The notes beneath the pieces were generated by a model. It saw nothing but the letters and a program-made list of their open reading frames with translations, made no database searches and was not told the origin of the DNA. From Methanobacteriota archaeon (GTDB lineage: Archaea; Thermoplasmatota; DTKX01; VGTL01): a stretch of DNA of 45,333 nt. Both the position numbers and the translations under genes were made by a program. Where the stretch lies: assembly GCA_016874675.1 (NCBI GenBank), contig VGTL01000018.1:1-45333 (forward strand), read 5' to 3'. Positions 1 to 45,333 of the stretch are shown piece by piece; the stretch's first letter is position 1, and the number at the start of each line of letters is the position of its first letter.

Positions 1-209
1 CGCGAGGCGCAAGGCGCAGGGCTTGAGGCACAAGGATCAAGGCGCGAGGCGCAAGGCTGGATTCTGGGGTGTGGCCCCATTCCCCTCCCCTTTTTTTCCT
101 CGCCCCTTGCGCCCCCGGAGGACCTTCGGTCCCCCTTGCCTGGGCGAGCTTCGCTCGGCTTCGGTTGCGCCCCATCCCCTCGCGCCTTGCGCCTTGCGCC
201 TTGCGCCTT
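1..209. repeat. Heptamer inverted array A (GGCGCAA family)
   Basis: The left arm (1-57) consists of variants of the 7-bp unit GGCGCAA. The right arm (about 174-209) is its reverse complement, TTGCGCC repeated. Between them is a core with short hairpins, GGACC-ttc-GGTCC near 119-131 and CGAGC-ttc-GCTCG near 145-157. The window edge cuts off whatever lies to the left. The array fills the stretch before the first gene. Open frames run through it, but they are low-complexity and I do not regard them as coding. Confidence 0.85.
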
Positions 210-252
210 AATTCAGCGTTTGTCCCATCTTTCAGTCTTTGTTCCAGAATCG

Positions 253-260
253 GCTTATAT
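253..260 (+). promoter_or_regulatory. TATA-like box for the gene starting at 295
   Basis: GCTTATAT is the only A/T-rich octamer in the GC-rich stretch between the repeat array and the start codon. It is centred about 38 nt before the ATG, which would give a leader of roughly 11 nt that contains a GGTGA Shine-Dalgarno-like sequence. Confidence 0.45.
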
Positions 261-294
261 CCCGACCGGGATAGAAACAGGCCAGGTGAAAGAA

Positions 295-1308
295 ATGGTG
301 GCCAAGAAGGGGCTGGTCGGGGTGATGGCCGCGATAGGGGCCGCGATGCTTTTCGTGGTCTCCGCGGCCGGGGCGTCTTTCGGCGGGAACGACGTGGACG
401 ATGCGGCGGTCGCGGGCTCGGCCGGCGACGAGTACGGCCTGGATGCCGTCGGGGCCGGGCCGGAGCAGCCCGGAGCAGACGGCAGGCTCCAGGGCCATGT
501 CCTGGACAACTCATCGGGCGAGGGCATCGCCGGCGCGACGGTGGTGATCATACATATACCCGAGGATGCCAGGGACGCCGACGCCTATGTCGAGAAGGTC
601 CTGTCCGTCCTCAGGAGAGCCCGGGACAGGCTCGGTGAGGGCCGGGAGACGCTCCGGGCGATGGAGCAGAGGCTCCAGGAAAAGAAGGCGGACCTCCTGG
701 AGAAGCTGGCGGCCAGGGGGATATTCATCGTCCGCACCGACGAGAACGGGAGCTTCGTCTCCAGGGCCGCCACCAATGACAACGTGATCGTGGCGGTCGC
801 CACTGGCTACCGGCCGGGCCGGCTGGCGGTGGAGGTCCCCGTGTCCGACGGTATCGCCCCGACCCTCCGGCTGGACGCCAAGCCCGGCCTCGAGGTGTAC
901 AAGCTGAAGCTCGTCTGGGGCTTTATCGACGAGATCAACCGCGAGGGCGACCTTGCGGCCTGGAACGGCTCCGCCGAGGTCTCGGACGGAACCGTGCGGC
1001 TCCTGCGCACAATCCAGTTCGAGACCGGTGGCAGGTTCGCCAACGGGTGCGACGACAAGATCTACCCGCAGAAGGAGCAAGACACCCTCTCGTGGAGGTC
1101 CTCCACGACGGTGGCGCGGGACGGCGTCGTCGTGATAATAATGGTCCCGGCCGGTTCCGGGAATCCGGCGGTCACGCTGACCGCCGGCGAGTGGAGCAAG
1201 ACCGTCCGGCTGGCGAGGCTCGAGGGCGACAGGTTCAGGATTCCCGTGGGCGACGCCGGGCACGAGGTACTCGTCGCCTGCGAGCTTTTCGACCGGCCGG
1301 CAGCGTAA
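295..1308 (+). CDS. Secreted protein with carboxypeptidase regulatory-like domain
   Basis: This 337-residue protein begins with a lysine-containing N-terminus and a hydrophobic stretch (about residues 5-25) that looks like a Sec signal peptide or anchor. From about residue 65 the segment GRLQGHVLDNSSGEGIAGATV has the pattern of a carboxypeptidase regulatory-like (CarboxypepD_reg) beta-sandwich. It is interrupted by a charged helical insertion (about residues 95-145) before the second half of the fold (TDENGSFVSRAA). The C-terminal third is beta-rich and unassigned. I chose the ATG at 295 because GGTGA lies just upstream and a TATA-like box precedes it; the frame stays open further upstream only because the repeat array has no stops. 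A hairpin and a second surface-protein gene follow 31 nt later, so the two are probably co-transcribed. No enzymatic motif is visible; a cell-surface structural role is inferred. Confidence 0.75.
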   Translation: MVAKKGLVGVMAAIGAAMLFVVSAAGASFGGNDVDDAAVAGSAGDEYGLDAVGAGPEQPGADGRLQGHVLDNSSGEGIAGATVVIIHIPEDARDADAYVEKVLSVLRRARDRLGEGRETLRAMEQRLQEKKADLLEKLAARGIFIVRTDENGSFVSRAATNDNVIVAVATGYRPGRLAVEVPVSDGIAPTLRLDAKPGLEVYKLKLVWGFIDEINREGDLAAWNGSAEVSDGTVRLLRTIQFETGGRFANGCDDKIYPQKEQDTLSWRSSTTVARDGVVVIIMVPAGSGNPAVTLTAGEWSKTVRLARLEGDRFRIPVGDAGHEVLVACELFDRPAA

Positions 1309-1311
1309 TTA

Positions 1312-1336
1312 CCCCGCAGGGCGATTTCCTGCGGGG
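1312..1336 (+). promoter_or_regulatory. Perfect hairpin in the leader of the next gene
   Basis: CCCCGCAGG and CCTGCGGGG form a perfect 9-bp stem around a 7-nt loop, between a stop codon at 1308 and the ATG at 1340. The 3' arm holds the only G-rich sequence close enough to act as a Shine-Dalgarno site (GCGGGGCG). Folding would therefore hide it. There is no T-run after the stem, so translational control or processing fits better than termination. The role is inferred. Confidence 0.55.
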
Positions 1337-1339
1337 CGA

Positions 1340-3964
1340 ATGGTGATGGGCGCGATGGTCGCAAAGCCGAAGCGGGCCGGCGGTCGGGCACTGGCAGTGG
1401 CGGTCTCCGCGATGTTCCTGAGCCTGGCCGCCGCGCCCGCCGCGGCCGGGGAGCCGGCCCCCGCCTTGCTTCTCGACAAGGTCGCCGACTTCGGGGCGGA
1501 CCTGGACTCGGACGGCCTTTTCGACTACCTCGTCCTCAAGGTGCCGCTCTCCGTCGGGCGAGCCGACGTCTACTCGCTCGATGCCCGGGTCCTCCTTCAG
1601 GAGGGCGCATCCGCGCTCTCGCACGCCGCCCAGAAGGCCTACCTGGACCCGGGCGAGCAGGCCGTCAGGCTGGCTTTCCCCGGGGCCGACCTCTCGTCCA
1701 TCCCGCCCCGCTCGCAGCTGGTCTTCAGGATAATACTCACGGATTCTTCGGGAATGTCCGTGGACGCCCGCACCTTCCCCGCCCTGTCGGTCTACTCGGG
1801 CAGCGAGTTCGAGAAGGGGCCGGACGGTGCGGTGCCGCGGTTCAGCGGGCTGGTGAGGGAGGTCCCCGAGCCCCTGGATGCAGGCGGGAGCTACGGCTAC
1901 CTGAACATCACCTTCGAGGTGGTCAACCTCACGACCCGCGACGCGGAGGTCTCGGGAAGCCTCAACGGGGCGGTCAGGGGCACCGGCCTGCTTGGGGCCC
2001 TGGACGCGATGAACCGGACCGGCCTGGTCGAGCTCCGTTTCGACGGCGGCGCGATCCGTCGACTGGACGCCCCGGGCCCATACGACGTGACCGTCTGGCT
2101 CTCCGCCTTCCCGGGCGGGGAGACGACCTGGAAATACCGGACGGCCCCGTACAACGCCACCGACTTCGATGCGCCCGGCCCGCCGGTGAGGATTACCGGC
2201 AATGGCACGGACTCCGCCCAGGACGGCGACGGCAACGGCCTCCATGAACGGCTCCGAATCCAGTTGGAGGTGGGGATAGCCCTCGAAGGTGCCTATTCGT
2301 TCAGGGCGTCACTCCGCCTCCCCGACCGGCTGAGGGCGGTCCAGGAGCTCCTGCCCCGGCCGGTGGTCGGCCTGGACGCCCCCCGGAGGGGGAACTACAC
2401 CGTCGCCTTCGACATCAGCGGCCCGCTGCTTCGCACCCTCCAGCTGGACGGCCCTTACACGGTTGCCGTCGACGCCTTCTCCGAGCGGGTCCAGTATGTC
2501 TCCAACGGCACCTACACCACGGGAGCGTACCTGTGGTCCCGGTTCGAGCCCCCGGAGCTGCCCGCCCGGTTCGCCGGGACGCCGTCCGTCGAGGCGACGG
2601 ACAAGGACCGAAACGGCCTCTTCGACGGCCTCAGGGTCACCGCCCCGGCGGAGGTCGCGCTCGCCGGGCCCTTCCAGATCGCCGGCGTGCTGACGGCCGG
2701 AGGGCGCTTCGTGGCGTCGGCCGGCAGCAAGCTCGACCTCCCCGCGGGCCAGGTCAAGCTCGTTTTGATGTTCGACGGCGCCGCCATCCGCCAGGCCGGT
2801 TCCGACGGACCGTACGCCGTGGTCCTCTACCTGGCCGCCCTCCCCGAATCCCGGCCGGGCCTGGGTGCGTACCTCCCGCCCGACCGGCTGGAGCTCCAGA
2901 CCAAGGCCTTCGGGGCATCGGAGTTCGACAAGCGCCCGCTGCCGAAGAGGCCTCCCGCCCCGCCCGCCGTTCCCGAGGTGGAGGTCGGCGAGGGGACCTA
3001 CCTGGGCCGGGGTCCCTTCGTCACCGCGGAGGTGAACCGCACCGCGCCGGACATCACGTTCTACTACTCGATGGACAGCGGGCGCTCGGCCCGCTTCCGT
3101 CTGGTCTTCACGCAGCTTCTGGCCTACTCCGACGGCAACTCCAACGGCGTGTGGGACCCGGGCGAGGAGATGTACCAGGGTCTGCTTTCGCTCGGAAGCT
3201 GGGAGGCCAGCAAGGCGGAGGTCGCCGGCGACGACGGGGGCCGGACCCTGCGCTACAACCTGACGGCCGTGCTGGACATGTCCTCCGTCCGCCCCCAGGC
3301 CGGCTCGCCCCAGCCCCAGGCCCGGATCCCCCGCTGGGGCCGCCTGACGCTCGGCTTCACGATGTCCGGCCGGGACCTCGAGCTGGGCGCGGCCCCCGCC
3401 CTCACGCTCAGGGGCGGCTCCGAGATGAAGATAGACATCCTCATCGAGCCCCTGAGGGAACTCCCCGGCCCGGTCACGGGGCTGTGCCTGCAGCACTATC
3501 TGTCCGACGAGAGGGGCCTGAACCACTTCCTCACCTTCGAATCCGACCGCACGCGCGTTTTCAGGCCGGCCTCGGAGGGCGCCAACGGGAGCATCTTCAG
3601 GCCGCTTCCGGCTGCAGTACAGAAGATAGGCCTTTCCGGCCCGGGGGGGCGGGAGCACGGCTACTACACGTGGCTTTCGGAGGTGCTCGTGGAGGCCGCC
3701 GGCGGCGCCCGGTACAGCCTGCCCGTCAACCTCTCTTACTCCACCGACGGGCGCCAGATGGCCCTCGGGCTGAACTACCCGCTCCCGGCCGGCACGGTCT
3801 CGCTTCTCCACGACCCGACGGTGGGCGTCAATGCGACGAACGCGCCCGGGCCGCCCCTGACCCTCCCGAGGATAATCTTCAATCCCTGGCTGTACATACT
3901 CGCCGCCCTGATAGCGGTGGCGGTGACGGCCTACATACGAAGGAGCCAGCGCAACGGCCGCTGA
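1340..3964 (+). CDS. Large membrane-anchored surface protein with calcium-loop-like repeats
   Basis: This protein of about 874 residues has a signal peptide (a positively charged start, then a hydrophobic run ending near AAPAAAGEP). It has a long beta-rich ectodomain and a C-terminal membrane span (NPWLYILAALIAVAVTAYIRR) followed by a short basic tail. The ectodomain repeats a module of about 150-200 residues that opens with an acidic loop: DLDSDGLFDYL near residue 54, DGDGNGLHERL near 295, DKDRNGLFDGL near 421 and DGNSNGVWDPGEE near 597. These resemble EF-hand or thrombospondin-3-type calcium loops. Several N-x-S/T sequons suggest glycosylation. ATG codons at 1340, 1346 and 1355 are all possible starts. 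The gene sits in a plus-strand run with the genes on either side. I do not recognise a named family; a calcium-stabilised adhesin or cell-envelope protein is inferred. Confidence 0.75.
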   Translation: MVMGAMVAKPKRAGGRALAVAVSAMFLSLAAAPAAAGEPAPALLLDKVADFGADLDSDGLFDYLVLKVPLSVGRADVYSLDARVLLQEGASALSHAAQKAYLDPGEQAVRLAFPGADLSSIPPRSQLVFRIILTDSSGMSVDARTFPALSVYSGSEFEKGPDGAVPRFSGLVREVPEPLDAGGSYGYLNITFEVVNLTTRDAEVSGSLNGAVRGTGLLGALDAMNRTGLVELRFDGGAIRRLDAPGPYDVTVWLSAFPGGETTWKYRTAPYNATDFDAPGPPVRITGNGTDSAQDGDGNGLHERLRIQLEVGIALEGAYSFRASLRLPDRLRAVQELLPRPVVGLDAPRRGNYTVAFDISGPLLRTLQLDGPYTVAVDAFSERVQYVSNGTYTTGAYLWSRFEPPELPARFAGTPSVEATDKDRNGLFDGLRVTAPAEVALAGPFQIAGVLTAGGRFVASAGSKLDLPAGQVKLVLMFDGAAIRQAGSDGPYAVVLYLAALPESRPGLGAYLPPDRLELQTKAFGASEFDKRPLPKRPPAPPAVPEVEVGEGTYLGRGPFVTAEVNRTAPDITFYYSMDSGRSARFRLVFTQLLAYSDGNSNGVWDPGEEMYQGLLSLGSWEASKAEVAGDDGGRTLRYNLTAVLDMSSVRPQAGSPQPQARIPRWGRLTLGFTMSGRDLELGAAPALTLRGGSEMKIDILIEPLRELPGPVTGLCLQHYLSDERGLNHFLTFESDRTRVFRPASEGANGSIFRPLPAAVQKIGLSGPGGREHGYYTWLSEVLVEAAGGARYSLPVNLSYSTDGRQMALGLNYPLPAGTVSLLHDPTVGVNATNAPGPPLTLPRIIFNPWLYILAALIAVAVTAYIRRSQRNGR

Positions 3965-3973
3965 TCGGGAGGG

Positions 3974-5068
3974 ATGACCACCATGGCCCTCCTTTCCGGC
4001 CTTTGGCGGCGGCTTGGGCCGCACCTCGTCGAGCGGAGGCTGGCGCCGGCGCTCCCGGTCCTCTTCCTGGCGATGTCGGTCTGGGTGCTCTCGACGCCCT
4101 ACGACCCGGGGACGGACCTTGCGGACGCCACCACGAACGACATCTGGTCTGGCCTCATTCGGGAGGGGAGGCACGCCATCCCGCTCTCCGAATGGAAGGA
4201 GCGCGGGTACCCGCCGACGCAGAGCTCGGTGGTGTCGCTGGACGGCGAATACCAGGTCGTCAACGAGAAGGGACCGGCGCACGCCCTGCTGGTCGCCGCC
4301 CTCGACTCCTTCGGCGCCGGCACACTGACCGGGACGCTTTGCGCCGCGCTGGCGCTCGCGCTCGTGCCCTTCATGGTCGGGCTCCTGGTCGTGCTCGCGC
4401 CGCCGATGCAGTACAACGCCACCTACTTCGGAGGGCCCCTGCGCTCCGGCTACGACGCCACCTCGCTTCTGGACTTCTCGAGGACCGGAGAGCTCACCGA
4501 GCGCAACCAGTCCGTCCAGTGGAGCGCCGACTGGTCCGAGGGAGCGGGGAACGTCTGGAGCAACTCGTTCGTCCTGGCCCCGATAATATTCCTGAGGATG
4601 CCCCTGCTGATACTGGTCCCGGCCGCGAATTACCTCAAGGAGGCGGCCGACGGCCGCCTGCTGACGCCCGGCGGCCCCCGGGGCCCGCCCGGACAGCCGG
4701 ACGGCCAGCCACCGGGGACCGGCCCGCCCGGCTCCACAGGGCCCCCGGGCCCGGAGTTCAGGACGGTGGCCCTCGCCGAGCTCCTGGGCTCTCCCGAGGC
4801 GTACGCCGGCCAGTTCGTCCGGGTGGAGAACCTGACCGTCTCGGAGGTCGCCTGGCCGCTCGTGAACCTCTCGGGACCGGGGGGCTTCATCACGGCCCGC
4901 CTGGACAACTTCACCTCGCCGCCGGCGGCGGCCCGGCCGGGCGCGCTGGTCGACGCGCAGGGCCCGTGGAACGGCCGGGACCGAAACGGCAACGGCCGGG
5001 CGGACCCGGGCGAGTTCGTGTTCAATGTCAAGAATGGTACGACCGACAGGCTGGAGGAGGCTGGTTGA
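3974..5068 (+). CDS. Membrane protein with collagen-like linker and extracellular OB-like domain
   Basis: This 364-residue protein looks chimeric. The N-terminal 220 residues hold three hydrophobic segments (about 23-42, 113-143 and 194-219). The loop after the first, with LDGEYQVVNEKGPAHALL, resembles the first loop of GT39/PMT-like membrane glycosyltransferases, but the rest of such an enzyme is missing. Residues about 233-260 are a Gly-Pro-rich linker with GPPG repeats, like collagen. The last 100 residues, beginning FRTVALAELLGSPEAYAGQF, are beta-rich with the spacing of a small OB-fold and end in an acidic DRNGNGRADPGE loop. GGGAGGG precedes two possible in-frame starts (3974 and 3983). 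The stop codon touches the ATG of the next gene, so translation is probably coupled. Function unknown. Confidence 0.7.
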   Translation: MTTMALLSGLWRRLGPHLVERRLAPALPVLFLAMSVWVLSTPYDPGTDLADATTNDIWSGLIREGRHAIPLSEWKERGYPPTQSSVVSLDGEYQVVNEKGPAHALLVAALDSFGAGTLTGTLCAALALALVPFMVGLLVVLAPPMQYNATYFGGPLRSGYDATSLLDFSRTGELTERNQSVQWSADWSEGAGNVWSNSFVLAPIIFLRMPLLILVPAANYLKEAADGRLLTPGGPRGPPGQPDGQPPGTGPPGSTGPPGPEFRTVALAELLGSPEAYAGQFVRVENLTVSEVAWPLVNLSGPGGFITARLDNFTSPPAAARPGALVDAQGPWNGRDRNGNGRADPGEFVFNVKNGTTDRLEEAG

Positions 5069-5338
5069 ATGGTGTCCGGAGAGCTGCAGAACGTGCTGGT
5101 GGCGTGGACCGTGGTCTTCTCGCTGGTGATGCTCGCGGTGTCGCTCGTGGCCTACGGGCGCGTGCGCCACCGGAGGTTGCTCTTCGTGAGCGTGGGATTC
5201 GGGTTGTTTTTCGGGAAGGCGCTGCTTTTCACGGCCTACCTCCTGGACCCGATGATTCTCGAATGGTTCCTGCTGGGGTCCGCCCTCCTCGACGCCCTGA
5301 TAATGGCGATGCTCTCGATCTCGGTGCTGGCGCGTTGA
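5069..5338 (+). CDS. Small three-helix membrane protein
   Basis: This 89-residue protein is almost entirely hydrophobic, with three predicted membrane helices (about residues 8-30, 38-59 and 62-86) joined by a short basic RVRHRR loop. The start codon follows the previous gene's TGA directly, with GGAGGAGG eight nt upstream, so translational coupling is likely. Small membrane proteins of this shape are often found next to winged-helix regulators in archaea, and one follows 47 nt downstream. A regulator-partner role is an inference from that context. Confidence 0.7.
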   Translation: MVSGELQNVLVAWTVVFSLVMLAVSLVAYGRVRHRRLLFVSVGFGLFFGKALLFTAYLLDPMILEWFLLGSALLDALIMAMLSISVLAR

Positions 5339-5385
5339 GGACGGCGCGGGAGGAAACGGAGCAAGAGAGCGGTGGCTGGTGAAGG

Positions 5386-5916
5386 ATGGACGCCGGGGAG
5401 CACCTGGACCTGGAGAACAGAAGGCGCGTGTTCGTGCGCGTGCGCTCCCACCCCGGGGAGCACCTGCGCGAGCTCCAGCGCGCCCTGGAGATGCCCATGG
5501 GGCTCCTGAACCACCACCTCAACTACCTGGAGGAGCGCGGGATAATCTCGTCGCGCATGGACCGCTACTACAAGCGCTACTACCCCTCGGAGATGGGGGC
5601 GCGGGAGAAGACCTACCTCTCGGCGCTGCGCCAGGAGAGGCCCCGATCGATCGTGCTCCATCTCGTGCTCAACCCGGGCAGCTCCCACCGCGCGCTTCTG
5701 GAGAATTTCGGGCTGAGCCCCTCCACGCTCTCGTTCTACCTCCGGGACCTGGAGGCCAAGGGCGTGGTGATCCGGGAGCGGTCAGGCCGCGAGAGCCTCT
5801 ACTCGGTGGGGCCGGTTGACGAGGTCGTGCGCATACTGATAACCCACCGCCCGAGCTTCCTGGACACGGTCGTGGACCGGTTCCTCGAGGTCTGGTTCGA
5901 GAAGAAAGGGACGTAA
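5386..5916 (+). CDS. Two-domain winged-helix transcriptional regulator
   Basis: This 176-residue protein contains two consecutive winged-helix domains. The first (about residues 10-70) shows HPGEHLRELQRALEMPMGLL followed by HHLNYLEERGIISS, the recognition helix and wing. The second (about 85-145) shows NPGSSHRALLENFGLSPSTL and FYLRDLEAKGVVIRER. This tandem ArsR/MarR-like arrangement is common in euryarchaeal regulators. No metal-binding cysteines are present. GGTGAAGG precedes the ATG. The gene is the last of the plus-strand run and faces a minus-strand gene across a short repeat hairpin. The likely targets are the neighbouring membrane and surface genes; that is inferred from position only. 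Confidence 0.85.
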   Translation: MDAGEHLDLENRRRVFVRVRSHPGEHLRELQRALEMPMGLLNHHLNYLEERGIISSRMDRYYKRYYPSEMGAREKTYLSALRQERPRSIVLHLVLNPGSSHRALLENFGLSPSTLSFYLRDLEAKGVVIRERSGRESLYSVGPVDEVVRILITHRPSFLDTVVDRFLEVWFEKKGT

Positions 5917-5918
5917 TC

Positions 5919-5993
5919 GAGGCAAGGGGAACGGGTCAAGGGGCACGGGTCAAGGGACGGGAAAGCATCGTCGTCCCCTTGCCCCCTTGTCCG
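5919..5993. repeat. Short inverted repeat element B between convergent genes
   Basis: GGCAAGG and GGTCAAGG units on the left (to about 5961) face CCTTGCCCCCTTGTCC on the right, around a CATCGTCGTCCCC core. The stems lie 4 nt after one stop and 12 nt before the other, so the element could end transcription from both sides. It resembles the larger arrays in this window in layout and in its core. Confidence 0.6.
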
Positions 5994-6004
5994 ATCGCGC
6001 GGCG

Positions 6005-6325
6005 TCAGCACACATCCTCGACCAGGACGATGGAAACCTCGCCGGTGTCGCTGCGGTAGTGGACCGACTTCACCGCCACCTTGAACTCGCCGAACTCCGA
6101 GCGGAAGATGGGCTCGCCGCGGGCGACCTCCTTCTCTATGGCCCGGAGCTGCTCCATCGAGAGCTTGCCGCTGAGGACGAACTCGTAGGACTTGCGGCCC
6201 TCGAGGATCATGTCGTCCCCGTCGGAGCCCTGCTCGATGCGCCGGCCGAGGCGGTACTCGAGCCTCATCTCGACGACCATGTCGGCCAGCTCGAGCGACC
6301 CCAGCCCAACATTCATACCGGCCAT
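6005..6325 (-). CDS. Hypothetical protein, 106 residues
   Basis: I do not recognise a family. The protein is soluble and mixed alpha/beta, with no signal peptide, membrane segment or metal motif. It has a charged central helix (about residues 55-72, MEQLRAIEKEVARG), then two beta strands and a C-terminal cysteine as the last residue. A TATA-like TTTATTAA lies 28 nt before the ATG, so the mRNA is probably leaderless. An in-frame ATG four codons later is an alternative start. It stands alone between two repeat elements, downstream of the subtilisin gene but separated from it by about 360 bp of repeats. Confidence 0.7.
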   Translation of the reverse strand: MAGMNVGLGSLELADMVVEMRLEYRLGRRIEQGSDGDDMILEGRKSYEFVLSGKLSMEQLRAIEKEVARGEPIFRSEFGEFKVAVKSVHYRSDTGEVSIVLVEDVC

Positions 6326-6349
6326 GCCGGCGGGCTATCCATTTCCGGG

Positions 6350-6357
6350 TTAATAAA
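6350..6357 (-). promoter_or_regulatory. TATA-like box for the gene starting at 6325
   Basis: On the minus strand this reads TTTATTAA, centred 28 nt from the start codon, the usual archaeal distance for a leaderless transcript. It sits a few nt outside the large repeat array. Confidence 0.6.
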
Positions 6358-6360
6358 TGA

Positions 6361-6668
6361 GAAGGGCAGCAAGGCAGCAAGGGAGCAAGGCAGGAAGGGA
6401 AGGGAAGAAGGCAGCAAGGGAAGGGAAGAAGGCAGCAAGGGAGCAAGGCAGCAAGGGAGCAAGGCAGCAAGGGAGCAAGGCAGCAAGGGAGCAAGGCAGC
6501 AAGGGAGCAAGGCAGCAAGGGGACGACGGTTCGTTCCATACCCCCTGCTGCCTTTCTGCCCTGCTGCCTTGCTGCCTTCCCTTGCTGCCTTTCTGCCTTG
6601 CTGCCTTGCTGCCTTCCCTTGCTGCCTTCCTGCCTTCCTGCCTTCCTGCCTTCCTGCCTTCCTGCCTC
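6361..6668. repeat. Octamer inverted array C with shared core
   Basis: The left arm (about 6361-6518) is a run of 8-bp units GGCAGCAA and GGGAGCAA with some GGGAAGAA variants. The core near 6519-6545 contains GGGGACGACGGTTCGTTCC. The right arm (about 6546-6668) repeats TTGCTGCC and TTCCTGCC. The whole can fold into a hairpin of roughly 300 nt. It fills the gap between two minus-strand genes and begins 20 nt after the stop codon of the subtilisin gene. The frames through it are open but low-complexity and not coding. Confidence 0.92.
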
Positions 6669-6687
6669 TAAATGTCGTAGAAATGCA

Positions 6688-9600
6688 TCATCGCCGCGCG
6701 AACCGTTCCCTCTCGTAGAACTCGATCCATTTGCGCCGGCCGCGTATGGCGGCGGCTGTCGTGACCGCCAGGGCTATCATGGCCACGACGCCGCACATCT
6801 CGCTGCCCCCGACGGTCGGGTCGGGCGCCTGGGGGAGGTCGAGCCCGGTCTCCCGGGGGGCCGAAAGGATTGGCAGCACCACGAGCACCATGGTCGTGGT
6901 GTTGACCGTCCGGGCGCTACCCCCGGACACGGCCCGGAAGGTGAGCAGGGTCTCTCCGGGAGGGAGCTCCAATGTCGAGAGAAGCCTGACGGAGGCCGCA
7001 GCGGTCGAGCGGGCCCCCAGGGGCACCGGTCCCCCGATGCTCCGGACGGAGAGCGCGCCCGGAAGCCCCTCGGGCAGCACCGTGAACGTGTCGTTCCCGT
7101 TGCCCAGGTTGGTGATGGAGATCGCTAGCTCCACCGGCTCCCCCGGGTAGATCGCCTCGCGGCGCGGTGTCGGAGAGGCCTCCAGCGCGAAGACCTGCAG
7201 CACCCGGAGGCTGAAATCGTGGCTGACCGACCTCCCGCCCGAAGAGGTGGCCACGAGGCGCCAGTGATACACGCCGGCCAGGGCGTCCCCGGGCACGGTG
7301 ATGGTCAGGTTGCCGGGCCGGATCTCGCGGGCCGAAAGAAGGACATCCGGCTCCAGCCGGACCTCCCAGCCTGGCTCCCCGGAAAGCTCCAGCCGGACCG
7401 CGTCCGGCCCGTTGCCCAGGTTGTGCAGGAAATATATGCCGTCGACGCCCTGCCCGGGGAACGCCTCCTCCCGCCCGGGCACGAAGCTCTGGTCGATGTC
7501 GAAGTACTGCTTCACGCCGACCTTGAGGACCGTCGAGGCGCTCAACCCCCCCTGGCTGTAGGCCGACACGGTGGTCACGGCCGTCTCGCCGGCAAGAGCC
7601 AGGGCGGGCGGGGTCACATTGGCCGAAAACGGCCCTTCCGAGCGCGGTCCCAGGGAGAGCGAGCCGGCCGAAAGCGCCGCCCCCCAGCCCTGCAGCGGCT
7701 CGCCCCCGATGCCGATCATCGTTGCGTCCAGGGTCAGCGTGTCGTCCCCGTTCCCGCCGTTGCGCGCCGAAAGGTCGAAGCCGGCGCTCTCCCAGGGGTA
7801 GATGTCCACCCGGGGCGGGTCGGGGGATAGGGCTACAGAGTATATCTGGCGCGTGACCACGCTGACCGCTACCAGGGTGGAGTAGGTCGAGTTCCCGGAC
7901 GAGACGACGGTGCATGCCGCAGTGGCGGTCTCCCCGGCCAGCGCCCCGTCCGGGCTGGAGACGGAAAGCTGGACATACCCGGTCGCCCCCGGGTCGAGCT
8001 CCAGGGATGGGTACGAGAGCGAGACGCCCCAGCCGGGAAGGTCCACCGAGGCAGAGACAAGCAGGGTGTCTGCGGCCGTGCCCGTGTTGGAGGCCGAGAC
8101 GGTGAACGCAGACACCGAGCCGGGGTCCGAGAGCGCCCGGTCGGGCTGGACTGAGGCGCCTACGCCGAAATGGAGGACGTTCACATCCACCTGGACATTG
8201 TTGTTGTCCTCCCGGAGCTCGTCGAGCAGTCCCGCCGGGTCGATGTCGATGGAGAAGGTATGGACGCCCCGGACCGCCACCCAGTCCGCCGGCACGGTGG
8301 TCGACTGCTGGGGGGAAAGGTCGGGGAGCGTGCCGTAGGAGAGCGGCAGGCCGTCCAGCCGGACCTCGTAGGCGAAACCGGAGGCCGTGCCCCGGCCGGC
8401 GTTGGAGAGGCCGAACTCGACCCGGACCGGTTCCCCCTCGAAGGCCGTGGAGGGGGCCGCTCCCGCCTGGACGGCCGCCGGGTCGGTCGTGATGAGCCTC
8501 ACGCCACCCGATACCACCAGCGCGTAGTCCTGCGGGCCCACGGGCACGCTGCCGGCGCTCACGTTGACGAAGTACCTCCCGGGGCGGGGGGTTCTGAGCA
8601 GCAGGCCCTCGACATTGTTGCGGCCGTCGGCGGAACCGCCCGGCACGGACTGTCCGTTCACGAAGTTGTTGCCGCGGTAGACGTTGCCGTCCGGGTCCGT
8701 TACCACGAGGTCCAGGTCGTTGACCAGCGCCACGGGCGCAGCCGGGGTGCCGGGAGCGTCCGTCCACACCAACGTGACCTTGAGCTCAGATGCGGCCGAG
8801 ACATTGAAGAGAAGCGACTCGGCGTTCCCCGTGGCGAGGTCGACCGTCTGGTCCACCGTGAAGAGCTCGCGGCCCGGCCCGGGGACGACCGAGCGGGTGA
8901 CGTTTATCCGGCCCCAGCCCTGGTCCGGGCCGGGATACGGGTAGGAGGAGAGGGGCTCCGCCCCGTTGATGAGCAGGGCCTTGGTCAGGGCCGGGCCGGG
9001 CGTTGCCCCCCGGTCCTGGCGCCACCGGTCGATGACCAGGGCGCAGGCGCCGGCGACGCCCGGGCAGGCGGCGGAGGTACCGCCCCCGACGAAATAGGAG
9101 GTGCCGTCCGGGTCGTCGGGCACGGTCCCGAGCATGCCCCGGTACAGGTTGTTCACCGCGCTCGCGGTGTAGACGTCCAGCCCGGGCGCGCAGAGGTCGG
9201 GCTTGATCCTGCCGTCCGAGCAGGGCCCCCGGCTGCTGTAGCTTGCAAGCTGGCTCGAGGAGACGTACCCAAGGGAACCGGTCCGGTCGTTGCCCAGGGC
9301 GCCCACGGAAATGACGTTCTTGGCGGTGGTCGGCGGGGCCACGGTGATGCTCGTGGGGCCCGAGTTGCCGGCGGCGAAGACCACCACGAGGGGCTGCTCG
9401 CCCTCGACATTGAGGTTACTGTCCCGGACGTAGGTGTCGTACTCCCGGCAGACGGATACGTACTGGCCGAAGTTGGCCCCCGAGCTCCAGCTGTTGCTCG
9501 ATATCTGGGCACCGCGGGTGGCCGCATCCCTGCACAGGTCGTAGATGCTGTAGGTATAGGAGTACTGGTAGATGTTGGCCTGGCCGACCAGCCCCGCGCC

Positions 9601-10458
9601 GGGCGCGATGCCGGCGTACCTGCCCGGCGAGCCGGAAGGGTCGGAGGCCCTCCAGCGGCCGTCGCCGGCGGCTATCCCGGCGCACATCGTCCCGTGGCCA
9701 TAGCCGGCGTCCTGGTCGGACCAGGCCGGGGTCGAGCCATAGGACCGGAACGCCACCTTCCGGCCATCGAAGGCCGGGTGGGTGCCGTCTACGCCGCTGT
9801 CCACGATGGAGATGTTGACCCCGGCCCCCGTGGTGCCCTCGAATGCGCCGTTGTTGTAGCTCCAGAGCGACGTTCCGTCGTTCTGGAAGGCCCCGTCCCG
9901 GGCTTGACGTGCACCGACCGTCCGGGCCTTCCTGTCCATCACCGGCTCCGGGAGAAGGGCGGGCTCCACCCAGAAGACCTGCGGGAGCCTCGCCAGGTCG
10001 CCGAGCCGTGAGGCTTCCACCTCCAGCGTCACTTTCTCCGGGCCCCAGCCAGCGGCCCGGGCGCCCATTTCGGAGAGGCCGGCCTCCAGCGTCCGGCGCG
10101 GGCCGGTGAAAAGGGCCCAGAGCATGACGGGCCCCGTTTCCGGGGCCGCTTCGAGCGATGGAGAGAGCTTCTCTTCCGGCGCTAGCGGGGAGATGGAATC
10201 CGCCCCCAGGGTCAACGCCAGGCCGGTACGGTCAGGACCGGCCGAAACGAGCATGGAGGAGGGCGGAAGGAAGGCGACCGGCTCAGCCTCACACTCCCGG
10301 AGCCTTGCCGGAAGGTCATCGGGCAGCCCGTTTCCGAACTCGAGGACCAGGAGGGCGCGATGCTCCGGCTCTGGGGCAATGTCCGATGCGACGCAAGGAA
10401 TGAGGGGGGAGACCAGAAAGAGCACCGCCGCCCAGAAAACCAGGAGGTTTCTGCCCAT
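6688..10458 (-). CDS. Membrane-anchored subtilisin-like (S8) surface protease
   Basis: This is a 1256-residue secreted serine protease. After a signal peptide (about 1-25) and a prodomain-like region, the S8 catalytic domain shows Asp220 (SIVDSGVDGTHP), His255 (GYGHGTMCAG), oxyanion Asn365 (FAAGNSGP) and Ser462 (GGGTSAACPG), so the catalytic set is complete. A P-domain-like jelly roll follows (about 520-650, with LVNDLDLVVTDPDGNVYRGNN). Next come a CARDB domain (about 670-760) and several Ig-like repeats that recur roughly every 110 residues with a YPWESAGF/YPGEPVEL pattern. A C-terminal helix near residue 1215 with a basic tail (RGRRK) anchors the protein in the membrane. It likely degrades external proteins. 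A TATA-like box 28 nt upstream of the ATG indicates a leaderless mRNA. Confidence 0.95.
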   Translation of the reverse strand: MGRNLLVFWAAVLFLVSPLIPCVASDIAPEPEHRALLVLEFGNGLPDDLPARLRECEAEPVAFLPPSSMLVSAGPDRTGLALTLGADSISPLAPEEKLSPSLEAAPETGPVMLWALFTGPRRTLEAGLSEMGARAAGWGPEKVTLEVEASRLGDLARLPQVFWVEPALLPEPVMDRKARTVGARQARDGAFQNDGTSLWSYNNGAFEGTTGAGVNISIVDSGVDGTHPAFDGRKVAFRSYGSTPAWSDQDAGYGHGTMCAGIAAGDGRWRASDPSGSPGRYAGIAPGAGLVGQANIYQYSYTYSIYDLCRDAATRGAQISSNSWSSGANFGQYVSVCREYDTYVRDSNLNVEGEQPLVVVFAAGNSGPTSITVAPPTTAKNVISVGALGNDRTGSLGYVSSSQLASYSSRGPCSDGRIKPDLCAPGLDVYTASAVNNLYRGMLGTVPDDPDGTSYFVGGGTSAACPGVAGACALVIDRWRQDRGATPGPALTKALLINGAEPLSSYPYPGPDQGWGRINVTRSVVPGPGRELFTVDQTVDLATGNAESLLFNVSAASELKVTLVWTDAPGTPAAPVALVNDLDLVVTDPDGNVYRGNNFVNGQSVPGGSADGRNNVEGLLLRTPRPGRYFVNVSAGSVPVGPQDYALVVSGGVRLITTDPAAVQAGAAPSTAFEGEPVRVEFGLSNAGRGTASGFAYEVRLDGLPLSYGTLPDLSPQQSTTVPADWVAVRGVHTFSIDIDPAGLLDELREDNNNVQVDVNVLHFGVGASVQPDRALSDPGSVSAFTVSASNTGTAADTLLVSASVDLPGWGVSLSYPSLELDPGATGYVQLSVSSPDGALAGETATAACTVVSSGNSTYSTLVAVSVVTRQIYSVALSPDPPRVDIYPWESAGFDLSARNGGNGDDTLTLDATMIGIGGEPLQGWGAALSAGSLSLGPRSEGPFSANVTPPALALAGETAVTTVSAYSQGGLSASTVLKVGVKQYFDIDQSFVPGREEAFPGQGVDGIYFLHNLGNGPDAVRLELSGEPGWEVRLEPDVLLSAREIRPGNLTITVPGDALAGVYHWRLVATSSGGRSVSHDFSLRVLQVFALEASPTPRREAIYPGEPVELAISITNLGNGNDTFTVLPEGLPGALSVRSIGGPVPLGARSTAAASVRLLSTLELPPGETLLTFRAVSGGSARTVNTTTMVLVVLPILSAPRETGLDLPQAPDPTVGGSEMCGVVAMIALAVTTAAAIRGRRKWIEFYERERFARR

Positions 10459-10480
10459 GCAGGCGAGATGAGTACTTTAT

Positions 10481-10490
10481 GTATTTATAT
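10481..10490 (-). promoter_or_regulatory. TATA box of the subtilisin gene
   Basis: The minus strand reads ATATAAATAC, a near-ideal archaeal TATA box centred 28 nt before the ATG at 10458. This implies a leaderless transcript and an independent promoter for the protease. Confidence 0.75.
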
Positions 10491-10583
10491 AATATCGTGC
10501 AGAAGGAAAGACCATGCCACGAAAGAAAAGTTTCCACTGGAGGCAGGGGAAATCCCAAATCTTCCGGCCAAAGGATGGAACGA

Positions 10584-10784
10584 TCAGAACCGCATGGCGC
10601 TGTTCATCTGGGGCCGAATGAATCGAATCGATAGTCCCGCCTTGTTCACGAGCTTCATGCCCTGCAACTTGCAGACCGTCTCGTTGAACGTCTTTCCGGA
10701 GGCTACAACCTTCTCCTCATTCAGGATGGCAACGAACCTGCCGCCGTAGTTCTTCTGCATTTCCTTGAAGTCGGTCACGCTCAT
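10584..10784 (-). CDS. Small DUF5678-like protein
   Basis: This 66-residue protein contains FKEMQKNYGGRFVAILNEEKVVASGKTFNETV, which follows the pattern of the small archaeal DUF5678 family (a tyrosine-rich start, then W/F-VAI, a turn, and VVASGK before a helix). The family has no established biochemical role. A TATA-like ATTAAATACA lies about 29 nt upstream, so the gene probably has its own leaderless mRNA. About 125 bp holding the protease promoter separates it from the protease gene. Unlike most of the window, its surroundings are A/T-rich. Confidence in it being a gene is good; confidence in the family is moderate. Confidence 0.75.
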   Translation of the reverse strand: MSVTDFKEMQKNYGGRFVAILNEEKVVASGKTFNETVCKLQGMKLVNKAGLSIRFIRPQMNSAMRF

Positions 10785-11128
10785 CTCAACCGGTCAATCG
10801 TTGTATGTGTATTTAATCATTTTTCCAAATCGGGACAGAATAATTTTATGTAATATAGTAAAGAAAAGGCGCTGGTGAACCGAAACCCAACCCAGCCTCG
10901 GACATCGCTCAGTACCCCCCCGACCTCCTCGCATACTTGCCACATGGGACATGCCACCATTTAATCTTGAACTTTCTGAGGTTAATAGTTATAATATAAT
11001 AATTATATAAACTAAATCAAGCATTACTTGCCTGAGTTGTGACATGTATAGTCATGTCACATCCTGTCAATATCCGACCGGGGTGTCAATCCAATCTGCC
11101 ATCCGCTGGGGGTGGAAGACGGACTGAG
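10785..11128. other. A/T-rich intergenic stretch with no gene seen
   Basis: This gap holds the promoter of the DUF5678-like gene and a run of A/T-rich sequence around 10980-11030. At 11038-11061 there is a perfect 9-bp inverted repeat (TGTGACATG and CATGTCACA, 6-nt spacer). No credible reading frame or tRNA is visible. The inverted repeat could be an operator or a small hairpin; I cannot tell which. Confidence 0.6.
10807..10816 (-). promoter_or_regulatory. TATA-like box of the DUF5678-like gene
   Basis: The minus strand reads ATTAAATACA, centred about 28 nt from the start codon at 10784. The surrounding sequence is also A/T-rich, so the exact box is less certain than at 10481. Confidence 0.5.
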
Positions 11129-11181
11129 TGGCAGGGTGCGGGGTGCGGGGACGAGCTCGGGATGCGGGGTGCAGGGTGCGG
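11129..11181. repeat. Half array M of GGTGCGG units
   Basis: GGCAGGGTGCGGGGTGCGG is followed by GGGATGCGGGGTGCAGGGTGCGG, giving about six copies of a 7-bp GGTGCGG unit. It abuts the stop codon of the symporter gene with one nt between. Only one arm is present, so it cannot fold back on itself as the others do. The layout suggests it belongs to the same class of element. Confidence 0.6.
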
Positions 11182-11182
11182 T

Positions 11183-12628
11183 TTACCAGGCCGGGACGAG
11201 CGAGAGCCACAGGGCGGTGAAGAGCACGATGAGGGCGCCGGAGGCGAGGCCGGCTGCGAGCAGGTCTTTCTTGGAAATTCCGCCGGAGGAAAAGACGATG
11301 GCCGTGGACGGGGTCCCGACGGGGGTCAGGAAGGCGATGGAGGCGGAGGCGCCAGCCGCAAGCACCAAGGGGACCGGCCCGACGCCCAGCGTCCCGGAGA
11401 CGGCCACCGCGATGGGTACCATGATGCCGGCCGTGGCCGTGTTCGACATGAAGTTGGTCAGGAGCACCGTGAGCAGGATGACAAGCAGCAGCACCAGGAC
11501 GAGCGGCGCCCCCCCGGCGACGGAGCCGACCGCGTCGCCGATAAGCTTTGCGGTGCCCGACCGGAGCAGCGCCTGGCCCAGCACCAGCCCGCCGCCTATG
11601 AGGAATATGAGGTCGAAGCGCATCCCCCGCACCTCCTCGAGCCGGAGCAGCCCGGCCCCGAAGAGCATGAGCACGCTCAGGATGGAGACCACCGCCGCCG
11701 ACGAGAGGGAGGGCGGGAGGCCCAGGAGCCGCTCGAAGTTCTCCCCCACGAGGAAGAGCGTCACGGTGGCGCCGAATATCGCGAGGGTGCGGATCTGCCC
11801 CCCGGTGAACGGGCCCAGCCGTGCGGCCTGGGCTTCGACCTCCCGCAGGTCCATCGAGACCTTGCCGGTCGGGAAAAGGCGCTTCAGGGCGATGTAGGAC
11901 AATGCGATGCAGGCGATGGCTATCGGGAAGCAGTAGTAGGCCCACTGGAGGAACGAGAACCCGCCCAGGGAGCTCAGGGCGTCGGCGGCGATGAGGTTGG
12001 GCGGGCTCCCCGTGAGCATCCCGATGCCCCCGACGCAGGAGCTTATGGCCATGCCAAGGAGGAGCTTCCGGCCGATGTTGGGCTGGTCCCGGGGCAGGGC
12101 CGAGATGATGGTGAGGACCGTCGGTAGGAGCACGAGCACCGTGACGGTGTTGGATATCCACATGCTGAGAAGCCCCACGGTGTACATCAAGAGCAGCACC
12201 AGGCGGTCCGGGTCGCCCCCGGACTTTCGCAGGATGTAGAGCGCGAGCCTGCGGTCCAGCTTGAACTTCACGAGCGCCTCGGCCATCACAAGGCCGCCCA
12301 GGAAGATGAAGATGACCTCCCGGGCGAAGGGCTCGAAGGCGTCGGCCGGGGGGAGCACTCCCGTGAGGGCGCAGGCCACGGGGACCATGAGCCCGGTTAT
12401 CGGGTAGGGGAAGACCTCCAGCACCCAGCATAGGGCCGCGAACACGAAGACGGCCACGGCGCGGCGGACAAGCTCGGGCTGGCCGGCGAGGAGCAGGTAT
12501 GCGACAGAGGCGACAAAGAGGCTCACGAGCAGGTTGGCCTTCGAGTAGATGAACTCGTGTATGCGCGGGGGCAGAAAGCGGGGCTGCCACCGAAGCCTCG
12601 GAAGGACCAGTCTTTCGGGCGCGGGCAT
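11183..12628 (-). CDS. DASS-family (SLC13-like) anion:sodium symporter
   Basis: This 481-residue protein has about a dozen hydrophobic segments and the two SNT motifs that mark the divalent anion:sodium symporter family: WISNTVTV (Ser159-Asn-Thr) and FMSNTATAG (Ser395-Asn-Thr). Each lies in a re-entrant hairpin region. TGSPPNLIAAD (about 206-216) and TPVGTPSTAIV near the end follow the two halves, as in VcINDY-like transporters. Family members move dicarboxylates, citrate or sulfate together with sodium into the cell; the substrate cannot be read from the sequence. The N-terminal 30 residues are cytoplasmic and basic. A palindromic A/T-rich promoter lies upstream, so the gene is transcribed separately from iorAB although it lies just downstream of them on the same strand. 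Confidence 0.9.
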   Translation of the reverse strand: MPAPERLVLPRLRWQPRFLPPRIHEFIYSKANLLVSLFVASVAYLLLAGQPELVRRAVAVFVFAALCWVLEVFPYPITGLMVPVACALTGVLPPADAFEPFAREVIFIFLGGLVMAEALVKFKLDRRLALYILRKSGGDPDRLVLLLMYTVGLLSMWISNTVTVLVLLPTVLTIISALPRDQPNIGRKLLLGMAISSCVGGIGMLTGSPPNLIAADALSSLGGFSFLQWAYYCFPIAIACIALSYIALKRLFPTGKVSMDLREVEAQAARLGPFTGGQIRTLAIFGATVTLFLVGENFERLLGLPPSLSSAAVVSILSVLMLFGAGLLRLEEVRGMRFDLIFLIGGGLVLGQALLRSGTAKLIGDAVGSVAGGAPLVLVLLLVILLTVLLTNFMSNTATAGIMVPIAVAVSGTLGVGPVPLVLAAGASASIAFLTPVGTPSTAIVFSSGGISKKDLLAAGLASGALIVLFTALWLSLVPAW

Positions 12629-12652
12629 CCGCGACCCGATGGTGCGGCGGGG

Positions 12653-12672
12653 TAATATTATTTTTTAATATT
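12653..12672 (-). promoter_or_regulatory. Palindromic TATA region of the symporter gene
   Basis: AATATT on each side of AAAAAAT forms an A/T-rich inverted repeat centred about 36 nt before the ATG. It would serve as TATA box and may also be a protein-binding site. It also separates the symporter from the end of iorB. Confidence 0.6.
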
Positions 12673-12711
12673 CCTGGTAGGAATTTCAACTCTTTTTCCA
12701 CTTCGGTGTAC

Positions 12712-13356
12712 TCAATCGCCCCGGCACGCCAGCTCCTTGCAGAACCGGTCACGGGCGGCCTCGGCCCCCAGCCGGAACGCCTTCAGGTTGACCTCCACCG
12801 CCTTCTTCGGGACCATCCTTGCGACCGCGCCCTTCAGCGGCTCCGGCGGGACCGGGAACTCCTCTAGCACGCTTATCGCGCCCAGGAGGGCCACGTTCTC
12901 CGTCAGCGCGTTGCCGGCCCTCCTTGCGACCTCCAAGGCGTCCAGGGTGAGCACGTGGTTGGTCACCTGCCCCACGCGCTCGACCACCTGCTCGAGGCCC
13001 ATGTACTGGCGCGTCTTGTCATTCACGAGTTCCCCGGTCTCCCCCACGGGGTGCATCACGCGCTTGTTGATGACGGCCACGCCGCCGTCCTTGAGGTACT
13101 CGATGTACCGGAGGGTCTCGAGCGCCTCCAGCGACAGGATGGCGTCCGCCGAGCCGACCGGTATCAGCGGCGACCGCACGTCGGGCCCCACGCGCAGGTG
13201 GACCTGTATGGACCCGGACCTCTGGGACAGCCCGTGCTGCTCGCCGGTGATGACCCTTATCCCGGCGATGGCGCCCGCCGTTCCGATGATGTTCGAAAGC
13301 AGCACGAGCCCCTGTCCGCCGACGCCGGCCATCATGAGGCTGAAATTCTTCGACAT
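12712..13356 (-). CDS. iorB: Indolepyruvate:ferredoxin oxidoreductase, beta subunit
   Basis: This 214-residue protein is the gamma-type subunit of a 2-oxoacid:ferredoxin oxidoreductase. It opens with FSLMMAGVGGQGLVLLSNI, the characteristic GxGGQG motif, and continues with GEQHGLSQRSGSIQVHLR, typical of IorB. With IorA it converts indolepyruvate and other aryl pyruvates plus CoA to the aryl-acetyl-CoA, CO2 and reduced ferredoxin. I chose the ATG at 13356 because it puts the glycine-rich motif at the usual distance from the start and has a G-run about eight nt upstream. A GTG at 13365 is an alternative that would overlap iorA. The iorA stop and this start are arranged TGAGATG, so translation is coupled. 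The G-run that would serve as ribosome-binding site comes from the repeat element inside iorA. Confidence 0.93.
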   Translation of the reverse strand: MSKNFSLMMAGVGGQGLVLLSNIIGTAGAIAGIRVITGEQHGLSQRSGSIQVHLRVGPDVRSPLIPVGSADAILSLEALETLRYIEYLKDGGVAVINKRVMHPVGETGELVNDKTRQYMGLEQVVERVGQVTNHVLTLDALEVARRAGNALTENVALLGAISVLEEFPVPPEPLKGAVARMVPKKAVEVNLKAFRLGAEAARDRFCKELACRGD

Positions 13357-13357
13357 C

Positions 13358-15319
13358 TCAGGCACCCCCCGTCGTCCCCTGCTGCCCCGTCCCCTTGCTG
13401 CCTTCCTGCCTTCCTGCCATGCTGCCCTGCGTGGATTGTATGGCTCCCAGCGGGCAGAGCTTGGCGCACTTCATGCACCCGTCGCACAGGGCGGGGTCTA
13501 TCGAAGCCTGGCGGTCGGCGTCCAGCGATATGGACGGGCAGTGGAAGTCCCGCACGCAGGTATAGGCGCGCTTGCAGACCTGCTTGTCCACCTTGTTGGG
13601 CACGATCTTTTCGCCCTTGCGCCGCTTGTTGCGGTCGCCGTAGAGCGCGCAGTCGCGCCTCGATATTATCACCCCGACCCCCGGCCGGGCGAGCGCCTCC
13701 TTGATCTGGCCCGGGGTGTCCTTTATCTGATACGGGTCTATGACCGTTACATCGGCCACGCCCAGTCCCTTCACGAGCGCGTCAAGGTCTATCCTCTGCT
13801 GGGCCGCGTCATCCTCCTCATGGGGCGAGGCCGGGTTGTGCTGCTGGCCCGTCATCGCCGTCACGGCGTTGTCCAGGAGGACCAGCTTGAAGTCCGCCCT
13901 CTGGTGGACGGCGTTGACCAGCCCGGGAATCCCGGCGTGGAGGAACGTGGAGTCGCCTATCATCGCCACCACAGGCTCCTCGACCGAGCGCCGGAGGCCC
14001 TCTGCGACCCCGAGGGAGGCGCCCATGCTGAGCAGCGTGTCTCCGTACCTGAGCGGCTCGAGCGGGGCCATCGAGTAGCAGCCGATGTCCGTGGCGAGGA
14101 CGTGCTTGACGCCCCGGAGCGCCTTCCTGAGGGCGTGTATGGTGCCGCGGTGCGGGCAGCCGGGACAGAAGGTCGGCGGCCGGTTGGGCAAACCCTCCTT
14201 GAGCCGCTTGGCCCTCTCGAGCACGCCGGCGTAGTCCACGGGCGTCGGCAGGCCCAGCACCTTGCCCAGCACGGTGGCCACGATGTTGGGGTTGTATTCA
14301 AGCGCCTCGGAGAAGAGGCCGGGGCCCTTTCCCGCTATTTCTAGCTTGGGGTTGACGTCCTTCGCCAGGGCCCTGATGTTCTGCTCGAGGTAGGGCGAAA
14401 GCTCCTCGACCACGATGACCCTCCTGAGGCCTTCGATGAATCCAAAAATCAGCCTGCGGGGCAGGGGGAACGTGGTCCCCAGCTTGAGTATGGGCAGGTC
14501 GAGCCCCATCAACCGGCAGGCCTCCACCGCGTAGTTGTAGCCGGCCGAGGAGGCGACGATTCCAGTGCCTTCGAACCGCTTCCCACCCGGAACGACGTCC
14601 TTCCGGATGCGGTTGAAGGGCGAGGACTCGAACTCCTTCTCGAGCGCCGCGGTGCGCCCGAGCATCCCGGCCTTGAACGCCCGGGCCCGGTCCGCCACCG
14701 TTATGAACCGCGTGGGCTCGTGGGGCCAGGGGACCTTCTTGAACGGGGTGCGCCCAAGCTCCCCGAGCTCGACGATGCCGCTCTGGTGGTTGACGCGCGT
14801 GACCGTCCTGACGAGCACCTGGACGCCGTGCCTCTCCGAGAGGTCGAAGGCGGCCTTCACCATGTCCTTGGCCTCCTGGGGGTCGGAGGGCTCGAGCATG
14901 GGCACGTAAGCCGCCGGGCCGAAGAAGCGGCCGTCCTGCTCAGACTGGGACGAGTGGGCGTGCGGGTCATCGGCCATGGCGATGACCATCCCGCCCTTGA
15001 CGCCCGTGTAGGCGAGCGAGAAGTAGGAGTCGCAGGCGACGTTCATCCCGACGCTCTTCATGGAGGTCATGGAGCGCAACCCGGCCATGGCGGCGCCGGC
15101 GGCCGTCTCGAGGGCCACCTTCTCGTTGGAGGAGACCTCCGCCACGAGGTCCATCTGCCTGCCTGTCTCGGCGAATGCGTCCAGTATCTCGCTGGTCGGG
15201 GAGCCCGGATAGGCGGCGAATAGCTTAACGTCGGCCTCCAGCGCGCCCCGCACCATCGCCTCGTTGGCCATCATGAACGCCCTGCCGGGCCCTTTCGATG
15301 TTATATCCTCGTTGCTCAA
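13358..15319 (-). CDS. iorA: Indolepyruvate:ferredoxin oxidoreductase, alpha subunit
   Basis: This 653-residue subunit carries the pyrimidine-binding region (AYPGSPTSEI near residue 40), the family motif CPGCPHRG (about 385) and the thiamine diphosphate motif GDSTFLHAG followed by LDNAVTAMTGQQ (about 455-495). It ends in a ferredoxin-like region. There the second cluster motif is complete (CDGCMKCAKLCP). The first reads CKRAYTCVRDFHCP, with alanine where the family normally has the second cysteine, so it may hold a 3Fe cluster or none. I chose the TTG at 15319 because GGGAGG stands seven nt upstream and the preceding frame is repeat sequence. The last 20 or so residues (from GSMAGRQEGSKG) are encoded by a half repeat element. 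The protein works with IorB in aromatic amino acid catabolism in the cytoplasm. Confidence 0.94.
   Translation of the reverse strand: MSNEDITSKGPGRAFMMANEAMVRGALEADVKLFAAYPGSPTSEILDAFAETGRQMDLVAEVSSNEKVALETAAGAAMAGLRSMTSMKSVGMNVACDSYFSLAYTGVKGGMVIAMADDPHAHSSQSEQDGRFFGPAAYVPMLEPSDPQEAKDMVKAAFDLSERHGVQVLVRTVTRVNHQSGIVELGELGRTPFKKVPWPHEPTRFITVADRARAFKAGMLGRTAALEKEFESSPFNRIRKDVVPGGKRFEGTGIVASSAGYNYAVEACRLMGLDLPILKLGTTFPLPRRLIFGFIEGLRRVIVVEELSPYLEQNIRALAKDVNPKLEIAGKGPGLFSEALEYNPNIVATVLGKVLGLPTPVDYAGVLERAKRLKEGLPNRPPTFCPGCPHRGTIHALRKALRGVKHVLATDIGCYSMAPLEPLRYGDTLLSMGASLGVAEGLRRSVEEPVVAMIGDSTFLHAGIPGLVNAVHQRADFKLVLLDNAVTAMTGQQHNPASPHEEDDAAQQRIDLDALVKGLGVADVTVIDPYQIKDTPGQIKEALARPGVGVIISRRDCALYGDRNKRRKGEKIVPNKVDKQVCKRAYTCVRDFHCPSISLDADRQASIDPALCDGCMKCAKLCPLGAIQSTQGSMAGRQEGSKGTGQQGTTGGA
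13372..13436. repeat. Half array D inside the 3' end of iorA
   Basis: CCGTCGTCCCCTGCTGCC is followed by CCTTGCTGCC and CTTCCTGCC units, matching the right arm and core of the octamer elements. There is no opposite arm. The array is read in frame as the C-terminus of IorA and stops at the iorB start region. Confidence 0.85.
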
Positions 15320-15362
15320 GGTCGATCCTCCCTCGCGTCCGGCCCTCGGACCCCCGTAATCC

Positions 15363-15372
15363 GATTTAATCT
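15363..15372 (-). promoter_or_regulatory. TATA-like box of iorAB
   Basis: The minus strand reads AGATTAAATC, centred about 49 nt before the TTG start of iorA. This gives a leader of about 22 nt that includes the GGGAGG Shine-Dalgarno sequence. Confidence 0.55.
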
Positions 15373-15401
15373 TTTGCGCAAATGGGATGCATACAGAAAA
15401 A

Positions 15402-15583
15402 AGGCGCAAGGCGCATGGCGCATGGCGCGAGGCCGAAGGGGCGAGGGGAAAGGGGCAAGGGGCGGAAGAACGAGCTCGCCCCCTTGACCCTTGCGCCTTG
15501 ACCCCTGCGCCCTCGGCCTTGCGCCTTGCGCCCTGCGCCCTGCGCCTTGCGCCATGCGCCATGCGCCCTGCGCCTTGCGCCAT
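15402..15583. repeat. Heptamer inverted array E between divergent genes
   Basis: The left arm begins GGCGCAAGGCGCATGGCGC and continues to about 15465. The core includes GAACGAGCTCGCCCC. The right arm (about 15481-15583) is a run of TTGCGCC variants including CTTGACCC. It lies between the divergent iorA and metallo-beta-lactamase genes and fills most of their 347-bp gap. It cannot be a terminator for either of them. Confidence 0.9.
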
Positions 15584-15666
15584 GATCGGGACGCGGTTCG
15601 AAATACCCCAACATTCCATGAAAAGATTGAAATCCAGTTTCGTCATGATGTCGGGACGGTGGGAAC

Positions 15667-16785
15667 ATGGCCATCCGCTTCCAGCAGCTCAATCCCGGTG
15701 CCTGCCGGACCTACCTTCTGGGCAAGCCGGGCATCACGGAGGTCGCGCTGGTCGACCCGGTGCTCGACCGCCTCGACGCCTACCTGACGTTCCTGCGCAG
15801 GGAGAACCTCAAGCTCGTGGCCGTCGTCGACACCCACACCCACGCCGACCACATATCGGCCGGCCCGGCCCTTCGCGACCTCACCGGCTGCGATTACATC
15901 ATGCACGCCGCCGCTCCAGCGGGTTGCGCCAGCCGGCGCCTCTTAGACGGCCAGGCCCTCCGCCTCGCCGGCCTGGAAATGCGGGTGATGCACACACCGG
16001 GCCACACCGGCGACGCGGTCTGCCTGGTCCTCCCCGACCGTGTCCTCACGGGAGACACGCTCTTCCTGGACGACGGCGGCGCCGGCCGCGACGACCTCCC
16101 GGGAGGGGACGCCGGGGCCCACTGGCACAGCCTTCAGAGGCTCCTGGCCCTGCCCGAGGGGCTGGTGGTCTACCCCGCCCACGAGTACCGCCAGCGGGCC
16201 CCGTCGAGCCTGGCCGTCCAGAAGGGGAGCAACCCGCACCTGCGCCCCCGGACCAGGGAGGAGTTCATCCACTACATCCAGGAGCTCAGGCTCGGGCCGG
16301 CCGGCTGGATGAAGGAGGTGCTCAGGGCCAACTACGCCTGCGCCCTCGAGCCGGGCAAGGTGTGGATACCGGTCGACGCCCACGCCTGCGAGGCCAGGGG
16401 GACGCTTGGCAAGGGCGCCAACGAGCAGGTGGTCGTGACCATCGACCCCGGAGAGCTGAGACCGAGGCTCGAGCGGGACGACCGGCCGGTGCTGCTCGAC
16501 GTGCGGGAGCGCTCCGAGCTCGCCGGGGCGCTGGGCCACCTCCCGGGGATAGTGCACATCCCGATAGACGAGCTCTCGCGGCGGCTTGCGGAGCTGGAGG
16601 CCTACAGGCAACGTGAGATAGTGACCGTGTGCCGCAGCGGCGGCCGCAGCCACACCGCGGCCCAGATACTCCAGCAGGCGGGCTTTGCCCACGTCCACTC
16701 CCTGGAGGGCGGAATGCTCGCCTGGAGGGCCCGGGGCCTTCCGGCCGGGAGGCAGGATTCCGGCGACATATGGCACAAATTATAA
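15667..16785 (+). CDS. Metallo-beta-lactamase/rhodanese fusion (persulfide dioxygenase-like)
   Basis: This 372-residue protein joins two domains. The N-terminal metallo-beta-lactamase fold has THTHADH (His57, His59, Asp61, His62), HTPGHTGD (His115), LTGDTLF (Asp132) and YPAHEY (His174), matching the iron-binding set of ETHE1-like persulfide dioxygenases. The C-terminal rhodanese domain (about 265-360) has the active-site loop VCRSGGRS with Cys324. Such fusions in bacteria handle sulfane sulfur: the rhodanese moves sulfur between thiosulfate or persulfide carriers, and the dioxygenase oxidises glutathione- or CoA-type persulfides to sulfite. In archaea the thiol carrier is unknown. The ATG is preceded by GGTGGG. 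The gene's last codons overlap the promoter of the ferritin-like gene that follows. Confidence 0.92.
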   Translation: MAIRFQQLNPGACRTYLLGKPGITEVALVDPVLDRLDAYLTFLRRENLKLVAVVDTHTHADHISAGPALRDLTGCDYIMHAAAPAGCASRRLLDGQALRLAGLEMRVMHTPGHTGDAVCLVLPDRVLTGDTLFLDDGGAGRDDLPGGDAGAHWHSLQRLLALPEGLVVYPAHEYRQRAPSSLAVQKGSNPHLRPRTREEFIHYIQELRLGPAGWMKEVLRANYACALEPGKVWIPVDAHACEARGTLGKGANEQVVVTIDPGELRPRLERDDRPVLLDVRERSELAGALGHLPGIVHIPIDELSRRLAELEAYRQREIVTVCRSGGRSHTAAQILQQAGFAHVHSLEGGMLAWRARGLPAGRQDSGDIWHKL

Positions 16786-16786
16786 T
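16777..16786 (+). promoter_or_regulatory. TATA box overlapping the upstream stop codon
   Basis: AAATTATAAT is an A/T-rich box whose central TAA is the stop codon of the metallo-beta-lactamase/rhodanese gene. It is centred about 52 nt before the ATG of the ferritin-like gene, leaving a leader of about 26 nt. Confidence 0.55.
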
Positions 16787-16819
16787 TACCATAATTCATG
16801 TTGGGTTACCCAGTTGAAC

Positions 16820-16828
16820 GGGGAGGAG
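16820..16828 (+). promoter_or_regulatory. Strong Shine-Dalgarno sequence deciding the start
   Basis: GGGGAGGAG, five nt before the ATG at 16834, is one of the strongest ribosome-binding sites in the window. It rules against the upstream in-frame ATG at 16798. Confidence 0.7.
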
Positions 16829-16833
16829 ATGAC

Positions 16834-17265
16834 ATGCCGTTGAAGAAAGCGTCGAAGGAACTGATGGATATGTTGAACATGGCCATCGCCCGGGAGATAC
16901 AGGTCTCCATCCAGTACATGTGGCAGCACGTGCTCTGGGGGGGCGTCAAGGGGTTCGCCACAAAGGACGCCTTCAAGGAGATCGCCATCGAGGAGATGAA
17001 GCACGCCGAGAAGATCGCCGAGCGGCTCTACTACCTGGGCGGGACCCCGACCACGAAGCCCACGCCCATAGTGGTCGGCCAAAATCTCAAGGAGCGCATC
17101 GAGCAGGACATCAAGGACGAGCAGGGCGCAATCGAGATGTACACCAGGATAATCGAGCTGGCGCGCAAGGAGGGCGACGAGGTCACCAACCTCATGTTCC
17201 GCCACATCCTCGAGGACGAGGAAGACCACCACGACACCTTCACGACGCTGTACGAGGAAGTGTGA
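16834..17265 (+). CDS. Ferritin-like di-iron protein
   Basis: This 143-residue four-helix protein belongs to the ferritin/bacterioferritin superfamily. Expected metal ligands are seen in order: a glutamate in helix 1 (AREIQVSIQYMWQHV), ExxH in helix 2 (EEMKHAEKIAERL), a glutamate in helix 3 (KDEQGAIEMYTRII) and ExxH in helix 4 (LEDEEDHHDTFTTLY). Members oxidise ferrous iron and either store it or detoxify peroxide. The length is close to that of small bacterioferritin-like or Dps-like archaeal proteins. I chose the ATG at 16834 because GGGGAGGAG lies five nt upstream; an ATG at 16798 has no such signal. The persulfide dioxygenase-like gene upstream suggests a shared redox or sulfur stress role. 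Confidence 0.88.
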   Translation: MPLKKASKELMDMLNMAIAREIQVSIQYMWQHVLWGGVKGFATKDAFKEIAIEEMKHAEKIAERLYYLGGTPTTKPTPIVVGQNLKERIEQDIKDEQGAIEMYTRIIELARKEGDEVTNLMFRHILEDEEDHHDTFTTLYEEV

Positions 17266-17274
17266 GGGAAGAAG

Positions 17275-17466
17275 GAGCAAGGCGCGTGGCGCAGGGCGCA
17301 GGGCCGAAGGCGCAAGGCGGAAGGCACAAGGGGAAGGTGGTCCGAATCTCAGTTTTCTCCCCCTTGACCCTTGCGCCTCGACCCCTGCGCTCTCGGCCTT
17401 GCGCCTTGCGCCTTGACCCCTGCGCCCTCGGCCTTGCGCCTTGCGCCTTGCGCCCTGCGCCTTTGC
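17275..17466. repeat. Heptamer inverted array F
   Basis: The left arm (17275-17336) is a run of GGCGCAG, GGCGCAA and GGCGGAA units. A core near 17337-17362 follows, and the right arm (about 17363-17466) repeats TTGCGCC with CTTGACCC variants. It starts about 10 nt after the stop codon of the ferritin-like gene and ends 4 nt before the next start codon, leaving no room for a promoter outside the array. Confidence 0.92.
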
Positions 17467-17470
17467 ATCC

Positions 17471-19546
<2,076 letters not shown>

Positions 19547-19590
19547 CCTGCAAGGGCGGGGGCCCCTCTCCGGGCGCCCGGGCAAAAATG

Positions 19591-19598
19591 TATTTAAT
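19591..19598 (+). promoter_or_regulatory. TATA-like box of the clostripain-type protease gene
   Basis: TATTTAAT lies about 46 nt before the ATG, in an otherwise GC-rich gap, which would leave a leader of about 20 nt. A second A/T-rich stretch, CATATATC, lies closer to the start and is an alternative. Confidence 0.55.
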
Positions 19599-19640
19599 CG
19601 GCCGGCCATATATCGACCCGGTTACGGCCGGGTGGTGACA

Positions 19641-22600
19641 ATGATGGCCAGGCAATCATGTGCCCTGTTGATCTGCATGTTGCTGCTCGCCGGTATGCCT
19701 TTCCCGCCCGCCTCGGGAGTCTACCTTGGCCCCCGGGTGAGGGTGGACATCGGGAGCAGCAGCCTGGACGCCGGCGCCTCGACGGTGGTCTACGTCACGG
19801 TCTACAACGAGACGGGCGTGAAGGTGGCCGGGGCAAGGGTCGATGTCGAGGCCGAGCTGGGGAGCTTCGACCGGGTTTCGGCCGTCACCGGCTCGCAGGG
19901 CGTGGCGAACTTCGTCTACACCGCTCCGCGCGACATCCCCGAGGCGAGGTCGGTGAGAATCAACGCCACTGCAGTCTATGACATCCCGCCCTACACGACG
20001 GGATTCGTGACGGTCTGGGTGAGGACGGTGGCGCGCCTGGGAATAGACGGCCCGGACCAGGTCCTGGCGGGCGGAGGGAACGTGCGCTACATCATCCGCG
20101 CCGTAAACGGCTCGTCGCCAATCGCCGGCGCCACGATCTTCGTGGAGGCGCCGGCGCTCGGAGAGGTCGTGGACCAGCAGCGAATCACCAATGACGCCGG
20201 GATGGGCTGGTTCGACTACAGTCCGCCGGCCTCCCGGACGGGCGAATTGGTGCTGAGCGTCCGGGTCCAGCCGGAGACGGGCGCCCCGATCGTCGGCTCA
20301 AAGGCCATACATGTCGTGTCGGAGATACGGAACCTGACCGTCTCGGTCTCGACCGACAAGGACCCCCTTCCGTGCTGGGGCAGCTGCAACCTCACGGCGA
20401 TCGTGATGAAGGGCGGGGAACCGGTTCCCAATGCCACGGTGAAATGGCTCGCTGCGAAGGGCTGGAGGTCCGCATCCGGCGCCCTGACCGATGCGGGCGG
20501 CCGCGCCCGGATAATCTACACCGCCTCCAACTCCAGCGGCTCGCTGTGGGCCGGGCCGGTGACGGTGCAGGTGACAGCGACGAAGGGAAGCGACACGGCT
20601 CGCGCCGACCTGACATTCCAGGTGGCCCCCTACACCGTCGGCTGGACCGCCGGACTCGCCTACTCCTCCACCGGCGGCCAGCTCCTGCCCGGCGAGAGGC
20701 TCGCGGTGGACCTGAGCCTGAGGCTGCCCCACGGCCGTCCCTGGGAGTTCATCACCCCGGTCTCGGTCGATTTGAGGCTCTGGACGGGGACGGGAACCGA
20801 GGTCTACAACCGCACCGTCGGGCAGGGCCTCTCGATAGCGCCCGGGCTCGACTGGAGCGCCGGGCCGCTGGAGCTTCTCACCGTTCCGGTGTCGCCGACG
20901 GTCTTCCAGTACCGGTGGCAGGTCCGGGTGATCTCGGAATCAGGGGGCTTTGTCTATTACGAACTCCCCGAGCCCGTGCAGGTGCGCGTGCTTGCCCGCG
21001 ATGGCGGCTGGACCTTCCTCGAGTTCATCTCCGACGACAACAACCTTGCGCCCTACATCAACCGCTACATCGACAACATGGAGACGGGCGGCCCCGCGGG
21101 CCAGTTCCGCTACCTCATCGAGCGCAGCGGTACACGCGGCACCACCTACAGATACGAGCTTAACAGGGACTCGGAGGCAGGGACCGACCTTACGCTGCTC
21201 TCCACCCTCGGAGAGCTCGACATGGGGAGCCCGGACACCCTGCTGGACTTCCTCGTCTGGGGGGCCACGCTGGCGCCCGCCGAGAACTACTGCATCATCC
21301 TCCTCGATCATGGTGGCGGCTGGGACGGGGTCTGCTGGGACTATTACAATAGTCCCAAGAGCCACATCTCGGTCTCCGGGCTGGAGCAATGCCTCCAGGG
21401 GTTCAGGTCGCACGCACGAAAGCCGCAGATTCTGGTGTTCCAGGCGTGCCTCATGTCCTCCGCCGAGGTGGTCTACAGGCTCGCGGATGACACGGGGTAC
21501 ATCCTCGCCAGCGAGACGATTATATGGTCGGACTCGCTGCTCCTCACGCCCGAGGGCCTGAGGAGATTCCAGTCGCGCTATCCCCCCATACCGGAACAGG
21601 CCTGCCGGGACCTGATGGAGGGCTTCAGGGAGAGCGACCACAGGAACTACCCGATGGGCGTGCTGAGGCTCGACAGGGCCGGGCCGTTCTTCAATTCCCT
21701 GGACGAGATGTGCTCCAGGCTGCTGGGGAACTGGACCGCCCTCGGGCCCCTGGTGAAGGGAAACACGTACCACGTCCCCTATCCGGACCCGAACTGGGCC
21801 GTCGCGGACCTGAAGATCCTCCTCAACAGAATCCGCGAAATGGTCATGAGTCATCCCGGGTCCGATGGCCATCGGGGTGTCGTGGCGGCGATAGATGATG
21901 TGATCGGACGCCTGGACGGGCTCTTCCTCGACCGCCACCTCGAGGGGGATTTCGCCCTCCTCGGTTACGGCGCCCTCAACATCTTCTTCTGCCGGGATAG
22001 TGAGAAATATTCCCGGCTAAGGGATGAGTATCTCCCCAACGCGTTCCCGCCCGGTTTCGGATGGATACGGCTGCTCGAGGCCATGCACCCGGGCCCCCCG
22101 CAGGACTTCATCCCGATCCAGACGTACCCCGGGGTCGAGGGCCTGGTCCGGGCCCCCCTCGCCGGCGCGGGCATCAATGCCTCGGATGCGGACGCGGACG
22201 GCCTCATCGACACCGCCATCGTCGACGTCCAGGTCAACAACACGGCCAACAACATCGGCGTCAATGTCATCATCGACCTGACCCCCTACAACGGCTCCCT
22301 CGCCCCCGAGCCGTCCAACCTCGCCGTCAGGCGGGTGCTCCCCGTCCCGGCCGGCGAAAACCTCACGAGGTTCCTGGAGCTCACCAGCCCCGTCGAGGAC
22401 CTCGTGAGCATAGTCCTGACGGTCACCGCTCCCGACGGTACCGTGGTCTCCCGGCGGGTCCTGGACGAGCTGATGATGGGCGCCACCCCGCGCGGCGGGC
22501 GCCCGCCCTCCCTGGAAATGAACGCCTCTGCGCGGGAGGTCCTCTCCGGAAGACAGGTGGAGCTGGGAGCCGGGGCCTCCGACCCGGACGGGGACGGATT

Positions 22601-23447
22601 GAGCGTATGGTGGGACCTCGACCTCTCCGACGGGCTGGGTCTGGATGCCTCCGGCCCCTCGGCCCCAGTGTCCTTCCGCGGATCCGGGCCGAGGACCGTC
22701 ACCTGTATCGCCTCCGACGGGAGCCAGGTCGTGGTGCGCCAGCTCGAGCTCAACGTCACCCCCGACCCCGACAATCGAATGCCTTCCGCCAGCCTGTCGT
22801 CGAGACTCGCGGGACCGAACACGGCGGTCCTCGACGCCTCCGGCTCCTCGGACCCGGACGGCGACCCGCTGGAGTACCTCTTTCTTTTCGGCGACGGGAA
22901 CTCGACCGGCTGGACGCGGTCGCCCGCCGTCTCCCGCGATTACCCGAACGGGAGTTACGAGGCCGTGGTGATGGTGCGCGACCCGGCCCGCTACAACGGT
23001 CCGTGCGCGCTGGCGATGGTGAACGTGACGGGGGAGATTCCCCTTCCGGCCAACCGGGCCCCCGCCGCCCGCCTGGCCGTCTCCCCGCCCCTTCCGGCAG
23101 CGGGGAAACCGGTCACCGCCGACGCCTCCGCCTCCTCGGACCCGGACAACGACACCCTGATGTACCGCTTCGACTGGGGGGACGGCAACTCGACGGGCTG
23201 GTCCGCCTCGGCGGTCGCCAGCCACACCTACCGGACGGCGGGCCGATACAACATCACCCTGCACACGCGCGATCCGGGCAACCTCACGGCGAGCGCCACC
23301 CTGTCCATCGACGTCAAACCGCCCCCCAGGACCATCGCCGTCAAGGGCTTCCTTCCCGCACTCGGGGCCCCGCTCGCCATCGCCGCCCTCGCGGCCGCCC
23401 TGCCCCTCGCTTCCGGATGCCGCTCCCGCCTGAGGGCGCAGCCCTAA
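19641..23447 (+). CDS. Clostripain-type (C11) surface protease with Ig-like and PKD domains
   Basis: This protein of about 1268 residues is secreted and membrane-anchored. After a signal peptide (about 1-27) come three Ig-like (Big_1/invasin-type) modules (about 30-330), each with a GVANFVY or GRARIIY type ending. The catalytic domain (about 450-780) follows, with the C11 dyad His557 in LLDHGGGWDG and Cys603 in VFQACLMSS. It also has the family's start motif WTFLEFISDDNNLAPY. A region with DADADGLID follows, then three PKD-type domains (about 955-1230) with DPDGD and WGDGNSTGW turns, and a C-terminal hydrophobic helix. C11 enzymes cleave after arginine or lysine and often need calcium and self-processing. 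ATG at 19641 or 19644 fits the GGTGGTGA signal. Together with the S8 protease it would supply peptides. Confidence 0.92.
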   Translation: MMARQSCALLICMLLLAGMPFPPASGVYLGPRVRVDIGSSSLDAGASTVVYVTVYNETGVKVAGARVDVEAELGSFDRVSAVTGSQGVANFVYTAPRDIPEARSVRINATAVYDIPPYTTGFVTVWVRTVARLGIDGPDQVLAGGGNVRYIIRAVNGSSPIAGATIFVEAPALGEVVDQQRITNDAGMGWFDYSPPASRTGELVLSVRVQPETGAPIVGSKAIHVVSEIRNLTVSVSTDKDPLPCWGSCNLTAIVMKGGEPVPNATVKWLAAKGWRSASGALTDAGGRARIIYTASNSSGSLWAGPVTVQVTATKGSDTARADLTFQVAPYTVGWTAGLAYSSTGGQLLPGERLAVDLSLRLPHGRPWEFITPVSVDLRLWTGTGTEVYNRTVGQGLSIAPGLDWSAGPLELLTVPVSPTVFQYRWQVRVISESGGFVYYELPEPVQVRVLARDGGWTFLEFISDDNNLAPYINRYIDNMETGGPAGQFRYLIERSGTRGTTYRYELNRDSEAGTDLTLLSTLGELDMGSPDTLLDFLVWGATLAPAENYCIILLDHGGGWDGVCWDYYNSPKSHISVSGLEQCLQGFRSHARKPQILVFQACLMSSAEVVYRLADDTGYILASETIIWSDSLLLTPEGLRRFQSRYPPIPEQACRDLMEGFRESDHRNYPMGVLRLDRAGPFFNSLDEMCSRLLGNWTALGPLVKGNTYHVPYPDPNWAVADLKILLNRIREMVMSHPGSDGHRGVVAAIDDVIGRLDGLFLDRHLEGDFALLGYGALNIFFCRDSEKYSRLRDEYLPNAFPPGFGWIRLLEAMHPGPPQDFIPIQTYPGVEGLVRAPLAGAGINASDADADGLIDTAIVDVQVNNTANNIGVNVIIDLTPYNGSLAPEPSNLAVRRVLPVPAGENLTRFLELTSPVEDLVSIVLTVTAPDGTVVSRRVLDELMMGATPRGGRPPSLEMNASAREVLSGRQVELGAGASDPDGDGLSVWWDLDLSDGLGLDASGPSAPVSFRGSGPRTVTCIASDGSQVVVRQLELNVTPDPDNRMPSASLSSRLAGPNTAVLDASGSSDPDGDPLEYLFLFGDGNSTGWTRSPAVSRDYPNGSYEAVVMVRDPARYNGPCALAMVNVTGEIPLPANRAPAARLAVSPPLPAAGKPVTADASASSDPDNDTLMYRFDWGDGNSTGWSASAVASHTYRTAGRYNITLHTRDPGNLTASATLSIDVKPPPRTIAVKGFLPALGAPLAIAALAAALPLASGCRSRLRAQP

Positions 23448-23450
23448 AGC

Positions 23451-23456
23451 TTTATC
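23451..23456 (+). promoter_or_regulatory. TATA-like box of the ABC-F gene
   Basis: TTTATC, within GCTTTATCACC, is centred about 28 nt before the GTG start, consistent with a leaderless mRNA. It begins 4 nt after the stop of the protease gene. Confidence 0.5.
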
Positions 23457-23480
23457 ACCAGCGACCATCATCGGCGTCGC

Positions 23481-25283
<1,803 letters not shown>

Positions 25284-25386
25284 CCGTCCTTTCCTGCGGG
25301 CCTGTACACCCCGACCCCTATTTCCTTCGCTTGATGAGATAGAACCCGGCCGCCGCGGCCGCCGCCCTGAACCATACAATTAAGGG

Positions 25387-26385
25387 ATGCCAGGCCATTC
25401 CAAGCGGGAGATGAGGTTCTCCAAGACGCTCGCCGGGGCATGGGTGCTCCGGAGGCTCGCCCGGCTCAACCTGGCGGGGGAGGTGCTCCCCTTCGGCTGC
25501 TCCCTCGCCGCGACCGGTCGCTGCAACCTGAGATGCGCCCACTGCTACGAGCGCGCCCGTCGGAAGGGGAAGCGGGCGGAGCTGGACATCGAGGGCATGA
25601 GGGGGCTTTGCGGCCGGCTCTTCGCAAGGGGCATGAGGCACTGCACGATAACGGACGGCGAGCCCTTTCTTGACCGGTCATCGGTTGAGAAATGCGCCCT
25701 CATCGTGGACTCCTTCTGGGCGACCTACATCGTGACCAACGGGACGAGGGAGCTCCCGGACCTCCCGGCGACGTACATCGTGAGCCTCGACGGGCCGGCG
25801 AGGGTGCACGACCGGCTGAGGGGGCCGGGCACCTTCGCCTTGCTGAAGCGGAACGTCCGGCGGGCCCCCCACGACGACCTCTACGCCCTCTGCACATTGA
25901 ACACTGTCAACCGCCCGTACCTTGTGGAAACCGTGGAGGCCGCAAGGGCGCTGGGCTTGCGGGGCATCATGTTCAACTGGCACAACCCGCTGGGAGAGGA
26001 GGACCCTTTGTGGGTCCCGTTCGCGCAGAGGAACCAGGACATCGACATCGTGCTGGGCCTTGCCGACGGGCCCGACGGTCTCGTGGTGAACACGCGCTGG
26101 GAGCTCGACCTACTCCGGACGCCCGGGTGGTCCCGGCGCTGCCCCTCCGGATGGATAGAATCCTACGACGCCGCTGGCCGGTTGAAGAAGCCCTGCATCT
26201 TCGCCGACCCCCGGATGTGCGAACGTTGCGGGTGCCATGTCTTCCCGGCGTTGAGGGAGGCCGTCCGGGGCCGCCCGAGCATCGAGGCGCGGCTCATGCT
26301 CAACTTCGTAAAGACCTGGTGGCTCCGTGAAGACGCATTATCAAGACTCAAAATACCGAAGGCCATCGGTCGTTTCGTTCATTGA
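25387..26385 (+). CDS. Radical SAM protein with C-terminal cysteine-rich region
   Basis: This 332-residue protein has the radical SAM cluster motif CNLRCAHC (Cys46, Cys50, Cys53). It also has TDGEPF, a variant of the GGEP motif that binds the methionine amino group, and strand motifs such as YIVTNG and YIVSLDG. The C-terminal 90 residues hold further cysteines (RRCPSGWIESYD, KKPCIFADPRMCERCGC), in the manner of a SPASM or HpnH-like auxiliary cluster domain. Its substrate cannot be inferred; candidates include peptide, lipid or cofactor modification. No partner gene or precursor peptide is seen nearby: the ABC-F gene is upstream and a tRNA gene on the other strand follows. The ATG is preceded by a weak A/T-rich stretch only 5 nt away, so the promoter is unclear. 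GC content and codon use look like the neighbours. Confidence 0.88.
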   Translation: MPGHSKREMRFSKTLAGAWVLRRLARLNLAGEVLPFGCSLAATGRCNLRCAHCYERARRKGKRAELDIEGMRGLCGRLFARGMRHCTITDGEPFLDRSSVEKCALIVDSFWATYIVTNGTRELPDLPATYIVSLDGPARVHDRLRGPGTFALLKRNVRRAPHDDLYALCTLNTVNRPYLVETVEAARALGLRGIMFNWHNPLGEEDPLWVPFAQRNQDIDIVLGLADGPDGLVVNTRWELDLLRTPGWSRRCPSGWIESYDAAGRLKKPCIFADPRMCERCGCHVFPALREAVRGRPSIEARLMLNFVKTWWLREDALSRLKIPKAIGRFVH

Positions 26386-26399
26386 TCATGATCATGTCA

Positions 26400-26440
26400 T
26401 CCGCGAAGCGGAGCGAGCCGGAACCGACCAGTCGTTTCTT
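26400..26440 (+). terminator. Possible terminator of the radical SAM gene
   Basis: A 5-bp stem with a GAA loop (TCCGCGAAGCGGA) begins 15 nt after the stop codon, and the T-rich TCGTTTCTTTCTTTC follows. Archaeal termination depends mainly on T-rich stretches, so the T-run is the stronger part of this call. Confidence 0.4.
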
Positions 26441-26492
26441 TCTTTCATATCACATCGAGAGTCCTTGCGAGCTTGCCTTTCGATGAACTCGG

Positions 26493-26524
26493 AAGTTGCA
26501 TGATTCCAATTGTCCATGCAACTT
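26493..26524. other. Perfect 10-bp hairpin of unknown role
   Basis: AAGTTGCATG and CATGCAACTT pair perfectly around a 12-nt loop in an A/T-rich intergenic stretch. It may be part of a small RNA or a protein-binding site. Nothing nearby identifies it. Confidence 0.5.
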
Positions 26525-26649
26525 TCTCGAATGTTTCTTTCTTGCATCAATTGCTTTGAAGAAAGAAAGATTTGGGCCCCTCCGGACCGGAAAAATGCGA
26601 GCGAAGCGAGCTTTTTTACGGTAAGGATGAGCCCTCACAAATTGTAATG

Positions 26650-26722
26650 TGGGCTCATCCGGATTTGAACCGGAGATCTCCTCCGTGTCAGGGAGGTGTC
26701 ATACCAACTAGACCATGAGCCC
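26650..26722 (-). tRNA. tRNA-Val (anticodon GAC)
   Basis: The minus strand folds into a standard 73-nt tRNA: acceptor GGGCTCA pairs with TGAGCCC and is followed by discriminator A. The D arm holds GGTCTAGTTGGTATGACA, the anticodon stem is CCTCC with GGAGG, and the loop CTGACAC gives anticodon GAC. The T arm CCGG-TTCAAAT-CCGG is canonical. CCA is not encoded, as is common in archaea. No intron is present. It reads away from the receptor-like gene on the plus strand. Confidence 0.97.
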
Positions 26723-26812
26723 AGTCCGTTCTTCTCAGAAGGAGATAAAAGTACCCATTAAAATCATTTTCGGGGGGATGCGGGGTGAAAAGAGGCGCAG
26801 GATGCGTGGGGG

Positions 26813-26979
26813 AAAGGCAGCAAGGCAGCAGGGCAGCAAGGCAGCAAGGGAAGGCAGCAAGGCAGAAAGGCAGAAAGGCAGCAGGGGGTATGGAACGAAC
26901 CGTCGTCCCCTTGCTGCCTTGCTGCCTTGCTCCCTTGCTGCCTTGCTCCCTTGCTGCCTTCCTCCCTGCGCCCTGCGCA
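26813..26979. repeat. Octamer inverted array G with inverted core
   Basis: The left arm repeats GGCAGCAA and GGCAGAAA units. The core near 26885-26912 reads GGGGGTATGGAACGAACC then GTCGTCCCC, the reverse complement of the core of the array at 6361-6668. The right arm repeats TTGCTGCC and TTGCTCCC to about 26970. It lies between the divergent tRNA-Val and receptor-like genes. Confidence 0.92.
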
Positions 26980-27010
26980 TTCCCTTATCTATTTTCCGCC
27001 GCCTCCGCCC

Positions 27011-27023
27011 AATATATATATAT
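27011..27023 (+). promoter_or_regulatory. TATA box of the receptor-like gene
   Basis: AATATATATATAT is the only A/T-rich element between the repeat array and the start codon. It is centred about 43 nt before the ATG at 27059 and gives a leader of about 16 nt containing GGGCGGGGAA. Confidence 0.65.
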
Positions 27024-27058
27024 CAGCTGAAATCATTCATAAGGGCGGGGAACTTGCG

Positions 27059-30000
27059 ATGCGGAAGGCTTTAGCCGTGCTGGGGGCGCTGGTCCTGGTG
27101 CTCTCCAGCCCGCTCGCTCCCCTCTCCGGCGGGGCCGGCCGGGTCCTCGACCCCACGATGTACACTGTGCTGACAGCGTTCTCGGACAACTCCACCGAGT
27201 CGATGAAGTCGTACTTCGGCGCGGGCACGAACCTCTCCACCTCCGTCAAGGTACCCAAGGTCGCCCTCGTCAAGAGCGCCTCTGTGGAGGTCTCCGGCTT
27301 TCTTTTGGACCTCGAGGGCGCGTTCACCCACGACACCGCCTCCGATTTCGCAAACGGCGCGTTCGTCAACGCCTCCTCCGCCGGCGGGAGCATCGTCCTG
27401 CGGCCTTTCCTCAACCGCACTCCCGTCCGGACGGGCAACTCCCCCGTCGCCCTGGCGGCCGGGGACGTCAACTACGACGGGAGGGACGATCTCGTGGTCG
27501 TCAACGGCCAGGGCGCGAGCATCAGCGTCCTCATCCAGAACGCCACCAACGGGACGATGCAGCCCCAGGTCACCTACCCGGTCGGGCAGGGCCCCCAGGG
27601 CGTCGCGATCGGAGACCTGAACGGCGACGGCCGGCTGGACGTCGCGGTCGCCTGCTCCGGCCTGGGGACGCTCGAGGTACTGCTCCAGGACGTGAGCGGC
27701 GTGCTTCAGGGGGCCCTGTCCTACAGCTCCGGCAACGGGGCGCGGGCGGTGGCCATCGCGGACTTCAACTTCGACCTCCTTGACGACGCCGTGGTGGTCA
27801 ACTCGGTGGACCGGACGCTGTCGCTCTTCATCCAGGACCGCCAGCACGTCCTCTCCCTGGTGGGTACCTTCCCAACCGGCTCCAACCCGGTGTCGGTCGC
27901 GGCCGGGGACATAAACGGCGACAACCGGGCCGAGGCGGTGGTGGTCAACAAGGACGACAACTCCATCACGGTCTACGAGCAGAACGCAACCACATGGCTC
28001 AGGCGCGCCGCGGCCTACGACGTCGGGGCCGGGCCGGGCGGCGTTGCGGTCGCCGATATCGACCGGGACGGGCGAATCGACGTCGTGGTCGCCGAGCAGT
28101 CCAACTCCACGGTGGGCCTGCTGATGCAGGCCGGCGACGGAAAACTGCTGCCACCGGTCTCCTACCCGGCCGGCGGCGGTCCCTTCTGGGTGGCCGTGGG
28201 AGACCTGACCTACGACGGGCGCCCGGACATCGCCTGCGCGCTGGGGGCCAACCGCTCGGTCTCCCTGCTCTTCCAGGACACGGACGGCACGTACCTGCCT
28301 CCCGAGCTCTACCGGGCTGGCAACGGCCCCGAGTGCGTGGCCATCGCCGACCTCAACCTGGACGGCAAGAGGGATTTTGCGGCGGCCGACAGGGCGGACA
28401 ACAACCTGACCGTCTACCTGCTGAGGCCGACAAGGCCGGGCACCCTCAACCAGATGGTCACGTACAATGTGGGCGGAAGCCCCGTGGGGCTCGTCAGGGG
28501 GGACTTCAACACCGACGGGCTGGACGATATCGCCTCGGCCAACACCCTGACCGGGGGAGCCGGATGCAGCGTCCTTCTCCAGACGCGAGCCTTCCAGATC
28601 GCCAACCAGGTGCAGTACAGCGTGGGCAACCCCTCCCAGCCGCTCCAGGCCCTGGCGGTGGCCGACTTCGACCGCGACGGGCGGGACGACCTGGTCTTCA
28701 GCAACCGGGGCCAGGCGGGGGCGACGGTCTTTTGGCAGACCGCGGCTGGTGATTTCTCGGGCACCCCGACGACGTACTACACAAATGTCGGCAACAGCGG
28801 CGCGTACCTGGCCGCAGCCGGCGACCTCAACTCCGACGGCTGGCCGGACATCGTCATCTCCAACATCAACAACCAGACGGTAGATCCGGACCCGGACACC
28901 GTCAGCGTCTTCCTGCAGGACCCGGTCAACGGCACCTTCTTCCCGCCCCGAAACTACACATGCGAGGGCTCCCGGGGCGTGGCGGTCGGCGACGTCAACA
29001 GCGACAACCGCAACGACCTCGTCTGCGTCGCCCAGGCCACCAACGAGGTGGTGGTCTATTACCAGGCGGCCGACGGAACGCTCAAGGTGCCGGGCACCCG
29101 GCTTGCGGCCGACGCCGCCACCCACAGCGTCCGGATAGGCGACGTCAACGCCGACGGCCGCAACGACATCGTCGCCACCGCCTGGACCGCCAACACGGTC
29201 AACGTCTACACGCAGACGGCGGCCGGCGGCCTGAACTCCCGCGTGTCCTATTCCGTGGCCAGTAACGCGGTCGATTTGGAGATAATCGACTACGACGGCG
29301 ACGGCCTGAACGATCTTGCGGTCTCCCACTACCAGCTGGCGAACACCGTAAGCATCCTGAACCAGACGCGCCAGGGCACCTTCTCCTCCTCGACCACCAT
29401 CAATGCGGGCAGCTGGCCGACCTTCCTGGCCGCCGGGGACTTCAACTCCGACGGGAAGGCCGATCTTGCCGTCTCCAACCGCCAGGCCAACAACGCCGGC
29501 GTGTTCACCCAGAGGTTCGACTTCGACATGAACGGAAGCTACATATCGGCCTTCACGCCCCTTCCGTACGACGCCTTCGAGGCCTCCGCCGACTGGAACC
29601 TGACCGTGACGGGGCAGGGCCAGAACCTCACCGTGGACCTCTCCAACAACAACGGCCAGACCTGGCACCGGGCCGCCCGGGGCCAGACCGTGGATTTTCC
29701 CTCGACCGGCAACACCCTCGGGTACCGCCTGCGCCTGACCTCCGGGGCGATCAACCAGACGCCCCGCTTCGAGAACATCACCCTCAGGTACACCATGCAC
29801 AGCTACCCGGTGGACCCGTCGCTGGACATCGGGCCCCGGGGCGCGCCGATATGGAACTGGACCGGCCCGTTCGGGACCAACGGCGACCCCGCTTCCGTCG
29901 ATTTCACCGAGAGGCTCAACGCCACCCTCCACGACGCACAGGCGGACGCAGAGGGCAATGTCGATGTGGTCTTCGTCCTCTCCTCGCGCTCGCTGGGACG

Positions 30001-32830
30001 GCTCAGGCTGTCCAGTCCCGTCGTGGCCTACGACCTTGCCCCCTCTCCACCCGTCCTGGGCAACCTCCGGGACAACGAGTTCACCACGAGCCAGACCCCG
30101 TTTTTCAAGATGTCGGCCAACGACAGCGACACCTCCCTTCTCAAGTTCAGGTTCGAGCTTAGCCTGGACGACTTCAAGACCGTGCGCTCCGGCTACAGCC
30201 AGCTCGTGACCACCGACAACTGGGACAAGCCGGGCTACCGCCCGGGCGAGACCGCGACCTACCAGCTCTCCCACTACGACCGGCTCAGCATCGACGGGGA
30301 GTACCAGTGGAGGGCGTACGTCTGGGACGGGACCGTATGGTCCACCGCCTCCGAAAAGGGTCGCCTGAGGGTGGACACCAAGGCGCCGGACTCCAGGGTG
30401 GCCCAGCTTCCAGCCTACACGAACACCACGACCTTCACGGTCAGCTGGGACGGCTCCGACCCGGAACCGGGGTCGGGGCTCCACCCGGATTCGGCGTTCG
30501 ACGTCCAGTACAAGGACCGTGAGAGCTCGCCCTGGGTGGACTGGCTGGTGGCCACCAACCTCACCTCGGCCGGGTTCACCGGGCAGCAGGGCAAGAGGTA
30601 CTTCTTCCAGGTCCGGGCGCGCGACGCCGCCGGCAACTTCGGCTCGTTCCCGATGGGCGGGGGCGACACCCAGACCATCGTGGACACCACTCCCCCGGTA
30701 GGGACCGTGACGGACGACGGCGAGGTCAGCGGCAACAACACCCGCCTCCACGCGGTACTGGGCTTCAACGACTTCGAATCGGACGTCATCCGGTACGAGT
30801 ACTGGATCGGCACCACGCCGGGGGGCAACGAGACCTTCGGGCCGGTGCTGACGGACCGCTCCGACGTGACCGCAAGCCCCCTGTTTTTGCAAAACGGCAC
30901 CAGGTACTACATCAGCGCCCGGGCGCTCAACCGGGCCGGCCTCTGGTCCCAGGCGATGACGACCGACGGCATAGTTGTCCGGCTGAAGCTGCCCTACGCC
31001 CTCATCTCGCCGGGCGCCGGGGTCCAGGCCGGGACGGAGATCGAGCTCTCTTTGGACTCCACGGACCCCAACGGGCTGGGCATAACCGACTCGGACCTGG
31101 AGTACCGCCTGGCCGACATCTCAAACCGGCTCCCCATAGGCTGGTCGGCCTGGCAGGAGATCGGGGACGGGGACTGGGGGGACCAGAGGCCGGCCCAGGG
31201 ACCGTTCGTGTACACCGGCGAGCCGGGCAAGGCGTATCGCTTCCGGTACCGGGTCATGGACCGGGCAGGCACCTACTCGGACTTCGTGGAGCAGGCCAAC
31301 TACACCCGGATCGACCGCCCGCCGGAGCCCAGGATAACCGTTCCGCCCGTCATCCAGGCGGGCAGGCCGGTGTTGCTGAGCGCCAACACGAGCACGGACC
31401 CGGACGGGGACAAGCTCCGCTACACCTGGGACCTCGGGGACGGCGGGGTGGACTGGACGATGGAAACCAGGCACACGTTCAAGCGGCCGGGAAAGTACAC
31501 CGTGACGCTCTACGTCGACGACGGGGTGATGAACGTCTCCACCGTGCAGCTCCTGGAGGTCAGGGCCCGGCCCGCCGTCGCGGAGCACTCCTTCCTGTAC
31601 ACCCTGCTCACCGTGGTGCTTCTGTCGGCAGCGGCGGGCGGCGTGTACGTGTTCATCCGGAGGGGCCGGGCGCGCCCCGCGCGAGCACTGGACGCCACCC
31701 CGTCCGAGGCAGCCGCGGAGTACGCCCCGGTGGTGGTCCCCGGCTCCGAGAGGTTCCCGCCGCCCCCGCCGCCACCCACGGCGGCCGAGGTGGAGTACCA
31801 GATAGAGGCCGCCCGGGCGGAGGTGGCCGACCTCGAGGAGCAGGGCATCGACACCGTGCGCACGACCAAGATGCTGGGACTGGCCTCCTCGTTCCTGGCC
31901 GAGGGCAACCTGGAGATGGCCGCCCAGTACGCCAAAAAGACCGTCAAGCTCGCCCGCGACCAGCGCTCCCGCAAGGAGTCCGAGGTCGACGAGGACGCCG
32001 CCCGGAGGTTCGTCGCCGACACCCAGCAGCGCCTCGACGAGCTGGACGCCTCCGGGTTCAACGTCAAGCCCGCCAAGCGGCTCATGGGCCTTTCCATCTC
32101 GTTCCTGGCCGATGGCAATTATATCACGGGCATGCAGTACTCCAAGAAGGTCCGCAAGATGCTGGACGAGATAGCCGCCCGCGAGGCGGCCCCCGCCACG
32201 AGGGAGGCCATCGAGCGGGACCTCGAGGCGGCCCGGGAGGCCGCCGGGGAGCTCCGGGGCCGGGGGGAGGACACCTCCCAGGTGGACCGGGAGATCGAGA
32301 CGGCGCGCCTGTTCCTCGACGAGGAGGACCTGCCGCCGGCGAGGGAGCGCGCCTTTAGGGCGCTGGAGCTCGTCCGGGGCCTCAGGGAGACCGAGAGGCC
32401 GATGACGCCCCAGCAGTGGAAGGAGGGGATGGCGGCCGCCCGCGAGCTGGTCGAGAAGGGCCGGTCCGACGGTCTGAAGGTGGCCGAACCGGCCCGGATG
32501 CTCAAGTTCTCCGAGTCGTTCGCGCTCCAGGGCAACATGGAGGTGGCCACGCAGTACCTGCGCAAGGCCGAGCGGCTGATGGAGGAGATGGACGCCCGGG
32601 CGAGGGTGGACGCCTCCCGGCCGGAGAACGCCAAGGGACGGGCGGTGTGCCCGAAGTGCGGGGAGGAGGTCGAGCCCGACTGGGTGGTCTGCGCGTTCTG
32701 CAACCAGAAGCTCAAGGAGCCGCCGAAGAAGGCACTGGTCGCAAAGCCCGTGGACGACGAGGAGGCCGCCTCGCGCAAGGTCGCCAAGGTCGCCACCGTG
32801 GTGGACGGGAAGGGCCCGGAAGAGAAGTAG
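27059..32830 (+). CDS. Giant receptor-like protein: double propeller, membrane span, helical repeats, zinc ribbon
   Basis: This protein of about 1923 residues starts with a signal peptide (MRKALAVLGALVLVLSSPL). After an N-terminal beta domain come 14 FG-GAP/VCBS-type repeats (about 135-830). Each carries a calcium loop like GDVNYDGRDDLVVV or ADFDRDGRDDLVFS, spaced about 45-55 residues apart; fourteen is the count expected for two seven-bladed beta-propellers. Ig/fibronectin-like domains follow, then a PKD domain (STDPDGDKLRYTWDLGDG, about 1440) and one membrane helix (about 1510-1535). The cytoplasmic part (about 1570-1860) has four helical repeats of about 75 residues with a GNLEMAAQYAKK-type motif. 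A zinc ribbon (CPKCGEEVEPDWVVCAFC) and a lysine-rich tail end the protein. The layout suggests sensing or adhesion outside and a protein-binding scaffold inside. A RecA-like ATPase gene begins 40 nt downstream. Confidence 0.9.
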   Translation: MRKALAVLGALVLVLSSPLAPLSGGAGRVLDPTMYTVLTAFSDNSTESMKSYFGAGTNLSTSVKVPKVALVKSASVEVSGFLLDLEGAFTHDTASDFANGAFVNASSAGGSIVLRPFLNRTPVRTGNSPVALAAGDVNYDGRDDLVVVNGQGASISVLIQNATNGTMQPQVTYPVGQGPQGVAIGDLNGDGRLDVAVACSGLGTLEVLLQDVSGVLQGALSYSSGNGARAVAIADFNFDLLDDAVVVNSVDRTLSLFIQDRQHVLSLVGTFPTGSNPVSVAAGDINGDNRAEAVVVNKDDNSITVYEQNATTWLRRAAAYDVGAGPGGVAVADIDRDGRIDVVVAEQSNSTVGLLMQAGDGKLLPPVSYPAGGGPFWVAVGDLTYDGRPDIACALGANRSVSLLFQDTDGTYLPPELYRAGNGPECVAIADLNLDGKRDFAAADRADNNLTVYLLRPTRPGTLNQMVTYNVGGSPVGLVRGDFNTDGLDDIASANTLTGGAGCSVLLQTRAFQIANQVQYSVGNPSQPLQALAVADFDRDGRDDLVFSNRGQAGATVFWQTAAGDFSGTPTTYYTNVGNSGAYLAAAGDLNSDGWPDIVISNINNQTVDPDPDTVSVFLQDPVNGTFFPPRNYTCEGSRGVAVGDVNSDNRNDLVCVAQATNEVVVYYQAADGTLKVPGTRLAADAATHSVRIGDVNADGRNDIVATAWTANTVNVYTQTAAGGLNSRVSYSVASNAVDLEIIDYDGDGLNDLAVSHYQLANTVSILNQTRQGTFSSSTTINAGSWPTFLAAGDFNSDGKADLAVSNRQANNAGVFTQRFDFDMNGSYISAFTPLPYDAFEASADWNLTVTGQGQNLTVDLSNNNGQTWHRAARGQTVDFPSTGNTLGYRLRLTSGAINQTPRFENITLRYTMHSYPVDPSLDIGPRGAPIWNWTGPFGTNGDPASVDFTERLNATLHDAQADAEGNVDVVFVLSSRSLGRLRLSSPVVAYDLAPSPPVLGNLRDNEFTTSQTPFFKMSANDSDTSLLKFRFELSLDDFKTVRSGYSQLVTTDNWDKPGYRPGETATYQLSHYDRLSIDGEYQWRAYVWDGTVWSTASEKGRLRVDTKAPDSRVAQLPAYTNTTTFTVSWDGSDPEPGSGLHPDSAFDVQYKDRESSPWVDWLVATNLTSAGFTGQQGKRYFFQVRARDAAGNFGSFPMGGGDTQTIVDTTPPVGTVTDDGEVSGNNTRLHAVLGFNDFESDVIRYEYWIGTTPGGNETFGPVLTDRSDVTASPLFLQNGTRYYISARALNRAGLWSQAMTTDGIVVRLKLPYALISPGAGVQAGTEIELSLDSTDPNGLGITDSDLEYRLADISNRLPIGWSAWQEIGDGDWGDQRPAQGPFVYTGEPGKAYRFRYRVMDRAGTYSDFVEQANYTRIDRPPEPRITVPPVIQAGRPVLLSANTSTDPDGDKLRYTWDLGDGGVDWTMETRHTFKRPGKYTVTLYVDDGVMNVSTVQLLEVRARPAVAEHSFLYTLLTVVLLSAAAGGVYVFIRRGRARPARALDATPSEAAAEYAPVVVPGSERFPPPPPPPTAAEVEYQIEAARAEVADLEEQGIDTVRTTKMLGLASSFLAEGNLEMAAQYAKKTVKLARDQRSRKESEVDEDAARRFVADTQQRLDELDASGFNVKPAKRLMGLSISFLADGNYITGMQYSKKVRKMLDEIAAREAAPATREAIERDLEAAREAAGELRGRGEDTSQVDREIETARLFLDEEDLPPARERAFRALELVRGLRETERPMTPQQWKEGMAAARELVEKGRSDGLKVAEPARMLKFSESFALQGNMEVATQYLRKAERLMEEMDARARVDASRPENAKGRAVCPKCGEEVEPDWVVCAFCNQKLKEPPKKALVAKPVDDEEAASRKVAKVATVVDGKGPEEK

Positions 32831-32870
32831 GCGGCGCAAGATTGATAACCGGCCCGGGGTATTCGAGCCC

Positions 32871-33722
32871 GTGGAGGAGGCCGAGGGGGCACGGCAGGAG
32901 GCCGCCGGGGATTTCCCCAGGGAGCTTGTCGATTTCATGGGGTCCTCGCCACGGCTTCTTCTCGTCCGGGGCCGGCCTCGCACCGGGAAGACGGCGTTCT
33001 GCCTGGGGCTCTCCGAGGCGGTCTCCCAGCCCCAGAACGTCTTCATCGTGAGCACGCGCGCGCTCGACCCGGTCATGTACGAGAAGTTCCCCTGGCTGCG
33101 CCAAAACGAGGCGCGGGACAGGTCGTTCGAGGTGCTGTTCCAGGTGGCGCGCCCCCCGCCCAAAAAGACGCTCCCGCCGCCCAAGCCGCCCGAGGAGGAG
33201 GCCCGGATCAAGAGCGCCAAGGAGATGCTCCGTGACATCATGGGCGAGGTCCCGGAGCCATCGCCGGCGGAGGGGCCGGAGGAGCCCGAGCCCGACAGAA
33301 CCGAGCTCGCCGGGCTGCGCGCGGTCATCGGCAAGAAGGACGTCCGGGAGCTCCTCCGCGTTTATCGAGGCCTGGCGCGGGTTCCCCCGGGCGCATCCGG
33401 GCTGCTGGTCATGCTGGACCGGGCCGACCGGTTGTGCGAGAAGAACGGCATCGAGCTCGCCCAGCTTGCGGGGGTCCTGCGCGACGACCTTTCCGCCAAG
33501 TTCGGCGCGGGCCTGATACTCGTACTCGACCGGCCGACCGCCGACCTCGACGGCACAGCGGACGCGGTCGTCAACCTCAAGGAGGTGGGCCAGGGCGAGG
33601 ACTTCCTCGGCCAGCTGGAGCTGATCAGGCTCGGCGACCTCAAGGTGAAGTACCCCAGGTGGATGTACAACCTCCGCGGCGGCCGCTTCAAGGTCCTCCC
33701 GGGAATGCGCGCGATCGGCTAA
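32871..33722 (+). CDS. RecA/KaiC-type ATPase (GvpD-like fold)
   Basis: This 283-residue cytoplasmic protein has a Walker A motif GRPRTGKT (residues 34-41) and a Walker B-like strand LLVMLDRAD (about 182-190). It also has a second strand GLILVLDRPTAD and a C-terminal beta region NLRGGRFKVLPG. A Pro- and Glu-rich insertion (about 100-145, PPPKKTLPPPKPPEEEAR) interrupts the fold. The arrangement recalls the single-domain KaiC/GvpD group of archaeal ATPases, which often act with membrane or signalling partners. The GTG start follows the stop of the receptor-like gene by 40 nt, so the two are probably co-transcribed and may work together. No strong ribosome-binding site is visible, so a start a few codons away is possible. 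Function is inferred only to the level of ATPase. Confidence 0.75.
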   Translation: MEEAEGARQEAAGDFPRELVDFMGSSPRLLLVRGRPRTGKTAFCLGLSEAVSQPQNVFIVSTRALDPVMYEKFPWLRQNEARDRSFEVLFQVARPPPKKTLPPPKPPEEEARIKSAKEMLRDIMGEVPEPSPAEGPEEPEPDRTELAGLRAVIGKKDVRELLRVYRGLARVPPGASGLLVMLDRADRLCEKNGIELAQLAGVLRDDLSAKFGAGLILVLDRPTADLDGTADAVVNLKEVGQGEDFLGQLELIRLGDLKVKYPRWMYNLRGGRFKVLPGMRAIG

Positions 33723-33747
33723 ACGCCGTGAACGCCTCGCGATCGGG

Positions 33748-33990
33748 GAAAGGCAGCAAGGGAGCAAGGCAGCAAGGGAGCAAGGCAGCAAGGCAGCAAG
33801 GCAGCAAGGGAGCAAGGGACGATGGGAAACGCAGGGGGGAACGGGGCCTGCGTCCCTTGCTGCCTTGCTGCCTTGCTGCCTTGCTGCCTTGCTGCCTTGC
33901 TGCCTTCCTGCCTTCCCATGCTGCCCTGCTGCCCTGCTGCCTTCCTGCCTTCCCATGCTGCCCTGCTGCCTTTCTGCCTTCCTGCCTTCG
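33748..33990. repeat. Octamer inverted array H
   Basis: The left arm (about 33748-33818) is GGCAGCAA and GGGAGCAA units. The core holds GGGACGATGGGAAACGCAGG. The right arm (about 33852-33990) repeats TTGCTGCC and TTCCTGCC with ATGCTGCC variants. It begins 26 nt after the ATPase stop codon and, with the promoter that follows, fills the gap of about 430 bp before the next gene. No gene is seen in the gap. Confidence 0.92.
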
Positions 33991-34057
33991 CGGCTCCCTT
34001 TTCCCACTGCCTGCTGCCCATGCCCGCTCGCTGAGCTCCTCCCCCACTCTCAAACTT

Positions 34058-34078
34058 CATATAATAAAATATATATAC
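34058..34078 (+). promoter_or_regulatory. A/T-rich promoter of the coiled-coil ATPase gene
   Basis: CATATAATAAAATATATATAC is a strongly A/T-rich stretch with two overlapping TATA-like boxes. It lies between the repeat array and the gene and would start transcription near 34100, giving a leader of 40-50 nt. Confidence 0.6.
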
Positions 34079-34150
34079 CCATAAAATAGAGGCGTAAGGG
34101 CCCTCCGTCGGAGGGGAGCGCGGCAGGGGTGCCGGGATTTGGTCGCCAGG

Positions 34151-36553
34151 ATGACGCACATCAGCACCAAGCACCACACGCCGGGCGCCGCCCGTGCGGG
34201 CCACCCCGCCGGCGCGAGCCGGTACATGCTTGTCTTGGAGAACTTCCATCCGGCCCACCGCGCCTTGCGGCGCGGGAAGGAGGGCCGGACGCCCGTCCGG
34301 GAGGAGGAGCTCCAGGCCGTCCTTGAGAGCGAGGTCAAGAAGCGCCAAAAGATAGCCGACGCCCTCAACCGCGCCGAAAGCGAGCTCGAGTCCCTGCGCC
34401 AGGGCCAGGGCGCCAACGGGAACGGCGGCAGCGTCGTGGAGGAGCTGCGCGCCAAGGAGGAGGAGCTCAACCGGATAAAGATGGACTACGCCACCAAGAT
34501 GAAGAACTCCTTGGCCCTCCAGCGCATCAAGTACGAGCGGGAGATAGACAACCTGAGAAAGGAGATTCGCAAGTGCACGATGGGGCGCGAGGAGGTCGGC
34601 GAGGAGTTCAAAAAGCGCGAAGGCGAGCTCGCCGAGCGTGAGGACCTGGTGAAGAAGCAGGAGCTTGAGCTCTCCGAGCTCAGGAAGCGGCTGGAGACGG
34701 AGGCCGCCCAGGTCAAGCGCGCCGAGCCCGTCTCCCGGGTGTCGCCGGCGGTGGAGGACAAGATCCGCAACCTCGAAAACGAGGTCCTGCGCATGAAGAC
34801 CAGCCTCGAGGTCAAGGGCGAGGCCCTCCAGCGCGCCGAGGGCCGCCTCGCCGAGAAGGAGCAGGAGCTCGCCGAGGTCATCCGGGACACGGCCGAGCAG
34901 CTGCGCAACAACGACCTCCGCACCGAGCTCGACAACGTCAAGAAGGGCTCGATTGCGATGATGAAGTACATCACGAGCCTCCAGCAGAAAAAGCAGGAGG
35001 AGGAGTTCAAGGCCCTCCGCAAGGCCCTGGAGAATGAGATCCAGAAGCGGCTCCAGGTGGAAGAGGAGCTCCACAGGAAGGAGGAGAGCCTGGCGGCCCG
35101 CCAGCGGGCGCTGGGGGCCGAGATAGAGAAGGTCGCCGCCTCCCACAGCGTCGACCTGGACGCCGTGAAGAGCCTCGAATCCGAGCTCCAGATGCGCGAA
35201 AACGACGTCCGCCAGAAGGAGGAGGCGCTCGCACTCAAGGAGAAGGCGCTGGTCGACCGCATAAGGGGCCTGGAGGGCGAGATCCAAAAGAAGATACGCG
35301 ACGGCAAGATCCTCCAGGACATAAAGAGGGAGTTCCAGCTCAAGGAGGAGGAGCTCAACCTCCTGCGCACCGAGCTCGGCCAGAAGGAGGAGGAGCTCAA
35401 CCAGCGCGAGAAGAAGGTGGCTGCCCCCGCCGCGCCGGCGGTGTCGCCCCAGGTCGAATCGGAGCTCAAGCGCCTGCGCCAGGAGCTGGGGAACAAGGAG
35501 GCCGAGTTCAGGCGCATCACCGAGCCGATAAAGTACAAGGAGGCCGAGTTCCTCCGCCGCGAGGAGGACCTGCGCTATCGCGAGGAGCTCCTGAAGAAGG
35601 AGGCCATCAAGGTCGAGGAGGCCCGCCAGCAGCAGGCCACCGTGGAGGAGTCCGAGCTGAAGAAGCAGCTGGAGTCGCTCGAGGGCCAGATCAGGCAGAA
35701 GGAGGAGGAGATCAAAAGCCGCGAGGGCTACCTGCGCAAGAAGGAGGAGGAGCTCCGGTTGCGCGAGTCCAAGATGGTCGGCAAGGAGATCGAGGCCAAG
35801 GAGGAGGAGCTCCGGATAGAGCTCTCCAGCGAGAAGGCCAAGACCGGCAACTCCCGCCTCGACGACCTTCTCATGGGCGGGATGCCCTTCGGCTCCAACG
35901 TGCTCTGCATCGGCCCGGCGTTCATAGGGAAGGAGACGCTCATCGACCGGTTCCTGCTGGAGGGCCTCCAGAAGGGCATACCGGCGCTGGTGGTCACCAC
36001 GGACATCTCGCCCCAGGAGATACGCGAGGAGTTCAACTACATCGCCCCGGGCGTGGAGCAGTTCGAGAAGATGGGCCTTCTGCGCTACATCGACGTCTAC
36101 TCTAAGAGCATGGGCCTCCAGGAGGAGGACCCCTACACCGTCTACGTGGACCACCCCACGGACTACCCGGGCATATCCCGCGCGATAGAGATGATCACCA
36201 AGCAGTTCAAGGAGAGGTCCAAGACCTACCGCATGGCGGTGCGGTCCATCTCCACCCTGGTGACCTACTCGGACCCGACCTCGACCTACAAGTTCCTCCA
36301 GGCCGTGACGGGCAAGGTCAAGCGCGCCAAGGTGGTGTCGATGTTCACCCTGGACCGCGGCATGCACTCCGACACCGAGATACAGACCCTGGCCCACCTG
36401 ATGGACGGCTCCATCGAGTTCAAGACCGACGGCGTCAAGACCTTCCTGAGCGTCCAGGGCCTGACCGACGTCCAGTCCCGCGCCTGGATCCAGTACACCT
36501 ACACGAAGAAGGGACTGAACATCGGCTCCTTCGCGCTGGACCACATACGGTGA
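34151..36553 (+). CDS. Long coiled-coil protein with C-terminal KaiC-like domain
   Basis: This protein of about 800 residues has a short, His- and Gly-rich N-terminus and a heptad-rich coiled coil from about residue 55 to 560 (many KEEEL, REEEL and KKEEE runs). A RecA/KaiC-like domain occupies about 565-800. That domain opens TGNSRLDDLLMGGMPFGSNVLCIGP as in KaiC-type proteins, but the P-loop reads GPAFIGKE with Glu after the Lys instead of Thr or Ser, which may weaken hydrolysis. ALVVTTDISPQEI and MFTLDRGMHS mark the later strands. The coiled coil could act as an arm about 70 nm long if extended (inferred). A TTG at 34139 is an alternative start; neither has a clear ribosome-binding site. It follows the smaller RecA-like ATPase and may partner with it. 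Confidence 0.85.
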   Translation: MTHISTKHHTPGAARAGHPAGASRYMLVLENFHPAHRALRRGKEGRTPVREEELQAVLESEVKKRQKIADALNRAESELESLRQGQGANGNGGSVVEELRAKEEELNRIKMDYATKMKNSLALQRIKYEREIDNLRKEIRKCTMGREEVGEEFKKREGELAEREDLVKKQELELSELRKRLETEAAQVKRAEPVSRVSPAVEDKIRNLENEVLRMKTSLEVKGEALQRAEGRLAEKEQELAEVIRDTAEQLRNNDLRTELDNVKKGSIAMMKYITSLQQKKQEEEFKALRKALENEIQKRLQVEEELHRKEESLAARQRALGAEIEKVAASHSVDLDAVKSLESELQMRENDVRQKEEALALKEKALVDRIRGLEGEIQKKIRDGKILQDIKREFQLKEEELNLLRTELGQKEEELNQREKKVAAPAAPAVSPQVESELKRLRQELGNKEAEFRRITEPIKYKEAEFLRREEDLRYREELLKKEAIKVEEARQQQATVEESELKKQLESLEGQIRQKEEEIKSREGYLRKKEEELRLRESKMVGKEIEAKEEELRIELSSEKAKTGNSRLDDLLMGGMPFGSNVLCIGPAFIGKETLIDRFLLEGLQKGIPALVVTTDISPQEIREEFNYIAPGVEQFEKMGLLRYIDVYSKSMGLQEEDPYTVYVDHPTDYPGISRAIEMITKQFKERSKTYRMAVRSISTLVTYSDPTSTYKFLQAVTGKVKRAKVVSMFTLDRGMHSDTEIQTLAHLMDGSIEFKTDGVKTFLSVQGLTDVQSRAWIQYTYTKKGLNIGSFALDHIR

Positions 36554-36559
36554 TTGGGC

Positions 36560-36912
36560 GAAGGCAGGAAGGCAGCAAGGCAGAAAGGCAGCAAGGGACG
36601 GGAGGAAGGCAGGACCGTAGAAGACCGCTGCAGCGGTCTTCTCGGCCGAGGCGAGCGAAGCTCGCCTACGGAGGCAGCAAGGGAGCTAGGGATTGCCGTC
36701 GTCCCTCCCTGCCCTGCTGCCTTCCTGCCCCCCTTGCTGCCTTCCCTTGCTGCCTTGCTGCCTTCCCTTGCTGCCTTGCTGCCTTCCCTTGCTGCCCTCC
36801 CTTGCTGCCTTTCTGCCTTTCTGCCTTGCTGCCCTCCCTTGCTGCCTTTCTGCCTTTCTGCCTTGCTGCCATCCCCTTCCTGCCTTCCTGCCTTGCTGCC
36901 TTGCTGCCTTCT
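36560..36912. repeat. Octamer inverted array I with nested palindromes
   Basis: The left arm (36560-36613) is GGCAGGAA and GGCAGCAA units. The middle (36615-36671) holds a cloverleaf-like set of palindromes. A short GGCAGCAAGGGAGC run and GCCGTCGTCCC follow. The right arm (about 36703-36912) is a long run of TTGCTGCC, TTCCTGCC and TTTCTGCC units. It begins 7 nt after the stop of the coiled-coil gene and fills most of the gap of about 430 bp to the lipoprotein gene. No gene is seen in it. Confidence 0.92.
36615..36671. other. Nested palindromes forming a possible cruciform
   Basis: An outer stem CCGTAG with CTACGG encloses three hairpin-forming pieces. These are a 22-bp perfect palindrome at 36620-36641 centred on CTGCAG, the 10-bp palindrome CTCGGCCGAG at 36641-36650, and GCGAGC-gaa-GCTCGC at 36651-36665. 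The set sits within the octamer array and could form a cruciform in DNA or a branched RNA. Confidence 0.7.
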
Positions 36913-36928
36913 CACCAACAATGCCAAC

Positions 36929-36939
36929 AATTTTATCTT
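36929..36939 (+). promoter_or_regulatory. TATA-like box of the lipoprotein gene
   Basis: AATTTTATCTT is centred about 50 nt before the ATG at 36984 and would give a leader of about 22 nt. That leader contains GAGGGGGT, a Shine-Dalgarno-like sequence ending 8 nt before the start codon. Confidence 0.55.
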
Positions 36940-36983
36940 CACACCCCTTACACGTGATGCAGGAACCGAGGGGGTCGTGCAGT

Positions 36984-39224
36984 ATGACAGGGGAAAAAGC
37001 CAGGTTGCCTGCGGCGTTTTTGGGATTCCTGATGGCGGCGGTGGCGCTCGCCGCCTGCACGGAGACGCCGTCGCCCGTGAACAAGGCGCCCGTGGCGCGC
37101 ATCGGCTCGCCCCCAAACGGCGCCACGTTCGACACCGGCGTGGTCATCACGTTCGACGGGAACGGGAGCTACGACCCGGAGAAGAAGGCCCTGACGTACA
37201 GGTGGAACTTCGGGGACAACACCACCGCCACGGGCAACCTGACCACCCATTCCTACGCCCTGCCGGGCAAGTACATCGTCGGCCTGGAGGTCAGCGACGG
37301 GAAGAAGACGGGCTCCTACCGCGTGGAGGTCAACATCAAGCAGGCCAACCGCGCCCCGGCGGTCAAGTTCAAATCCTCGGGCACCACCGTCTCGAACGAG
37401 GAGCAGGTCCTGTTCAACGCCTCCGAGACCACGGATGCGGACGGCGACGCGCTGACCTTCGGCTGGAGCTTCGGCGACGGGGGCACGGCCCAGGGGATGA
37501 CCGCCACCCACCTCTTCGCCGCGGTCGGCGCCTTCAATGTGACGCTCAGCGTCTCGGACGGCAAGACCACCTCCGGCGCACAGCTAGCCATCATGGTGTA
37601 CCAGGCCAACCGCCCGCCGGTCCCGGTGCTCCGGGCGGTGCCGGAGGTGGCGTTCATCCACGATCCGGTGGAGCTCGACGCCCACGGCTCGCACGACGCC
37701 GACAACGACACACTCTCGGCCTCCTGGAGCTTCGGCGACGGGAGCAACGGGACCGGGATGGAGGTGACGCACGCCTACGCCGGGCCGGGCAAGTTCACCG
37801 TCACCGGCACGGTCGGGGACGGCAAGGCCAGCCGGACGGACACCCTGGTCGTGACGGTCCTTCCCCGGGCGAGGATTCTCCTGGACTGGAACGGGACCGA
37901 CTACGGGTACATGATACTGCCCGAGGCTGCCGTGAACGGCAGCGCCCTCAATGTGGGCGTGACCAGTTCCGCGGGCGGGACCGACCCGTCCGCCGCCCTC
38001 GAGATACTGGCCGCGGACAGCTACCGCGCCACGAGCACCGTCCTGCCGACGAGGGGGGCGGTGCTCACCGTGACCGCAAGCTACCTGGGCCACGACATAG
38101 CCTCCCGCACGCTCACGATATACGAGGGGACTGCCCTTCCCGGCAAGGACTGCACCGCCACGGTCGAGAGCACCGTCTCCGGCCACTCGCAGATGCCGGA
38201 CGGCGAGGAGTGGATGAACCTTTCCGCGGCGGGTGACATAACGGTCGTTGGCTGGCACGCCGACTACGAATTGCGCATTGTGAACGGGACTATGGAGAAC
38301 ATCAACGACGCCGGCGAGAACGAGGTCCGGGCCGGGAGAAGCGAAATATACCAGGGCTGGTTCAACCAGACCTTCGACCAGGGCGTCCCGGGCAACCGGA
38401 GCTACGAGATATACGGCCGGGGCAACTCCACCACCACCAACACCACCTCCAGCGAGGTCACCGAGAGGCTCTCCGTGGAGATGGTGTGGAAGGTCTTCGA
38501 GGGCAACACCACCTACCTGTACCAGCAGATGGAGGGCACCCAGATGGGGCTCAATATCGTCATGAAGGTCGATACATTGGGCATCGAAGAGAAGGCCAAC
38601 GGCCACGGGACCATCTTCCCGTGCATAAAGACCCACACCAACATGACCGGTGATGGTAGGTTGGGCATGCTTCACCTCCGGATATTCCGCGACCTCACCT
38701 CCTGGACGGTCCAGAGCGGCCGGTATGTCAACTCGACCATATATGTCATCTATGCCATTAATGTCTACACGGTGGACGACGCCACCGGCATTTGGACGCT
38801 GTGGGCCGAGCAGTCGTCCTCCGGCGAGGAATATCCCGACGACGACGGCGACGGCACCTACAACCCGGACCCAGCGCCGGTCTCCATGGACGAAGCCTAC
38901 GAGTTCCACGGCCTCGTGCCGCGGGAGCTTCGGGTCGGCGACAGGATAGCCGGCACCAACCAGCACGGAATGATCGTGGTCATGGAGGTCACGGAGGAGT
39001 CGACCATGGGGGTCGACGTCACGGTGTACGACGTCGTGCGCGTCCAGAGCACCTTCGAGCACGATGGAGGAAACGGCAGCGGGAGCTCGGACGCCTGGGT
39101 GGTCTCTTCGGGCAACCTCACCGGACTGCCCCTGAAGACCGAGGACGTCAGGAGCTGGACCAACGATCTCAAGACCGAATCCACCACGAGCGAGATGACC
39201 GTGACCGGGGTCCGGGAGGGCTGA
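36984..39224 (+). CDS. PKD-domain lipoprotein
   Basis: This 746-residue protein has a lipoprotein-type signal: a hydrophobic run ending AVALAAC, so the cysteine near residue 25 would carry the lipid anchor. Three PKD domains follow (about 35-290). Their turns are WNFGDNTTATG, WSFGDGGTAQG and WSFGDGSNGTG, and each domain begins NRAP, NRPP or NKAP. The C-terminal two thirds is a beta-rich ectodomain without a recognised family. It has many N-x-S/T sequons and an acidic loop DDDGDGTYNPDP near residue 625. The ATG at 36984 has GAGGGGGT eight nt upstream; an in-frame ATG at 36958 lies at the expected transcription start and is less likely. A cell-surface binding or substrate-capture role is inferred. 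Confidence 0.85.
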   Translation: MTGEKARLPAAFLGFLMAAVALAACTETPSPVNKAPVARIGSPPNGATFDTGVVITFDGNGSYDPEKKALTYRWNFGDNTTATGNLTTHSYALPGKYIVGLEVSDGKKTGSYRVEVNIKQANRAPAVKFKSSGTTVSNEEQVLFNASETTDADGDALTFGWSFGDGGTAQGMTATHLFAAVGAFNVTLSVSDGKTTSGAQLAIMVYQANRPPVPVLRAVPEVAFIHDPVELDAHGSHDADNDTLSASWSFGDGSNGTGMEVTHAYAGPGKFTVTGTVGDGKASRTDTLVVTVLPRARILLDWNGTDYGYMILPEAAVNGSALNVGVTSSAGGTDPSAALEILAADSYRATSTVLPTRGAVLTVTASYLGHDIASRTLTIYEGTALPGKDCTATVESTVSGHSQMPDGEEWMNLSAAGDITVVGWHADYELRIVNGTMENINDAGENEVRAGRSEIYQGWFNQTFDQGVPGNRSYEIYGRGNSTTTNTTSSEVTERLSVEMVWKVFEGNTTYLYQQMEGTQMGLNIVMKVDTLGIEEKANGHGTIFPCIKTHTNMTGDGRLGMLHLRIFRDLTSWTVQSGRYVNSTIYVIYAINVYTVDDATGIWTLWAEQSSSGEEYPDDDGDGTYNPDPAPVSMDEAYEFHGLVPRELRVGDRIAGTNQHGMIVVMEVTEESTMGVDVTVYDVVRVQSTFEHDGGNGSGSSDAWVVSSGNLTGLPLKTEDVRSWTNDLKTESTTSEMTVTGVREG

Positions 39225-39245
39225 GCCCGCTCTGGGGGCCGGACA

Positions 39246-40313
39246 TTGAGCGGGCTTCCCGAGCTCCTGAGGCGTCTGTTCCGCTACTACGGCTTCGAGG
39301 GCGGGCCCGCCGCCGAGGGCTCGCCCCTGCTCCTGCGCAAGGGCGGCCTCCAGGTGGAGCTCATCCCGGTGGAGGGCGCGACCGAGCTGGACGAATCCGG
39401 CCTGGCCGGCCTTCTCGCAAGGGGCTCCCGGGCCGACCGCCGCATCGTGGCCTCCCTGGGCCGTTTCTCGGCCGGCGCCCGAGAGCTCGCCGAGAGGCGC
39501 AAGGTCCAGCTCTGGGACCGGAGCCGCCTCGAGGAGGAGGCCGGCCGCATGCTCCTTGCGGAGGTGGACACGCGGGAGGCCCCGGACGCCGACGAGAGCC
39601 TGCTCGAGCCGTTCCTCTCCGGGAAGACGCTGGGCGAGGGCGCCCCGGAAACGGAGGCATCCGGCGCGGCCGCCGCCAAGGGCGGCTCCGAAACCGGGGA
39701 TGCGGTCTGCGAGGCCCTCCCCGGGCTCGAGCTCTTCGACGGAGAGGCGGCGGTCCCTCCCGCCGTCACGCAGGAGAGGGCGCGCGAGCTCGCCGCCGAG
39801 AGGCTGGAGGGCGCCTTCCGGTTCGACCTGCGCACGGTGCCCCACTACTGCTTCGCCTTTGTTTGCCGGGTGGACACGCGCCACGGCCGCTCCGAAACGA
39901 AAAGGGGCCTCCTCCTCGTGAACGGCCTGAGCGGCGCAGTCTCCGCCTGGGAGCCCGCCGCGCTGGTCCGTCCCGACGGCGCAGCCGTCCGGGTGGAGCC
40001 GGCGCTCGACAGGGCCCAGGCCGAGGAAAGGGCCGGCGCGTGGGTCGTCTCGGCGAACACCCGGGTCGTCCACCGGAGGCACGACCGCGGCGGCGTCACG
40101 GTCTACGAGAAGACGACGCTGAGGCCGTCCCCCGGCGCCCTGAGGCTCGGATATCGCGGGCTCATCTTCCTGCCCGTCTGGGGCATAGAGGGAGGCAACG
40201 GGGCCGTGGTGCTCGACGCCCTGGAAGGGGGCATAGTGAAAGAGGAACTCTTCGCCCCGGTCGCCCGCTCCGGCGCGGATGGCGCTGCGGAGACGCCCGG
40301 CCGCTCCGAGTGA
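39246..40313 (+). CDS. Protein with restriction-endonuclease-like N-terminal domain
   Basis: This 355-residue protein begins with a region (about 1-110) that has the strand-helix pattern of the Mrr/restriction-endonuclease-like fold: a YYGF start, LQVELIPVEG, then RIVASLGRFSAGARELAERRKVQLWDRSRLEEE. The last part is typical of that fold, in which a helix precedes the final strand and a D-R-x-x-L. The usual D...E/Q-x-K catalytic set is not obvious, so the domain may bind rather than cut nucleic acid. A low-complexity Ala/Glu linker (about 115-170) leads to a C-terminal alpha/beta region with no family I recognise. A TTG start is preceded by GGGGGCCGG. It lies 21 nt after the lipoprotein gene. 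Function uncertain. Confidence 0.65.
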   Translation: MSGLPELLRRLFRYYGFEGGPAAEGSPLLLRKGGLQVELIPVEGATELDESGLAGLLARGSRADRRIVASLGRFSAGARELAERRKVQLWDRSRLEEEAGRMLLAEVDTREAPDADESLLEPFLSGKTLGEGAPETEASGAAAAKGGSETGDAVCEALPGLELFDGEAAVPPAVTQERARELAAERLEGAFRFDLRTVPHYCFAFVCRVDTRHGRSETKRGLLLVNGLSGAVSAWEPAALVRPDGAAVRVEPALDRAQAEERAGAWVVSANTRVVHRRHDRGGVTVYEKTTLRPSPGALRLGYRGLIFLPVWGIEGGNGAVVLDALEGGIVKEELFAPVARSGADGAAETPGRSE

Positions 40314-40383
40314 CAGCCGCTCCACGGAAATGCATGCCTCGCCGTGTTACTGAACGGCGACACTTTTCAAAGATTGAGAAGCA

Positions 40384-40393
40384 ATATTTATAA
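40384..40393 (+). promoter_or_regulatory. TATA box deciding the start of the acidic zinc-ribbon gene
   Basis: ATATTTATAA is centred 35 nt before the ATG at 40424. Transcription would start near 40416, downstream of another in-frame ATG at 40397, so the later ATG is the likely start. Confidence 0.65.
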
Positions 40394-40423
40394 GCCATGA
40401 ATAGGATATGGCCCTCGATAGTT

Positions 40424-41458
40424 ATGCCTGAAGAAGAAGAGGCCTTTGAATGCCCCCAGTGCGGGGCCAGCGTGGGCGTCGATGACACCAAATGCCCCGA
40501 GTGCGGGGTCGAGTTCGAGACCGAGGAGGAGGCCGCGCCCCGCGAGCCGTCCGCCCGCGTAAAAGCGCCGTCCCCCCCGGCGGCCAAGGAGGAAGCCGAG
40601 GAGGAGGAAGAAGAGGAAGACGAGGAGGAGGCGGAGGACGAGGAGGAAGGCGAGGAGGAGGAAGAGGAGGAAGACGAGGAGGAGGCGGAGGACGAGGAAG
40701 AAGGCGAGGAGGAGGCGGAGGACGAGGAGGAAGGCGAGGAGGAGGCGGAGGACGAGGGAGAAGGCGAGGAGGAGGCGGAGGACGAGGAAGAAGGCGAGGA
40801 GGAGGAGGAACCGGAGCCCCCGGAGCTGCCGGAGGCGCAGAAAGCCGGCCTCAACATCGGCGGCGTTGTCATAGCGATCCTGGGTGTGCTGGGCCTCGTC
40901 GGTGCCGTCCTGCTGGACCCGATTCTCAATATAATGGACGACAAGCACCCGGCCGACATCGTGATCGGCCCCACCCAGATGATGATCCTGGTCGTGGCCC
41001 TCATCGTCCTGGCCCTGGGCGTCGTGGTGGCCTTCGTCTGGCGCAAGAAGCCCGCCTCGGCCGGACAGGCGGCACCCGCTCCCCTCGCAGGCGAACCCCG
41101 GGCTCCGGCCATGGATGCCGGACCCGAGGAGGGCGAGGAAGAGGAGGGGGAAGAGGGCGAGGAAGCGGCTGAGGAGGAAGAAGGGGACGAGGAGGAGGAG
41201 CAGGAAAAGAAGGTTGCCGCTCCAGCCAGGCCCCCCGAGCCGCCCGCCCCGGCCGAGAAGGAGGAGGCGGAAGAGGCCGGAGAGGAGGCCGGGGAGGAAA
41301 AGGAGAAGGAAGAGGAGGAGGAGGACGACGAGGAGGCAGCGGAAGAGGAGGCCGGGCAAAAGGGGGGCGAGGCCGTCGAGTACGAGTGCCCCGCCTGCGG
41401 CGCCGCGGTCGGAGAGACGGACACCAAGTGCAAGAACTGCGGGGCGGAGTTCGAGTAG
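40424..41458 (+). CDS. Acidic membrane protein with a zinc ribbon at each end
   Basis: This 344-residue protein is nearly symmetrical. Residues 1-30 form a zinc ribbon (FECPQCGASVGVDDTKCPECG) and the last 30 form another (YECPACGAAVGETDTKCKNCG). Each is followed or preceded by a long run of Glu and Asp (about 55-130 and 230-310) built of imperfect EEEAEDEEEG repeats. The middle has two membrane helices (about 142-165 and 183-205) joined by a short DKHPADIVIGP loop, so both zinc ribbons would face the cytoplasm. Such zinc ribbons often bind protein partners in archaea. The acidic runs are encoded by a low-complexity GAGGAGGAGG-type tract that may vary in length. No function is known. Confidence 0.8.
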   Translation: MPEEEEAFECPQCGASVGVDDTKCPECGVEFETEEEAAPREPSARVKAPSPPAAKEEAEEEEEEEDEEEAEDEEEGEEEEEEEDEEEAEDEEEGEEEAEDEEEGEEEAEDEGEGEEEAEDEEEGEEEEEPEPPELPEAQKAGLNIGGVVIAILGVLGLVGAVLLDPILNIMDDKHPADIVIGPTQMMILVVALIVLALGVVVAFVWRKKPASAGQAAPAPLAGEPRAPAMDAGPEEGEEEEGEEGEEAAEEEEGDEEEEQEKKVAAPARPPEPPAPAEKEEAEEAGEEAGEEKEKEEEEEDDEEAAEEEAGQKGGEAVEYECPACGAAVGETDTKCKNCGAEFE

Positions 41459-41468
41459 GGGAAAATTA

Positions 41469-41680
41469 GGGCGCAAGGCGCAAGGCGCAAGGCGCAAGGC
41501 TTAGGGCGCAAGGGTTGAGGCACAAGGGGCAAGGAGGAGATTGCACTTCATCGTTCCTCCATGCCGTGTCTTGTCCCGCACCCCATTTCCATTGTCCCTT
41601 GACTCATCGGCCCTGGCGCATTCATCCCTTGTGCCTTGCGCCTTGCGCCTTCGTCCCTTGCGCCCTGCGCCTTGCGCCTT
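41469..41680. repeat. Heptamer inverted array J between convergent genes
   Basis: The left arm (41469-41536) starts with five units of GGCGCAA and continues with GGCACAA variants. The core of about 60 bp is not repetitive. The right arm (about 41595-41680) repeats TTGCGCC and TTGTGCC. It lies 11 nt after one stop and 8 nt before the other stop on the opposite strand, so it fills the whole convergent gap. Confidence 0.92.
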
Positions 41681-41687
41681 CTTCTTT

Positions 41688-42647
41688 TCATTCCAGCGGC
41701 TCGGCGTCGATGCCCAGCCGGGAGCGGATCTCGGCCGCCAGGGCCTCGCAGGAGCCGTGGACTGTGTAGACCTTCCGGGGCGAGCAGCGCTCCACGAAAT
41801 CCATTATCCGGTTGAAGTCGCAGTGGTTGCTGAACGGGAACTGGACGTCAATGTCGTGGGAGTTGCCGTAGTTCATGAACGCCGTCCAGCCCGAAACGAA
41901 CGCCGCTGCCGCGCCCTTTCTCCGGTACCGGCCGATGTGCTCGGGGACCGGGTGCTTGAGCTCCCTGCGCGAGGTCACGAGCACGTGGGGGGAACCTAGG
42001 AGGACATCCCCGGCCCGCGAGAGGGGCGTGCAGTCCTGCGTCACGCCGTGCCTGCGGTACACGTCGCAGATCGCCCCTATCCTGTCCGGGACCACCACGG
42101 GCGCCCGTATGCTGTTGGCCAGCGCGACGAGGTCCTGGGCCTTGCCGAACTCGTAGCTGCCCAGTATGACGGAGCCCTCCTCGAGCCCCGATTCCATCCA
42201 GGAGAGAAGGTCGGACACCACGCCCTCCTGGTCCGGGAGCACGAATCGCGGCGAGCCGTAGGTGGCCTCTATCACCAGGGTGTCGCACTTGCGGGGCGCG
42301 GCGGCGCCGCAGGTGATGCCGGTGAAGGTGTTGAAATCGCCGGTATACAAGGTGTCGTCGGCCTTGACCATCGCCGAGCCCAGGACGTGGCCCGCCTCGC
42401 TGAGTTCCACCTCGAAGCCACCAACCGCGCTCCTGCCGTCGAGGGGCACGACCCGGGCCGGGAAGTCCTCCCGGCCGGAGCGGGCCACCATTATGTCCCG
42501 CGTCTGGGGCGTCATGACGGCCCCCTCGACCATGTGGTCCAGGTGGGCGTGGGTGACGATCGCCTGGGGCCGGCGGCGCTTGGGGTCGAGGTAGAGCCTC
42601 TCCGGGCCCTTCTCGAGGCAGACCGCCCCGTCCCAGAGGACCTTCAT
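41688..42647 (-). CDS. Metallo-beta-lactamase nuclease-like protein (beta-CASP type)
   Basis: This 319-residue protein has the metallo-beta-lactamase metal motif THAHLDH (His33, His35, Asp37, His38), GHVLGSAM and YTGDFN. Its C-terminal part has PFSNHCDFNRI and YTVHGSCEALA, which match the FSxHxD and terminal histidine motifs of beta-CASP nucleases (CPSF73, Artemis, SNM1 and related archaeal proteins). These enzymes cut RNA or DNA; for this short one the substrate is unknown, and a DNA-repair exonuclease or RNA processing factor is possible. The ATG at 42647 overlaps the stop of the upstream zinc-ribbon gene (ATGA), so the two are translated together. The frame is open further upstream only because of the overlapping gene. 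Confidence 0.88.
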   Translation of the reverse strand: MKVLWDGAVCLEKGPERLYLDPKRRRPQAIVTHAHLDHMVEGAVMTPQTRDIMVARSGREDFPARVVPLDGRSAVGGFEVELSEAGHVLGSAMVKADDTLYTGDFNTFTGITCGAAAPRKCDTLVIEATYGSPRFVLPDQEGVVSDLLSWMESGLEEGSVILGSYEFGKAQDLVALANSIRAPVVVPDRIGAICDVYRRHGVTQDCTPLSRAGDVLLGSPHVLVTSRRELKHPVPEHIGRYRRKGAAAAFVSGWTAFMNYGNSHDIDVQFPFSNHCDFNRIMDFVERCSPRKVYTVHGSCEALAAEIRSRLGIDAEPLE

Positions 42648-43039
42648 CGGTCCCTCCTCGTGAAGGTGTACCTGGTCGGTTCCTTGCGCTTGACCGTGGT
42701 CCTGAAGGGGCAGGCGGGGCACCGGAACCCAAGCGTCACGGTGCCGCCGAAGACGGTCTCGTTCCGGGTCGGGCGGAGCGGGCTTCCGCACACGGGGCAC
42801 TTGAAGCGGGCGGTCCTCTTGTCCGTGTCCCTCCACTGTATTTCCACGTGGGCGAGCCCGGTGGTTATCGCGAGCCGCCTTATCCTCTCGGGGCTGGCCG
42901 TGAGACCCGGGTCGGTCCTCTTGAGCTCCTTTAGGACCTTCTCCCGGAGCTCCCGCTGGGAGCAAATGGTCTTCCGGCTGCCCAGGGCGCGCCTCAAGGC
43001 CTCTACCAGCGTCTCCTCGTCGGCGAGCTTCCAGCCCAT
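42644..43039 (-). CDS. Zinc-ribbon protein with helical N-terminal domain
   Basis: This 131-residue protein has an N-terminal region of about 70 residues with a winged-helix-like pattern (LVEALRRALGSRKTICSQRELREKV, then SPERIRRLAITTGLAHVEIQW). A zinc ribbon follows (CPVCGSPLRPTRNETVFGG then FRCPACPF) with a basic tail. This would suit nucleic acid binding. The gene overlaps the start of the beta-CASP-like nuclease by four nt, so it may present substrate to it. A TATA-like TTTTTATAGT lies 27 nt before the ATG at 43039, so the message is probably leaderless. An ATG at 43102 is in the same frame but is upstream of that box. Confidence 0.8.
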   Translation of the reverse strand: MGWKLADEETLVEALRRALGSRKTICSQRELREKVLKELKRTDPGLTASPERIRRLAITTGLAHVEIQWRDTDKRTARFKCPVCGSPLRPTRNETVFGGTVTLGFRCPACPFRTTVKRKEPTRYTFTRRDR

Positions 43040-43060
43040 CACGCGGGATATCGGGATGCA

Positions 43061-43070
43061 ACTATAAAAA
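43061..43070 (-). promoter_or_regulatory. TATA box of the zinc-ribbon/nuclease pair
   Basis: The minus strand reads TTTTTATAGT, centred 27 nt from the ATG at 43039. It shows that the pair has its own leaderless transcript and rules out the longer upstream start. Confidence 0.65.
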
Positions 43071-43075
43071 ATGGG

Positions 43076-43173
43076 GGAAGGGGAGCAGGGAGCGGGAGGC
43101 AAGGGCAGCGGGCAGTATTGGGCGAAGGGGTCCGTTCAATAACCGCTGCCTGCTGCCCGCTGCCCGCTCCCCG
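43076..43173. repeat. Short inverted array K (GGGCAGC units) between divergent genes
   Basis: The left arm (about 43076-43117) contains GGGGAGCAGGGAGCGGGAGG and GGGCAGCGGGCAG. The right arm (about 43144-43172) reads CTGCCTGCTGCCCGCTGCCC and GCTCCCC. The core is TATTGGGCGAAGGGG followed by TCCGTTCAATA, itself partly self-complementary (TATTG, CAATA). It lies between two divergent promoters. Confidence 0.8.
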
Positions 43174-43187
43174 GTGCAACAAAGCAT

Positions 43188-43200
43188 TAAAAATATATAC
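43188..43200 (+). promoter_or_regulatory. TATA box of etfBA
   Basis: TAAAAATATATAC is centred about 39 nt before the TTG start. The short leader contains GAGGTG (43222-43227), five nt before that start codon. Confidence 0.6.
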
Positions 43201-43232
43201 GCTCGTGCGTTTCCCAGCGGCGAGGTGGGAAA

Positions 43233-44024
43233 TTGGTGGAAACGGTCGTGGTGGCGAAGGTGACCGTCGATGTCCAGGCCGTCAAGATGGACGCGGACAC
43301 GAGCGAGCCCATCCTCAAGGGCGTCCCGTTGAAGGTGAGCGACTTCGACAAGAACGCGATGGAGGAGGCCCTGAGGACAAAGGCCAAGCTCGGGGGCAAG
43401 GTACGGGTCGTGACAGCCGGTCCGCCCGAGGCCAGGGACAAGCTGCGCGAGCTCATCGCCATGGGCGCCGAGGAGGCCTATCTCGTAACGGACGCCCGGT
43501 TCTCCGAGCTCGACTATGCCGCCGTCGGCAAGCTGCTGGCGGCCGCCATAAGGAAGCTGGGCAAGATCGACCTCGTCTTGGCGGGCGAGGCCTCCATCGA
43601 CCAGTACTCCGGCCAGATGGGCCCGCGCCTGGCCGGTGCCCTGGGCGTTCCGAGCGTCTCGTACGTCCGAAAGCTCACGCCCGACAAGGAAGGGCTGGTG
43701 GCCGAGCGCGAGATGGGGGACCTCGTCGAGGAGTACCGTTTGCCCTATCCCGCCCTGGTCACGCTCACAAAGGAGATCAACGAGCCGCGCCTTCCGAACA
43801 TGATGCAGATCATCGGCGCCTCCAAGAAGCCGATAACCGAGTGGCGGGCCGATACCCTGGGGGTCGCCCCCGCCGAGCTTGAGCCCGCGGTCCGGCTCGC
43901 CGGGCTGCGGGGCATCGTGATGAAGCGTCGCAACGTGCTCTTCGCCGACGAGCCGCCCGAGGCGGCCCGGAAGCTGGTCGAGGCCCTTAGAGGCGAGGGC
44001 GTGCTGGGGGGCGGGCAGAAATGA
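43233..44024 (+). CDS. etfB: Electron transfer flavoprotein, beta subunit
   Basis: This 263-residue protein is the small ETF subunit. It has the family's N-terminal KVTVDVQAVKMDADTSEPIL, the region DFDKNAMEEALRTKAKLGG, and AGEASIDQYSGQMGPRLAGALGVP, which matches the ETF-beta signature around the adenine nucleotide site. With EtfA it forms a soluble heterodimer that takes electrons from dehydrogenases, often of acyl-CoA or amino acid derived substrates, and passes them to quinone- or ferredoxin-linked acceptors. I chose the TTG at 43233, preceded at five nt by GAGGTG; the GTG right after it is an alternative. The stop overlaps the etfA start (ATGA), so the two are translated together. No dehydrogenase or ETF:quinone oxidoreductase gene is present in the window. 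Confidence 0.94.
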   Translation: MVETVVVAKVTVDVQAVKMDADTSEPILKGVPLKVSDFDKNAMEEALRTKAKLGGKVRVVTAGPPEARDKLRELIAMGAEEAYLVTDARFSELDYAAVGKLLAAAIRKLGKIDLVLAGEASIDQYSGQMGPRLAGALGVPSVSYVRKLTPDKEGLVAEREMGDLVEEYRLPYPALVTLTKEINEPRLPNMMQIIGASKKPITEWRADTLGVAPAELEPAVRLAGLRGIVMKRRNVLFADEPPEAARKLVEALRGEGVLGGGQK

Positions 44025-44980
44025 CCGTGCTCGTCTTCTCCGAGCAGGTCCCGACCGGAAACGAGCTCCTGGCGAAGGCGCGGGAGATGGCGCCCGTTCT
44101 CGGTGGCCAGGTCATCGCGCTCGCCTACCCGGGGAGCCCCGGTCCGGAGGGCTTCTACAAGCGCGGCGCGGACCGGGTCATCGTCCCGGAGAGCCCCCAT
44201 CTCGCCGGCGATGTCCCGCTCGCCGAGAACTACTCCGCGATCCTCCACCAGCTATGCGAGGAGCACAAGCCGTCGGTCGTACTGGTGGGCTCCACCCGGT
44301 GGGGAAAGGAGGTGGCGGCCCGCCTGGCCGGCCTGCTCGGGTGCGGCTGCGCCCTGGACTGCACCTCCGTGAGCCTGGACGCCGGAAAGACGCTCACGGT
44401 CGAGAGGCTGGTCCTGGGCGGCAACGCCATGTCCTCCGAGCAGATGGCCAAGCTCCCGGCGGTGCTCACGGTCCCGGCCAAGGTGATACCCTGCCTCCCG
44501 GAAGCGGCCTCCCCGGGCGGGCAGGTGGAGCGCAAGAGTTTCGAACTGGCCCCGCCCAGGGCGGCCTCCCTCAAGGTAACGCCCCGGGAGGTCTCCGGGG
44601 TCAAGCTGGACACCGCCCAGGTGGTGGTCTCGATGGGCCGGGGCGTCAAGGCCAAGGAGGACATCCGAATCATCTCGGAGCTGGCGAGGGCGCTCAACGG
44701 CGAGCTGGGCTGCACCCGGCCCATCGCCGCCGACCTCAAGTGGCTTCCAAAGGAGCACTGGGTGGGCCTCTCCGGGACCAAGGTCAAGCCCCGGGTCTAC
44801 GTCGCGGTCGGCATATCCGGCCAGATACAGCACATCGCCGGCATGAGGGACTCGGCGCTCATCGTGGCCATCAACAAGGACAAGGACGCCCCGATCTTCA
44901 AGGCCGCCGACTTCGGGATAATCGGGGACCTCTACAAGGTCGTGCCCGAGATCATGAACCAGCTGAAGACCTGCAAGTGA
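44021..44980 (+). CDS. etfA: Electron transfer flavoprotein, alpha subunit
   Basis: This 319-residue subunit has an N-terminal nucleotide-binding-like domain and the C-terminal FAD domain. The FAD domain shows TRPIAADLKWLPKEHWVGLSG, VYVAVGISGQIQHIAGM and INKDKDAPIFKAADFGIIGD, the standard flavin-contact stretches. Thr stands where many family members have Ser in the SRP motif, a mild change. There is no N-terminal ferredoxin domain, unlike some archaeal EtfA proteins. Whether this ETF bifurcates electrons cannot be judged from these motifs alone. The gene overlaps etfB by four nt, and an octamer repeat array starts four nt after its stop codon. Confidence 0.95.
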   Translation: MTVLVFSEQVPTGNELLAKAREMAPVLGGQVIALAYPGSPGPEGFYKRGADRVIVPESPHLAGDVPLAENYSAILHQLCEEHKPSVVLVGSTRWGKEVAARLAGLLGCGCALDCTSVSLDAGKTLTVERLVLGGNAMSSEQMAKLPAVLTVPAKVIPCLPEAASPGGQVERKSFELAPPRAASLKVTPREVSGVKLDTAQVVVSMGRGVKAKEDIRIISELARALNGELGCTRPIAADLKWLPKEHWVGLSGTKVKPRVYVAVGISGQIQHIAGMRDSALIVAINKDKDAPIFKAADFGIIGDLYKVVPEIMNQLKTCK

Positions 44981-44983
44981 GGG

Positions 44984-45293
44984 AAAGGCAGGAAGGGAGG
45001 GATAGGCAGCGGGCAGCAGTGGGGTAGAAAGGGAGCAGGCAGCAGGGCAGCAAGGCAGCAGGGCAGCAAGGGAGGGGGGAAGGCAGCAAGGCAGCAGGGC
45101 AGCAAGGGAGGGGGGAAGGCAGCAAGGCAGCAAGGCAGCAGGGCAGCAAGGGAGCAAGGGGACGACCGGTCGTTCCTTTTCCCCTGCTGCCTTGCTCCCT
45201 TGCTGCCCTGCTGCCTTGCTGCCCTGCTCCCTTCCCTTGCTGCCTTGCTCCCTTGCTGCCTTCCCTTGTTCCCTTCCTGCCTTGCTGCCTTGC
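44984..45293. repeat. Octamer inverted array L
   Basis: The left arm (about 44984-45158) mixes GGCAGCAA, GGGAGGGGGG and GGCAGCGG units. The core reads GGGGACGACCGGTCGTTCC, with the perfect 12-bp palindrome ACGACCGGTCGT. The right arm (about 45180-45292) repeats TTGCTGCC and TTGCTCCC. It begins four nt after the etfA stop and fills the window's right end. No gene is seen after it. Confidence 0.9.
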
Positions 45294-45333
45294 CGCCCCC
45301 TTTGAATCAGGCGCGGTCCCCGGCGCGCCTGCG

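What the first reader, a model, noticed from the sequence alone, without database searches (positions are those of the whole stretch)
1..45293. A class of giant inverted arrays fills at least thirteen intergenic gaps
Thirteen gaps (near 1, 5919, 6361, 11129, 13372, 15402, 17275, 26813, 33748, 36560, 41469, 43076 and 44984) carry runs of short units on one side and, in eleven of them, the reverse complement on the other, around a core. Two unit types dominate: a 7-mer GGCGCAA and an 8-mer GGCAGCAA; minor types use GGTGCGG or GGGCAGC. In every two-armed copy the GGC...CAA arm comes first and the TTG...GCC arm second, so each strand gives the same hairpin polarity. Such a dense family with two period lengths does not match REP/BIME, CRISPR or a transposon that I know. 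It could be a termination, RNA-stability or chromosome-organising element.
Basis: partly seen in the sequence, partly recalled or inferred. Interest (0 to 1): 0.9.

Follow-up and report, generated by a model that had tools for sequence, protein, structure and literature searches.

The report
Paired G-rich repeat arrays between genes
This archaeal genome carries many facing pairs of short G-rich repeat runs between its genes, a dense relative of repeats known from a few bacteria, probably spread by copying; what they do for the cell, if anything, is open.

Summary
All thirteen arrays are in the window: eleven two-armed, two one-armed. They belong to a genome-wide family in an archaeal draft genome (16S). 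In 845 kb of it, 172 of 594 gene gaps carry arrays; the order is G-rich arm then reverse-complement arm in 98 gaps, the opposite in 1, mixed in 4, one-armed in 69. A held-out 400 kb gives 41 to 0. 291 other sampled genomes of the phylum have one stray hit. Both arms use the same unit vocabulary in 83 of 91 elements, but unit order fits no better than between strangers. The unit's GG never varies (0 of 210 changes). A core GGACGAC recurs across vocabularies. Some elements are relatives of each other with different unit numbers; no target-site duplications were found. Arrays abut stop codons, keep off start codons and occur in divergent gaps, so they are not simply terminators. Best reading: a lineage-specific, mobile-like, slipping family of convergent G-rich arrays. 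The closest published kind is the GGGAATC heptamer arrays of Xanthomonas, which include convergent inverted pairs (PMC4692102). New variant of a known kind.

The parts
1..246 (.). two-armed 7-mer element at the contig start; hairpin-like insert inside the second arm
5899..5992 (.). small two-armed element (CAAGGGG-type units), core read on minus strand GGGGACGACG, between convergent genes
6354..6673 (.). two-armed 8-mer element, core GGGGACGACGGTTCGTTCC at 6519-6537; relative of 26771-26997 in inverse orientation (92-93% over 154-162 bp)
11129..11181 (+). one-armed GGTGCGG/GGGTGCG array
13362..13431 (-). one-armed 8-mer array inside the 3' end of a gene (POR_N/TPP/4Fe-4S oxidoreductase subunit, called 13358-15274 minus), translated as its C-terminal tail
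15376..15584 (.). two-armed 7-mer element between divergent genes; closest partner is 17253-17468
17253..17468 (.). two-armed 7-mer element overlapping the stop codon of the gene before it (16834-17265)
26771..26997 (.). two-armed 8-mer element with a few 7-mer-like units at its outer edges (by eye); next to a tRNA gene (26650-26722 minus)
33744..34049 (.). two-armed 8-mer element
36556..36915 (.). two-armed 8-mer element with a REP-like double hairpin (36614-36671) inside
41456..41695 (.). two-armed 7-mer element filling the gap between convergent genes
43065..43173 (.). two-armed GGGCAGC-type element between divergent genes
44972..45305 (.). two-armed 8-mer element at the contig end, core GGGGACGACCGGTCGTTCC at 45158-45176

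Best explanation
A lineage-specific, genome-wide family of intergenic elements. Each is two facing arrays of 7- or 8-bp G-rich units around a short core, with the G strand running from each flank inward. Shown here: the fixed order, the shared vocabulary of the two arms, the invariant GG, the recurring core, close relatives at different loci, a modest excess of nearby relatives, different unit numbers between relatives, and location outside most coding sequence and away from start codons. Inferred: the family spreads by copying from locus to locus without target-site duplication (gene conversion, template switching or an unidentified transposition), and its arms grow and shrink by slippage. 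It is tolerated wherever no gene or promoter is broken, like BIMEs or foldback elements. In RNA or single-stranded DNA it is predicted to fold into long hairpins, which may influence 3' ends as a side effect. The invariant GG implies that something reads or enforces the G tracts: the copying enzyme, a protein, or a G-tract structure.
For: Order 98 PY to 1 YP, 4 mixed; held-out 41 to 0, 2 mixed. Same vocabulary in both arms in 83 of 91. Core GGACGAC in 33 of 96 cores against 1.4 expected, across arm types. Relatives: window 6353 and 26770 at 93% over 154 bp including the non-palindromic core; L113 10571 and 17950 share core and boundary phrases, with equal 7-mer counts but 33 against 9 8-mers in one arm and 4 against 8 in the other; a 187-bp segment at 96% in L056 and L063. 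Best partner on the same contig in 15 of 96 (core +/-60 bp, p 0.0005) or 12 of 96 (core +/-12 bp, p 0.011), against 5.1 expected. Median distance 7 bp to stop codons (48 sides) and 83.5 bp to start codons (42 sides) in 445 kb; with the other detector -3 and 70 and, held out, -4 and 51. Arrays over stop codons 44, over start codons 3. Not found as arrays in relatives. Predicted folding: median z -8.15, 40 of 98 elements, 12 shuffles each.
Against: No mobility enzyme is tied to the arrays: one IS200-like Y1 transposase, a second one in two pieces, and a reverse transcriptase with a group II intron maturase domain. No empty site could be compared: only one adjacent gene pair is shared with the relatives sampled, and genes there were called with a model not fitted to them. 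A neutral slipping repeat should mutate its GG; it does not. Many 88-90% matches between 8-mer arms may follow from the small vocabulary alone; the core-spanning ones are the strong ones. Neighbouring elements do not share vocabulary more than chance (30 of 132 against 28.2).
Confidence: 0.55

Rival explanations
1. Break healing: double-strand breaks between genes had G-rich repeats added to both 3' ends, telomere-like, and the two ends were then joined. This gives G-strand-inward arrays on both sides with independent order and length.
For: Fixed polarity. Same vocabulary without matched order. Variation limited to certain unit positions with GG invariant. Canonical 7-mers concentrated outside (0.59 against 0.29, 63 arms); 7-mers outside 8-mers in 4 of 5 mixed arms, though these four belong to two elements that are relatives; the L113 pair is layered the same way. 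One-armed arrays of both kinds. No target-site duplications. Telomeric repeats are inserted during break repair in primates and rodents (PMC7215372, abstract).
Against: Shared complex cores at different loci should not arise at independent junctions. No gradient in 8-mer arms (0.31 against 0.39, p 0.20). No telomerase-like enzyme is known in archaea (recalled); the only RVT_1 match is a group II intron type. Arm lengths are correlated (rho 0.42).
Confidence: 0.13
2. Bidirectional 3'-end elements: hairpins that end or protect transcripts of the flanking genes.
For: Arrays abut or overlap stop codons; arrayed convergent gaps are filled nearly end to end (median residual 13 bp in 12 gaps); strong predicted hairpins on both strands; 42 of 97 convergent gaps carry arrays.
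Against: 32 of 95 divergent gaps carry arrays and 55 of 97 convergent gaps do not. T runs after stop codons are rare with or without arrays, so that test decides nothing. Not found in the relatives searched.
Confidence: 0.13
3. Rehm-type G-rich simple repeats: each arm arose on its own by slippage and is kept for G-tract (quadruplex-like) structure; no mobility.
For: Invariant GG; G-extending changes are common at the flanking positions. Four GG tracts in 272 of 297 arms and four GGG tracts in 103 of 297; four GGG tracts never on the other strand of an arm. The Xanthomonas precedent has the same polarity.
Against: Relatives with shared cores. Two arms of one element share vocabulary. Most arms lack four GGG tracts; array-free gaps of 60 bp or more also have four GG tracts on one strand or the other in 133 of 170, and GGG in 22 of 170.
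Confidence: 0.12
4. Chromosome-organising binding sites for a protein that reads GG every 7-8 bp or the GGACGAC core.
For: Invariant GG at fixed spacing, recurring core, occurrence over many contigs.
Against: No candidate protein was found or sought; array length is highly variable; absent from the nearest relative held.
Confidence: 0.06
5. Assembly artefact.
For: 10 of 27 contig starts lie in arrays.
Against: 172 arrayed gaps lie between called genes inside contigs.
Confidence: 0.01

Closest known systems
GGGAATC / GGGGA(C/T)T heptamer arrays of Xanthomonas and Nostoc (Rehm et al. 2015, PMC4692102; abstract, passages, sections 10, 13 and 16 seen)
   Same: G-rich short units, intergenic, conserved G tract with variation at certain positions, variable unit number, inverted pairs in convergent orientation (70 and 75 cases in two Xanthomonas), close to or overlapping stop codons, G strand mostly pointing away from the nearer gene.
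   Different: Here an archaeon, two main periods and at least five vocabularies, long arms, a recurring core, composites with 7-mers outside 8-mers, whole elements related between loci, not rare in divergent gaps, mostly GG rather than GGG. Not filed as a member.
REP/BIME and GTAG/CGTC palindromes (PMC3733652; abstract and passages seen)
   Same: High-copy intergenic palindromic repeats, lineage-specific, near gene 3' ends.
   Different: REPs are 20-40 bp with an unpaired tag; here arms are tandem arrays of 7-8 bp units. This genome also has separate REP-like hairpins.
Foldback transposons, e.g. Tetris (PMC4079207; abstract seen)
   Same: Long inverted arms holding tandem repeats, dispersed copies.
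   Different: No target-site duplication found, no transposase tied to it, units far shorter (about 220 bp in Tetris).
Interstitial telomeric repeats (PMC7215372; abstract seen)
   Same: Short G-rich repeats inside chromosomes; the head-to-head form with G strands inward is known at fused ends (recalled).
   Different: Eukaryotic, one vocabulary, telomerase present; here cores are shared between loci.

Membership tests
Rehm-type G-rich heptamer arrays | G tract conserved in the unit | tested here: met
   GG hit by 0 of 85 (8-mer) and 0 of 125 (7-mer) locus-level changes; 2 of 265 and 15 of 195 middle units with more than 2 mismatches were left out
Rehm-type G-rich heptamer arrays | inverted pairs in convergent orientation | tested here: met
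   98 PY, 1 YP
Rehm-type G-rich heptamer arrays | close to or overlapping stop codons | tested here: met
   median 7 bp to stops; 44 over stops, 3 over starts
Rehm-type G-rich heptamer arrays | GGG tracts able to form quadruplexes, preference for four units | tested here: not met
   four GGG tracts in 103 of 297 arms; median arm 83 bp; unit-number preference itself not counted
Rehm-type G-rich heptamer arrays | under-represented between divergent genes (7-8% of repeats in Xanthomonas) | tested here: not met
   32 of 172 arrays lie in divergent gaps, which are 95 of 594 gaps
REP/BIME | 20-40 bp single hairpin with unpaired GTAG or CGTC tag | tested here: not met
   arms are tandem 7-8 bp units; CGTC in the core lies within the palindrome
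REP/BIME | tyrosine transposase gene flanked by the repeat | tested here: not met
   beside the one intact Y1 transposase (L088) only two 3-unit chains were found; further copies in the unassembled part cannot be excluded
MITE / foldback transposon | target-site duplication | tested here: not met
   own flanks share 4.31 bp on average against 4.49 +/- 0.10 shuffled; 0 of 98 share 8 bp or more
MITE / foldback transposon | fixed outer ends | not tested
   edges were read by eye only
Transcription terminator | found after genes, not between divergent starts | tested here: not met
   32 of 95 divergent gaps carry arrays
Transcription terminator | RNA 3' ends at the element | not testable with these tools
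   no RNA data
CRISPR | repeats separated by unique spacers | tested here: not met
   units are head to tail without spacers

The most novel reading that the evidence does not exclude
An archaeon adds telomere-like G-rich repeats to both 3' ends of chromosome breaks and then joins them, so its gene gaps are filled with head-to-head, telomere-fusion-like scars. The Xanthomonas arrays, with the same polarity, could have the same origin. A later layer of gene conversion would have spread some cores.
Probability: 0.1. Interest if true: 0.93.

Novelty: new variant of a known kind. Interest (0 to 1): 0.62.

Why it matters
172 of 594 sampled gaps carry a repeat with near-strict polarity and an invariant GG; array spans make up 3.5% of one sample and 4.5% of the other. 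Its closest published relative, in unrelated bacteria, has the same polarity and also no known function (PMC4692102). A shared rule in two domains points to a common way such arrays are made or kept, and makes that question testable by comparing sister genomes.

Tried and rejected
Terminators by T runs: T5 or more within 120 bp after the stop in 3 of 44 and 4 of 59 arrayed ends against 3 of 16 and 4 of 51 array-free ends (convergent, tandem); too few to decide. Orthologous empty sites: one shared adjacent gene pair only. Target-site duplications: none. Own-arm pairing above family level: mean ranks 0.52, 0.49, 0.44 and 0.33 for four groups of 34, 37, 14 and 6 elements; in the first sample 6 of 51 rank first, about 2 expected: L048 12043, L053 2230, L054 2695, L061 10022, L065 19175, L066 19738. 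Polarity rule for one-armed arrays alone (G strand away from the nearer gene): 41 of 69 follow it, p = 0.15; convergent 13 of 15, tandem 25 of 45, divergent 3 of 9. Neighbours sharing vocabulary: no. A viral source: 16 viral contigs with one match each; the detector shows chains of 4-6 units in them. The reversed-pattern control (17 against 30) is not fair, because the core pattern read backwards itself resembles an array. One search tallied one-armed arrays with a coding slip; one search replaces that tally. Score 30 alone is loose: over all sequence, genes included, the reversed control gives 110 segments against 173 real ones, and 20 against 102 at score 60; gap counts use intergenic segments only.

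Rows dropped: 2 of 98 cores longer than 80 bp; 7 of 98 elements with an arm under 35 bp; 4 of 172 elements over 700 bp; 26 of 172 arrays without assignable vocabulary; 58 of 98 elements not folded; unit layering and gradient used the first 445 kb only.

Papers: PMC4692102 abstract, passages and sections 10, 13, 16; PMC3733652 abstract and passages; PMC4079207 and PMC7215372 abstracts; PMC12306157 passages; others search listings only. Searches for an earlier report of this family; none of the rows listed is one, but the lists were cut (e.g. 15 of 57, 15 of 275) and the library holds open-licence papers only.
Full report
What was checked. The window is the whole of contig C18 (45333 bp) of a 3.36 Mb, 189-contig draft genome with an archaeal 16S gene (1506.7 bits to the archaeal model). 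No tool named the lineage; from archaeal-type domains and recall I suspect a GC-rich Thermoplasmatota-like archaeon.

How widespread. AAGGCAGCAAGGCAGCAAGG occurs 450 times in this genome and in 0 of 59 relatives; the 7-mer trio AAGGCGCAAGGCGCAAGGCGC 82 times and in 0 of 59. A shorter 8-mer pair occurs 501 times here and once in 1 of 291 other sampled genomes of the phylum. Tandem repeats cover 2.67% of the 445 kb sampled here against 0.63%, 0.30% and 0.63% in samples of G001 (same family), G002 and G003/G004 (same class). The nearest relative held is another genus, so closer kin could not be examined.

Anatomy. I called genes with a codon model and scored arms with a 5-mer model trained on 445 kb, then applied both unchanged to a further 400 kb. 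In both together, 172 of 594 gaps carry arrays: PY 98, P 35, Y 34, PYP 2, YP 1, YPY 1, PYPY 1, where P is the G-rich arm and Y its reverse complement. Scaled linearly, the genome would hold about 680 arrayed gaps and 400 two-armed elements. Vocabularies: AAGGCGC, AAGGCAGC, GGGCAGC, GGGTGC and AAGGGGC/AAGGGTC types; 26 of 172 arrays fit none. Both arms share the vocabulary in 83 of 91 elements, yet the order of units in one arm fits its own partner no better than a stranger's (mean ranks 0.52, 0.49, 0.44 and 0.33 in four groups, the last of 6 elements), with a few well-matched exceptions. In 7-mer arms canonical units sit outside (0.59 in the outer half, 0.29 in the inner half, p = 8e-7); 8-mer arms show no gradient (0.31, 0.39, p = 0.20). 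Five arms mix 7- and 8-mers; in four, from two related elements, the 7-mers are outside.

Unit variation. Looking at any unit between near-canonical neighbours, changes fall on particular positions. The GG is never hit: 0 of 85 locus-level changes for the 8-mer, 0 of 125 for the 7-mer. Related elements make these events partly dependent, so the binomial p-values (2e-11 and 5e-19) overstate the case, but the complete absence stands. Changes beside the GG favour G: 14 of 15 and 44 of 55 at position 2, 21 of 21 and 12 of 17 at position 5. T makes up 3.8% of the G-rich strand in 232 strong arms.

Core. GGACGAC is in 33 of 96 cores against 1.4 expected and occurs with the 8-mer, the GGGCAGC and the AAGGGTC vocabularies. 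Several 7-mer elements share another core that reads like GGGAACGACCGTGGATTCC.

Relations between loci. Some elements are relatives of each other. Window 6353 and 26770 match at 93% over 154 bp through a non-palindromic core, and the match ends within the elements. L113 10571 and 17950 share core and boundary phrases and have equal 7-mer counts, but 33 against 9 8-mers in one arm and 4 against 8 in the other. L056 and L063 share 187 bp at 96%, running about 40 bp past the array. The best partner of a core lies on the same contig for 15 of 96 (core +/-60 bp, p 0.0005) or 12 of 96 (core +/-12 bp, p 0.011), against 5.1 expected. No target-site duplication was found.

Place in the genome. In 445 kb, two-armed elements lie a median 7 bp from stop codons and 83.5 bp from start codons; the second detector gives -3 and 70 and, held out, -4 and 51. 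Arrays overlap 44 stop codons and 3 start codons. The space kept before start codons is read as promoter by inference; a mild A+T rise at -35 to -30 is seen with and without arrays. Occupancy is 42 of 97 convergent, 32 of 95 divergent and 98 of 402 tandem gaps. The array at 13362-13431 is read as the last residues of an oxidoreductase subunit. One-armed arrays in tandem gaps are G-rich in sense in 29 and antisense in 16 (p = 0.07).

Folding. RNA of either strand is predicted to fold far below shuffles in the 40 elements tested (median z -8.15; 95% of folds below -3). This follows from the facing arms and does not by itself show function.

Reading. Shared cores, close relatives at different loci and an excess of nearby best partners speak for spread by copying, and differing unit number for slippage. 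Fixed polarity then follows from common descent. What neutral copying does not explain is the invariant GG. The break-healing model explains polarity, vocabulary without order, layering and one-armed forms, but not shared cores. Termination is weakened by the divergent gaps.

Known relatives. Rehm et al. (PMC4692102) described G-rich heptamer arrays in Xanthomonas and Nostoc, with a conserved G tract, close to stop codons, G strand mostly pointing away from the nearer gene, and 70 and 75 inverted pairs in convergent orientation in two Xanthomonas. They assigned no function. The present family meets three of five features tested for that kind and fails two (GGG tracts in most arms; under-representation in divergent gaps). 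It is like them in geometry but differs in vocabularies, arm length, core and copying: a new variant of a known kind, not filed as a member.

Noticed in passing
window 36614-36671 and 22 genome sites of GGCGAGCNNNGCTCGCC: A separate family of REP-like double hairpins, some with CCGTAG/CTACGG ends; 7 of 8 copies in the 845 kb lie within 60 bp of an array segment. In L113 one of two related arrays has it and the other does not.
   Followed up: partly
L062 7356 onward (contig C5): A long gap holding a Y1 transposase in two pieces and many hairpins, flanked by array arms.
   Followed up: no
L129 1093-2337 minus (contig C8): A 414-aa reverse transcriptase with a group II intron maturase domain, the only RVT_1 match in the genome.
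   Followed up: partly
L056 4391-4580 and L063 17304-17520: A 187-bp segment at 96% identity that runs about 40 bp beyond the array, ending near TTCCTACTAGGAA; a possible recent copy event.
   Followed up: no
window 40397-41458: A protein with a zinc-ribbon-like start (by eye) and long acidic repeats coded by GAG/GAA-rich tandem repeats, unrelated to the arrays.
   Followed up: no
L049 6902, L061 10067, L112 11683, L112 17060: Further arrays inside called gene 3' ends, G-rich strand in sense; some may be gene-call errors.
   Followed up: no
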